In this document: one piece after another, positions 1 through 64,000 of the stretch
Layout: every line of letters begins with the position of its first letter
Numbering within the stretch: the stretch's first letter is position 1
From: Lepisosteus oculatus
Lineage: Eukaryota > Chordata > Actinopteri > Semionotiformes > Lepisosteidae
DNA: 64,000 bases
Direction: 5' to 3'
Assembly: GCF_040954835.1 (NCBI RefSeq)
Contig: NC_090718.1
Span: forward strand, 15,949,532-16,013,531
Made by a program: the position numbers and the translations under genes
Notes under the pieces: generated by a model
What the model saw: the letters and a program-made list of their open reading frames with translations, nothing else
Databases searched by the model: none
Told to the model about the DNA's origin: nothing

Positions 1-142
1 GTATGCAGACCACTGGAGAGACCGGTTGTTTTTTGCCAGGCAGACTAATGGCTGCATATTCAATTCCAGCTACTGAACCAGCAAGTGGGACAGTGTTTGA
101 AAACCCTTTCAATGAAAGGTTTGTAGAACAGTGTTGCTATTG

Positions 143-211
143 TTCTGTTTAATTCGAGGTCACCAAGCTTATAAATGGTCTCACAACGTTTGTCTCTTTT
201 CAGGTTTCTCC
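143..211. repeat. Short duplicated block A1
   Basis: This stretch, containing aagcttataaatggtctcac and a cag followed by gtttctc, recurs in the same unit at 10373-10447 (A2). The two diverge completely after about base 211. Both include a pyrimidine-rich stretch ending in cag, so the shared piece could be an intron end plus acceptor, but that is a guess. Confidence 0.7.
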
Positions 212-985
212 GACCCGGAGAGTGAACAAAGAAGTGATAAGGGCCCATAACACCTAAGCTCGGCACTCTCACACTCTTCAGCCACACGAGCTTCCTCCTG
301 GTAAAATACTGGGCAAGCCCCTTTCTGACAGGGACAGTGGAAAACCCCCTGAGGGAGATGGGCTGAGGGGAGGAATAAAACCATCTGAGCCGGAACGGAG
401 CGCGCTCCCGATTCCCACTAGACCCGGGAGACGACACAGGCAGCACAAGGGAAGCTGCGGCGCTCGAGTTCACGGAGGCAAGGACCGATTGACGACCACG
501 GGAGACAGTGGCATCGGAACAGAGGTACTGTACAGAGACTTTTAATACCTGAAGGCAAGGAGCGAGAAACCGGCCCGGCTAGCCGCTCCAAACTGAGGGG
601 AATGGAATACAGTTCGCGGGAGGATTTCTAGTGGAACCTGAACGGAGTCTGGGGAAATGGGACCGGCCTCTCGTTCACTGGGGCCATCAAAGACTTTACA
701 GGTACGAAGAAGAATCGTTCGAGTGGCCACTCTTCGGTACTTGACAGAAAAGACTGCCGTCCCTCTGGATTCATTATGACCCTTGGAAGGACCTTTTGTT
801 GCTGCTGTTTTCGTTGTGTCTTTGGCTGATGGTGAAAGTGGATAGAAAATAAAAAGGTCACTTATACGATACACATGCTTGTCGCTGGTCTGTGTGGGCA
901 TTGGTGGATCTGGAAGATCAACAGAACCTGTTGCATTGCTAGGTGCCGTAGTCATATATGAGGCAGGAAATAATTGTTGTTTGAG
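200..985. other. GC-rich unassigned block
   Basis: Mostly GC-rich DNA with many CpG sites and open frames on the minus strand that I regard as compositional. An AATAAA sits at about 847 on the plus strand. I considered a worn LTR because of a promoter-like then polyadenylation-like layout, but I found no matching ends or target duplication. The block recurs at 17993, 35854 and 53555 with very few changes. I do not recognise it. Confidence 0.5.
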
Positions 986-993
986 GGGTCACC

Positions 994-1770
994 TCACTCT
1001 GACACGAACGTGTTGGGAAGACGCGCCAGTTCTGACGTTAGTGCGATGGGTCTGTAGGCATTAAGGCAGGTTCTTGTGTCCTTTTTTGGAACAGGAACAA
1101 TAACAGAAGATTTGAAGCAGTCTGGCACTGTGCACTGGGACAATGATTGCTTAAAAACGTCTGTAAAGATTGGAGCGAGTTGGCCAGCACAGGGCTGTAG
1201 TGTGGCTGGAGATACACAGTCAGGTCCTGCTGCCTTTTTACAGTTTTGCTTTTTGAATAGCCTTAACACATCCTGTTCTTTGCTTCACAGGGCATTCTCA
1301 AGACTTGTTAACGGCGTCAAGTCTTCGTGAGAGATTGAGTGTGAGTGGGTGTGGCACTCCAGTTGAGTGGGGGACAATAGCTCATCCCCAGGATGTGAAT
1401 TATTTGGAGGAGTTGCGAGACTGCCATGGACAAGGTCGTTGGAGATCCTTTGTGTTTCAGGCCTGCTGTAAAATGTGTTATCTGGTAGAGAGTGATCAAG
1501 ATGTATCTGAGGGGATTTTCTTTTGTAATTGGTAACAGTTTGGAGACCTTTCCAGACAGATAAACAGTCTTTGTTAGCAAACAGTTGTTCCAGCTGTGGA
1601 CAGGAGGGGAAACAAAAGGTAGAGAACACTATTTTTAGAGAAATGGTCCTAAAGGAACAAAGCATACTGTAGGATGCCACTAGCTTAAGTCTTAACAGCA
1701 CTGCATAAGAGGAGACTCCAGTGTCTATTTGTTCCGAGGGATCCTCAGAAAGGTCAAAAGGTTGCAAACA
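994..1770 (-). mobile_element. LINE fragment A: linker and start of reverse transcriptase
   Basis: Read on the minus strand, this encodes part of a non-LTR retrotransposon ORF2. The first part (1767-1285) has the pre-RT linker typical of fish LINEs, including VWKGLQTVTNYK and LPDNTFYSR. The second part (1269-994) has the RT fingers region with KKAAGPDCVSP, FKSSVIVPVPKK and LNAYRPIALTS. Both parts lie in one frame, separated by a single in-frame TGA near 1285. Similarity is lost right after YRPIALTS, so the palm with the YADD motif, the C-terminus and the 3' tail are absent, as is the endonuclease. It is a dead fragment. The clade is probably L2/CR1/Rex-like, by memory of motif style only. Confidence 0.85.
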
Positions 1771-1899
1771 GATAGGAGACTGGTTACATGCCTGAAGCTT
1801 AGCTAGAGGAACATAACAGTGCTGGAATTCTGAGAGGGGAGGTTATCAGAGCCTAATGTTATTGCGAAAAATGGCAACTAGGCATAGACGATCTGCTGA

Positions 1900-2499
1900 A
1901 TAATAATAATAATAATAATAATAATTGCTTACACTTATATAGCGCTTTTCTGGACACTCCACTCAAAGCACTTTACAGGTAATGGGGACTCCCCTCCACC
2001 ACCACCAATGTGCAGCATCCACCTGGATGATGCGACGGCAGCCATAGTGCGCCAGAACGCTCACCACACATCAGCTATCAGTGGGGAGGAGAGCAGAGTA
2101 ATGTAGCCAATTCATAGAAGGGGATTATTAGGAGGCCATGATTGGTAAGGGCCAATTGGAAATTTGGCCAGGATGCCGGGGTTACACCCCTACTCTTTTC
2201 GAGAAGCACACCTACACCCCTACTCTTTTCGAGATTTTTAATGACCACAGAGAGTCAGGACCTCGGTTTTACATCTCATCCGAAGGACAGCGCCTGTTTA
2301 CAGTATAGTGTCCCCATCACTATACTGGGGCATTAGGACCCACATGGACCACAGGGTGAGCACCCCCTGCTGGCCCCACTAACACCTCTTCCAGCAGCAA
2401 CCTTAGTTTTTCCCAGGAGGTCTCCCATCCAGGTACTGACCAGGCTCACACCTGCTTAGCTTCAGTGGGTTGCCAGTTGTGAGTTGCAGGGTGATATGG
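1900..2499 (-). mobile_element. 5S rRNA-derived SINE (SINE3 type) with L2-like tail
   Basis: On the minus strand the head, starting near 2500, is clearly derived from 5S rRNA. It keeps the internal pol III promoter: a box A-like gaagctaagcagg (complement of 2451-2463) and a box C-like ctggatgggagacc within the complement of 2419-2443. The 3' end has an L2/CR1-type tail with aagcgctatataagtg, then an (ATT)n run at 1901-1926. The direct repeat ctgctga flanks it (1893-1899 and 2500-2506), and the empty site in unit 3 has ctgatga once. The element looks full length at about 600 bases, with an internal near-repeat around 2185-2235. SINE3-type elements depend on a partner LINE for movement. Confidence 0.9.
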
Positions 2500-2756
2500 C
2501 TGCTGACTGTCTGTCCTGTGAATTGTTAAGGGTTTCATGTATTTGTGTGTCCAAGTAGTCCGGACTGCTGTGCTATGTGTTGTTTGTCTTTTGAATTTTC
2601 TGTTTTACACCTATTGTATCCATAGTGGTATGGGCCAAATCCAATTTAAAGGGTGTTGTGAGCACTGGGGTTTGTTGGGAGTGGTGAGTTAGGAGTCTGG
2701 AAATGAGAGCAAGGTGCGAGTGGATATGATAAAAAGATTGTTCCTTTATTTTGTTT

Positions 2757-3262
2757 CTGATACCTGGTGAAGAGACGCAGTGAGTGTTTGAGTGGCCAGC
2801 TGCGTCAACTTCAATAAAACTGGCCTTTTGGTTTGTTTGAGTGCTGACTTGCTATGGTGTATTTTTTCTCTCTGTGAACAACAGGTCCTACGGCCAACAC
2901 TACCCACACAGGAGGTGTGTGCGTGACAGCTCCTCAGCTGAAGCAGGAGTCCAAGTGTGCACAGATTTCTTGTTGGGGTTTGTTGTTTGAAGTTTCTGTT
3001 TGTATGTAGGAAGCAATTGTGCCATCGCGTGGCCCGAGTTATAGCACGGGACGAGAGCTCCCGAAGAGCGCCTGCCTCCTGCCCGATTCGACGTCTAAAA
3101 TCATCACAGAACGAGAGGAGCCAACAGGAATGCAAGTCTCTTCTGGTGAGGAGCCTCCAACACAGCCCCCAGTACTGGGTGTGCAGAAAGAATCCTGTTC
3201 TACAGTTGTGGTGCGAAATGGCCTCCAGTCCTTGTCAAATGCTGGGTTTCTCTGGACTGCAG
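2757..3262. repeat. Duplicated block E1
   Basis: This block of about 500 bases contains caataaaactggcc and a long shared stretch, and occurs again in the same unit at 8615-9095 (E2). Relative to E2, E1 has an extra stretch of about 35 bases near 3110-3145. Counterparts lie at 20553-21058, 37804-38309 and 56113-56618. The open frames on either strand do not resemble any family I know. The AATAAA at about 2813 could be a polyadenylation signal, with no independent support. Confidence 0.85.
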
Positions 3263-3432
3263 TCCCCTCCGCATTTGGATGATTGTGATTGGTGTTGCTG
3301 TAGCTGTGCTGTCCTGAGACTGACTGGTGTCAAGACCAGCTGTACTCTGGGATCAGCAGGGCCTAGTGGTGGTATGAATTGTGGCCTCTGTTTCTCAGGT
3401 GTAACAAGTGTTTGATTACTCTGTTCTGTATG

Positions 3433-3762
3433 TGTCACGGACGTCCAAAGGGACTTACCGTAGGGAGCAGGAGAGCGGAAAAAGACCCATATGCGTAGCG
3501 GCGAGACGGGAAAAAGGCCCGGGCTCATTAGTGCAAAGAGTTCAGGAATGCCGTATAGAAACCTATGCCCTCAGGGAGCGGACGTGGGGCGCCCTGGTGC
3601 TAGGCGGGTCTCAGGACATCCGGACAACAATGCTGAGCGAGGACAGAGTGCAAGACCCGGAAATATATAGCCCAAGGGAAAGAGAGGGACAGGAAGGACA
3701 GCAGACCGGAAACTAGGGACAGGACAGAGAAGGAGCGCCCTCTGGCTGCAGAGGGCGTGACA
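3433..3762. mobile_element. Solo LTR (fossil LTR retrotransposon), unit 1
   Basis: A 330-base insertion starts tgtcacg and ends cgtgaca, so it has the TG...CA ends of an LTR and a short terminal inverted repeat. The 5-base direct repeat gtatg flanks it (3428-3432 and 3763-3767), and unit 3 has the empty site. A TATA-like aatatatag lies near 3661. No internal retroelement sequence is attached, so it fits a solo LTR left by recombination between two LTRs. A Gypsy-type origin is suggested by the style of the ends but is not proven; a short non-autonomous DNA element is the alternative. It is young relative to the array split, since it is absent from the diverged block. Confidence 0.7.
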
Positions 3763-3865
3763 GTATGTTTATCAATAGTGGGTACTGGCCTAATTCAGCC
3801 CTGCACTCGCTGTTAGCTGTTTTTCTCTGCGCAAGGCGGATGTTTCTACAGATTGATTAGAGTTT

Positions 3866-4850
3866 CTACAGAGTGTACTCCTGGTCTGTGAGGGGACCCC
3901 ACACTTCACTGCCGTATAGGGCAATGGGTTGGATTACACTTTCAGATATTTGGAGCGAAATTCTTGTTGGTGGGTTGACATTGAAGAGCCTCCTTCTTAT
4001 TGCGTAGAAAGCCCTGAGTGCCTTCTCCCTCAGTGCCTTTAGTGCCAGGTCAAAACTCCCAGAAGAGCTGATGGTGAGACCGAGATATGTGTAGCTGGAT
4101 GTGTGCTCCAATGTGTTGTTGTTCAGTGTGAATTTGTACCTGTTTCCCTGAGGTCTGGCTTTCTCCTGGAAAACCATAACTCTGGTCTTGTCCAGATTGA
4201 CTGGCAGTGCCCAGGTGTGACAGTCCTGCTCCAGCAATGCCAGGCTCTGCTGTTCTGGGTCCAGATGGGCTGGCAGTGCCCAGGTGTGAATGTGATGGGA
4301 TGTGTGGCGGTTTGGTAGGAAGCCAGTCTGACTCTAATGCAGGACATTGTGCTCAGTAAGGAGGGCCGGTTATCAGATATTCAAGTTACGACAGAGTTCC
4401 TTCCCCAGGTTACTGTTCACACTGAAGCTCCGGTACCTGTTGGGGTCGAGTCTGTCTCCATTCTTACAGACGGGCGTGATCAGTCCTTGATTCCAGGCCT
4501 CAGGGAAACAGCCGGCCGTCAGGACGAGGTTGGGGAGTTTGAGCAGGCTTTGCTGCAGGTCTGAGCTGCAGTTGGATCAAGCGTTGTTGACTGTGTCTTG
4601 GCTACAGGCCTTTTGTGGTCTGAGAGTTGTCTGTTTGTGTATGTGCTTATCTTCTTTAGGGTGTGCATGTAGTGTCTAACCATCTCACAGTATCTGAGGC
4701 GCAGTTCAGAGTGGTGTGGTGTTGTTTTAGTTCTGGTAGTTCTCTTCAGTTGTTTCTGCACTCTGTATCAAACCATTTGATATTGTTTCTGAGTGTGTTT
4801 CATATGAATGTAGTCATTTTGATTTTAAGGCTAGTTTCTCAAAAACATGG
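3866..4850 (-). mobile_element. LINE fragment B: reverse transcriptase, internally deleted
   Basis: On the minus strand this reads, in ORF2 order: a pre-RT segment with RYCEMVRHYMHTLKK (about 4730-4640); the RT fingers with FPEAWNQGLITPVCKNGDRL (about 4515-4450); a segment with LTEHNVLH-like sequence (about 4350-4330); then, after loss of the catalytic palm, the thumb region with LPVNLDKTRVMVFQ, TYLGLTISSSGSFDLA and SVIQPIALYGSEVWGPL (4237-3866). The catalytic YADD region is absent and several frames are used, so the fragment is inactive. It is a different LINE from fragment A. The family is common in fish genomes; I do not assign a clade. Confidence 0.9.
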
Positions 4851-5660
4851 TTTATAAATTTATGCCCGATTTGTTGGTTTGATTCAGAGCGTTTTGAAAT
4901 GTAAGGGATCAAGTAATGGGTTTATTTGCTGCTGAAAAGAGAAGAAAGAAAAAAAAAAAGAAATGAGACAATTAGCTTGTAATGAGTTTATAACAACAGT
5001 AATTAGATTCCTGCAAGCACTCTTTTCATTGTCCAACAACTGAAAGCTTTTAGGTATAAAGGAAGGGTCCTCTAATATTTGATGTGTGAGCTTGTCGTTC
5101 TATTGGAGATGTTAGTGAGTCTGAGGATTCGTGTTAATATGACAATACTGCTACTACTATTAATAATACAGCATGGCAAGACTTCTTTCAGTCATTTCCC
5201 ACCCCTCCACCTCAGTGAATCACACATGTTAAACTTCCATCTCGGGTTCCAGATCAGACATGAGCAATCCTATATTACAAATACTTAGCACCAGGCAATT
5301 TAACCAGACAATAATTTAAGCAATTATTCATTCAAGAGAAGCAGCAGGACGAGTAAAGTGCCCCTCTGATGGCCGGTCAGTGGAATTAAACTGGAAAATT
5401 TCTTAGAAATGATTATTCTTACAATGATGTACCAATGGCGCCGCTTGGTGGTCATTCAGCAAAATTTCACCGAAGGTTTTTTTTAATTAAAATACCGTTA
5501 GTAATGTTCGTATTAATTAGTTATTTTAATTTTAAAAATATTTAAGCATTTTCAACAGCAAAGAATACATTGCCTTGCAAACAAGAGTAATGAATGAATG
5601 TATTGTACATGGATACAAAATACAAAATAAATACAATAAACCAAAAATTAAAATGACGTT
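4850..5660. other. AT-rich unassigned DNA
   Basis: AT-rich sequence with an A run near 4950, a (TACT/TAAT)-like patch near 5145 and several TTTTAATTTTAA-like tracts near 5525. A piece near 5372-5470, including ggtcagtggaattaaactgg, has a weaker relative near 11742-11880. I see no gene. Counterparts start near 22646, 39913 and 58206. Confidence 0.6.
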
Positions 5661-5664
5661 CAAA

Positions 5665-5860
5665 AGGCGCGAGTCGATGACGTCAGAAGGAAGTCGCCCA
5701 CGGGGCGTATGGGTAATGTAGTTTCTGTAGTTCTCTGGCCCGCACTGCCAACGTGTTTCGGTGATTTGATTGAACATCAGAATTAATTATATTGTACCAT
5801 TTCAGCGTGTTTGTCGTGTCATGGATTTCTATGACTGTCTTATGGGTTCTCTTGTGTGTC
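5665..5860. promoter_or_regulatory. Promoter-like module P1 (CRE, ETS and ZNF143-like motifs)
   Basis: The module has a perfect CRE palindrome tgacgtca (5678-5685), then ggaagt, an ETS-type core, then atgggtaatgtagt. The reverse of that last stretch, actacattacccat, resembles the ZNF143/Staf motif. Two relatives with the same order and spacing lie at 7595-7770 and 16405-16580. Counterparts: 23461, 40742 and 59021. The motifs are seen; promoter function is inference. A worn transposon carrying such motifs is an equal alternative. Confidence 0.4.
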
Positions 5861-6049
5861 ATGTTTATTTTAGTGGGTGGCAGTGCTGGGGCCCTGAACT
5901 GTAATCCTTCGTGTTAAGTATTTGTTACTGTGACCCTCCTGGGAGGAGGGGACCTTTGTAAGATTCCTGTCCTGGCAAGCAGCAGGTGAGAGTTTGCTGT
6001 CCGACTCAATTACACCTCCGCTACCTCATTTCACCTCTTTCACCAGCCT

Positions 6050-6525
6050 GTAAAGGGGGTTGTGATAGTATGGGGTCTTTCTCTTTAACAACCTCAAACC
6101 GCAGGAAAGAAATGCTTCATTTATAAGATTGAAATATAACCAGAAAGTATAAAAATAGCTATTTGTGTGTATCATGTCAGAAATATTTGTTTTTATTTTA
6201 AAAGAATTTAGAAGAGAAATATGATTAATAAGGCAGTAGAATCCATTTAAACTGTCATTTTCCTGTTTAGGTTGGAAAGTTTAATTTGATCAAGTCCACT
6301 TGAGTGCCTAAGCAACTGTTTGGGTAGTTTGGCTGGTGTGGTGGTGCTCTCCAAATACCTGATCCAAACGGACAGAGAGACAAAGTGAGAAAGAAAAGGT
6401 GTAAATAACAGACATATCATATATCATTTGCAGAATACAGTAATGTGCTGTTCAGCACAGTGACCTAGAGTGAAGATGGAAATCAGTCATTCTAGTGCTC
6501 TCAATGGTTTTCCATTACAAACGGA
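6050..6525. repeat. Duplicated block C1
   Basis: About 470 bases starting at taaagggggttgtgatagta. A diverged copy, C2, lies at 10764-11135. Shared landmarks are ttaacaacctcaaac, gaaatgcttcattt, aataaggcagtagaat, ggacagagagacaaagtgag and agagtgaagatggaaatca. The first bases, with tagtatgggg, also match the end of every unit near 17770. Counterparts: 23846, 41129 and 59406. No coding signal is seen. Confidence 0.8.
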
Positions 6526-7064
6526 CCAGGGCTTCCTGAGACACAGGCAGTTGGAGTTATATAGAGTTAGAGGTTGTTTTCACGGCACCAGCCGACTAAA
6601 GCAGAGACCTCCTTCCACTCCAGAATTTTTTTTTTTATTTGGGTGGGATCATCTGGAGTCTTGATTCCTTTCACGGAGTCAGCAGTAGATACACAGCTGT
6701 TAGCATAGGAGGAGTACAGAAGAGGTGACAGCAGTGCTGGGGACCCTCTGGCACAACCAGAGGTGTGAAATTGAAATTGTTTGGAAGGAATGGGAAGCTA
6801 AAGGCAGAGTCACAATCTCTGATTCATGTAATCAAAACAGTAAGTTCTTTCCTCGGGCAGCTTCGTTAGAACATTTTAAATAGATGTAAAAGTGTATTTA
6901 CAGACTATATCAGCCCTTATCTTTATTTACCTGGTTTAATCTTTTTTTCAGAAGTGTAAATATATTATACTATGTACCCCTGATGGAATTATTGATGTGC
7001 TATAAATATACTCTTGTTTGTATTGTATCTATTTTTATTGCTACAATAAAAAGTTAAAAAGAAC
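6526..7064. other. Unassigned DNA with a tail related to M modules
   Basis: The 6880-7050 part, with tttacctggtttaatctttt and tactatgtacccctga, is a diverged relative of segments at about 7430-7560 and 16265-16370, so it is a third partial copy of the M family. A T run lies near 6626. In unit 3 an extra 23 bases (near 41817), bounded by ggaccct on both sides, are present. The other units look like the product of a deletion between those two short repeats. Confidence 0.55.
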
Positions 7065-7594
7065 TGCACTTTCGAGAAATGTCCACTGGGCGGCGACAGA
7101 GATACACGAGTCTATGGCGGCGAGTCCAATAGCGCCTCCGTACAGATCCTCGTTGTGCAGAGATTGAAAATCAATACAGATGATAACTGTGACGTTTGTG
7201 ACAGCAACTCTGAAAGATAACGTAAAGAAGGAAACTAATATTGACATTACTTTTAAAGAAGTTAAATAATACTACATTTTAAACCTATTGAAAGTAATAT
7301 GAAAATATCGTTTGTATTTAAAAAAATATGATACTTCCACGATATAATAATTAACGAAATGCTGTGAGAGGAGACCCATGTTTAAACACTTTAAAACGGA
7401 TGTAAATGCGTCTGTACAGACAATTTGAAACATGGACGGACCTCATCTGCTTTTGTTTACTATTAAACAAGATTACTTGTTTAATCTTTTTCCATAACAT
7501 GTACATGTATTATCGTATGTACCCCTGACTATACTCTGTGTTATATGTATTCTTGTTTTTATGGCATGTATTGTTGTTATATTTAAAAATAAAA

Positions 7595-7770
7595 AGACGC
7601 GACTCGATTACGTCAAAAGGAAGTCGCCACAGGGCTTGTGGGAAATGTAGTCTCCATAGTGCTCTGGACTGCGCTCCACACGTGTTCCGCAGATTTGATT
7701 GAGCATCAGAATTAATTATACAATGTCAGTGTATTTACCGTGTCGCGGATTTCTATGTTTGTCTTACAAG
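7595..7770. promoter_or_regulatory. Promoter-like module P2
   Basis: Same arrangement as P1 with a degenerate CRE (ttacgtca at 7608-7615), ggaagtcgcc, and then a stretch whose reverse reads actacatttcccacaagccc. That is the best ZNF143-like match of the three. It sits inside long module M1. Counterparts: 25391, 42684 and 60951. Confidence 0.4.
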
Positions 7771-8103
7771 ACGGACTCGGCAGGAGCTGTTTCTTGCTCT
7801 CCGGAGTGAAGCTGTTCTGGGAAGAGACGAGCAAATCTTTAGACTCTTTGTAAATGAGACATCATCATGACAGCTGTGCCGACCTGCTCTTTATTGACCT
7901 GTTGAACCTGTTTGTGTAAAGAGCAGGAGTCTTGTGTACCCCTGATTGTGTTATGTGTACTCTAGTGTGTTTGCAGCGCTCGTCCTGCCTGGTTTATCAA
8001 CTCGACACAGAAACAAAACCCACTGCCGTCGTGTCTGTGGGTTTCTGAGCTCTCTTGTCTTGTTTGTCTCCTTTGTTTATTTTACTTTGTTAAATAAAAC
8101 GTG

Positions 8104-8117
8104 GTTGCCGGGGCAAC
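8104..8117. promoter_or_regulatory. RFX X-box-like palindrome
   Basis: gttgccggggcaac matches the established X-box form GTTGCC-N2-GGCAAC bound by RFX factors. It recurs at 25900-25913, 43201-43214 and 61460-61473. The matching places in M2 and M3 have gttgccggggaaac and gttgctggggaaac, which break the right half. A chance match or a methylation-decayed relic is possible. Confidence 0.35.
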
Positions 8118-8479
8118 GGAGCTGCAGTAGTTGTTGCCGGAGCGGGTCTGACCTCCAGCAGGTCAACAGGCGGCTTTTTTAATCTAATCTCCGAGAAAAA
8201 CAGAAACTTAAGAAACTTGAGTCTAAAAAGCGCTGGCTGGAGTATTTTGTGGAAGAAACGGTGACTCGCAGGCTGTGGGACAGAACTATCAGGGACACAT
8301 CAGCGCTGGACACCAGCCTCACACCGCTGGGCTCACTGCACCATGAGCGAGTCCGTCGGCGCCTCCTCCTGCTGGGGTGTGTTACTGCAGGAGTGAGGAG
8401 TCTCCGGTCTCCGGTCGCGTCATGATCTGCAGGTGGAGGTGAGAGACGGCGGCAGCGCTGGGAGCCTGGATTTAGTTCC

Positions 8480-8614
8480 TGGGGTGCTGTCTGTGTGGAG
8501 TTTGCATGCTCTGCCTGTGTTCTCATGGGTCCTGTTCATGGGGTGCTGTCTGTGTGGAGTCTGCATGCTCTGCCCCTGTTCTCATGGGTCTGGTTTCCTG
8601 GGGTGCTGTCTGTG
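8480..8614. repeat. 60-bp minisatellite, short form, unit 1
   Basis: Two and a part repeats of a 60-base unit built on ggtgctgtctgtgtggagtc, followed by tgcatgctctgcc. The unit is the conserved core of a tRNA-derived SINE (the vertebrate V-SINE-like core, whose common form reads gtgtggagtttgcatgttct). The last repeat stops at gtggatacctgg, where block E2 begins. Confidence 0.85.
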
Positions 8615-9095
8615 TGGATACCTGGTGAAGAGACCCAGTGAGTGTTTGTGTGGCCAGCTGCGTCAACTTCAATAAAACTGGCCTTTTGGTTTGTTTGAGT
8701 GCTGACTTGCTATGGTGTATTTTTTCTCTCTGTGAACAACACGTCCTACGGCCAACACTACCCACACAGGAGGTGTGTGCGTGACAGCTCCTCAGCTGCA
8801 GCAGGAGTCCAAGTGTGCACAGATTTCTTGTTGGGTTTTGTTGTTTGAAGTTTCTGTTTGTATGTAGGAAGCAATTGTGCCATCGCGTGGTCCGAGTTAT
8901 AGCACGGGACGAGAGCTCCCGAAGAGCGCCTGCCTCCTGCCCGATTCAACGTCTAAAATCATCACAGAACGGTGAGGAGCCTCTGACACAGCCCCCAGTA
9001 CTGGGTGTGCAGAAAGAATCCTATTGTACAGTCTTGGTGTGAAATGGCCTCCAGTTCTTGTAACATGATGGGTTTCTCTGGACTGCAGTCCCAGT
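8615..9095. repeat. Duplicated block E2
   Basis: Second copy of block E within the unit. In unit 1 it reads gcgtggtccgag and gggacgagagc, like E1. In units 2, 3 and 4 E2 reads tgtggtccgag and gcgaccagagc. The unit 1 form is best explained by conversion from E1. Counterparts: 26423-26903, 44276-44756 and 61971-62451. Confidence 0.85.
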
Positions 9096-10185
9096 GCACT
9101 CCGCTTTGGATTTGCAGTGGTGTTTTCTACAATGGAAAACCCTTTGTTTGTACAGAATGGAAATGGCAGTCTGCATGTTTTAATAATCTAATGTGATCAT
9201 GTACTACAGCTTAAACACTGAGCCAGGTGACGTTTGATTCTAAAAGATTTCTCTATCATTTCAGCGGCGCCTTGTCTGCGGCAGCCCGGCAGCTCCTCCT
9301 CCCTTCCAGCTGAGACTCTTCCCTCTCCAGAGGTGGGTTAGTGCTCTCAGGTCATCTTCTCTCACACAGCTGTGGGGCAGAAACGCTACTTCCACTGGGC
9401 AGAGAGCAGACGGGCAGTGGGAAGGGCAGCCCTGTGTTTGGGGATCAGGGCTGTCCCTGCTGAGGGATGCTTTCAGAGCCAAAGCAACTGGCTGGGTTAT
9501 GAACTTTATGGTGTGATCCAAATATGACATACAAAGACAGAGAATGAGAAAGAAATAGTATTGCATGTATCTGATCAAAACAGTCTCTTTCAGACAAAAC
9601 AAATATTGAACAAAAACTTAGTTGCAACACACTGCACTACACTTTCTTCTAGGCTGACATTACTGATAGTTTGTGCTGTCTTCCTTTCAGTCTGCAGGGT
9701 GTGCATCTTTTTCCTCAGCTTCCTACACGAGGAATCAGTTTCTCCTGCCCTGGTTTCACTCCTTTATATCTCACAATCTTCTGCAGCTCCTGGAGGCTGA
9801 CGACATGTTTGCTGTTTCTGAAAAATTGCTGACTGGCTCATCAGCACAATTGCTGATTCAAAATCCTTTACTCACATGTTGCCTTAGCCTCTGTATCACA
9901 GAGATGTCTTCTGGGTTGGGTAGATCGATAGTGTGCTTTTGCTCAGTTGCTCTGCTCAATGCGTGGTCTTTTAACTCCGGCTGGGTACGAGCACCTCACT
10001 CTCCACACGGCTTTCCAAGGCTCTGTCATCGTGTGTGAGGATGTTGTGTAGCTCGTGAAACAGTTCCCCCATTTGAGCCCTGGATTTACTGGGTACTTGA
10101 ATACCTGAATCTTGCCGTCAGTCCTGATCACCTTGTTTTTGTTCTGCAAGGACAAGGCACCTCCCCAGCACTGAACACAAACTGA
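9096..10185. other. Unassigned DNA with possible exon at 9265-9332
   Basis: No recognised gene or element. A stretch at 9265-9332 is preceded by ctctatcatttcag and followed by gtgggt, so it has acceptor- and donor-like edges and an open plus-strand frame, but nothing in its translation is familiar. Another acceptor-like cttcctttcag lies near 9680. The plus-strand frame 9673-10038 is open for 121 codons in all four units, which the near identity of the units explains without selection. Confidence 0.35.
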
Positions 10186-10358
10186 TACTGGCGGGTTGAT
10201 TGTGTTGTGGTGTGAGTTTGTGTCTGTGGGGGTGAGGTGTCCCCTGCAGCGCGAACAAACATGCAGACTCCACACAGACAGCAGCCCTGGAATCAAACCC
10301 AGGGCCCCGGTGCTATGAGGCAGCGATGCTAACCACTGTGCCGCAGTGTTGCCCCCTT
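10186..10358 (-). mobile_element. tRNA-derived SINE head with an inverted tail piece, unit 1
   Basis: On the minus strand, from 10358 down to about 10250, this is a tRNA-derived SINE head. It has box A tggttagcatcg (complement of 10324-10335), box B ggtttgattcc (complement of 10289-10299) and then the core gtgtggagtctgcatg. The neighbouring 10186-10250, read on the plus strand, is the later part of the same kind of element (gggttgattgtgttgtggtg), also seen near 17725. Two pieces therefore sit in opposite orientation. No target duplication is clear. The type is V-SINE-like. Confidence 0.75.
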
Positions 10359-10432
10359 TGAAAATGTCTGACTTCCGTTTAATTTGAGGTCACAAGCTTA
10401 TAAATGGTCTCACAACGTTTGTCTCATCTCAG

Positions 10433-10534
10433 GTTTCTCTGACCAGGCCCAAGGACCTGTAGTCACTGACAGCTTCTGCAGTCTGACGGTTCATTTCAGT
10501 AGGCTGGAGGGATGGCGCAATTATCCTCAAATCA
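10433..10534 (+). other. Possible exon, family unknown
   Basis: This 102-base stretch is bounded by gtctcatctcag and gtgagt. It is open in the frame that starts one base before it (FSDQAQGPVV... ending WRNYPQI) and leaves one base over, so it would be a phase 1-1 exon. A second stretch at 11430-11536, after cttgtgtttcag, is phase-compatible and ends in a stop, with AATAAA at 11510-11515. I do not recognise the peptide. Counterparts: 28241-28342, 46094-46195 and 63789-63890. Such motifs occur by chance, so this is weak. Confidence 0.25.
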
Positions 10535-10763
10535 GTGAGTATTGTTTTGCTCTTGTAACATGAAACATCAAAGAGAAGTCAACAGACTATTCCGTGAAAC
10601 TGTTCAGACTGGCCCGTGGTGATTTTCTGGGTCCTTTAGTAAGCTGTCCGGGACTGTGTCATCGACACACTTTGTGAGAAGCCAGTCTGTGTGTTTGCTC
10701 TTGTGATCATTCGTGAACGAATGTAAGAGAGTGTAAGAGAGGGAGAAGATTCGGCCCTGGAGT

Positions 10764-11135
10764 GATCCACTTTTCTATTTAACAACCTCAAACTGCAGGA
10801 GAGAAATGCTTCATTTCTAAGATGGAAATATAATCAGAAAGTATAATTAGCCATTTGTGTATATCATGTCAAAAAATGTTTTATATATAAAAAGAATTTA
10901 GTAGAGACATTTGCTTAATAAGGCAGTAGAATAAATCTTGTGATGCTGGTGTGATGGTGCTCTCCAACAAACTGATACAAATGGACAGAGAGACAAAGTG
11001 AGAAAGAAAATGTGTACATAACAGACATATATGCAGAATACAATACAGTGCTGTAAAGTACAGTACCCTAGAGTGAAGATGGAAATCATTCATTCTGGTG
11101 CAGAAGAAATGAATCTGCTCTCAATGGTTTTCCTG
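10764..11135. repeat. Duplicated block C2
   Basis: Diverged second copy of C1 with the same landmarks in the same order, but shorter: it lacks the stretch of C1 around 6250-6335. Counterparts: 28572-28943 and 46425-46796. The unit 4 copy would start beyond the window. Confidence 0.8.
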
Positions 11136-11209
11136 TACAATTGGAACACGTTGTGAATTCTACATAATTCACAGAAAACAAAATAAACAACTCATTCACT
11201 CCCCTGCTG

Positions 11210-11325
11210 TCCGTGACCCAGAGCTCAGTAATCATTTCACTACTGAAGATCATGCAGTTTTTAATGCTTTTCATTTGAACATCCTACTTGTTAATATTTC
11301 CTCTTAGATGAGAATATTCTCTTCG
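11210..11325. repeat. Duplicated block D1
   Basis: The stretch from gtgacccagagctcagtaat to tgagaatattctc is repeated at 11880-11992 (D2) with few changes. The shared core includes aatgcttttcatttgaacat. The copies lie about 670 bases apart in direct orientation. Counterparts: 29018 and 46871 for D1, 29688 and 47541 for D2. Confidence 0.85.
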
Positions 11326-11429
11326 GCGTGTCTTTACAACTCTTCTCTTATTGCTCCTCTTGTCAGTAATCCGGTGTGAAAGCTGTCTCTGTCGGAATCA
11401 ATGTCTTACCTCTCCGTCTTGTGTTTCAG

Positions 11430-11536
11430 GTCTCCTCTGGCTGCTGACCCTGCCGTCAGGACAGAACACATCCCGCACTGACCACACTGCTGGGTTTACT
11501 GTACGTGACAATAAAGAGCTTGAGCAACACATCTAA
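11430..11536 (+). other. Possible terminal exon with AATAAA
   Basis: An acceptor-like tgtgtttcag precedes an open stretch that stops at 11534-11536. A polyadenylation-type AATAAA lies inside the frame at 11510-11515, which is unusual for a coding exon. Together with 10433-10534 it could be the end of a small spliced transcript, or a non-coding one. Counterparts: 29238-29344 and 47091-47197. Confidence 0.22.
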
Positions 11537-11879
11537 TGTGATCTCTGCACGCTTCCCGAGGAGGGTCCAGCAACGTTCTATATAGTGCACATCACCATCG
11601 GGATGAAAAACAAAAATCCCCAGTGGGAGTCCAGTCTTTCCCTGCTACGCAAATTGCTTTTCGTTAGGTGAGGTCGCAAGTTCTTAGTGGAGAATGTTGT
11701 ACAGTTTCTTAATGCAATAGGGCGAGTAAGACTGAAGTTCCCCCCGTGTTGGCCGATCAGTGGAACGAAACTGAAAAAAGCTCCTTGAAACTGTGATTCA
11801 TACACTGATACACTGGCTCAGCATGGTGCTCACCTGCTGTCCTTGGGTGTCTGCTGAAATTTGATTTTTTTTCAGGAGC

Positions 11880-11992
11880 ACTGTGACCCAGAGCTCAATA
11901 ATCATTTCAGCTACTGAAGATCATTCAGTTTTTAATGCTTTTCATTTGAACATCCTACTTGTTAGTATTTCCTCTTAGGTGAGAATACTCTG
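11880..11992. repeat. Duplicated block D2
   Basis: Second copy of D1. Its left neighbour, around 11742-11880, is a weak relative of the DNA near 5372-5470. Confidence 0.85.
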
Positions 11993-12374
11993 GTACTTTT
12001 CTGGGTCTTAGTTGAGTGAGCTTTATTAGAATAATTGAACAATACTTTCACCTCCACATAACACTCATAGATTTTTCAAGGGTTAAATATGGGAGCCACG
12101 TTTCTTACATGTTTCCTTTTGTAAGTTGATTCACAAAGCTTTCACCGCCTCCACTCCAGTGAATCACTTTGTTTAGCAAGTGATCAGGTGGAACAGTTTA
12201 ATTTCTTCCTGCAAATAATGCCTTTTCCTTTTTCATCCCATTCAAGTCTCCGTCCTAGTTAGTCATTGTGATGTAGAACGGCAGTGGTCCAGTTGAAAGG
12301 TTCAAGGTTTCACTGTGTTTTAGAGTGCAGATAAAGAAGATAATAGGAGAGGAAACTGGAAAAGCCGTGACTCT
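11993..12374. other. Unassigned DNA
   Basis: Nothing recognised. A piece near 12130-12180 (cctccactccagtgaatcac) is a weak match to 5200-5225 (cctccacctcagtgaatcac). Confidence 0.5.
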
Positions 12375-13000
12375 GTCATTCCATTCAATTAAATTTATTT
12401 TCATATAGCACCTTTCACAACAAGGTTGCCCCAAGGCGCTTAACAATGCAGGTAAATATACATTTTGTGAATACAGAACTGAAGACAATGGAGGAAAGGA
12501 ACCAAAGACTCAGTAAGGAGAATAAAATCCTCTAGGGGTCCAAGGTCAACTGGCTGCCCAACCCCTTTGGGCATGCTAACATTATATCATTAAAAAAAAA
12601 GAAAGAAATGAATGCGGGTATAAATCCATCCATCCATCACGTTATCTGTATGTCAGTACCCCATGCAGGTCTCTGCAGACAAGCAGAATCCTCCTAAACG
12701 ACAGCTGTATCCATGATGCCCCTCTTGGATCCATGGCACTGATGCAGCATTCAACTCACATGGTGCCCAGCCCATGACAGACAGTATTTCTCCTCTGCAG
12801 TATCCCTGCGAGGCAGGACAGGTGCCTGACCTCTGAGAGCCTTGTAAGTAAGTAGAAGGAGTTTGAAGTCCGCCCTGTACCCGAGAGGAAGCCAATGAAG
12901 AGAGAGAAGTATGGGGGTTATGTGGTCATTCTTTCTGCTCCAAGTAACAATTCTAGCTGCTGCATTCTGTAAGTATTCAAACTCTTTGCTGTGACAAATC
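12375..13000 (-). mobile_element. L2-like LINE or SINE tail and associated repeat, unit 1
   Basis: On the minus strand, the end at 12375-12450 reads as a classic fish L2-type 3' tail: ttgttgtgaaaggtgctata, then aataaatttaattgaatgg. Next to it are an A-rich patch (about 12591-12609) and a ccatccatccatc patch (12628-12640). The part at 12830-12970, with gccttgtaagtaagtagaag and agctgctgcattctgt, matches the style of a high-copy fish interspersed repeat that I remember but cannot name. No RT motif remains. Confidence 0.6.
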
Positions 13001-13642
13001 TAACGTACTTTAGGCAGACAAAACGACCTTAAAAAGCCACATGATTTTTAAGTAGTCTGTGTGTAGTAACAGTGGTTCACATTATTTCAGAACGTATACT
13101 CCCGTCTCTGTAACTTTCCTCAGTCAGCTATTGAACATTCTGTATTTACACCACGAATGCACTACTTTGTCTCGCGCGCGGTCACACTGGCCGTCCACAG
13201 GCACGGGCAGGAGCAGGGAACACGAGGCCGCTCTGTAGTGCCCCTGTGGCTCTCCAGCAGAGGGGAGCACTTTGCTCAACAGCCCTGAGCCAAAGGACCC
13301 AGTGATAAAGCTGAAAATCTGGCAAGTCCCCCAGTCTCCCTGGGGCGCTGAAGAGGATTTCATCTGATGCTGAGGTTCCTGTAACTCAACACAAAATTGA
13401 ACACGGCGAGTTATGAGTTTGTGAAGAAGTGACAGCGGAACAATGTCAAACAGGAAGTTAACCTACAGGAAAGAATGAATTGAATCTCTGATATTCAAGC
13501 ATGCAGTGTGACGTCCACTGTCTATTCAAATCTACTCTGCAAGTCTTACAATTCTTTTTCATACACCGTCTCCTGGTTATTGTTTTGTGAGTGCTTGAAC
13601 TGTTTCTCAGTAGAAATAAGACCGATAACTCACTGCTTCAGG
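13001..13642. other. Unassigned DNA
   Basis: Nothing recognised. Unit 2 has an extra gtct in a gtctgtgtg context near 30868. A CpG-rich patch lies at 13170-13230. Confidence 0.5.
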
Positions 13643-13868
13643 ATGCACACTATCGTCGATGAAACCTGTGGTGTAAGCAAGCGAAAAGAGACAGATCCTT
13701 CTAAAACACAGAGGCCATCGGGAGGGCAGAAACACTCTGCAACAGGTAGGAGCTGTGGAGCCGTGATTCCCCCGAGCCAGAGCCCTCGTCCTCCCTCGAC
13801 AGCGAACTGAGCTCCAGCGACTGGAGCAGCTACCTGCCGTCGTGGGACCTCCTGCAGATTGGGAACGG
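13643..13868 (+). other. Possible gene remnant with two open plus-strand stretches
   Basis: One frame opens with ATG at 13643 (MHTIVDETCGVSKRK...) and meets a donor-like aacag/gtagga at 13746. A different frame, from 13750 to 13868, reads ELWSRDSPEPEP, then serine-rich sequence and SYLPSWDLLQIGNG, ending at a donor-like gtaagg. The second stretch looks like real acidic/serine-rich protein rather than chance translation, but I cannot name it. In unit 2 the first frame has TCG changed to TAG near 31531. Counterparts: 31455 and 49304. Confidence 0.3.
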
Positions 13869-14281
13869 GTAAGGCAATTCGACACGAGCCCACTCCTCTT
13901 CCCACTGCTTACACCCCTATAACAAATAGTTTCAGGGTATTCAAGTACAGGATAAAGAGATGACAGGTGTTCCCAATTGGCTGAGGATACAACTCTCTCT
14001 CTCTGAGAAAGCACACAGAGGTGGACAAAGCAATTAAATGCGTTTACAAGTCATTTCCTCTGTTTCTGGTCTTTCTTTACATATCAGAAAAGTGAACTGG
14101 TGGCTGTTGGAAAGTGTCTGCTCCGTACGTAATATACATGTAAAAGATGTGATTAAATATCTTGGTATTAAGATTTTCAAAAAGGTGATTTTGTGATTTG
14201 ATGTTCTCTACCTTAGTAAAATAAAAAAAAAAACTTTATTCATGGTTGCTATTTGTCAAACACGGGCAGAAGGAGGCCTAA

Positions 14282-14584
14282 ATGCTACAGGGTTTAGAGC
14301 ATCTAATACCGATACCGACAGTATTATTTACAAAATTAAGCAAAGTAGGTGATGTATGTTTCCCTAATTTAATCATTCAGGAACTAGGTATTGATGCTTT
14401 TAAGAAACTAACAGTAGCCCATCAGAACCTATGGAAGAATTTACAACCTTTATTAGACTACAAGGAAAACAATGTAGTTATACGTGTACTAATAAATACT
14501 TCAGATCCCTCTCGCAATCTCACAATATCTTGTCAAACTATTTTGGAGCACCTCTTTGGGGAAAGTGAGTGGAATCAAACATGA
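14282..14584 (+). CDS. 100-codon ORF of unknown function, unit 1
   Basis: The frame starts at ATG directly after a TAA and runs 100 codons to TGA. The protein (MLQGLEHLIPIPTVLFTKL... ending HLFGESEWNQT) has balanced composition with regular hydrophobic spacing, one tryptophan in each half, and no signal peptide or membrane segment. Codons are AT-rich, unlike the GC-rich neighbours. The translation is the same in units 1, 2 and 3, but the surrounding DNA is also almost unchanged there, so this alone does not show selection. I recognise no family. It could be a piece of a mobile element or of a host gene, or chance. No promoter or acceptor decides the start. Confidence 0.35.
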   Translation: MLQGLEHLIPIPTVLFTKLSKVGDVCFPNLIIQELGIDAFKKLTVAHQNLWKNLQPLLDYKENNVVIRVLINTSDPSRNLTISCQTILEHLFGESEWNQT

Positions 14585-15341
14585 CTATTGTCAAACAGAT
14601 TTTGTATGAATAATAAGGTTAAGGCGTCAGTACAAAATTGTACATTGAATCGACCCGGTAAAGATACACAGTGTGCATAGATTTAAAAGTAATATAGATG
14701 ATAATTGTCTATCTCAAAGCAGCCCAGAAACCTTACGTTTGTTTTTGTTTTGTTCTGTTGTTAAAACACTCTGAACAGATCGGCAAAATGGTGTAAAGAA
14801 GGCTTCTAATTCTGACATTTCCTGTAGACAAATTGACGTTATTTTACTGCTCAATACTGCTGAACCGAATCTAAAATATAATGTATCATTGGCTTAATCA
14901 TTATACTCGCTCGTTATTAGATGTAGAAATAGCCTAAAGATGAGAAATAATCGAAAATTGAATAATTAGACCGTATGTCGTAGTAGCAGATTGTACTTCT
15001 CGCCTACTTGATGTGGTCGAGCAACTCCACAATCGCCATACAATCCGTCCGTTCTCATGCTCTGACTTTCAGGTTGGGCAGTGGACTGGATTCCAGGGCA
15101 AACTCGTTCTTGTTTGATTATCCGTGTGAAATCTCGCCCAATATAACAGGTAAGCTCATGCACTGAAATGATGCGCTTCCAAATTAAAGCGACACGCATT
15201 TGAATAATTCAAAATACACACGAGGGAACGTCTCCAAACCATGTCTAAGTATCACAACATGAAAGCTGTGCGTACCTTATCTTTATTTGACTGTATAATG
15301 TACTCCGGTGATCTGTAACGTAGTCTTGCGTGCATCGTAAA
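14585..15341. other. Unassigned AT-rich DNA before the 50-bp array
   Basis: No gene recognised. The sequence turns from AT-rich (to about 14990) to mixed. A donor-like aacaggtaagc lies near 15144-15154. The last 100 bases lead into the minisatellite. Confidence 0.5.
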
Positions 15342-15856
15342 GGATCCGGACTTCCGGCTACGAAAAACCCGGAGTGGATCAGCCATTGCACCGGACCCGG
15401 ACTTCCGGCTACGAAAAACCCGGAGTGGATCGGCCTTTCCACCGGACCCGGACTTCCGGCTACGAAAAACCCGGAGTGGCTCGGCCTTCCACCGGATCCG
15501 GACTTCCGGCTACGGAAAACCCGGAGTGGATCGGCCTCCCACTGGATCCGGACTTCCGGCTACGGAAAACCCGGAGTGGATCGGCCGTTCCACTGGATCC
15601 GGACTTCCGGCTACGGAAAACCCGGAGTGGATCGGCCTTCCACCGGATCCGGACTGCCGGCTACGGAAAACCCGGAGTGGATCGGCCTCCCACTGGATCC
15701 GGACTGCCGGCTACGGAAAACCCGGAGTGGATCGGCCTTCCACTGGATCCGGACTGCCGGCTACGGAAAACCCGGAGTGGATCGGCCTCCCACTGGATCC
15801 GGACTGCCGGCTACGGAAAACCCGGAGTGGATCGGCCTCCCACTGGATCCGGACTG
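15342..15856. repeat. 50-bp GC-rich minisatellite, 10 repeats, unit 1
   Basis: Ten repeats of exactly 50 bases plus a 15-base partial, starting ggatccggacttccggctac and going on through ggaaaacccggagtggatcgg. The period is not a multiple of three and the unit has no stop in any plus frame, so all three frames stay open. The first repeats carry acttccgg (an ETS-type core); repeats 7-10 carry actgccgg, which destroys it. Repeats 1-3 have ctacgaaaa and later ones ctacggaaa, so variants are ordered along the array. Confidence 0.97.
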
Positions 15857-15969
15857 TGAGCAGCTTTTGTCCAATCGGCGCTGAGATTTCAGCAGGAGGC
15901 GGGAGACAGGCTCTTGTCCAGTCACACAGCTTCAGTCCCGGGACTTTTCCGAATTCCGGCGGGCGGTGA

Positions 15970-17204
15970 CACTTCCGAGAAATGTCCACTGGGTGGCGAC
16001 AGAGATACACGGAGCTGAGTCTCAAAGCGCTATCGGAAAGACTTGAAATCGGAAAGAAATACATTTGTTACGTTTTAATCCCATTGAAAAGGAAGATGAA
16101 AATATCGTTTGTATTTTAAAACATTATTATACTTGCGCAACATAATTATTAAGGGAATGGTGTGAGAGGAGACCGTGTTTGAACAGTTTAAGACGGATGT
16201 AAAGACATTTTATTTCAGAATGTCTTTCTGAAATGTGTCTGTTTCTGTGTTGTAAGAACGTTGAAGCATGGACGGGCCTTATCTGCATTTACCTTGTTGA
16301 ATCTTTTTTTCCATAAAATGTACATGTATTATTGCATGTACCCTGACAATACGACTGCTACGTTACGTTTTCTTGTAGTTTTTGGTCTCATAAAAAATAC
16401 AAAAGTATGAGTCGATGACGTCAAAATGGTGTCGCCCACAGGGCTTATGGGTAATGTAGTCTCTGTAGTTCACTGGGCTTCCCTGCCCATGTGTTTCGCT
16501 GATTTCATTGAACATTAGAATGAATTATATTAATACAATTTCAGCGTATTTATCGTGTCTTGTATTTCTTTGTCTCTCTTATGTGTTCCCTTGTGTGTAT
16601 GTTTTCTTGTATTTCACTTGTCTGCGGCGCTGGTTAATCGACTTGGCACATAAAGCAAACCCACCGTCCTCGTGTTTCTTAGCTCCCGTCTTGTTTGCAA
16701 ACTTTTCTCCTGTGTTTATTTTACTTTGTCAATAAAACGTGGTTGCCGGGGAAACGGTGCTGCAGAAGTTGTTGCGAGCTGACCTCTAGGAGGTAAACAG
16801 TCGGCTTTTGTAATCTAATCAGCGAGCAAAGCAGAAACGTTAGTCTAAAAAGCGCTGGCTGAGTATTTTGTGGACATTATGCAGAAGAAAAGGAAGGAAC
16901 GGTGAGTCGCAGGCTGTCGGTAAATATCAGCGCCGGACACCAGCCTCACACCGCTGGGCTCACTGCCCCATGAGCGAGTCCGTCGGCGCCTCCTCCTGCT
17001 GGGGTGTGTTACTGCAGGAGTGAGGAGTCTCCGGTCTCCGGTCGCGTCATGATCTGCAAGTGGAGGTGAGAGACGGCGGCGCAGTGGGTGGCAGCGCTGG
17101 GAGCCTGGATTTAGTTCCTGGGGTGCTGTCTGTGTGGAGTTTGCATGCTCTGCTCATGTTCTCGTGGCTCCAGTTTTCTGGGGTGCAAAATTCTGTTTAT
17201 TTCA
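15970..17204. repeat. Long duplicated module M2
   Basis: Second copy of M1 with P3 inside. It carries the same short ATG frame MSESVGASSCWGVLLQE at about 16971 and a degraded X-box. Its right end, about 17060-17200, contains tRNA-SINE-like sequence (cggcgcagtgggtggcagcg, then gtgtggagtttgcatg). Counterparts: 33831-35065 and 51531-52766. Confidence 0.75.
16405..16580. promoter_or_regulatory. Promoter-like module P3
   Basis: A perfect tgacgtca at 16416-16423 is followed by gtcgcccacagggcttatgg and gtaatgtagtctctgtagt. The ETS core of P1 and P2 is lost here (aaaatggt). It sits inside M2. Counterparts: 34266 and 51966. Confidence 0.4.
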
Positions 17205-17793
17205 CAAGACGGACCCGGGCAGCAGCATGTGTCTGCAGCGCTCATCCTGCCTGCATGTTTGCAAACTTTTCTCCTGTGTTTATTTTACTTTGTTAAATAA
17301 AACGTGGTTGCTGGGGAAACGGTGCTGCAGAAGTTGTTGCGATCTGACCTCCGGGAGGGAGACAGCTGGCAAAGCCGAAACTTTAGTCTAAAAGGCGCTG
17401 GCTGGAGAAGTTTGTGGACATTTTGTGGAAGAAAAGGAAGAAGCGGTGAGTCGCAGGCTGTGTGACAGGACTGTCGGGGAAATGTAAGCGCTGGGCTGAG
17501 CGAGTCCGTCGGCGCCTCCTCCTGCAGGAGTGAGGAGTCTCCGGTCTCCGGTCGCGTCCTGATCTGCATGTGGAGGTGAAAGGCTGAGAGACGGTGCACA
17601 TGCTCTGCACATGTTCTCATGTGTCTGGTTTCCTGGAGTGCTGTCTGTGTGGAGTTTGCATGCTCTGCTCATGTTCTCAAGGGTTTCCTGCCGCTTCTGC
17701 AGTCCAGTGTTGGTGAGTCTGTCGGGTTGATTGTGTTGTGGTGTGAGTGTGCCCTAAAGGGGTTTTAATAGTATGGGGTTTGTGTGTTCACTT
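17205..17793. repeat. Partial module M3 and unit end
   Basis: A third, shorter copy of the right part of M1/M2, from about gacccgggcagcagcatgtg. It has the degraded X-box (gttgctggggaaac), a gaagaagcg/gtgagtcgc donor-like site and SINE-core sequence at 17610-17760. The last bases, with tagtatggggtttgtgtg, resemble the start of C1. Counterparts: 35066-35654 and 52767-53355. Confidence 0.7.
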
Positions 17794-18786
17794 GTATGCA
17801 GACCACTGGAGAGACCGGTTGTTTTTTGCCAGGCAGACTAATGGCTGCATATTCAATTCCAGCTACTGAACCAGCAAGTGGGACAGTGTTTGAAAACCCT
17901 TTCAATGAAAGGTTTGTAGAACAGTGTTGCTATTGTTCTGTTTAATTCGAGGTCACCAAGCTTATAAATGGTCTCACAACGTTTGTCTCTTTTCAGGTTT
18001 CTCCGACCCGGAGAGTGAACAAAGAAGTGATAAGGGCCCATAACACCTAAGCTCGGCACTCTCACACTCTTCAGCCACACGAGCTTCCTCCTGGTAAAAT
18101 ACTGGGCAAGCCCCTTTCTGACAGGGACAGTGGAAAACCCCCTGAGGGAGATGGGCTGAGGGGAGGAATAAAACCATCTGAGCCGGAACGGAGCGCGCTC
18201 CCGATTCCCACTAGACCCGGGAGACGACACAGGCAGCACAAGGGAAGCTGCGGCGCTCGAGTTCACGGAGGCAAGGACCGATTGACGACCACGGGAGACA
18301 GTGGCATCGGAACAGAGGTACTGTACAGAGACTTTTAATACCTGAAGGCAAGGAGCGAGAAACCGGCCCGGCTAGCCGCTCCAAACTGAGGGGAATGGAA
18401 TACAGTTCGCGGGAGGATTTCTAGTGGAACCTGAACGGAGTCTGGGGAAATGGGACCGGCCTCTCGTTCACTGGGGCCATCAAAGACTTTACAGGTACGA
18501 AGAAGAATCGTTCGAGTGGCCACTCTTCGGTACTTGACAGAAAAGACTGCCGTCCCTCTGGATTCATTATGACCCTTGGAAGGACCTTTTGTTGCTGCTG
18601 TTTTCGTTGTGTCTTTGGCTGATGGTGAAAGTGGATAGAAAATAAAAAGGTCACTTATACGATACACATGCTTGTCGCTGGTCTGTGTGGGCATTGGTGG
18701 ATCTGGAAGATCAACAGAACCTGTTGCATTGCTAGGTGCCGTAGTCATATATGAGGCAGGAAATAATTGTTGTTTGAGGGGTCACC

Positions 18787-19563
18787 TCACTCTGACACGA
18801 ACGTGTTGGGAAGACGCGCCAGTTCTGACGTTAGTGCGATGGGTCTGTAGGCATTAAGGCAGGTTCTTGTGTCCTTTTTTGGAACAGGAACAATAACAGA
18901 AGATTTGAAGCAGTCTGGCACTGTGCACTGGGACAATGATTGCTTAAAAACGTCTGTAAAGATTGGAGCGAGTTGGCCAGCACAGGGCTGTAGTGTGGCT
19001 GGAGATACACAGTCAGGTCCTGCTGCCTTTTTACAGTTTTGCTTTTTGAATAGCCTTAACACATCCTGTTCTTTGCTTCACAGGGCATTCTCAAGACTTG
19101 TTAACGGCGTCAAGTCTTCGTGAGAGATTGAGTGTGAGTGGGTGTGGCACTCCAGTTGAGTGGGGGACAATAGCTCATCCCCAGGATGTGAATTATTTGG
19201 AGGAGTTGCGAGACTGCCATGGACAAGGTCGTTGGAGATCCTTTGTGTTTCAGGCCTGCTGTAAAATGTGTTATCTGGTAGAGAGTGATCAAGATGTATC
19301 TGAGGGGATTTTCTTTTGTAATTGGTAACAGTTTGGAGACCTTTCCAGACAGATAAACAGTCTTTGTTAGCAAACAGTTGTTCCAGCTGTGGACAGGAGG
19401 GGAAACAAAAGGTAGAGAACACTATTTTTAGAGAAATGGTCCTAAAGGAACAAAGCATAGTGTAGGATGCCACTAGCTTAAGTCTTAACAGCACTGCATA
19501 AGAGGAGACTCCAGTGTCTATTTGTTCCGAGGGATCCTCAGAAAGGTCAAAAGGTTGCAAACA
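18787..19563 (-). mobile_element. LINE fragment A in unit 2
   Basis: This is the unit 2 counterpart of the antisense RT-fingers fragment. The protein-level remnants are almost unchanged; a visible difference is Ser to Thr in the linker near 19465. The same in-frame stop separates linker and RT, which shows that the break predates amplification of the unit. Confidence 0.85.
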
Positions 19564-19688
19564 GATAGGAGACTGGTTACATGCCTGAAGCTTAGCTAGA
19601 GGAACATAACAGTGCTGGAATTCTGAGAGGGGAGGTTATCAGAGCCTAATGTTATTGCGAAAAATGGCAACTAGGCATAGACGATCTG

Positions 19689-19692
<4 letters not shown>

Positions 19693-19721
<29 letters not shown>

Positions 19722-20295
19722 TGCTTACACTTATATAGCGCTTTTCTGGACACTCCACTCAAAGCACTTTACAGGTAATGGGGACTCCCCTCCACCACCA
19801 CCAATGTGCAGCATCCACCTGGATGATGCGACGGCAGCCATAGTGCGCCAGAACGCTCACCACACATCAGCTATCAGTGGGGAGGAGAGCAGAGTAATGT
19901 AGCCAATTCATAGAAGGGGATTATTAGGAGGCCATGATTGGTAAGGGCCAATTGGAAATTTGGCCAGGATGCCGGGGTTACACCCCTACTCTTTTCGAGA
20001 AGCACACCTACACCCCTACTCTTTTCGAGATTTTTAATGACCACAGAGAGTCAGGACCTCGGTTTTACATCTCATCCGAAGGACAGCGCCTGTTTACAGT
20101 ATAGTGTCCCCATCACTATACTGGGGCATTAGGACCCACATGGACCACAGGGTGAGCACCCCCTGCTGGCCCCACTAACACCTCTTCCAGCAGCAACCTT
20201 AGTTTTTCCCAGGAGGTCTCCCATCCAGGTACTGACCAGGCTCACACCTGCTTAGCTTCAGTGGGTTGCCAGTTGTGAGTTGCAGGGTGATATGG
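19693..20295 (-). mobile_element. 5S-derived SINE in unit 2
   Basis: Same insertion as in unit 1, with the ctgctga direct repeats at 19686-19692 and 20296-20302. It is three bases longer because the (ATT)n tail has one more triplet. Confidence 0.9.
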
Positions 20296-21228
20296 CTGCT
20301 GACTGTCTGTCCTGTGAATTGTTAAGGGTTTCATGTATTTGTGTGTCCAAGTAGTCCGGACTGCTGTGCTATGTGTTGTTTGTCTTTTGAATTTTCTGTT
20401 TTACACCTATTGTATCCATAGTGGTATGGGCCAAATCCAATTTAAAGGGTGTTGTGAGCACTGGGGTTTGTTGGGAGTGGTGAGTTAGGAGTCTGGAAAT
20501 GAGAGCAAGGTGCGAGTGGATATGATAAAAAGATTGTTCCTTTATTTTGTTTCTGATACCTGGTGAAGAGACGCAGTGAGTGTTTGAGTGGCCAGCTGCG
20601 TCAACTTCAATAAAACTGGCCTTTTGGTTTGTTTGAGTGCTGACTTGCTATGGTGTATTTTTTCTCTCTGTGAACAACAGGTCCTACGGCCAACACTACC
20701 CACACAGGAGGTGTGTGCGTGACAGCTCCTCAGCTGAAGCAGGAGTCCAAGTGTGCACAGATTTCTTGTTGGGGTTTGTTGTTTGAAGTTTCTGTTTGTA
20801 TGTAGGAAGCAATTGTGCCATCGCGTGGTCCGAGTTATAGCACGGGACGAGAGCTCCCGAAGAGCGCCTGCCTCCTGCCCGATTCGACGTCTAAAATCAT
20901 CACAGAACGAGAGGAGCCAACAGGAATGCAAGTCTCTTCTGGTGAGGAGCCTCCAACACAGCCCCCAGTACTGGGTGTGCAGAAAGAATCCTGTTCTACA
21001 GTTGTGGTGCGAAATGGCCTCCAGTCCTTGTCAAATGCTGGGTTTCTCTGGACTGCAGTCCCCTCCGCATTTGGATGATTGTGATTGGTGTTGCTGTAGC
21101 TGTGCTGTCCTGAGACTGACTGGTGTCAAGACCAGCTGTACTCTGGGATCAGCAGGGCCTAGTGGTGGTATGAATTGTGGCCTCTGTTTCTCAGGTGTAA
21201 CAAGTGTTTGATTACTCTGTTCTGTATG

Positions 21229-21558
21229 TGTCACGGACGTCCAAAGGGACTTACCGTAGGGAGCAGGAGAGCGGAAAAAGACCCATATGCGTAGCGGCGA
21301 GACGGGAAAAAGGCCCGGGCTCATTAGTGCAAAGAGTTCAGGAATGCCGTATAGAAACCTATGCCCTCAGGGAGCGGACGTGGGGCGCCCTGGTGCTAGG
21401 CGGGTCTCAGGACATCCGAACAACAATGCTGAGCGAGGATAGAGTGCAAGACCCGGAAATATATAGCCCAAGGGAAAGAGAGGGACAGGAAGGACAGCAG
21501 ACCGGAAACTAGGGACAGGACAGAGAAGGAGCGCCCTCTGGCTGCAGAGGGCGTGACA
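21229..21558. mobile_element. Solo LTR, unit 2
   Basis: Same insertion at the same site as in unit 1, with gtatg on both sides (21224-21228 and 21559-21563). It is nearly identical to the unit 1 copy. Confidence 0.7.
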
Positions 21559-21661
21559 GTATGTTTATCAATAGTGGGTACTGGCCTAATTCAGCCCTGC
21601 ACTCGCTGTTAGCTGTTTTTCTCTGCGCAAGGCGGATGTTTCTACAGATTGATTAGAGTTT

Positions 21662-22645
21662 CTACAGAGTGTACTCCTGGTCTGTGAGGGGACCCCACAC
21701 TTCACTGCCGTATAGGGCAATGGGTTGGATTACACTTTCAGATATTTGGAGCGAAATTCTTGTTGGTGGGTTGACATTGAAGAGCCTCCTTCTTATTGCG
21801 TAGAAAGCCCTGAGTGCCTTCTCCCTCAGTGCCTTTAGTGCCAGGTCAAAACTCCCAGAAGAGCTGATGGTGAGACCGAGATATGTGTAGCTGGATGTGT
21901 GCTCCAATGTGTTGTTGTTCAGTGTGAATTTGTACCTGTTTCCCTGAGGTCTGGCTTTCTCCTGGAAAACCATAACTCTGGTCTTGTCCAGATTGACTGG
22001 CAGTGCCCAGGTGTGACAGTCCTGCTCCAGCAATGCCAGGCTCTGCTGTTCTGGGTCCAGATGGGCTGGCAGTGCCCAGGTGTGAATGTGATGGGATGTG
22101 TGGCGGTTTGGTAGGAAGCCAGTCTGACTCTAATGCAGGACATTGTGCTCAGTAAGGAGGGCCGGTTATCAGATATTCAAGTTACGACAGAGTTCCTTCC
22201 CCAGGTTACTGTTCACACTGAAGCTCCGGTACCTGTTGGGGTCGAGTCTGTCTCCATTCTTACAGACGGGCGTGATCAGTCCTTGATTCCAGGCCTCAGG
22301 GAAACAGCCGGCCGTCAGGACGAGGTTGGGGAGTTTGAGCAGGCTTTGCTGCAGGTCTGAGCTGCAGTTGGATCAAGCGTTGTTGACTGTGTCTTGGCTA
22401 CAGGCCTTTTGTGGTCTGAGAGTTGTCTGTTTGTGTATGTGCTTATCTTCTTTAGGGTGTGCATGTAGTGTCTAACCATCTCACAGTATCTGAGGCGCAG
22501 TTCAGAGTGGTGTGGTGTTGTTTTAGTTCTGGTAGTTCTCTTCAGTTGTTTCTGCACTCTGTATCAAACCATTTGATATTGTTTCTGAGTGTGTTTCATA
22601 TGAATGTAGTCATTTTGATTTTAAGGCTAGTTTCTCAAAAACATG
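21662..22645 (-). mobile_element. LINE fragment B in unit 2
   Basis: Counterpart with the same internal deletion as in unit 1 and a single remaining copy of the 69-bp segment that is expanded in unit 3. Confidence 0.9.
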
Positions 22646-25600
22646 GTTTATAAATTTATGCCCGATTTGTTGGTTTGATTCAGAGCGTTTTGAAATGTAA
22701 GGGATCAAGTAATGGGTTTATTTGCTGCTGAAAAGAGAAGAAAGAAAAAAAAAAAGAAATGAGACAATTAGCTTGTAATGAGTTTATAACAACAGTAATT
22801 AGATTCCTGCAAGCACTCTTTTCATTGTCCAACAACTGAAAGCTTTTAGGTATAAAGGAAGGGTCCTCTAATATTTGATGTGTGAGCTTGTCGTTCTATT
22901 GGAGATGTTAGTGAGTCTGAGGATTCGTGTTAATATGACAATACTGCTACTACTATTAATAATACAGCATGGCAAGACTTCTTTCAGTCATTTCCCACCC
23001 CTCCACCTCAGTGAATCACACATGTTAAACTTCCATCTCGGGTTCCAGATCAGACATGAGCAATCCTATATTACAAATACTTAGCACCAGGCAATTTAAC
23101 CAGACAATAATTTAAGCAATTATTCATTCAAGAGAAGCAGCAGGACGAGTAAAGTGCCCCTCTGATGGCCGGTCAGTGGAATTAAACTGGAAAATTTCTT
23201 AGAAATGATTATTCTTACAATGATGTACCAATGGCGCCGCTTGGTGGTCATTCAGCAAAATTTCACCGAAGGTTTTTTTTAATTAAAATACCGTTAGTAA
23301 TGTTCGTATTAATTAGTTATTTTAATTTTAAAAATATTTAAGCATTTTCAACAGCAAAGAATACATTGCCTTGCAAACAAGAGTAATGAATGAATGTATT
23401 GTACATGGATACAAAATACAAAATAAATACAATAAACCAAAAATTAAAATGACGTTCAAAAGGCGCGAGTCGATGACGTCAGAAGGAAGTCGCCCACGGG
23501 GCGTATGGGTAATGTAGTTTCTGTAGTTCTCTGGCCCGCACTGCCCACGTGTTTCGGTGATTTGATTGAACATCAGAATTAATTATATTGTACCATTTCA
23601 GCGTGTTTGTCGTGTCATGGATTTCTATGACTGTCTTATGGGTTCTCTTGTGTGTCATGTTTATTTTAGTGGGTGGCAGTGCTGGGGCCCTGAACTGTAA
23701 TCATTCGTGTTAAGTATTTGTTACTGTGACCCTCCTGGGAGGAGGGGACCTTTGTAAGATTCCTGTCCTGGCAAGCAGCAGGTGAGAGTTTGCTGTCCGA
23801 CTCAATTACACCTCCGCTACCTCATTTCACCTCTTTCACCAGCCTGTAAAGGGGGTTGTGATAGTATGGGGTCTTTCTCTTTAACAACCTCAAACCGCAG
23901 GAAAGAAATGCTTCATTTATAAGATTGAAATATAACCAGAAAGTATAAAAATAGCTATTTGTGTGTATCATGTCAGAAATATTTGTTTTTATTTTAAAAG
24001 AATTTAGAAGAGAAATATGATTAATAAGGCAGTAGAATCCATTTAAACTGTCATTTTCCTGTTTAGGTTGGAAAGTTTAATTTGATCAAGTCCACTTGAG
24101 TGCCTAAGCAACTGTTTGGGTAGTTTGGCTGGTGTGGTGGTGCTCTCCAAATACCTGATCCAAACGGACAGAGAGACAAAGTGAGAAAGAAAAGGTGTAA
24201 ATAACAGACATATCATATATCATTTGCAGAATACAGTAATGTGCTGTTCAGCACAGTGACCTAGAGTGAAGATGGAAATCAGTCATTCTAGTGCTCTCAA
24301 TGGTTTTCCATTACAAACGGACCAGGGCTTCCTGAGACACAGGCAGTTGGAGTTATATAGAGTTAGAGGTTGTTTTCACGGCACCAGCCGACTAAAGCAG
24401 AGACCTCCTTCCACTCCAGAATTTTTTTTTTTATTTGGGTGGGATCATCTGGAGTCTTGATTCCTTTCACGGAGTCAGCAGTAGATACACAGCTGTTAGC
24501 ATAGGAGGAGTACAGAAGAGGTGACAGCAGTGCTGGGGACCCTCTGGCACAACCAGAGGTGTGAAATTGAAATTGTTTGGAAGGAATGGGAAGCTAAAGG
24601 CAGAGTCACAATCTCTGATTCATGTAATCAAAACAGTAAGTTCTTTCCTCGGGCAGCTTCGTTAGAACATTTTAAATAGATGTAAAAGTGTATTTACAGA
24701 CTATATCAGCCCTTATCTTTATTTACCTGGTTTAATCTTTTTTTCAGAAGTGTAAATATATTATACTATGTACCCCTGATGGAATTATTGATGTGCTATA
24801 AATATACTCTTGTTTGTATTGTATCTATTTTTATTGCTACAATAAAAAGTTAAAAAGAACTGCACTTTCGAGAAATGTCCACTGGGCGGCGACAGAGATA
24901 CACGAGTCTATGGCGGCGAGTCCAATAGCGCCTCCGTACAGATCCTCGTTGTGCAGAGATTGAAAATCAATACAGATGATAACTGTGACGTTTGTGACAG
25001 CAACTCTGAAAGATAACGTAAAGAAGGAAACTAATATTGACATTACTTTTAAAGAAGTTAAATAATACTACATTTTAAACCTATTGAAAGTAATATGAAA
25101 ATATCGTTTGTATTTAAAAAAATATGATACTTCCACGATATAATAATTAACGAAATGCTGTGAGAGGAGACCCATGTTTAAACACTTTAAAACGGATGTA
25201 AATGCGTCTGTACAGACAATTTGAAACATGGACGGACCTCATCTGCTTTTGTTTACTATTAAACAAGATTACTTGTTTAATCTTTTTCCATAACATGTAC
25301 ATGTATTATCGTATGTACCCCTGACTATACTCTGTGTTATATGTATTCTTGTTTTTATGGCATGTATTGTTGTTATATTTAAAAATAAAAAGACGCGACT
25401 CGATTACGTCAAAAGGAAGTCGCCACAGGGCTTGTGGGAAATGTAGTCTCCATAGTGCTCTGGACTGCGCTCCACACGTGTTCCGCAGATTTGATTGAGC
25501 ATCAGAATTAATTATACAATGTCAGTGTATTTACCGTGTCGCGGATTTCTATGTTTGTCTTACAAGACGGACTCGGCAGGAGCTGTTTCTTGCTCTCCGG

Positions 25601-26287
25601 AGTGAAGCTGTTCTGGGAAGAGACGAGCAAATCTTTAGACTCTTTGTAAATGAGACATCATCATGACAGCTGTGCCGACCTGCTCTTTATTGACCTGTTG
25701 AACCTGTTTGTGTAAAGAGCAGGAGTCTTGTGTACCCCTGATTGTGTTATGTGTACTCTAGTGTGTTTGCAGCGCTCGTCCTGCCTGGTTTATCAACTCG
25801 ACACAGAAACAAAACCCACTGCCGTCGTGTCTGTGGGTTTCTGAGCTCTCTTGTCTTGTTTGTCTCCTTTGTTTATTTTACTTTGTTAAATAAAGCGTGG
25901 TTGCCGGGGCAACGGAGCTGCAGTAGTTGTTGCCGGAGCGGGTCTGACCTCCAGCAGGTCAACAGGCGGCTTTTTTAATCTAATCTCCGAGAAAAACAGA
26001 AACTTAAGAAACTTGAGTCTAAAAAGCGCTGGCTGGAGTATTTTGTGGAAGAAACGGTGACTCGCAGGCTGTGGGACAGAACTATCAGGGACACATCAGC
26101 GCTGGACACCAGCCTCACACCGCTGGGCTCACTGCACCATGAGCGAGTCCGTCGGCGCCTCCTCCTGCTGGGGTGTGTTACTGCAGGAGTGAGGAGTCTC
26201 CGGTCTCCGGTCGCGTCATGATCTGCAAGTGGAGGTGAGAGACGGCGGCGCAGTGGGTGGCAGCGCTGGGAGCCTGGATTTAGTTCC

Positions 26288-26422
26288 TGTGGTGCTGTCT
26301 GTGTGGAGTTTGCATGCTCTGCCTGTGTTCTCATGGGTCCTGTTCATGGGGTGCTGTCTGTGTGGAGTCTGCATGCTCTGCCCCTGTTCTCATGGGTCTG
26401 GTTTCCTGGGGTGCTGTCTGTG
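26288..26422. repeat. 60-bp minisatellite, short form, unit 2
   Basis: Same short form as unit 1. It is preceded by 12 extra bases (gcagtgggtggc near 26250) that units 1 and 4 lack but that are present in M2 of every unit. Confidence 0.85.
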
Positions 26423-27993
26423 TGGATACCTGGTGAAGAGACCCAGTGAGTGTTTGTGTGGCCAGCTGCGTCAACTTCAATAAAACTGGCCTTTTGGTTT
26501 GTTTGAGTGCTGACTTGCTATGGTGTATTTTTTCTCTCTGTGAACAACACGTCCTACGGCCAACACTACCCACACAGGAGGTGTGTGCGTGACAGCTCCT
26601 CAGCTGCAGCAGGAGTCCAAGTGTGCACAGATTTCTTGTTGGGTTTTGTTGTTTGAAGTTTCTGTTTGTATGTAGGAAGCAATTGTGCCATCGTGTGGTC
26701 CGAGTTATAGCACGCGACCAGAGCTCCCGAAGAGCGCCTGCCTCCTGCCCGATTCGACGTCTAAAATCATCACAGAACGGTGAGGAGCCTCTGACACAGC
26801 CCCCAGTACTGGGTGTGCAGAAATAATCCTATTGTACAGTTTTGGTGTGAAATGGCCTCCAGTTCTTGTAACATGATGGGTTTCTCTGGACTGCAGTCCC
26901 AGTGCACTCCGCTTTGGATTTGCAGTGGTGTTTTCTACAATGGAAAACCCTTTGTTTGTACAGAATGGAAATGGCAGTCTGCATGTTTTAATAATCTAAT
27001 GTGATCATGTACTACAGCTTAAACACTGAGCCAGGTGACGTTTGATTCTAAAAGATTTCTCTATCATTTCAGCGGCGCCTTGTCTGCGGCAGCCCGGCAG
27101 CTCCTCCTCCCTTCCAGCTGAGACTCTTCCCTCTCCAGAGGTGGGTTAGTGCTCTCAGGTCATCTTCTCTCACACAGCTGTGGGGCAGAAACGCTACTTC
27201 CACTGGGCAGAGAGCAGACGGGCAGTGGGAAGGGCAGCCCTGTGTTTGGGGATCAGGGCTGTCCCTGCTGAGGGATGCTTTCAGAGCCAAAGCAACTGGC
27301 TGGGTTATGAACTTTATGGTGTGATCCAAATATGACATACAAAGACAGAGAATGAGAAAGAAATAGTATTGCATGTATCTGATCAAAACAGTCTCTTTCA
27401 GACAAAACAAATATTGAACAAAAACTTAGTTGCAACACACTGCACTACACTTTCTTCTAGGCTGACATTACTGATAGTTTGTGCTGTCTTCCTTTCAGTC
27501 TGCAGGGTGTGCATCTTTTTCCTCAGCTTCCTACACGAGGAATCAGTTTCTCCTGCCCTGGTTTCACTCCTTTATATCTCACAATCTTCTGCAGCTCCTG
27601 GAGGCTGACGACATGTTTGCTGTTTCTGAAAAATTGCTGACTGGCTCATCAGCACAATTGCTGATTCAAAATCCTTTACTCACATGTTGCCTTAGCCTCT
27701 GTATCACAGAGATGTCTTCTGGGTTGGGTAGATCGATAGTGTGCTTTTGCTCAGTTGCTCTGCTCAATGCGTGGTCTTTTAACTCCGGCTGGGTACGAGC
27801 ACCTCACTCTCCACACGGCTTTCCAAGGCTCTGTCATCGTGTGTGAGGATGTTGTGTAGCTCGTGAAACAGTTCCCCCATTTGAGCCCTGGATTTACTGG
27901 GTACTTGAATACCTGAATCTTGCCGTCAGTCCTGATCACCTTGTTTTTGTTCTGCAAGGACAAGGCACCTCCCCAGCACTGAACACAAACTGA

Positions 27994-28166
27994 TACTGGC
28001 GGGTTGATTGTGTTGTGGTGTGAGTTTGTGTCTGTGGGGGTGAGGTGTCCCCTGCAGCGCGAACAAACATGCAGACTCCACACAGACAGCAGCCCTGGAA
28101 TCAAACCCAGGGCCCCGGTGCTATGAGGCAGCGATGCTAACCACTGTGCCGCAGTGTTGCCCCCTT
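27994..28166 (-). mobile_element. tRNA-derived SINE pieces, unit 2
   Basis: Counterpart of the inverted SINE pieces in unit 1, with no difference that I noticed. Confidence 0.75.
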
Positions 28167-30182
28167 TGAAAATGTCTGACTTCCGTTTAATTTGAGGTCA
28201 CAAGCTTATAAATGGTCTCACAACGTTTGTCTCATCTCAGGTTTCTCTGACCAGGCCCAAGGACCTGTAGTCACTGACAGCTTCTGCAGTCTGACGGTTC
28301 ATTTCAGTAGGCTGGAGGGATGGCGCAATTATCCTCAAATCAGTGAGTATTGTTTTGCTCTTGTAACATGAAACATCAAAGAGAAGTCAACAGACTATTC
28401 CGTGAAACTGTTCAGACTGGCCCGTGGTGATTTTCTGGGTCCTTTAGTAAGCTGTCCGGGACTGTGTCATCGACACACTTTGTGAGAAGCCAGTCTGTGT
28501 GTTTGCTCTTGTGATCATTCGTGAACGAATGTAAGAGAGTGTAAGAGAGGGAGAAGATTCGGCCCTGGAGTGATCCACTTTTCTATTTAACAACCTCAAA
28601 CTGCAGGAGAGAAATGCTTCATTTCTAAGATGGAAATATAATCAGAAAGTATAATTAGCCATTTGTGTATATCATGTCAAAAAATGTTTTATATATAAAA
28701 AGAATTTAGTAGAGACATTTGCTTAATAAGGCAGTAGAATAAATCTTGTGATGCTGGTGTGATGGTGCTCTCCAACAAACTGATACAAATGGACAGAGAG
28801 ACAAAGTGAGAAAGAAAATGTGTACATAACAGACATATATGCAGAATACAATACAGTGCTGTAAAGTACAGTACCCTAGAGTGAAGATGGAAATCATTCA
28901 TTCTGGTGCAGAAGAAATGAATCTGCTCTCAATGGTTTTCCTGTACAATTGGAACACGTTGTGAATTCTACATAATTCACAGAAAACAAAATAAACAACT
29001 CATTCACTCCCCTGCTGTCCGTGACCCAGAGCTCAGTAATCATTTCACTACTGAAGATCATGCAGTTTTTAATGCTTTTCATTTGAACATCCTACTTGTT
29101 AATATTTCCTCTTAGATGAGAATATTCTCTTCGGCGTGTCTTTACAACTCTTCTCTTATTGCTCCTCTTGTCAGTAATCCGGTGTGAAAGCTGTCTCTGT
29201 CGGAATCAATGTCTTACCTCTCCGTCTTGTGTTTCAGGTCTCCTCTGGCTGCTGACCCTGCCGTCAGGACAGAACACATCCCGCACTGACCACACTGCTG
29301 GGTTTACTGTACGTGACAATAAAGAGCTTGAGCAACACATCTAATGTGATCTCTGCACGCTTCCCGAGGAGGGTCCAGCAACGTTCTATATAGTGCACAT
29401 CACCATCGGGATGAAAAACAAAAATCCCCAGTGGGAGTCCAGTCTTTCCCTGCTACGCAAATTGCTTTTCGTTAGGTGAGGTCGCAAGTTCTTAGTGGAG
29501 AATGTTGTACAGTTTCTTAATGCAATAGGGCGAGTAAGACTGAAGTTCCCCCCGTGTTGGCCGATCAGTGGAACGAAACTGAAAAAAGCTCCTTGAAACT
29601 GTGATTCATACACTTATACACTGGCTCAGCATGGTGCTCACCTGCTGTCCTTGGGTGTCTGCTGAAATTTGATTTTTTTTCAGGAGCACTGTGACCCAGA
29701 GCTCAATAATCATTTCAGCTACTGAAGATCATTCAGTTTTTAATGCTTTTCATTTGAACATCCTACTTGTTAGTATTTCCTCTTAGGTGAGAATACTCTG
29801 GTACTTTTCTGGGTCTTAGTTGAGTGAGCTTTATTAGAATAATTGAACAATACTTTCACCTCCACATAACACTCATAGATTTTTCAAGGGTTAAATATGG
29901 GAGCCACGTTTCTTATATGTTTCCTTTTGTAAGTTGATTCACAAAGCTTTCACCGCCTCCACTCCAGTGAATCACTTTGTTTAGCAAGTGATCAGGTGGA
30001 ACAGTTTAATTTCTTCCTGCAAATAATGCCTTTTCCTTTTTCATCCCATTCAAGTCTCCGTCCTAGTTAGTCATTGTGATGTAGAACGGCAGTGGTCCAG
30101 TTGAAAGGTTCAAGGTTTCACTGTGTTTTAGAGTGCAGATAAAGAAGATAATAGGAGAGGAAACTGGAAAAGCCGTGACTCT

Positions 30183-30808
30183 GTCATTCCATTCAATTAA
30201 ATTTATTTTCATATAGCACCTTTCACAACAAGGTTGCCCCAAGGCGCTTAACAATGCAGGTAAATATACATTTTGTGAATACAGAACTGAAGACAATGGA
30301 GGAAAGGAACCAAAGACTCAGTAAGGAGAATAAAATCCTCTAGGGGTCCAAGGTCAACTGGCTGCCCAACCCCTTTGGGCATGCTAACATTATATCATTA
30401 AAAAAAAAGAAAGAAATGAATGCGGGTATTAATCCATCCATCCATCACGTTATCTGTATGTCAGTACCCCATGCAGGTCTCTGCAGACAAGCAGAATCCT
30501 CCTAAACGACAGCTGTATCCATGATGCCCCTCTTGGATCCATGGCACTGATGCAGCATTCAACTCACATGGTGCCCAGCCCATGACAGACAGTATTTCTC
30601 CTCTGCAGTATCCCTGCGAGGCAGGACAGGTGCCTGACCTCTGAGAGCCTTGTAAGTAAGTAGAAGGAGTTTGAAGTCCGCCCTGTACCCGAGAGGAAGC
30701 CAATGAAGAGAGAGAAGTATGGGGGTTATGTGGTCATTCTTTCTGCTCCAAGTAACAATTCTAGCTGCTGCATTCTGTAAGTATTCAAACTCTTTGCTGT
30801 GACAAATC
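30183..30808 (-). mobile_element. L2-like tail and associated repeat, unit 2
   Basis: Counterpart in unit 2, with tattaatcc where unit 1 has tataaatcc near the ccatccatcc patch. Confidence 0.6.
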
Positions 30809-32092
30809 TAACGTACTTTAGGCAGACAAAACGACCTTAAAAAGCCACATGATTTTTAAGTAGTCTGTCTGTGTGTAGTAACAGTGGTTCACATTATTTC
30901 AGAACGTATACTCCCGTCTCTGTAACTTTCCTCAGTCAGCTATTGAACATTCTGTATTTACACCACGAATGCACTACTTTGTCTCGCGCGCGGTCACACT
31001 GGCCGTCCACAGGCACGGGCAGGAGCAGGGAACACGAGGCCGCTCTGTAGTGCCCCTGTGGCTCTCCAGCAGAGGGGAGCACTTTGCTCAACAGCCCTGA
31101 GCCAAAGGACCCAGTGATAAAGCTGAAAATCTGGCAAGTCCCCCAGTCTCCCTGGGGCGCTGAAGAGGATTTCATCTGATGCTGAGGTTCCTGTAACTCA
31201 ACACAAAATTGAACACGGCGAGTTATGAGTTTGTGAAGAAGTGACAGCGGAACAATGTCAAACAGGAAGTTAACCTACAGGAAAGAATGAATTGAATCTC
31301 TGATATTCAAGCATGCAGTGTGACGTCCACTGTCTATTCAAATCTACTCTGCAAGTCTTACAATTCTTTTTCATACACCGTCTCCTGGTTATTGTTTTGT
31401 GAGTGCTTGAACTGTTTCTCAGTAGAAATAAGACCGATAACTCACTGCTTCAGGATGCACACTATCGTCGATGAAACCTGTGGTGTAAGCAAGCGAAAAG
31501 AGACAGATCCTTCTAAAACACAGAGGCCATAGGGAGGGCAGAAACACTCTGCAACAGGTAGGAGCTGTGGAGCCGTGATTCCCCCGAGCCAGAGCCCTCG
31601 TCCTCCCTCGACAGCGAACTGAGCTCCAGCGACTGGAGCAGCTACCTGCCGTCGTGGGACCTCCTGCAGATTGGGAACGGGTAAGGCAATTCGACACGAG
31701 CCCACTCCTCTTCCCACTGCTTACACCCCTATAACAAATAGTTTCAGGGTATTCAAGTACAGGATAAAGAGATGACAGGTGTTCCCAATTGGCTGAGGAT
31801 ACAACTCTCTCTCTCTGAGAAAGCACACAGAGGTGGACAAAGCAATTAAATGCGTTTACAAGTCATTTCCTCTGTTTCTGGTCTTTCTTTACATATCAGA
31901 AAAGTGAACTGGTGGCTGTTGGAAAGTGTCTGCTCCGTACGTAATATACATGTAAAAGATGTGATTAAATATCTTGGTATTAAGATTTTCAAAAAGGTGA
32001 TTTTGTGATTTGATGTTCTCTACCTTAGTAAAATAAAAAAAAAACTTTATTCATGGTTGCTATTTGTCAAACACGGGCAGAAGGAGGCCTAA

Positions 32093-32395
32093 ATGCTACA
32101 GGGTTTAGAGCATCTAATACCGATACCGACAGTATTATTTACAAAATTAAGCAAAGTAGGTGATGTATGTTTCCCTAATTTAATCATTCAGGAACTAGGT
32201 ATTGATGCTTTTAAGAAACTAACAGTAGCCCATCAGAACCTATGGAAGAATTTACAACCTTTATTAGACTACAAGGAAAACAATGTAGTTATACGTGTAC
32301 TAATAAATACTTCAGATCCCTCTCGCAATCTCACAATATCTTGTCAAACTATTTTGGAGCACCTCTTTGGGGAAAGTGAGTGGAATCAAACATGA
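32093..32395 (+). CDS. 100-codon ORF of unknown function, unit 2
   Basis: Same frame and same translated product as in unit 1. The A run upstream is one base shorter, without effect on the frame. Confidence 0.35.
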   Translation: MLQGLEHLIPIPTVLFTKLSKVGDVCFPNLIIQELGIDAFKKLTVAHQNLWKNLQPLLDYKENNVVIRVLINTSDPSRNLTISCQTILEHLFGESEWNQT

Positions 32396-33152
32396 CTATT
32401 GTCAAACAGATTTTGTATGAATAATAAGGTTAAGGCGTCAGTACAAAATTGTACATTGAATCGACCCGGTAAAGATACACAGTGTGCATAGATTTAAAAG
32501 TAATATAGATGATAATTGTCTATCTCAAAGCAGCCCAGAAACCTTACGTTTGTTTTTGTTTTGTTCTGTTGTTAAAACACTCTGAACAGATCGGCAAAAT
32601 GGTGTAAAGAAGGCTTCTAATTCTGACATTTCCTGTAGACAAATTGACGTTATTTTACTGCTCAATACTGCTGAACCGAATCTAAAATATAATGTATCAT
32701 TGGCTTAATCATTATACTCGCTCGTTATTAGATGTAGAAATAGCCTAAAGATGAGAAATAATCGAAAATTGAATAATTAGACCGTATGTCGTAGTAGCAG
32801 ATTGTACTTCTCGCCTACTTGATGTGGTCGAGCAACTCCACAATCGCCATACAATCCGTCCGTTCTCATGCTCTGACTTTCAGGTTGGGCAGTGGACTGG
32901 ATTCCAGGGCAAACTCGTTCTTGTTTGATTATCCGTGTGAAATCTCGCCCAATATAACAGGTAAGCTCATGCACTGAAATGATGCGCTTCCAAATTAAAG
33001 CGACACGCATTTGAATAATTCAAAATACACACGAGGGAACGTCTCCAAACCATGTCTAAGTATCACAACATGAAAGCTGTGCGTACCTTCTCTTTATTTG
33101 ACTGTATAATGTACTCCGGTGATCTGTAACGTAGTCTTGCGTGCATCGTAAA

Positions 33153-33717
33153 GGATCCGGACTTCCGGCTACGGAAAACCCGGAGTGGATCAGCCATTGC
33201 ACCGGACCCGGACTTCCGGCTACGAAAAACCCGGAGTGGATCGGCCTTTCCACCGGACCCGGACTTCCGGCTACGAAAAACCCGGAGTGGATCGGCCTTC
33301 CACCGGATCCGGACTTCCGGCTACGGAAAACCCGGAGTGGATCGGCCTCCCACTGGATCCGGACTTCCGGCTACGGAAAACCCGGAGTGGATCGGCCGTT
33401 CCACTGGATCCGGACTGCCGGCTACGGAAAACCCGGAGTGGATCGGCCTTCCACTGGATCCGGACTGCCGGCTACGGAAAACCCGGAGTGGATCGGCCTC
33501 CCACTGGATCCGGACTGCCGGCTACGGAAAACCCGGAGTGGATCAGCCTTCCACTGGATCCGGACTGCCGGCTACGGAAAACCCGGAGTGGATCGGCCTT
33601 CCACTGGATCCGGACTGCCGGCTACGGAAAACCCGGAGTGGATCGGCCTCCCACTGGATCCGGACTGCCGGCTACGGAAAACCCGGAGTGGATCGGCCTT
33701 CCACTGGATCCGGACTG
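33153..33717. repeat. 50-bp minisatellite, 11 repeats, unit 2
   Basis: Eleven repeats plus the 15-base partial. Repeats 1-5 have acttccgg and 6-11 have actgccgg. Repeat 1 has ctacggaaa, unlike unit 1. Confidence 0.97.
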
Positions 33718-36647
33718 TGAGCAGCTTTTGTCCAATTGGCGCTGAGATTTCAGCAGGAGGCGGGAGACAGGCTCTTGTCCAGTCACACAGCTTCAGTCCC
33801 GGGACTTTTCCGAATTCCGGCGGGCGGTGACACTTCCGAGAAATGTCCACTGGGTGGCGACAGAGATACACGGAGCTGAGTCTCAAAGCGCTATCGGAAA
33901 GACTTGAAATCGGAAAGAAATACATTTGTTACGTTTTAATCCCATTGAAAAGGAAGATGAAAATATCGTTTGTATTTTAAAACATTATTATACTTGCGCA
34001 ACATAATTATTAAGGGAATGGTGTGAGAGGAGACCGTGTTTGAACAGTTTAAGACGGATGTAAAGACATTTTATTTCAGAATGTCTTTCTGAAATGTGTC
34101 TGTTTCTGTGTTGTAAGAACGTTGAAGCATGGACGGGCCTTATCTGCATTTACCTTGTTGAATCTTTTTTTCCATAAAATGTACATGTATTATTGCATGT
34201 ACCCTGACAATACGACTGCTACGTTACGTTTTCTTGTAGTTTTTGGTCTCATAAAAAATACAAAAGTATGAGTCGATGACGTCAAAATGGTGTCGCCCAC
34301 AGGGCTTATGGGTAATGTAGTCTCTGTAGTTCACTGGGCTTCCCTGCCCATGTGTTTCGCTGATTTCATTGAACATTAGAATGAATTATATTAATACAAT
34401 TTCAGCGTATTTATCGTGTCTTGTATTTCTTTGTCTCTCTTATGTGTTCCCTTGTGTGTATGTTTTCTTGTATTTCACTTGTCTGCGGCGCTGGTTAATC
34501 GACTTGGCACATAAAGCAAACCCACCGTCCTCGTGTTTCTTAGCTCCCGTCTTGTTTGCAAACTTTTCTCCTGTGTTTATTTTACTTTGTCAATAAAACG
34601 TGGTTGCCGGGGAAACGGTGCTGCAGAAGTTGTTGCGAGCTGACCTCTAGGAGGTAAACAGTCGGCTTTTGTAATCTAATCAGCGAGCAAAGCAGAAACG
34701 TTAGTCTAAAAAGCGCTGGCTGAGTATTTTGTGGACATTATGCAGAAGAAAAGGAAGGAACGGTGAGTCGCAGGCTGTCGGTAAATATCAGCGCTGGACA
34801 CCAGCCTCACACCGCTGGGCTCACTGCACCATGAGCGAGTCCGTCGGCGCCTCCTCCTGCTGGGGTGTGTTACTGCAGGAGTGAGGAGTCTCCGGTCTCC
34901 GGTCGCGTCATGATCTGCAAGTGGAGGTGAGAGACGGCGGCGCAGTGGGTGGCAGCGCTGGGAGCCTGGATTTAGTTCCTGGGGTGCTGTCTGTGTGGAG
35001 TTTGCATGCTCTGCTCATGTTCTCGTGGCTCCAGTTTTCTGGGGTGCAAAATTCTGTTTATTTCACAAGACGGACCCGGGCAGCAGCATGTGTCTGCAGC
35101 GCTCATCCTGCCTGCATGTTTGCAAACTTTTCTCCTGTGTTTATTTTACTTTGTTAAATAAAACGTGGTTGCTGGGGAAACGGTGCTGCAGAAGTTGTTG
35201 CGATCTGACCTCCGGGAGGGAGACAGCTGGCAAAGCCGAAACTTTAGTCTAAAAGGCGCTGGCTGGAGAAGTTTGTGGACATTTTGCGGAAGAAAAGGAA
35301 GAAGCGGTGAGTCGCAGGCTGTGTGACAGGACTGTCGGGGAAATGTAAGCGCTGGGCTGAGCGAGTCCGTCGGCGCCTCCTCCTGCAGGAGTGAGGAGTC
35401 TCCGGTCTCCGGTCGCGTCCTGATCTGCATGTGGAGGTGAAAGGCTGAGAGACGGCGCACATGCTCTGCACATGTTCTCATGTGTCTGGTTTCCTGGAGT
35501 GCTGTCTGTGTGGAGTTTGCATGCTCTGCTCATGTTCTCAAGGGTTTCCTGCCACTTCTGCAGTCCAGTGTTGGTGAGTCTGTCGGGTTGATTGTGTTGT
35601 GGTGTGAGTGTGCCCTAAAGGGGTTTTAATAGTATGGGGTTTGTGTGTTCACTTGTATGCAGACCACTGGAGAGACCGGTTGTTTTTTGCCAGGCAGACT
35701 AATGGCTGCATATTCAATTCCAGCTACTGAACCAGCAAGTGGGACAGTGTTTGAAAACCCTTTCAATGAAAGGTTTGTAGAACAGTGTTGCTATTGTTCT
35801 GTTTAATTCGAGGTCACCAAGCTTATAAATGGTCTCACAACGTTTGTCTCTTTTCAGGTTTCTCCGACCCGGAGAGTGAACAAAGAAGTGATAAGGGCCC
35901 ATAACACCTAAGCTCGGCACTCTCACACTCTTCAGCCACACGAGCTTCCTCCTGGTAAAATACTGGGCAAGCCCCTTTCTGACAGGGACAGTGGAAAACC
36001 CCCTGAGGGAGATGGGCTGAGGGGAGGAATAAAACCATCTGAGCCGGAACGGAGCGCGCTCCCGATTCCCACTAGACCCGGGAGACGACACAGGCAGCAC
36101 AAGGGAAGCTGCGGCGCTCGAGTTCACGGAGGCAAGGACCGATTGACGACCACGGGAGACAGTGGCATCGGAACAGAGGTACTGTACAGAGACTTTTAAT
36201 ACCTGAAGGCAAGGAGCGAGAAACCGGCCCGGCTAGCCGCTCCAAACTGAGGGGAATGGAATACAGTTCGCGGGAGGATTTCTAGTGGAACCTGAACGGA
36301 GTCTGGGGAAATGGGACCGGCCTCTCGTTCACTGGGGCCATCAAAGACTTTACAGGTACGAAGAAGAATCGTTCGAGTGGCCACTCTTCGGTACTTGACA
36401 GAAAAGACTGCCGTCCCTCTGGATTCATTATGACCCTTGGAAGGACCTTTTGTTGCTGCTGTTTTCGTTGTGTCTTTGGCTGATGGTGAAAGTGGATAGA
36501 AAATAAAAAGGTCACTTATACGATACACATGCTTGTCGCTGGTCTGTGTGGGCATTGGTGGATCTGGAAGATCAACAGAACCTGTTGCATTGCTAGGTGC
36601 CGTAGTCATATATGAGGCAGGAAATAATTCTTGTTTGAGGGGTCACC

Positions 36648-37424
36648 TCACTGTGACACGAACGTGTTGGGAAGACGCGCCAGTTCTGACGTTAGTGCGA
36701 CGGGTCTGTAGGCATTAAGGCAGGTTCTTGTGTCCTTTTTTGGAACAGGAACAATAACAGAAGATTTGAAGCAGTCTGGCACTGTGCACTGGGACAATGA
36801 TTGCTTAAAAACGTCTGTAAAGATTGGAGCGAGTTGGCCAGCACAGGGCTGTAGTGTGGCTGGAGATACACAGTCAGGTCCTGCTGCCTTTTTACAGTTT
36901 TGCTTTTTGAATAGCCTTAACACATCCTGTTCTTTGCTTCACAGGGCATTCTCAAGACTTGTAAACGGCGTCAAGTCTTCGTGAGAGATTGAGTGTGAGT
37001 GGGTGTGGCACTCCAGTTGAGTGGGGGACAATAGCTCATCCCCAGGATGTGAATTATTTGGAGGAGTTGCGAGACTGCCATGGACAAGGTCGTTGGAGAT
37101 CCTTTGTGTTTCAGACCTGCTGTAAAATGTGTTATCTGGTAGAGAGTGATCAAGATGTATCTGAGGGGATTTTCTTTTGGAATTGGTAACAGTTTGGAGA
37201 CCTTTCCAGACAGATAAACAGTCTTTGTTAGCAAACAGTTGTTCTAGCTGTGGACAGGAGGGGAATCAAAAGGTAGAGAACACTATTTTTAGAGAAATGG
37301 CCCTAAAGGAACAAAGCATAGTGTAGGATGCCACTAGCTTAAGTCTTAACAGCACTGCATGAGAGGAGAAGCCAGTGTCTATTTGTTCTGAGGGGTCCTC
37401 AGAAAGGTCAAAAGGTTGCAAACA
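36648..37424 (-). mobile_element. LINE fragment A in unit 3 (diverged copy)
   Basis: This copy lies just inside the diverged block of unit 3. The RT part reads RPVALTS where the other units have RPIALTS, and the linker has extra changes that shorten its open frame. The fragment ends at the same point as in the other units, so the truncation is older than the split between the two unit types. Confidence 0.85.
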
Positions 37425-37546
37425 GATAGGAGACTGGTTATATGCCTGAAGCTTAGCTAGAGGAACATAACATTGCTGGAATGCTGAGAGGGGAGGTTAT
37501 CAGAGCCTAATGTTATTGCGAAAAATGGCAACTAGGTATAGAAGAT

Positions 37547-37553
37547 CTGATGA
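37547..37553. other. Empty SINE target site in unit 3
   Basis: Unit 3 reads gatctgatgaatgtctgtcc across the site where the other units carry 600 bases of SINE. The target heptamer is present once, as ctgatga. This is what an uninserted allele should look like, so unit 3 did not lose the SINE by random deletion. Confidence 0.85.
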
Positions 37554-38474
37554 ATGTCTGTCCTGTGATTTGTTAGGGGTTTCATGTAATTGTGTGTCCA
37601 AGTAGTCCGGACTGCTGTGCTATGTGTTGTTTGTCTTGTGAATTTTCTGTTTTACACCTATTGTATCCATAGTGGTACGGGCCAAATCCTATTTAAAGGG
37701 TGTTGCGAGCACTGGGGTTTGTTGGGAGTGGTAAGTTAGGAGTCTGGAAATGAGAGCAAGGTGCGAGTGGATATGATAAAAAGATTGTTCCTTTATTTTG
37801 TTTCTGATACCTGGTGAAGAGACGCAGTGAGTGTTTGTGTGGCCAGCTGCGTCAACTTCAATAAAACTGGCCTTTTGGTTTGTTTGAGTGCTGACTTGCT
37901 ATGGTGTATTTTTTCTCTCTGTGAACAACACGTCCTACGGCCAACACTACCCACACAGGAGGTGTGTGCGTGACAGCTCCTCAGCTGCAGCAGGAGTCCA
38001 AGTGTGCACAGATTTCTTGTTGGGGTTTGTTGTTTGAAGTTTCTGTTTCGATGTAGGAAGCAATTGTGCCAATACGTGGTCCGAGTTATAGCACGGGACG
38101 AGAGCTCCCGAAGAGCGCCTGCCTCCTGCCCGATTCGACGTCTAAAATCATCACAGAACGAGAGGAGCCAACAGGAATGCAAGTCTCTTCTGGTGAGGAG
38201 CCTCCGACACAGCCCCCAGTACTGGGTGTGCAGAAAGAATCCTGTTCTACAGTTGTGGTGCGAAATGGCCTCCAGTCCTTGTCAAATGCTGGGTTTCTCT
38301 GGACTGCAGTCCCCTCCGCATTTGGATGATTGTGATTGGTGTTGCTGTAGCTGTGCTGTCCTGAGACTGACTGGTGTCAAGACCAGCTGTACTCTGGGAT
38401 CAGCAGGGCCTAGTGGTGGTATGAATTGTGGCCTCTGTTTCTCAGGTGTAACAAGTGTTAGATTACTCTGTTCT

Positions 38475-38479
38475 GTATG
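38475..38479. other. Empty solo-LTR target site in unit 3
   Basis: Unit 3 reads ttctgtatgtttatcaatag with a single gtatg at the point where the other units have the 330-base insertion flanked by two. It is a clean pre-insertion site. Confidence 0.85.
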
Positions 38480-38577
38480 TTTATCAATAGTGGGTACTGG
38501 CCTAATTCAGCCCTGCACTCGCTGTTGGCTGTTTTTCTCTGCGCAAGGCGGATGTTTCTACAGATTGATTAAAGTTT

Positions 38578-39912
38578 CTACAGAGTGTACTCCTGGTCTG
38601 TGAGGGGACCCCACACTTCACTGCCGTATAGGGCAATGGGTTGGATTACACTTTCAGATATTTGGAGCCAAATTCTTGTTGGTGGGTTGACATTGAAGAG
38701 CCTCCTTCTTATTGCGTAGAAAGCCCTGAGTGCCTTCTCCCTCAGTGCCTTCACTGCCAGGTCAAAGCTCCCAGAAGAGCTGATGGTGAGACCGAGATAT
38801 GTGTAGCTGGATGTGTGCTCCAATGTGTTGTTGTTCAGTGTGAATTTTGTACCCGTTTCCCTGAGGTCTGGCTTTCTCCTGGAAAACCATAACTCTGGTC
38901 TTGTCCAGATTGACTGGCAGTGCCCAGGTGTGACAGTCCTGCTCCAGCAGTGCCAGGCTCTGCTGTTCTGGGTCCAGATGGGCTGGCAGTGCCAGGCTCT
39001 GCTGTTCTGGGTCCAGATTGACTGGCAGTGCCCAGGTCTGACAGTCCTGCTCCAGCAGTGCCAGGCTCTGCTGTTCTGGGTCCAGATGGGCTGGCAGTGC
39101 CCAGGTGTGATAGTACTGCCCCAGCAGTGCCAGGCTCTGCTGTTCTGGGTCCAGTTTGGCTGGCAGTGCCCAGATGTGACAGTCCTGCTCCAGCAGTGCC
39201 AGGCTCTGCTGTTCTGGGTCCAGATGGGCTGGCAGTGACCAGGTCTGACAGTGCTGCTCCAGTAGTGCCAGGCTCTGCTGTTCTGGGTCCAGATGGGCTG
39301 GCAGTGCCTGGGTCTGACAGTGCTGCTCCAGCAGTGCCAGGCTCTGCTGTTCTGGGTCCAGATGGGCCATCAGAGCCCAGGTGTGAATGTGATGGGATGT
39401 GTGGCGGTTTGGTAGGAAGCCAGTCTGACTCTAATGCAGGACATTGTGCTCAGTAAGGAGGGCCGGTTATCAGATATTCAAGACTGAAGCCCCGGTACCT
39501 GTTGGGGTCGAGTCTGTCTCCATTCTTACAGACGGGCGTGATCAGTCCTTGATTCCAGGCCTCAGGGAAACAGCCGGCCGTCAGGACGAGGTTGAGGAGT
39601 TTGAGCAGGCTTTGCTGCAGGTCTGAGCTCCAGTTGGGTCAAGCGTTGTTGACTGTGTCTTGGCTACAGGCCTTTTGTGGTCTGAGAGTTGTCTGTTTGT
39701 GTATGTGCCTATCTTCTTTAGGGTGTGCATGTAGTGTCTAACCATCTCACAGTATCTGAGGCGCAGCTCAGAGTGGTGTGGTGTTGTTTTAGTTCTGGTA
39801 GTTCTCTTCAGTTGTTTCTGCACTCTGTATCAAACCATTTGATATTGTTTCTGAGTGTGTTTCATATGAATGTAGTAATTTTGATTTTAAGGCTAGTTTC
39901 TCAAAAACATGG
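38578..39912 (-). mobile_element. LINE fragment B in unit 3, enlarged by an internal minisatellite
   Basis: The same truncated LINE, but about 350 bases longer. The segment encoding SLALLEQ...LPVNLDPEQQ on the minus strand, just before the thumb region, is repeated in frame. It lacks about 35 bases near 39480 that the other units have. The thumb reads SFDLAVKALREK, closer to what I expect of an intact family member than SFDLALKALREK in the other units. Confidence 0.9.
38904..39374. repeat. 69-bp minisatellite inside LINE fragment B, unit 3 only
   Basis: The motif ccaggctctgctgttctggg occurs at about 38953, 38992, 39061, 39130, 39199, 39268 and 39337. The spacing is 69 bases except for one 39-base unit. 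Units 1, 2 and 4 have this motif once at the matching place. Because 69 is a multiple of three the LINE frame stays open across the array. The repeat arose from the LINE's own coding sequence. Confidence 0.92.
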
Positions 39913-42900
39913 TTTAAATTTATGAACGATTTGTTGGTTTGATACAGAGCGTTTTGAAATGTAAGGGATCAAGTAATGGGTTTATTTGCTGCTGAAAAGA
40001 GAAGAAAGAAAAAAAAAGAAATGAGACAATTAGCTTGTAATGAGTTTATAACAACAGTAATTAGATTCCTGCAAGCACTCTTTTCATTGTCCAACAACTG
40101 AAAGCTTTTAGGTATAAAGGAAGGGTCCTCTAATATTTGATGTGTGAGCTTGTCGTTCTATTGGAGATGTTAGTGAGTCTGAGGATTCGTGTTAATATGA
40201 CAATACTGCTACTACTATTAATAATACAGCATGGCAAGACTTCTTTCAGTCATTTCCCACCCCTCCACCTCAGTGAATCACACATGTTAAACTTCCATCT
40301 CGTGTTCCAGATCAGACATGAGCAATCCTATATTACAAATACTTACCACCAGACAATTTAACCAGACAATAATTTAAGCAATTATTAATTCAACAGAAGC
40401 AGCAGGACGAGTAAAGTGCCCCTCTGATGGCCGGTCCGTGGAATTAAACTGGAAAATTTCTTAGAAATGATTATTCTTACAATAATGTGCCAATGGCGCC
40501 GCTTGGTGGTCATTCAGCAAAATTTCACCGAAAGTTTGTTTAATTAAAATACCGTTAGTAATGTTCGTATTAATACGTTATTTTAATTTTAAATATATTT
40601 AAGCATTTTCAACAGCAAAGAATGCAAAGAATACATTGCATTGCAAACAAGAGTAATGAATGAATGAATGAATGTATTGTACATGGATACAAAATACAAA
40701 AAAAATACAATAAACCCAAAATTAAAATAACATTCAAAAGGCGCGAGTCGATGACGTCAGAAGGAAGTCGCCCACAGGGCGTATGGGTAATGTAGTTTCT
40801 GTAGTTCTCTGGCCCGCACTGCCCACGTGTTTCGGTGATTTGATTGAACATCAGAATTAATTATATTGTACCATTTCAGCGTGTTTATCGTGTCATGGAT
40901 TTCCATGACTGTCTTGTGGGTTCTCTTGTGTGTCATGTTTATTTTAGTGGGTGGCAGTGCTGGGGCCCTGAACTGTAATCATTCGTGTTACTCATCATCA
41001 TTGTTACTGTGACCCTCCTGGGAGGAGTGGACCTTTGTAAGATTCCTGTCCTGGCAAGCAGCAGGTGACAGTTTGCTGTCCGACTCAATTACACCTCCGC
41101 TACCTCATTTCACCTCTTTCACCAGCCTGTAAAGGGGGTTGTGATAGTATGGGGTCTTTCTCTTTAACAACCTCAAACCGCAGGAAAGAAATGCTTCATT
41201 TATAAGATTGAAATATAACCAGAAAGTATAAAAATAGCTATTTGTGTGTATCATGTCAGAAATATTTGTTTTTATTTTTAAAGAATTTAGAAGAGAAATA
41301 TGATTAATAAGGCAGCAGAATCCATTTAAACTGTCATTTTCCTGTTTAGGTTGGAAAGTTTAATTTGATCAAGTCCACTTGAGTGCCTAAGCAACTATTT
41401 GGGTAGTTTGGCTGGTGTGGTGGTGCTCTCCAAATACCTGATCCAAACGGACAGAGAGACAAAGTGAGAAAGAAAAGGTGTAAATAACAGATATATCATA
41501 TGCAGAATACAGTAATGTGCTGTTCAGCACAGTGACCTAGAGTGAAGATGGAAATCAGTCATTCTAGTGCTCTCAATGGTTTTCCATTACAAACGGACCA
41601 GGGCTTCCTGAGACACAGGCAGTTGGAGTTATATAGAGTTAGAGGTTGTTTTCACGGCACCAGCCGACTAAAGCAGAGACCTCCTTCCACTCCAGAATTT
41701 TTTTTTTATTTGGGTGGGATCATCTGGAGTCTTGATTCCTTTCACGGAGTCAGCAGTAGATACACAGCTGTTAGCATAGGAGGAGTACAGAAGAGGTGAC
41801 AGCAGTGCTGGGGACCCTGGTATCTCTTCCACTGAGGACCCTCTGGCACAACCAGAGGTGTGAAATTGAAATTGTTTGGAAGGAATGGGAAGCTAAAGGC
41901 AGAGTCACAATCTCTGATTCATGTAATCAAAACAGTAAGTTCTTTCCTCAGGCAGCTTCGTTAGAACATTTTAAATAGATGTAAAAGTGTATTTACAGAC
42001 TATATCAGCCCTTATCTTTATTAACCTGGTTTAATCTTTTTTTCAGAAGTGTAAATATATTATACTATGTACCCCTGATGGTATTATTGATGTGCTATAA
42101 ATATACTCTTGTTTGTATTGTATCTATTCTTATTGCTACCATAAAAAGTTAAAAAGAACTGCACTTTCGAGAAATGTCCACTGGGCGGCGACAGAGATAC
42201 ACGAGTCTATGGCGGCGAGTCCAATAGCGCCTCCGTACAGATCCTCGTTGTGCAAAGATTGAAAATCAATACAGATGATAACTGTGACGTTTGTGACAGC
42301 AACTCTGAAAGATAACGTAAAGAAGGAAACTAATATTGACATTACTTTTAAAGAAGTTAAATAATACTACATTTTAAACCTATTGAAAGTAATATGAAAA
42401 TATCGTTTGTATTTAAAAAAATATGATACTTCATAATAATTAACGAAATGCTGTGAGAGGAGACCCATGTTTAAACACTTTAAAACGGATGTAAATGCGT
42501 CTGTACAGACAATTTGAAACATGTACGGACCTCATCTGCTTTTGTTTACTATTAAACAAGATTACTTGTTTAATCTTTTTCCATAACATGTACATGTATT
42601 ATCGTATGTACCCCTGGCTATACTCTGTGTTATATGTATTCTTGTTTTTATGGCATGTATTGTTGTTATAATTAAAAATAAAAAGACGCGAATCGATTAC
42701 GTCAAAAGGAAGTCGCCACAGGGCTTGTGGGAAATGTAGTCTCCATAGTGCTCTGGACTGCGCTCCGCACGTGTTCCGCAGATTTGATTGAGCATCAGAA
42801 TTAATTATACAATGTCAGTGTATTTACCGTGTCGCGGATTTCTATGTCTGTCTTACAAGACGGACTCGGCAGGAGCTGTTCCTTGCTCTCCGGAGTGAAG

Positions 42901-43486
42901 CTGTTCTGGGAAGAGACGAGCAAATCTTTAGACTCTTTGTAAATGAGACATCATCATGACAGCTGTGCCGACCTGCTCTTTATAGGCCTGTTGAACCTGT
43001 TTGTGTAAAAAGCAGGAGTCTTGTGTACCCCTGATTGTGTTATGTGTACTCTAGTGTGTTTGCAGCGCTCGTCCTGCCTGGTTTATCAACTCGACACAGA
43101 AACAAAACCCACTGCCGTCGTGTCTGTGGGTTTCTGAGCTCTCTTGTCTTGTTTGCAAACTTTTCTCCGGTGTTTATTTTACTTTGTTAAATAAAACGTG
43201 GTTGCCGGGGCAACGGAGCTGCAGTAGTGTTTGCCGGAGCGGGTCTGACCTCCAGCAGGTCAACAGGCGGCTTTTTTAATCTAATCTGCGAGAAAAACAG
43301 AAACTTAAGAAACTTTAGTCTAAAAAGCGCTGGCTGGAGTATTTTGTGGAAGAAACGGTGACTCGCAGGCTGTGGGACAGGACTATCAGGGACACATCAG
43401 CGCTGGACACCAGCCTCACACCGCTGGGCTCACTGCACCATGAGCGAGTCCGTCGGCGCCTCCTCCTGCTGGGGTGTGTTACCTGG

Positions 43487-44275
43487 GCTGCTGTCTGTGT
43501 GGAGTCTGCATGCTCTGCCCCTGTTCTCATGGGTCTGGTGTCCTGGGGTGCTGTGTGTGTGGAGTCTGCATGCTCTGCTCCTGTTCTCATGGGTCTGGTT
43601 TCCTGGGGTGCTGTCTGTATGGAGTCTGCATACTCTGCCCCTGTTCTCATGGGTCTGGTTCCTGGGGTGCTGTCTGTGTGGAGTCTGCATGCTCTGCCCC
43701 TGTTCTCATGGGTCCTGTTCCTGGGGTGCTGTCTGTGTGGAGTCTGCATGCTCTGCCCCTGTTCTCATGGGTCTGGTTTCCTGGGGTGCTGTCTGTGTGA
43801 AGTCTGCATGCTCTGCCCCTGTTCTCATGGGTCTGGTGTCCTGGGGTGCTGTCTGTGTGGAGTCTGCATGCTCTGCCCCTGTTCTCATGGGTCTGGTTTC
43901 CTGGGGTGCTGTCTGTGTGGAGTCTGCATGCTCTTCCCCTGTTCTCATGGGTTCGGTTTCCTGGGGTACTGTCTGTGTGGAGTCTGCATGCTCTGCCCCT
44001 GTTCTCATGGGTCTGGTGTCCTGGGGTGCTGTCTGTGTGGAGTCTGCATGCTCTGCCCCTGTTCTCATGGGTCTGGTGTCCTGGGGTGCTGTCTGTGTGG
44101 AGTCTCCATGCTCTGCCCCGTTCTCATGGGTTCAGTTTCCTGGGGTGCTGTCTGTGTGGAGTCTGCATGCTCTGCCCCTGTTCTCATGGGTCCTGTTCAT
44201 GGGGTGCTGTCTGTGTGGAGTCTGCATGCTCTGCCCCTGTTCTCATGGGTCTGGTTTCCTGGGGTGCTGTCTGTG
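43487..44275. repeat. 60-bp minisatellite, expanded form, unit 3
   Basis: About 13 repeats of the 60-base SINE-core unit, starting near 43487, 43547, 43607, 43666, 43726 and so on to 44263. The other units have about two. Unit variants include tgctgtgtgtgtg, gtctgtatgg and ggtactgtctg, and several repeats are one base short. Long open frames on both strands across this stretch come from a stop-free 60-base period and are not evidence of a gene. Confidence 0.93.
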
Positions 44276-45846
44276 TGGATACCTGGTGAAGAGACCCAGT
44301 GAGTGTTTGTGTGGCCAGCTGCGTCAACTTCAATAAAACTGGCCTTTTGGTTTGTTTGAGTGCTGACTTGCTATGGTGTATTTTTTCTCTCTGTGAACAA
44401 CACGTCCTACGGCCAACACTACCCACACAGGAGGTGTGTGCGTGACAGCTCCTCAGCTGCAGCAGGAGTCCAAGTGTGCACAGATTTCTTGTTGGGTTTT
44501 GTTGTTTGAAGTTTCTGTTTGTATGTAGGAAGCAATTGTGCCATCGTGTGGTCCGAGTTATAGCACGCGACCAGAGCTCCCGAAGAGCGCCTGCCTCCTG
44601 CCCGATTCAACGTCTAAAATCATCACAGAACGGTGAGGAGCCTCTGACACAGCCCCAAGTACTGGGTGTGCAGAAAGAATCCTATTGTACAGTTTTGGTG
44701 TGAAATGGCCTCCAGTTCTTGTAACATGATGGGTTTCTCTGGACTGCAGTCCCAGTGCACTCCGCTTTGGATTTGCAGTGGTGTTTTCTACAATGGAAAA
44801 CCCTTTGTTTGTACAGAATGGAAATGGCAGTCTGCATGTTTTAATAATCTAATGTGATCATGTACTACAGCTTAAACACTGAGCCAGGTGACGTTTGATT
44901 CTAAAAGATTTCTCTATCATTTCAGCGGCGCCTTGTCTGCGGCAGCCCGGCAGCTCCTCCTCCCTTCCAGCTGAGACTCTTCCCTCTCCAGAGGTGGGTT
45001 AGTGCTCTCAGGTCATCTTCTCTCACACAGCTGTGGGGCGGAAACGCTACTTCCACTGGGCAGAGAGCAGACGGGCAGTGGGAAGGGCAGCCCTGTGTTT
45101 GGGGATCAGGGCTGTCCCTGCTGAGGGATGCTTTCAGAGCCAAAGCAACTGGCTGGGTTATGAACTTTATGGTGTGATCCAAATATGACATACAAAGACA
45201 GAGAATGAGAAAGAAATAGTATTGCATGTATCTGATCAAAACAGTCTCTTTCAGACAAAACAAATATTGAACAAAAACTTAGTTGCAACACACTGCACTA
45301 CACTTTCTTCTAGGCTGACATTACTGATAGTTTGTGCTGTCTTCCTTTCAGTCTGCAGGGTGTGCATCTTTTTCCTCAGCTTCCTACACGAGGAATCAGT
45401 TTCTCCTGCCCTGGTTTCACTCCTTTATATCTCACAATCTTCTGCAGCTCCTGGAGGCTGACGACATGTTTGCTGTTTCTGAAAAATTGCTGACTGGCTC
45501 ATCAGCACAATTGCTGATTCAAAATCCTTTACTCACATGTTGCCTTAGCCTCTGTATCACAGAGATGTCTTCTGGGTTGGGTAGATCGATAGTGTGCTTT
45601 TGCTCAGTTGCTCTGCTCAATGCGTGGTCTTTTAACTCCGGCTGGGTACGAGCACCTCACTCTCCACACGGCTTTCCAAGGCTCTGTCATCGTGTGTGAG
45701 GATGTTGTGTAGCTCGTGAAACAGTTCCCCCATTTGAGCCCTGGATTTACTGGGTACTTGAATACCTGAATCTTGCCGTCAGTCCTGATCACCTTGTTTT
45801 TGTTCTGCAAGGACAAGGCACCTCCCCAGCACTGAACACAAACTGA

Positions 45847-46019
45847 TACTGGCGGGTTGATTGTGTTGTGGTGTGAGTTTGTGTCTGTGGGGGTGAGGTG
45901 TCCCCTGCAGCGCGAACAAACATGCAGACTCCACACAGACAGCACCCCTGGAATCAAACCCAGGGCCCCGGTGCTATGAGGCAGCGATGCTAACCACTGT
46001 GCCGCAGTGTTGCCCCCTT
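45847..46019 (-). mobile_element. tRNA-derived SINE pieces, unit 3
   Basis: Counterpart in unit 3. It reads cagcacccctgg where the others read cagcagccctgg. Confidence 0.75.
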
Positions 46020-48035
46020 TGAAAATGTCTGACTTCCGTTTAATTTGAGGTCACAAGCTTATAAATGGTCTCACAACGTTTGTCTCATCTCAGGTTTCTC
46101 TGACCAGGCCCAAGGACCTGTAGTCACTGACAGCTTCTGCAGTCTGACGGTTCATTTCAGTAGGCTGGAGGGATGGCGCAATTATCCTCAAATCAGTGAG
46201 TATTGTTTTGCTCTTGTAACATGAAACATCAAAGAGAAGTCAACAGACTATTCCGTGAAACTGTTCAGACTGGCCCGTGGTGATTTTCTGGGTCCTTTAG
46301 TAAGCTGTCCGGGACTGTGTCATCGAAACACTTTGTGAGAAGCCAGTCTGTGTGTTTGCTCTTGTGATCATTCGTGAACGAATGTAAGAGAGTGTAAGAG
46401 AGGGAGAAGATTCGGCCCTGGAGTGATCCAGTTTTCTATTTAACAACCTCAAACTGCAGGAGAGAAATGCTTCATTTCTAAGATGGAAATATAATCAGAA
46501 AGTATAATTAGCCATTTGTGTATATCATGTCAAAAAATGTTTTATATATAAAAAGAATTTAGTAGAGACATTTGCTTAATAAGGCAGTAGAATAAATGTT
46601 GTGATGCTGGTGTGATGGTGCTCTCCAACAAACTGATACAAATGGACAGAGAGACAAAGTGAGAAAGAAAATGTGTACATAACAGACATATATGCAGAAT
46701 ACAATACAGTGCTGTAAAGTACAGTACCCTAGAGTGAAGATGGAAATCATTCATTCTGGTGCAGAAGAAATGAATCTGCTCTCAATGGTTTTCCTGTACA
46801 ATTGGAACACGTTGTGAATTCTACATAATTCACAGAAAACAAAATAAACAACTCATTCACTCCCCTGCTGTCCGTGACCCAGAGCTCAGTAATCATTTCA
46901 CTACTGAAGATCATGCAGTTTTTAATGCTTTTCATTTGAACATCCTACTTGTTAATATTTCCTCTTAGATGAGAATATTCTCTTCGGCGTGTCTTTACAA
47001 CTCTTCTCTTATTGCTCCTCTTGTCAGTAATCCGGTGTGAAAGCTGTCTCTGTCGGAATCAATGTCTTACCTCTCCGTCTTGTGTTTCAGGTCTCCTCTG
47101 GCTGCTGACCCTGCCGTCAGGACAGAACACATCCCGCACTGACCACACTGCTGGGTTTACTGTACGTGACAATAAAGAGCTTGAGCAACACATCTAATGT
47201 GATCTCTGCACGCTTCCCGAGGAGGGTCCAGCAACGTTCTATATAGTGCACATCACCATCGGGATGAAAAACAAAAATCCCCAGTGGGAGTCCAGTCTTT
47301 CCCTGCTACGCAAATTGCTTTTCGTTAGGTGAGGTCGCAAGTTCTTAGTGGAGAATGTTGTACAGTTTCTTAATGCAATAGGGCGAGTAAGACTGAAGTT
47401 CCCTCCGTGTTGGCCGATCAGTGGAACGAAACTGAAAAAAGCTCCTTGAAACTGTGATTCATACACTTATACACTGGCTCAGCATGGTGCTCACCTGCTG
47501 TCCTTGGGTGTCTGCTGAAATTTGATTTTTTTTCAGGAGCACTGTGACCCAGAGCTCAATAATCATTTCAGCTACTGAAGATCATTCAGTTTTTAATGCT
47601 TTTCATTTGAACATCCTACTTGTTAGTATTTCCTCTTAGGTGAGAATACTCTGGTACTTTTCTGGGTCTTAGTTGAGTGAGCTTTATTAGAATAATTGAA
47701 CAATACTTTCACCTCCACATAACACTCATAGATTTTTCAAGGGTTAAATATGGGAGCCACGTTTCTTACATGTTTCCTTTTGTAAGTTGATTCACAAAGC
47801 TTTCACCGCCTCCACTCCAGTGAATCACTTTGTTTAGCAAGTGATCAGGTGGAACAGTTTAATTTCTTCCTGCAAATAATGCCTTTTCCTTTTTCATCCC
47901 ATTCAAGTCTCCGTCCTAGTTAGTCATTGTGATGTAGAACGGCAGTGGTCCAGTTGAAAGGTTCAAGGTTTCACTGTGTTTTAGAGTGCAGATAAAGAAG
48001 ATAATAGGAGAGGAAACTGGAAAAGCCGTGACTCT

Positions 48036-48661
48036 GTCATTCCATTCAATTCAATTTATTTTCATATAGCACCTTTCACAACAAGGTTGCCCCAAGGCGC
48101 TTAACAATGCAGGTAAATATACATTTTGTGAATACAGAACTGAAGACAATGGAGGAAAGGAACCAAAGACTCAGTAAGGAGAATAAAATCCTCTAGGGGT
48201 CCAAGGTCAACTGGCTGCCCAACCCCTTTGGGCATGCTAACATTATATCATTAAAAAAAAAGAAAGAAATGAATGCGGGTATTAATCCATCCATCCATCA
48301 CGTTATCTGTATGTCAGTACCCCATGCAGGTCTCTGCAGACAAGCAGAATCCTCCTAAACGACAGCTGTATCCATGATGCCCCTCTTGGATCCATGGCAC
48401 TGATGCAGCATTCAACTCACATGGTGCCCAGCCCATGACAGACAGTATTTCTCCTCTGCAGTATCCCTGCGAGGCAGGACAGGTGCCTGACCTCTGAGAG
48501 CCTTGTAAGTAAGTAGAAGGAGTTTGAAGTCCGCCCTGTACCCGAGAGGAAGCCAATGAAGAGAGAGAAGTATGGGGGTTATGTGGTCATTCTTTCTGCT
48601 CCAAGTAACAATTCTAGCTGCTGCATTCTGTAAGTATTCAAACTCTTTGCTGTGACAAATC
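48036..48661 (-). mobile_element. L2-like tail and associated repeat, unit 3
   Basis: Counterpart in unit 3. The tail reads attcaattcaattt, the expected (TTGAA)n form, where units 1 and 2 have attcaattaaattt, so unit 3 keeps the more original base. Confidence 0.6.
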
Positions 48662-49942
48662 TAACGTACTTTAGGCAGACAAAACGACCTTAAAAAGCCA
48701 CATGATTTTTAAGTAGTCTGTGTGTAGTAACAGTGGTTCACATTATTTCAGAACGTATACTCCCGTCTCTGTAACTTTCCTCAGTCAGCTATTGAACATT
48801 CTGTATTTACACCACGAATGCACTACTTTGTCTCGCGCGCGGTCACACTGGCCGTCCACAGGCACGGGCAGGAGCAGGGAACACGAGGCCGCTCTGTAGT
48901 GCCCCTGTGGCTCTCCAGCAGAGGGGAGCACTTTGCTCAACAGCCCTGAGCCAAAGGACCCAGTGATAAAGCTGAAAATCTGGCAAGTCCCCCAGTCTCC
49001 CTGGGGCGCTGAAGAGGATTTCATCTGATGCTGAGGTTCCTGTAACTCAACACAAAATTGAACACGGCGAGTTATGAGTTTGTGAAGAAGTGACAGCGGA
49101 ACAATGTCAAACAGGAAGTTAACCTACAGGAAAGAATGAATTGAATCTCTGATATTCAAGCATGCAGTGTGACGTCCACTGTCTATTCAAATCTACTCTG
49201 CAAGTCTTACAATTCTTTTTCATACACCGTCTCCTGGTTATTGTTTTGTGAGTGCTTGAACTGTTTCTCAGTAGAAATAAGACCGATAACTCACTGCTTC
49301 AGGATGCACACTATCGTCGATGAAACCTGTGGTGTAAGCAAGCGAAAAGAGACAGATCCTTCTAAAACACAGAGGCCATCGGGAGGGCAGAAACACTCTG
49401 CAACAGGTAGGAGCTGTGGAGCCGTGATTCCCCCGAGCCAGAGCCCTCGTCCTCCCTCGACAGCGAACTGAGCTCCAGCGACTGGAGCAGCTACCTGCCG
49501 TCGTGGGACCTCCTGCAGATTGGGAACGGGTAAGGCAATTCGACACGAGCCCACTCCTCTTCCCACTGCTTACACCCCTATAACAAATAGTTTCAGGGTA
49601 TTCAAGTACAGGATAAAGAGATGACAGGTGTTCCCAATTGGCTGAGGATACAACTCTCTCTCTCTGAGAAAGCACACAGAGGTGGACAAAGCAATTAAAT
49701 GCGTTTACAAGTCATTTCCTCTGTTTCTGGTCTTTCTTTACATATCAGAAAAGTGAACTGGTGGCTGTTGGAAAGTGTCTGCTCCGTACGTAATATACAT
49801 GTAAAAGATGTGATTAAATATCTTGGTATTAAGATTTTCAAAAAGGTGATTTTGTGATTTGATGTTCTCTACCTTAGTAAAATAAAAAAAAAAACTTTAT
49901 TCATGGTTGCTATTTGTCAAACACGGGCAGAAGGAGGCCTAA

Positions 49943-50245
49943 ATGCTACAGGGTTTAGAGCATCTAATACCGATACCGACAGTATTATTTACAAAATTAA
50001 GCAAAGTAGGTGATGTATGTTTCCCTAATTTAATCATTCAGGAACTAGGTATTGATGCTTTTAAGAAACTAACAGTAGCCCATCAGAACCTATGGAAGAA
50101 TTTACAACCTTTATTAGACTACAAGGAAAACAATGTAGTTATACGTGTACTAATAAATACTTCAGATCCCTCTCGCAATCTCACAATATCTTGTCAAACT
50201 ATTTTGGAGCACCTCTTTGGGGAAAGTGAGTGGAATCAAACATGA
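49943..50245 (+). CDS. 100-codon ORF of unknown function, unit 3
   Basis: Same frame and product as in units 1 and 2. It lies outside the diverged block of unit 3. Confidence 0.35.
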   Translation: MLQGLEHLIPIPTVLFTKLSKVGDVCFPNLIIQELGIDAFKKLTVAHQNLWKNLQPLLDYKENNVVIRVLINTSDPSRNLTISCQTILEHLFGESEWNQT

Positions 50246-51002
50246 CTATTGTCAAACAGATTTTGTATGAATAATAAGGTTAAGGCGTCAGTACAAAATT
50301 GTACATTGAATCGACCCGGTAAAGATACACAGTGTGCATAGATTTAAAAGTAATATAGATGATAATTGTCTATCTCAAAGCAGCCCAGAAACCTTACGTT
50401 TGTTTTTGTTTTGTTCTGTTGTTAAAACACTCTGAACAGATCGGCAAAATGGTGTAAAGAAGGCTTCTAATTCTGACATTTCCTGTAGACAAATTGATGT
50501 TATTTTACTGCTCAATACTGCTGAACCGAATCTAAAATATAATGTATCATTGGCTTAATCATTATACTCGCTCGTTATTAGATGTAGAAATAGCCTAAAG
50601 ATGAGAAATAATCGAAAATTGAATAATTAGACCGTATGTCGTAGTAGCAGATTGTACTTCTCGCCTACTTGATGTGGTCGAGCAACTCCACAATCGCCAT
50701 ACAATCCGTCCGTTCTCATGCTCTGACTTTCAGGTTGGGCAGTGGACTGGATTCCAGGGCAAACTCGTTCTTGTTTGATTATCCGTGTGAAATCTCGCCC
50801 AATATAACAGGTAAGCTCATGCACTGAAATGATGCGCTTCCAAATTAAAGCGACACGCATTTGAATAATTCAAAATACACACGAGGGAACGTCTCCAAAC
50901 CATGCCTAAGTATCACAACATGAAAGCTGTGCGTACCTTATCTTTATTTGACTGTATAATGTACTCCGGTGATCTGTAACGTACTCTTGCGTGCATCGTA
51001 AA

Positions 51003-51417
51003 GGATCCGGACTTCCGGCTACGGAAAACCCGGAGTGGATCAGCCTTTGCACCGGACCCGGACTTCCGGCTACGAAAAACCCGGAGTGGATCGGCCTTTC
51101 CACCGGACCCGGACTTCCGGCTACGAAAAACCCGGAGTGGATCGGCCGTTCCACTGGATCCGGACTGCCGGCTACGGAAAACCCGGAGTGGATCGGCCTT
51201 CCACTGGATCCGGACTGCCGGCTACGGAAAACCCGGAGTGGATCGGCCTTCCACTGGATCCGGACTGCCGGCTACGGAAAACCCGGAGTGGATCGGCCTT
51301 CCACTGGATCCGGACTGCCGGCTACGGAAAACCCGGAGTGGATCGGCCTCCCACTGGATCCGGACTGCCGGCTACGGAAAACCCGGAGTGGATCGGCCTT
51401 CCACTGGATCCGGACTG
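51003..51417. repeat. 50-bp minisatellite, 8 repeats, unit 3
   Basis: Eight repeats plus the 15-base partial. Only repeats 1-3 keep acttccgg; 4-8 have actgccgg. The length change came from the middle, at the switch between the two variant classes. Confidence 0.97.
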
Positions 51418-54348
51418 TGAGCAGCTTTTGTCCAATCGGCGCTGAGATTTCAGCAGGAGGCGGGAGACAGGCTCTTGTCCAGTCACACAGCTTCAGTCCC
51501 GGGACTTTTCCGAATTCCGGCGGGCGGTGACACTTCCGAGAAATGTCCACTGGGTGGCGACAGAGATACACGGAGCTGAGTCTCAAAGCGCTATCGGAAA
51601 GACTTGAAATCGGAAAGAAATACATTTGTTACGTTTTAATCCCATTGAAAAGGAAGATGAAAATATCGTTTGTATTTTAAAACATTATTATACTTGCGCA
51701 ACATAATTATTAAGGGAATGGTGTGAGAGGAGACCGTGTTTGAACAGTTTAAGACGGATGTAAAGACATTTTATTTCAGAATGTCTTTCTGAAATGTGTC
51801 TGTTTCTGTGTTGTAAGAACGTTGAAGCATGGACGGGCCTTATCTGCATTTACCTTGTTGAATCTTTTTTTCCATAAAATGTACATGTATTATTGCATGT
51901 ACCCTGACAATACGACTGCTACGTTACGTTTTCTTGTAGTTTTTGGTCTCATAAAAAATACAAAAGTATGAGTCGATGACGTCAAAATGGTGTCGCCCAC
52001 AGGGCTTATGGGTAATGTAGTCTCTGTAGTTCACTGGGCTTCCCTGCCCATGTGTTTCGCTGATTTCATTGAACATTAGAATGAATTATATTAATACAAT
52101 TTCAGCGTATTTATCGTGTCTTGTATTTCTTTGTCTCTCTTATGTGTTCCCTTGTGTGTATGTTTTCTTGTATTTCACTTGTCTGCGGCGCTGGTTAATC
52201 GACTTGGCACATAAAGCAAACCCACTCGTCCTCGTGTTTCTTAGCTCCCGTCTTGTTTGCAAACTTTTCTCCTGTGTTTATTTTACTTTGTCAATAAAAC
52301 GTGGTTGCCGGGGAAACGGTGCTGCAGAAGTTGTTGCGAGCTGACCTCTAGGAGGTAAACAGTCGGCTTTTGTAATCTAATCAGCGAGCAAAGCAGAAAC
52401 GTTAGTCTAAAAAGCGCTGGCTGAGTATTTTGTGGACATTATGCAGAAGAAAAGGAAGAAACGGTGAGTCGCAGGCTGTCGGTAAATATCAGCGCTGGAC
52501 ACCAGCCTCACACCGCTGGGCTCACTGCCCCATGAGCGAGTCCGTCGGCGCCTCCGCCTGCTGGGGTGTGTTACTGCAGGAGTGAGGAGTCTCCGGTCTC
52601 CGGTCGCGTCATGATCTGCAAGTGGAGGTGAGAGACGGCGGCGCAGTGGGTGGCAGCGCTGGGAGCCTGGATTTAGTTCCTGGGGTGCTGTCTGTGTGGA
52701 GTTTGCATGCTCTGCTCATGTTCTCGTGGCTCCAGTTTTCTGGGGTGCAAAATTCTGTTTATTTCACAAGACGGACCCGGGCAGCAGCATGTGTCTGCAG
52801 CGCTCATCCTGCCTGCATGTTTGCAAACTTTTCTCCTGTGTTTATTTTACTTTGTTAAATAAAACGTGGTTGCTGGGGAAACGGTGCTGCAGAAGTTGTT
52901 GCGATCTGACCTCCGGGAGGGAGACAGCTGGCAAAGCCGAAACTTTAGTCTAAAAGGCGCTGGCTGGAGAAGTTTGTGGACATTTTGCGGAAGAAAAGGA
53001 AGAAGCGGTGAGTCGCAGGCTGTGTGACAGGACTGTCGGGGAAATGTAAGCGCTGGGCTGAGCGAGTCCGTCGGCGCCTCCTCCTGCAGGAGTGAGGAGT
53101 CTCCGGTCTCCGGTCGCGTCCTGATCTGCATGTGGAGGTGAAAGGCTGAGAGACGGCGCACATGCTCTGCACATGTTCTCATGTGTCTGGTTTCCTGGAG
53201 TGCTGTCTGTGTGGAGTTTGCATGCTCTGCTCATGTTCTCAAGGGTTTCCTGCCACTTCTGCAGTCCAGTGTTGGTGAGTCTGTCGGGTTGATTGTGTTG
53301 TGGTGTGAGTGTGCCCTAAAGGGGTTTTAATAGTATGGGGTTTGTGTGTTCACTTGTATGCAGACCACTGGAGAGACCGGTTGTTTTTTGCCAGGCAGAC
53401 TAATGGCTGCATATTCAATTCCAGCTACTGAACCAGCAAGTGGGACAGTGTTTGAAAACCCTTTCAATGAAAGGTTTGTAGAACAGTGTTGCTATTGTTC
53501 TGTTTAATTCGAGGTCACCAAGCTTATAAATGGTCTCACAACGTTTGTCTCTTTTCAGGTTTCTCCGACCCGGAGAGTGAACAAAGAAGTGATAAGGGCC
53601 CATAACACCTAAGCTCGGCACTCTCACACTCTTCAGCCACACGAGCTTCCTCCTGGTAAAATACTGGGCAAGCCCCTTTCTGACAGGGACAGTGGAAAAC
53701 CCCCTGAGGGAGATGGGCTGAGGGGAGGAATAAAACCATCTGAGCCGGAACGGAGCGCGCTCCCGATTCCCACTAGACCCGGGAGACGACACAGGCAGCA
53801 CAAGGGAAGCTGCGGTGCTCGAGTTCACGGAGGCAAGGACCGATTGACGACCACGGGAGACAGTGGCATCGGAACAGAGGTACTGTACAGAGACTTTTAA
53901 TACCTGAAGGCAAGGAGCGAGAAACCGGCCCGGCTAGCCGCTCCAAACTGAGGGGAATGGAATACAGTTCGCGGGAGGATTTCTAGTGGAACCTGAACGG
54001 AGTCTGGGGAAATGGGACCGGCCTCTCGTTCACTGGGGCCATCAAAGACTTTACAGGTACGAAGAAGAATCGTTCGAGTGGCCACTCTTCGGTACTTGAC
54101 AGAAAAGACTGCCGTCCCTCTGGATTCATTATGACCCTTGGAAGGACCTTTTGTTGCTGCTGTTTTCGTTGTGTCTTTGGCTGATGGTGAAAGTGGATAG
54201 AAAATAAAAAGGTCACTTATACGATACACATGCTTGTCGCTGGTCTGTGTGGGCATTGGTGGATCTGGAAGATCAACAGAACCTGTTGCATTGCTAGGTG
54301 CCGTAGTCATATATGAGGCAGGAAATAATTGTTGTTTGAGGGGTCACC

Positions 54349-55125
54349 TCACTCTGACACGAACGTGTTGGGAAGACGCGCCAGTTCTGACGTTAGTGCG
54401 ATGGGTCTGTAGGCATTAAGGCAGGTTCTTGTGTCCTTTTTTGGAACAGGAACAATAACAGAAGATTTGAAGCAGTCTGGCACTGTGCACTGGGACAATG
54501 ATTGCTTAAAAACGTCTGTAAAGATTGGAGCGAGTTGGCCAGCACAGGGCTGTAGTGTGGCTGGAGATACACAGTCAGGTCCTGCTGCCTTTTTACAGTT
54601 TTGCTTTTTGAATAGCCTTAACACATCCTGTTCTTTGCTTCACAGGGCATTCTCAAGACTTGTTAACGGCGTCAAGTCTTCGTGAGAGATTGAGTGTGAG
54701 TGGGTGTGGCACTCCAGTTGAGTGGGGGACAATAGCTCATCCCCAGGATGTGAATTATTTGGAGGAGTTGCGAGACTGCCATGGACAAGGTCGTTGGAGA
54801 TCCTTTGTGTTTCAGGCCTGCTGTAAAATGTGTTATCTGGTAGAGAGTGATCAAGATGTATCTGAGGGGATTTTCTTTTGTAATTGGTAACAGTTTGGAG
54901 ACCTTTCCAGACAGATAAACAGTCTTTGTTAGCAAACAGTTGTTCCAGCTGTGGACAGGAGGGGAAACAAAAGGTAGAGAACACTATTTTTAGAGAAATG
55001 GTCCTAAAGGAACAAAGCATACTGTAGGATGCCACTAGCTTAAGTCTTAACAGCACTGCATAAGAGGAGACTCCAGTGTCTATTTGTTCCGAGGGATCCT
55101 CAGAAAGGTCAAAAGGTTGCAAACA
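54349..55125 (-). mobile_element. LINE fragment A in unit 4
   Basis: The translated remnant is identical to that of unit 1. It shares with unit 1 the base in catactgta, where units 2 and 3 have catagtgta. Confidence 0.85.
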
Positions 55126-55254
55126 GATAGGAGACTGGTTACATGCCTGAAGCTTAGCTAGAGGAACATAACAGTGCTGGAATTCTGAGAGGGGAGGTTA
55201 TCAGAGCCTAATGTTATTGCGAAAAATGGCAACTAGGCATAGACGATCTGCTGA

Positions 55255-55855
55255 ATAATAATAATAATAATAATAATAATTGCTTACACTTATATAGCGC
55301 TTTTCTGGACACTCCACTCAAAGCACTTTACAGGTAATGGGGACTCCCCTCCACCACCACCAATGTGCAGCATCCACCTGGATGATGCGACGGCAGCCAT
55401 AGTGCGCCAGAACGCTCACCACACATCAGCTATCAGTGGGGAGGAGAGCAGAGTAATGTAGCCAATTCATAGAAGGGGATTATTAGGAGGCCATGATTGG
55501 TAAGGGCCAATTGGAAATTTGGCCAGGATGCCGGGGTTACACCCCCTACTCTTTTCGAGAAGCACACCTACACCCCTACTCTTTTCGAGATTTTTAATGA
55601 CCACAGAGAGTCAGGACCTCGGTTTTACATCTCATCCGAAGGACAGCGCCTGTTTACAGTATAGTGTCCCCATCACTATACTGGGGCATTAGGACCCACA
55701 TGGACCACAGGGTGAGCACCCCCTGCTGGCCCCACTAACACCTCTTCCAGCAGCAACCTTAGTTTTTCCCAGGAGGTCTCCCATCCAGGTACTGACCAGG
55801 CTCACACCTGCTTAGCTTCAGTGGGTTGCCAGTTGTGAGTTGCAGGGTGATATGG
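55255..55855 (-). mobile_element. 5S-derived SINE in unit 4
   Basis: Same insertion with direct repeats at 55248-55254 and 55856-55862. One extra C in a C run near 55545 distinguishes it from unit 1. Confidence 0.9.
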
Positions 55856-56788
55856 CTGCTGACTGTCTGTCCTGTGAATTGTTAAGGGTTTCATGTATTT
55901 GTGTGTCCAAGTAGTCCGGACTGCTGTGCTATGTGTTGTTTGTCTTTTGAATTTTCTGTTTTACACCTATTGTATCCATAGTGGTATGGGCCAAATCCAA
56001 TTTAAAGGGTGTTGTGAGCACTGGGGTTTGTTGGGAGTGGTGAGTTAGGAGTCTGGAAATGAGAGCAAGGTGCGAGTGGATATGATAAAAAGATTGTTCC
56101 TTTATTTTGTTTCTGATACCTGGTGAAGAGACGCAGTGAGTGTTTGAGTGGCCAGCTGCGTCAACTTCAATAAAACTGGCCTTTTGGTTTGTTTGAGTGC
56201 TGACTTGCTATGGTGTATTTTTTCTCTCTGTGAACAACAGGTCCTACGGCCAACACTACCCACACAGGAGGTGTGTGCGTGACAGCTCCTCAGCTGAAGC
56301 AGGAGTCCAAGTGTGCACAGATTTCTTGTTGGGGTTTGTTGTTTGAAGTTTCTGTTTGTATGTAGGAAGCAATTGTGCCATCGCGTGGCCCGAGTTATAG
56401 CACGGGACGAGAGCTCCCGAAGAGCGCCTGCCTCCTGCCCGATTCGACGTCTAAAATCATCACAGAACGAGAGGAGCCAACAGGAATGCAAGTCTCTTCT
56501 GGTGAGGAGCCTCCAACACAGCCCCCAGTACTGGGTGTGCAGAAAGAATCCTGTTCTACAGTTGTGGTGCGAAATGGCCTCCAGTCCTTGTCAAATGCTG
56601 GGTTTCTCTGGACTGCAGTCCCCTCCGCATTTGGATGATTGTGATTGGTGTTGCTGTAGCTGTGCTGTCCTGAGACTGACTGGTGTCAAGACCAGCTGTA
56701 CTCTGGGATCAGCAGGGCCTAGTGGTGGTATGAATTGTGGCCTCTGTTTCTCAGGTGTAACAAGTGTTTGATTACTCTGTTCTGTATG

Positions 56789-57118
56789 TGTCACGGACGT
56801 CCAAAGGGACTTACCGTAGGGAGCAGGAGAGCGGAAAAAGACCCATATGCGTAGCGGCGAGACGGGAAAAAGGCCCGGGCTCATTAGTGCAAAGAGTTCA
56901 GGAATGCCGTATAGAAACCTATGCCCTCAGGGAGCGGACGTGGGGCGCCCTGGTGCTAGGCGGGTCTCAGGACATCCGAACAACAATGCTGAGCGAGGAC
57001 AGAGTGCAAGACCCGGAAATATATAGCCCAAGGGAAAGAGAGGGACAGGAAGGACAGCAGACCGGAAACTAGGGACAGGACAGAGAAGGAGCGCCCTCTG
57101 GCTGCAGAGGGCGTGACA
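56789..57118. mobile_element. Solo LTR, unit 4
   Basis: Same insertion and target duplication (56784-56788 and 57119-57123). It shares ccgaacaac with unit 2 where unit 1 has ccggacaac. Confidence 0.7.
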
Positions 57119-57221
57119 GTATGTTTATCAATAGTGGGTACTGGCCTAATTCAGCCCTGCACTCGCTGTTAGCTGTTTTTCTCTGCGCAAGGCGGATGTT
57201 TCTACAGATTGATTAGAGTTT

Positions 57222-58205
57222 CTACAGAGTGTACTCCTGGTCTGTGAGGGGACCCCACACTTCACTGCCGTATAGGGCAATGGGTTGGATTACACTTTCA
57301 GATATTTGGAGCGAAATTCTTGTTGGTGGGTTGACATTGAAGAGCCTCCTTCTTATTGCGTAGAAAGCCCTGAGTGCCTTCTCCCTCAGTGCCTTTAGTG
57401 CCAGGTCAAAACTCCCAGAAGAGCTGATGGTGAGACCGAGATATGTGTAGCTGGATGTGTGCTCCAATGTGTTGTTGTTCAGTGTGAATTTGTACCTGTT
57501 TCCCTGAGGTCTGGCTTTCTCCTGGAAAACCATAACTCTGGTCTTGTCCAGATTGACTGGCAGTGCCCAGGTGTGACAGTCCTGCTCCAGCAATGCCAGG
57601 CTCTGCTGTTCTGGGTCCAGATGGGCTGGCAGTGCCCAGGTGTGAATGTGATGGGATGTGTGGCGGTTTGGTAGGAAGCCAGTCTGACTCTAATGCAGGA
57701 CATTGTGCTCAGTAAGGAGGGCCGGTTATCAGATATTCAAGTTACGACAGAGTTCCTTCCCCAGGTTACTGTTCACACTGAAGCTCCGGTACCTGTTGGG
57801 GTCGAGTCTGTCTCCATTCTTACAGACGGGCGTGATCAGTCCTTGATTCCAGGCCTCAGGGAAACAGCCGGCCGTCAGGACGAGGTTGGGGAGTTTGAGC
57901 AGGCTTTGCTGCAGGTCTGAGCTGCAGTTGGATCAAGCGTTGTTGACTGTGTCTTGGCTACAGGCCTTTTGTGGTCTGAGAGTTGTCTGTTTGTGTATGT
58001 GCTTATCTTCTTTAGGGTGTGCATGTAGTGTCTAACCATCTCACAGTATCTGAGGCGCAGTTCAGAGTGGTGTGGTGTTGTTTTAGTTCTGGTAGTTCTC
58101 TTCAGTTGTTTCTGCACTCTGTATCAAACCATTTGATATTGTTTCTGAGTGTGTTTCATATGAATGTAGTTATTTTGATTTTAAGGCTAGTTTCTCAAAA
58201 ACATG
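57222..58205 (-). mobile_element. LINE fragment B in unit 4
   Basis: Counterpart of the unit 1 fragment with the same translated remnants. One visible private change is gtagttatt near 58169, where units 1 and 2 have gtagtcatt. Confidence 0.9.
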
Positions 58206-61200
58206 GTTTATAAATTTATGCCCGATTTGTTGGTTTGATTCAGAGCGTTTTGAAATGTAAGGGATCAAGTAATGGGTTTATTTGCTGCTGAAAAGAGAAG
58301 AAAGAAAAAAAAAAAGAAATGAGACAATTAGCTTGTAATGAGTTTATAACAACAGTAATTAGATTCCTGCAAGCACTCTTTTCATTGTCCAACAACTGAA
58401 AGCTTTTAGGTATAAAGGAAGGGTCCTCTAATATTTGATGTGTGAGCTTGTCGTTCTATTGGAGATGTTAGTGAGTCTGAGGATTCGTGTTAATATGACA
58501 ATACTGCTACTACTATTAATAATACAGCATGGCAAGACTTCTTTCAGTCATTTCCCACCCCTCCACCTCAGTGAATCACACATGTTAAACTTCCATCTCG
58601 GGTTCCAGATCAGACATGAGCAATCCTATATTACAAATACTTAGCACCAGGCAATTTAACCAGACAATAATTTAAGCAATTATTCATTCAAGAGAAGCAG
58701 CAGGACGAGTAAAGTGCCCCTCTGATGGCCGGTCAGTGGAATTAAACTGGAAAATTTCTTAGAAATGATTATTCTTACAATGATGTACCAATGGCGCCGC
58801 TTGGTGGTCATTCAGCAAAATTTCACCGAAGGTTTTTTTTAATTAAAATACCGTTAGTAATGTTCGTATTAATTAGTTATTTTAATTTTAAAAATATTTA
58901 AGCATTTTCAACAGCAAAGAATACATTGCCTTGCAAACAAGAGTAATGAATGAATGTATTGTACATGGATACAAAATACAAAATAAATACAATAAACCAA
59001 AAATTAAAATGACGTTCAAAAGGCGCGAGTCGATGACGTCAGAAGGAAGTCGCCCACGGGGCGTATGGGTAATGTAGTTTCTGTAGTTCTCTGGCCCGCA
59101 CTGCCCACGTGTTTCGGTGATTTGATTGAACATCAGAATTAATTATATTGTACCATTTCAGCGTGTTTGTCGTGTCATGGATTTCTATGACTGTCTTATG
59201 GGTTCTCTTGTGTGTCATGTTTATTTTAGTGGGTGGCAGTGCTGGGGCCCTGAACTGTAATCATTCGTGTTAAGTATTTGTTACTGTGACCCTCCTGGGA
59301 GGAGGGGACCTTTGTAAGATTCCTGTCCTGGCAAGCAGCAGGTGAGAGTTTGCTGTCCGACTCAATTACACCTCCGCTACCTCATTTCACCTCTTTCACC
59401 AGCCTGTAAAGGGGGTTGTGATAGTATGGGGTCTTTCTCTTTAACAACCTCAAACCGCAGGAAAGAAATGCTTCATTTATAAGATTGAAATATAACCAGA
59501 AAGTATAAAAATAGCTATTTGTGTGTATCATGTCAGAAATATTTGTTTTTATTTTAAAAGAATTTAGAAGAGAAATATGATTAATAAGGCAGTAGAATCC
59601 ATTTAAACTGTCATTTTCCTGTTTAGGTTGGAAAGTTTAATTTGATCAAGTCCACTTGAGTGCCTAAGCAACTGTTTGGGTAGTTTGGCTGGTGTGGTGG
59701 TGCTCTCCAAATACCTGATCCAAACGGACAGAGAGACAAAGTGAGAAAGAAAAGGTGTAAATAACAGACATATCATATATCATTTGCAGAATACAGTAAT
59801 GTGCTGTTCAGCACAGTGACCTAGAGTGAAGATGGAAATCAGTCATTCTAGTGCTCTCAATGGTTTTCCATTACAAACGGACCAGGGCTTCCTGAGACAC
59901 AGGCAGTTGGAGTTATATAGAGTTAGAGGTTGTTTTCACGGCACCAGCCGACTAAAGCAGAGACCTCCTTCCACTCCAGAATTTTTTTTTTTATTTGGGT
60001 GGGATCATCTGGAGTCTTGATTCCTTTCACGGAGTCAGCAGTAGATACACAGCTGTTAGCATAGGAGGAGTACAGAAGAGGTGACAGCAGTGCTGGGGAC
60101 CCTCTGGCACAACCAGAGGTGTGAAATTGAAATTGTTTGGAAGGAATGGGAAGCTAAAGGCAGAGTCACAATCTCTGATTCATGTAATCAAAACAGTAAG
60201 TTCTTTCCTCGGGCAGCTTCGTTAGAACATTTTAAATAGATGTAAAAGTGTATTTACAGACTATATCAGCCCTTATCTTTATTTACCTGGTTTAATCTTT
60301 TTTTCAGAAGTGTAAATATATTATACTATGTACCCCTGATGGAATTATTGATGTGCTATAAATATACTCTTGTTTGTATTGTATCTATTTTTATTGCTAC
60401 AATAAAAAGTTAAAAAGAACTGCACTTTCGAGAAATGTCCACTGGGCGGCGACAGAGATACACGAGTCTATGGCGGCGAGTCCAATAGCGCCTCCGTACA
60501 GATCCTCGTTGTGCAGAGATTGAAAATCAATACAGATGATAACTGTGACGTTTGTGACAGCAACTCTGAAAGATAACGTAAAGAAGGAAACTAATATTGA
60601 CATTACTTTTAAAGAAGTTAAATAATACTACATTTTAAACCTATTGAAAGTAATATGAAAATATCGTTTGTATTTAAAAAAATATGATACTTCCACGATA
60701 TAATAATTAACGAAATGCTGTGAGAGGAGACCCATGTTTAAACACTTTAAAACGGATGTAAATGCGTCTGTACAGACAATTTGAAACATGGACGGACCTC
60801 ATCTGCTTTTGTTTACTATTAAACAAGATTACTTGTTTAATCTTTTTCCATAACATGTACATGTATTATCGTATGTACCCCTGACTATACTCTGTGTTAT
60901 ATGTATTCTTGTTTTTATGGCATGTATTGTTGTTATATTTAAAAATAAAAAGACGCGACTCGATTACGTCAAAAGGAAGTCGCCACAGGGCTTGTGGGAA
61001 ATGTAGTCTCCATAGTGCTCTGGACTGCGCTCCACACGTGTTCCGCAGATTTGATTGAGCATCAGAATTAATTATACAATGTCAGTGTATTTACCGTGTC
61101 GCGGATTTCTATGTTTGTCTTACAAGACGGACTCGGCAGGAGCTGTTTCTTGCTCTCCGGAGTGAAGCTGTTCTGGGAAGAGACGAGCAAATCTTTAGAC

Positions 61201-61835
61201 TCTTTGTAAATGAGACATCATCATGACAGCTGTGCCGACCTGCTCTTTATTGACCTGTTGAACCTGTTTGTGTAAAGAGCAGGAGTCTTGTGTACCCCTG
61301 ATTGTGTTATGTGTACTCTAGTGTGTTTGCAGCGCTCGTCCTGCCTGGTTTATCAACTCGACACAGAAACAAAACCCACTGCCGTCGTGTCTGTGGGTTT
61401 CTGAGCTCTCTTGTCTTGTTTGTCTCCTTTGTTTATTTTACTTTGTTAAATAAAACGTGGTTGCCGGGGCAACGGAGCTGCAGTAGTTGTTGCCGGAGCG
61501 GGTCTGACCTCCAGCAGGTCAACAGGCGGCTTTTTTAATCTAATCTCCGAGAAAAACAGAAACTTAAGAAACTTGAGTCTAAAAAGCGCTGGCTGGAGTA
61601 TTTTGTGGAAGAAACGGTGACTCGCAGGCTGTGGGACAGAACTATCAGGGACACATCAGCGCTGGACACCAGCCTCACACCGCTGGGCTCACTGCACCAT
61701 GAGCGAGTCCGTCGGCGCCTCCTCCTGCTGGGGTGTGTTACTGCAGGAGTGAGGAGTCTCCGGTCTCCGGTCGCGTCATGATCTGCAGGTGGAGGTGAGA
61801 GACGGCGGCAGCGCTGGGAGCCTGGATTTAGTTCC

Positions 61836-61970
61836 TGGGGTGCTGTCTGTGTGGAGTTTGCATGCTCTGCCTGTGTTCTCATGGGTCCTGTTCATGGGGT
61901 GCTGTCTGTGTGGAGTCTGCATGCTCTGCCCCTGTTCTCATGGGTCTGGTTTCCTGGGGTGCTGTCTGTG
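61836..61970. repeat. 60-bp minisatellite, short form, unit 4
   Basis: Same short form and left flank as unit 1, including the lack of the 12 bases found in unit 2. Confidence 0.85.
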
Positions 61971-63541
61971 TGGATACCTGGTGAAGAGACCCAGTGAGTG
62001 TTTGTGTGGCCAGCTGCGTCAACTTCAATAAAACTGGCCTTTTGGTTTGTTTGAGTGCTGACTTGCTATGGTGTATTTTTTCTCTCTGTGAACAACACGT
62101 CCTACGGCCAACACTACCCACACAGGAGGTGTGTGCGTGACAGCTCCTCAGCTGCAGCAGGAGTCCAAGTGTGCACAGATTTCTTGTTGGGTTTTGTTGT
62201 TTGAAGTTTCTGTTTGTATGTAGGAAGCAATTGTGCCATCGTGTGGTCCGAGTTATAGCACGCGACCAGAGCTCCCGAAGAGCGCCTGCCTCCTGCCCGA
62301 TTCGACGTCTAAAATCATCACAGAACGGTGAGGAGCCTCTGACACAGCCCCCAGTACTGGGTGTGCAGAAATAATCCTATTGTACAGTTTTGGTGTGAAA
62401 TGGCCTCCAGTTCTTGTAACATGATGGGTTTCTCTGGACTGCAGTCCCAGTGCACTCCGCTTTGGATTTGCAGTGGTGTTTTCTACAATGGAAAACCCTT
62501 TGTTTGTACAGAATGGAAATGGCAGTCTGCATGTTTTAATAATCTAATGTGATCATGTACTACAGCTTAAACACTGAGCCAGGTGACGTTTGATTCTAAA
62601 AGATTTCTCTATCATTTCAGCGGCGCCTTGTCTGCGGCAGCCCGGCAGCTCCTCCTCCCTTCCAGCTGAGACTCTTCCCTCTCCAGAGGTGGGTTAGTGC
62701 TCTCAGGTCATCTTCTCTCACACAGCTGTGGGGCAGAAACGCTACTTCCACTGGGCAGAGAGCAGACGGGCAGTGGGAAGGGCAGCCCTGTGTTTGGGGA
62801 TCAGGGCTGTCCCTGCTGAGGGATGCTTTCAGAGCCAAAGCAACTGGCTGGGTTATGAACTTTATGGTGTGATCCAAATATGACATACAAAGACAGAGAA
62901 TGAGAAAGAAATAGTATTGCATGTATCTGATCAAAACAGTCTCTTTCAGACAAAACAAATATTGAACAAAAACTTAGTTGCAACACACTGCACTACACTT
63001 TCTTCTAGGCTGACATTACTGATAGTTTGTGCTGTCTTCCTTTCAGTCTGCAGGGTGTGCATCTTTTTCCTCAGCTTCCTACACGAGGAATCAGTTTCTC
63101 CTGCCCTGGTTTCACTCCTTTATATCTCACAATCTTCTGCAGCTCCTGGAGGCTGACGACATGTTTGCTGTTTCTGAAAAATTGCTGACTGGCTCATCAG
63201 CACAATTGCTGATTCAAAATCCTTTACTCACATGTTGCCTTAGCCTCTGTATCACAGAGATGTCTTCTGGGTTGGGTAGATCGATAGTGTGCTTTTGCTC
63301 AGTTGCTCTGCTCAATGCGTGGTCTTTTAACTCCGGCTGGGTACGAGCACCTCACTCTCCACACGGCTTTCCAAGGCTCTGTCATCGTGTGTGAGGATGT
63401 TGTGTAGCTCGTGAAACAGTTCCCCCATTTGAGCCCTGGATTTACTGGGTACTTGAATACCTGAATCTTGCCGTCAGTCCTGATCACCTTGTTTTTGTTC
63501 TGCAAGGACAAGGCACCTCCCCAGCACTGAACACAAACTGA

Positions 63542-63714
63542 TACTGGCGGGTTGATTGTGTTGTGGTGTGAGTTTGTGTCTGTGGGGGTGAGGTGTCCCC
63601 TGCAGCGCGAACAAACATGCAGACTCCACACAGACAGCAGCCCTGGAATCAAACCCAGGGCCCCGGTGCTATGAGGCAGCGATGCTAACCACTGTGCCGC
63701 AGTGTTGCCCCCTT
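63542..63714 (-). mobile_element. tRNA-derived SINE pieces, unit 4
   Basis: Counterpart near the right end of the window, with the same box A and box B sequences. Confidence 0.75.
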
Positions 63715-64000
63715 TGAAAATGTCTGACTTCCGTTTAATTTGAGGTCACAAGCTTATAAATGGTCTCACAACGTTTGTCTCATCTCAGGTTTCTCTGACC
63801 AGGCCCAAGGACCTGTAGTCACTGACAGCTTCTGCAGTCTGACGGTTCATTTCAGTAGGCTGGAGGGATGGCGCAATTATCCTCAAATCAGTGAGTATTG
63901 TTTTGCTCTTGTAACATGAAACATCAAAGAAAAGTCAACAGACTATTCCGTGAAACTGTTCAGACTGGCCCGTGGTGATTTTCTGGGTCCTTTAGTAAGC

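Follow-up and report, generated by a model that had tools for sequence, protein, structure and literature searches.

What is a stretch of giant, closely similar repeat units doing near the end of a spotted gar (Lepisosteus oculatus) chromosome, and what keeps such units alike? The window analysed here, 64,000 nucleotides in length, corresponds to C26:15949532-16013531 of 16,198,172, on a 16.2-Mb chromosome whose end lies 185-249 kb away. A sequence-only reading had described it as a tandem array of three full units and part of a fourth, head to tail with no other DNA between them and extending past the window, and both points were borne out. The units are as follows.

1..17793, + strand: repeat unit 1, 17,793 bp, its + strand pointing toward the near end of the contig
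17794..35654, + strand: repeat unit 2, 17,861 bp
35655..53355, + strand: repeat unit 3, a mosaic, 17,701 bp
53356..64000, + strand: repeat unit 4, partial, the first 10,645 bp, with the remainder beyond the window

Shared 24-mers fell into dominant offsets of 17,796/17,808, 17,853/17,861, 35,5xx-35,6xx and 53,356, and BLAST of the window against itself returned long collinear plus-strand matches and, at E 1e-10, no minus-strand repeat. The junctions are spacer-free, because the first 60 bases are identical in all four units and the last 30 bases in the three full ones. Aligned identity reaches 99.83% between units 1 and 2 (31 mismatches), 99.89% between units 1 and 4, and 99.92% between units 2 and 4, whereas unit 3 shares 98.4-98.9% with the others and differs by large indels as well. 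The array passes both edges of the window, with 14 marker copies on the contig from 15,916,228 to 16,133,387.

The repeat is by no means confined to this chromosome. A 30-base unit marker (up to one mismatch) found 104 matches in the 1.2-Gb genome and none with the reversed pattern as control; the copy count is based on this one marker, with 100 of the 104 places listed. Chromosome-scale contigs hold 99 of these 100, three on C14 and 96 on 14 other chromosomes, where they occupy 16 ends. With C14 set aside, orientation was uniform, as all 96 listed copies read "-" near a contig start or "+" near a contig end. Measured from the contig end, the nearest listed marker is at a distance of 46-65 kb in 12 of these 16 cases and of 74-166 kb in the other four (median 62 kb). 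Among the matches listed, the array at the C26 end has 14 marker copies and that at the C19 start 25. Copy numbers are assembly-based, and some arrays may be mis-assembled. A 1-kb unit probe, for which 40 of 480 candidates were scored, gave matches of 95-100% along about its full length in all 40, spread over 13 contigs, and the best-scoring matches put identity between arrays on different chromosomes at 95-99%. Units of the family mostly measure 12-19 kb, and marker spacing is specific to the end: 18,792/18,794/18,795 on C10, 15.5-15.6 kb at the C27 end, mostly 11.6-15.5 kb at the C19 start, and 16.6-18.8 kb on C26 except for one interval of 4.6 kb.

Telomere repeats are present at three of the 16 array-bearing ends (C9 start, C27 start and C26 end, the last with TTAGGG right to the final base) and absent from the first 10 kb of the C28 and C32 starts; several contig ends are partly masked. 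The near-telomere position is thus direct for three ends, and we infer it for the remaining array-bearing ones. The listed marker occurs on only 16 of the 58 ends of 29 chromosome-scale contigs, and since the starts of C1, C5, C6 and C8 have telomere repeats yet no listed marker, the array is not on every end. Between the array and the chromosome end lies a distal block that the sampled ends have in common; its pieces match at 93-99% (main alignments) among C7, C9, C26, C27, C28, C29 and C32, and all seven matches of a distal-block marker fall on contigs that also bear the unit marker. At the best-seen end, C26, the order going outward is a chromosome arm with a trehalase gene, the outward-pointing units, a block that spans about 60 kb, contains retroelement pieces and is in part common to other ends, and finally TTAGGG.

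Kilobase-scale direct units without spacers, in many copies, are what the assembly contains, as in a macrosatellite. However, macrosatellites occupy one or a few specific loci, whereas this repeat is found at 16 chromosome ends, in the interior of C14 and on the unplaced C45, and we therefore class it as a subtelomeric repeat family whose arrays are macrosatellite-like. Of the first description, the macrosatellite-like array without a recognisable gene stands, while the comparison with D4Z4 and DXZ4 misses that the family lies on at least 16 ends in one orientation.

Several mobile-element pieces are recognisable within the unit, two of them being informative about its spread.

1901..2507, - strand: SINE of about 607 bp, with a 5S rRNA-derived head (2389-2507) and an (ATT)n tail
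3433..3762, strand unassigned: LTR-like insert of 330 bp, TGTCACGG...GTGACA, with the 5-bp duplication GTATG on both flanks
3869..4561, - strand: LINE reverse-transcriptase remnants (3869-4333 by an RVT_1 match below cut-off, E 0.066; 4394-4561 by eye)
12754..12999, - strand: LINE C-terminal-like fragment, from a reading of the translation, without Pfam confirmation

The SINE recurs in units 2 and 4 (5S heads at 20185-20303 and 55745-55863), while unit 3 has an empty site near 37,552; no clear target-site duplication was seen at the insertion. The LTR-like insert likewise sits in units 1, 2 and 4, and unit 3 carries a single GTATG; in locus L018, matches of 72-79% to this insert have retroelement ORFs no more than about 2 kb away. 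All eight C26 loci picked as closest to unit 1, three of them being units 1, 2 and 4 of the window, carry the SINE, whereas copies from C9, C10, C12, C14, C16 and C29 have empty sites for both insertions. The two insertions have spread locally among units 1, 2 and 4. The only gathering-level Rfam match in the window is 5S rRNA, and eight flanking loci gave nothing at that level; a 5S rRNA gene array was considered and rejected, as the match is the SINE head, missing from unit 3. ARAGORN (bacterial setting) reported no tRNA.

The rest of the unit includes minisatellites, promoter-like modules and a stretch of low diversity.

15342..15855, + strand: 50-bp minisatellite, G+C- and CpG-rich, with 10.2 copies in unit 1, 11.2 in unit 2 and 8.2 in unit 3
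43478..44279, + strand: 60-bp minisatellite, 13.4 copies in unit 3; units 1, 2 and 4 have 2.4 copies of a 59-bp period
38986..39386, + strand: 69-bp minisatellite, 5.8 copies, expanded in unit 3
5671..5866, + strand: promoter-like module A, with TGACGTCA, AGGAAGTC and, on the - strand, ACTACATTNCCCA
7592..7766, + strand: promoter-like module B, paralogous to A
16409..16604, + strand: promoter-like module C, paralogous to A
8063..8546, + strand: module with the palindromic X-box-like site GTTGCCGGGGCAAC (8104-8117), with paralogous copies at 16692-17186 and 17256-17678
6070..6820, strand unassigned: low-diversity stretch of about 750 bp, 13 segregating sites against 33 expected in eight copies

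The promoter-like modules, with CRE, ETS-like and ACTACATTNCCCA motifs, are present in each unit, and a full unit has three X-box-like places (one mismatched) and three ACTACATTNCCCA sites. Motif searches with consensus patterns gave 9, 17 and 11 sites against 1.5, 1.05 and 1.4 in shuffles of the whole window (9 against 1.5 being the CTCF-like sites), an excess inflated by unit repetition and by counting the palindromic X-box on both strands. The low-diversity stretch hints at possible constraint; RNA folding gave no signal there (z -0.94, with 3 of 20 shuffles as good).

That the array held no recognisable gene had also been proposed, and our searches agree. Pfam scans of the six frames of unit 1 (X at stops) placed nothing above a curated cut-off, the sub-threshold matches being TEX19 (E 0.16), DUF4716 (E 0.0062; 17 bits, the cut-off being 27) and BBE (E 0.21), and no homeobox was among them; ten separate ORFs scanned in addition gave the above RVT_1 match and a chance match at E 0.21, all below cut-off. 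phmmer of the 8183-8422 frame against PDB found one match (E 0.4). By codon usage, three minisatellite frames (29.7-39.0) alone stood clear of the control; with a period of 50, which does not divide by 3, this minisatellite is open in all three frames. The next best, a LINE piece, scored 16.4, with the control best-per-shuffle at 16.0 at about the 90th percentile; exon-like short frames were few, for instance 13750-13869, whose 12.4 is within the control range. The codon table was a human one, and the frame scans, run without a positive control, missed the LINE remnant. What was found is retroelement pieces, minisatellites and promoter-like motifs.

The origin of unit 3 bears most directly on how the arrays on different chromosomes remain alike.

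36555..44350, + strand: unit 3 tract of 7-8 kb, closer to units on C29, C12 and C16 than to neighbouring units

The left edge of this tract lies between about 36,550 and 37,150 and its right edge is diffuse near 44,050-44,650. Outside it, unit 3 matches unit 1 at 99.7%; the segment 35655-36554, for instance, has 0 differences from unit 1 in 900 positions and 11 in 900 from C29. Inside, the arrays on C29 and C12 match better than the neighbouring units, and in two well-aligned parts C29 shows 32 differences in 6,297 sites against 113 in 6,245 for unit 1. A 1-kb probe from the tract found two C29 copies at about one mismatch, whereas five unit-1-type copies on C26 matched it at 95%. In segments D and E the units of C10 and C14 were no closer to unit 3 than its neighbours were, and segment C did not discriminate. 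As one C26 copy thus carries a patch matching the array of another chromosome, chromosome ends appear to swap DNA, an exchange between non-homologous ends read from the sequence of one tract in one assembly. The tract is itself mosaic at 39,555-40,154, where unit 3 has 11 differences from C29 and only 9 from unit 1, and its donor and history are therefore not simple. Furthermore, the C26 array contains a second unit-3-like unit (C26:16059917), so that, instead of a single recent transfer, an old polymorphism common to several ends could underlie the tract.

This second close copy is also what would be expected if both unit types were ancestral residents of C26, arrays on different chromosomes had never exchanged DNA, and unit 3 were merely an old, divergent duplicate. 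We regard this as very unlikely, as the contrast between 99.7% identity to unit 1 outside the tract and a better match to C29 and C12 within it, together with a 1-kb piece about one mismatch from two C29 units but 5% away from unit-1-type units on C26, speaks against it. An assembler that repeated one or a few real units, or chained haplotypes, could likewise have built a false array: units 1, 2 and 4, at 99.8-99.9% alike, present the situation in which assemblers fail, and the genome stands in 813 contigs, some stretches being N. Yet the units differ independently, in the 31 mismatches between units 1 and 2, in the copy numbers of the 50-bp minisatellite and in the empty SINE and LTR-like sites of unit 3, and similar arrays, oriented alike, are found on 16 ends, where unit length depends on the end. 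Since the empty sites are precise, the minisatellite copy numbers varied and one unit a mosaic between chromosomes, our concern is lowered, and an artefact seems highly improbable.

Two further alternatives would assign the unit a function. A multi-exon gene with short exons, one in each unit, could have been missed by our scans, and the CRE, ETS-like, ACTACATTNCCCA and X-box-like sites and CpG-rich stretches of each unit, the few exon-like frames, the weak DUF4716 match and the low-diversity stretch might all be cited for such a gene cluster. However, neither the six frames of unit 1 nor the ten ORFs gave a Pfam match above cut-off, codon usage, with its limited sensitivity, rose clear of the control in minisatellite frames only, and the low-diversity stretch lacks a signal of RNA structure; we rejected this candidate as improbable. 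A single-locus chromatin organiser such as DXZ4 or D4Z4 would fit large tandem units in which no gene was found and which hold a CpG-rich minisatellite, and CTCF-like sites by a loose consensus exceed expectation. But all nine sites have one mismatch, three lie inside the SINE absent from unit 3, and their number is inflated by unit repetition, and a DXZ4-like CTCF array was likewise rejected as improbable; with the family on at least 16 chromosome ends and no homeobox found in unit 1, we give an organiser hardly any credence.

The window is thus best explained, with a probability of roughly 0.85, as the interior of a subtelomeric macrosatellite array, one of a family on many ends that is kept alike by local amplification and by exchange between ends. 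The observations in the assembly behind this explanation are location, orientation, sharing between ends, the local spread of two insertions, and the mosaic unit. In our model, each array would grow and shrink through unequal exchange or break-induced replication inside the array, a turnover that would make neighbours alike and give each end its own unit length. More rarely, DNA would be copied or would cross between different chromosome ends, perhaps while telomeres cluster in meiosis, which may account for the likeness of arrays on different chromosomes and for mosaics such as unit 3. Most likely, the role of the arrays is passive, that of a non-coding recombination substrate and a spacer between genes and chromosome end, and they are most likely neither a gene array nor a device resembling DXZ4 or D4Z4.

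Vertebrate assemblies often lack subtelomeres or show them collapsed. The principle of local amplification with exchange between ends is known; the array family is not named in the titles and abstract starts of the literature searched. Its units have room for dozens of sequence differences and form arrays on at least 16 ends, so that it is possible to distinguish local amplification from inter-chromosomal exchange and to map both to tract edges; with several individuals they could be counted per generation. In addition, the repeat could serve to spot end-to-end joins, such as the possible one in C14, and as a check on chromosome ends in other assemblies, and giant units with no recognisable gene are explained without a special chromatin role.

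Among known systems, the human and primate macrosatellites D4Z4, DXZ4 and RNU2 are likewise large arrays of kilobase-scale head-to-tail units, D4Z4 being also subtelomeric. Excerpts of two sources give D4Z4 a 3.3 kb unit in 8 to >100 units (PMC13138017) and DXZ4 a 3 kb unit (PMC3218863). The gar unit is 5-6 times larger than either, its arrays lie on at least 16 ends instead of one or two loci, and neither a double-homeobox ORF as in D4Z4 (DUX4; six-frame Pfam scan of unit 1) nor an snRNA gene as in RNU2 was found. Tandem rRNA, histone and snRNA gene arrays have kilobase units, undergo concerted evolution and may occupy several chromosomes. The gar arrays are similar in all three respects, but no coding sequence was found in them, and of rRNA, snRNA and tRNA genes only the 5S-derived SINE head, missing in unit 3.

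The Y' elements of Saccharomyces cerevisiae come closer in arrangement: they are large and subtelomeric, occur on many but not all ends, are often tandem and in one orientation, and are homogenised by exchange between ends, each having a helicase ORF and direct contact with telomere repeats. The gar arrays resemble them in lying near many but not all chromosome ends, in tandem, uniformly oriented toward the end, and in exchange between ends. In contrast, the gar unit is longer, has no helicase or other ORF family above cut-off, and other shared sequence separates its nearest copies from the contig end, at a distance of 46-166 kb. By analogy, the arrays might be a maintained vertebrate counterpart of Y', serving chromosome ends as a dedicated buffer for recombination and as a back-up, with germ-line transcription from the modules, which we consider unlikely. 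If so, the CRE/ETS/ACTACATTNCCCA and X-box-like modules and the CpG-rich minisatellite would drive germ-line non-coding transcription, by which the subtelomere would stay open to exchange or be marked as heterochromatin, and selection would show in the one-way orientation and in the low-diversity stretch. Finally, the subtelomeric duplication patchworks of humans and other primates consist of blocks common to non-homologous ends, with exchange between chromosomes. The gar ends are alike in both respects, but here a tandem array of one unit type makes up much of the subtelomere.

The window (C26:15949532-16013531, where C with a number denotes a contig of the same 1.2-Gb, 813-contig assembly) belongs to a family of subtelomeric repeats whose macrosatellite-like arrays are homogenised locally as well as across chromosome ends. 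The head-to-tail array claimed by the sequence-only reading was confirmed, as three full units of 17,793, 17,861 and 17,701 bases and part of a fourth (units 1-4: 1-17793, 17794-35654, 35655-53355 and 53356-64000) follow one another without spacers. Units 1, 2 and 4 share 99.83-99.92% identity, whereas unit 3 shares 98.4-98.9% with them and contains most of the large indels. Part of unit 1 consists of older internal duplications:

2759-3280 with 8617-9111: internal duplication, 89%
7989-8546 with 16630-17186: internal duplication, 79%
16692-17163 with 17256-17678: internal duplication, 75%

C26 is 16,198,172 bp long, carries TTAGGG up to its last base, and its array extends from about 15,912,600 to 16,134,500. 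A 1-kb probe (window 1-1000) found copies on 13 contigs, all 40 scored matches (the best 40 of 480 candidates) being 95-100% identical. Furthermore, a 30-base unit marker from unit position ~7228, searched at up to one mismatch, gave 47 forward and 57 reverse matches (control, 0). Of the 100 places listed, three fall inside C14, one is on the unplaced C45, and the remaining 96 are spread over other chromosome-scale contigs. All 96 share a single orientation relative to the nearer end and lie on the following contigs:

Array-bearing ends (n = 16, on 14 chromosomes)
Both ends: C19, C27
One end: C7, C9, C10, C12, C16, C21, C22, C26, C28, C29, C31, C32

On 12 of these ends, 46-65 kb separate the contig end from the nearest copy; on the other four (C16, the C19 start, C7 and C22) the distance is 74-166 kb (median over all 16, 62 kb). 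Telomere repeats are directly visible at three of the 16 array ends, namely the C26 end and the starts of C9 and C27, the latter two with CCCTAA repeats; none occurred in the first 10 kb of the C28 and C32 starts, and several contig ends are partly masked. Since the starts of C1, C5, C6 and C8 bear telomere repeats and no listed marker, the array is not on every end.

Between array and contig end lies a distal block, which spans about 60 kb on C26 (about 20 kb of it examined). Seven sampled ends share pieces of it; the main alignments are 93-99% identical, and repeated retroelement parts add matches at 75-78%. A distal marker, searched at up to two mismatches, had seven matches, on C9, C26, C27 (both ends), C29, C32 and C45, all of which carry the unit marker; elsewhere the block may be hidden by masking, cut off by truncation or absent. 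The C32 block encodes a reverse transcriptase (86.7 bits, above cut-off), in our reading Ty3-like, and a GIY-YIG frame in the C26 block (locus L011) fell just under cut-off (20.7 of 22.6 bits). On the inner side of the C26 array, at a distance of about 5 kb, the nearest gene found is a coding stretch for trehalase (Pfam PF01204, E 2e-33, L031:5634-6200). The far end of C26 (2501-2900) consists of a satellite of ~206-bp period, also seen at the starts of C20, C21, C33 and C34 (L057, L051, L052, L059 and L060, C26 included), which may be (peri)centromeric.

Copies also occur in the interior of C14 (60.0 Mb). Two unit markers, at 37.89 and 37.93 Mb, are on the plus strand; they are followed at 38.00 Mb by distal-block sequence that runs the other way and matches L015/L016 at 95-96%, and at 38.34 Mb by a minus-strand unit marker with one mismatch:

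G000:C14:37894174-38335891: C14 interior region (loci L027, L070)

Here, two subtelomeres seem to face each other head to head, through either a fusion of chromosome ends or a join made in scaffolding.

Each end has its own characteristic unit spacing, which we read as local amplification: C10 has three in succession of 18,792-18,795 bp, the C27 end has 15.5-15.6 kb, and the C19 start has spacings of mostly 11.6-15.5 kb, with a recurring 14.4/14.2/13.5-kb pattern (C19:83777-434508) that looks like a higher-order repeat. Two insertions lie in unit 1:

1901-2507, minus strand: SINE with a 5S-derived head
3433-3762: 330-bp LTR-like insert with 5-bp target duplication

The SINE is present in eight of eight C26 loci (L001-L008, chosen by similarity to unit 1, three being units 1, 2 and 4), and its site in unit 3 is empty. 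As both sites are empty in the C9, C10, C12, C14, C16 and C29 copies, the two insertions most likely originated within the C26 array, where they then spread. One C10 unit has a 5S-headed SINE of 94% similarity at another site (L025:4316-4898, unit position ~6053), and thus the SINE family entered the arrays more than once. Relatives of the LTR-like insert (72-79%) reside in the C28 distal block (L018), about 2 kb or less from retroelement ORFs. Unit 1 mostly diverges from copies of other chromosomes by 0.5-3% per 300 bp, with a few windows higher (partial copies).

Most of what sets unit 3 apart from its neighbours falls within a tract running from unit position ~900-1,500 to 8,700. Its segments A, B, D and E are closest to C12 or C16 (98.7-99.75% for the best of them, versus 96.1-97.9% to units 1, 2 and 4), segment C is non-discriminating, and in D and E the C10 and C14 copies show no greater similarity to unit 3 than its neighbours do. 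On either side of the tract, unit 3 matches unit 1 at 99.67% and 99.75%, the right flank being compared without C12 sequence. Among the best 40 of 392 candidates scored for a 1-kb tract probe (40500-41499) were one further identical C26 copy, two C29 copies with about one mismatch, and 99% copies on C19, C31, C12, C27, C28, C10, C32 and C29, versus 95% for C26 units of unit 1 type. When unit 3 was compared with a 9.9-kb C29 stretch and with unit 1, positions 35655-36554 showed 0 differences from unit 1 and 11 from C29, and over 36555-37154 the two comparisons came out nearly equal (2 and 5 differences). Over 36555-38954 and 39555-43454, unit 3 differs from C29 at 32 of 6,297 sites versus 113 of 6,245 from unit 1, leaving out minisatellite windows that align poorly to unit 1 (38955-39554, 43455-44354); within this range, 39555-40154 shows the opposite trend (9 differences from unit 1, 11 from C29). 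The expanded 60-bp and 69-bp minisatellites of unit 3 also occur in C29, in one 8.3-kb alignment at 99.2%. On a plain reading of these sequences, the mosaic would result from exchange between chromosome ends, followed by more shuffling.

The sequence-only reading had also seen no recognisable gene, and indeed no coding sequence of unit 1 (six frames, ten ORFs) reached the Pfam cut-off, in scans that ran without a positive control and whose sensitivity is qualified by a LINE remnant missed in the six frames; the best match was DUF4716 (E 0.0062, 17 of 27 bits). The unit does hold LINE remnants (identified partly by eye) and minisatellites with periods of 50, 59/60 and 69 bp. CpG observed/expected reaches 1.12 at 15251-15750 and 0.95 at 15501-16000, and CpG-rich windows occur elsewhere too. 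Sites resembling TGACGTCA, AGGAAGTC and ACTACATTNCCCA are common to three paralogous modules, and each full unit bears three X-box-like sites, one with a mismatch; these motifs, whose factor names are presumptive, are candidate leads only. A CTCF-like consensus, CCAGCAGGGGGTG, occurs with one mismatch in the SINE, in a stretch that units 1, 2 and 4 all contain. At window positions 6070-6820, 13 of 743 sites vary among eight copies versus 33 expected (block-permutation p 0.0025, for a stretch picked after the data were seen), and no RNA-fold signal was found there; either selection or a conversion sweep may have lowered its diversity.

The role of the arrays would most likely be passive. Among the titles and abstract openings listed in searches of open-access literature, no description of such arrays was found. 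That subtelomeric repeats evolve in concert is a well-established concept; what appears to be new, at least to us, is a unit this large, with no gene found in it, forming arrays on so many chromosome ends of a vertebrate.
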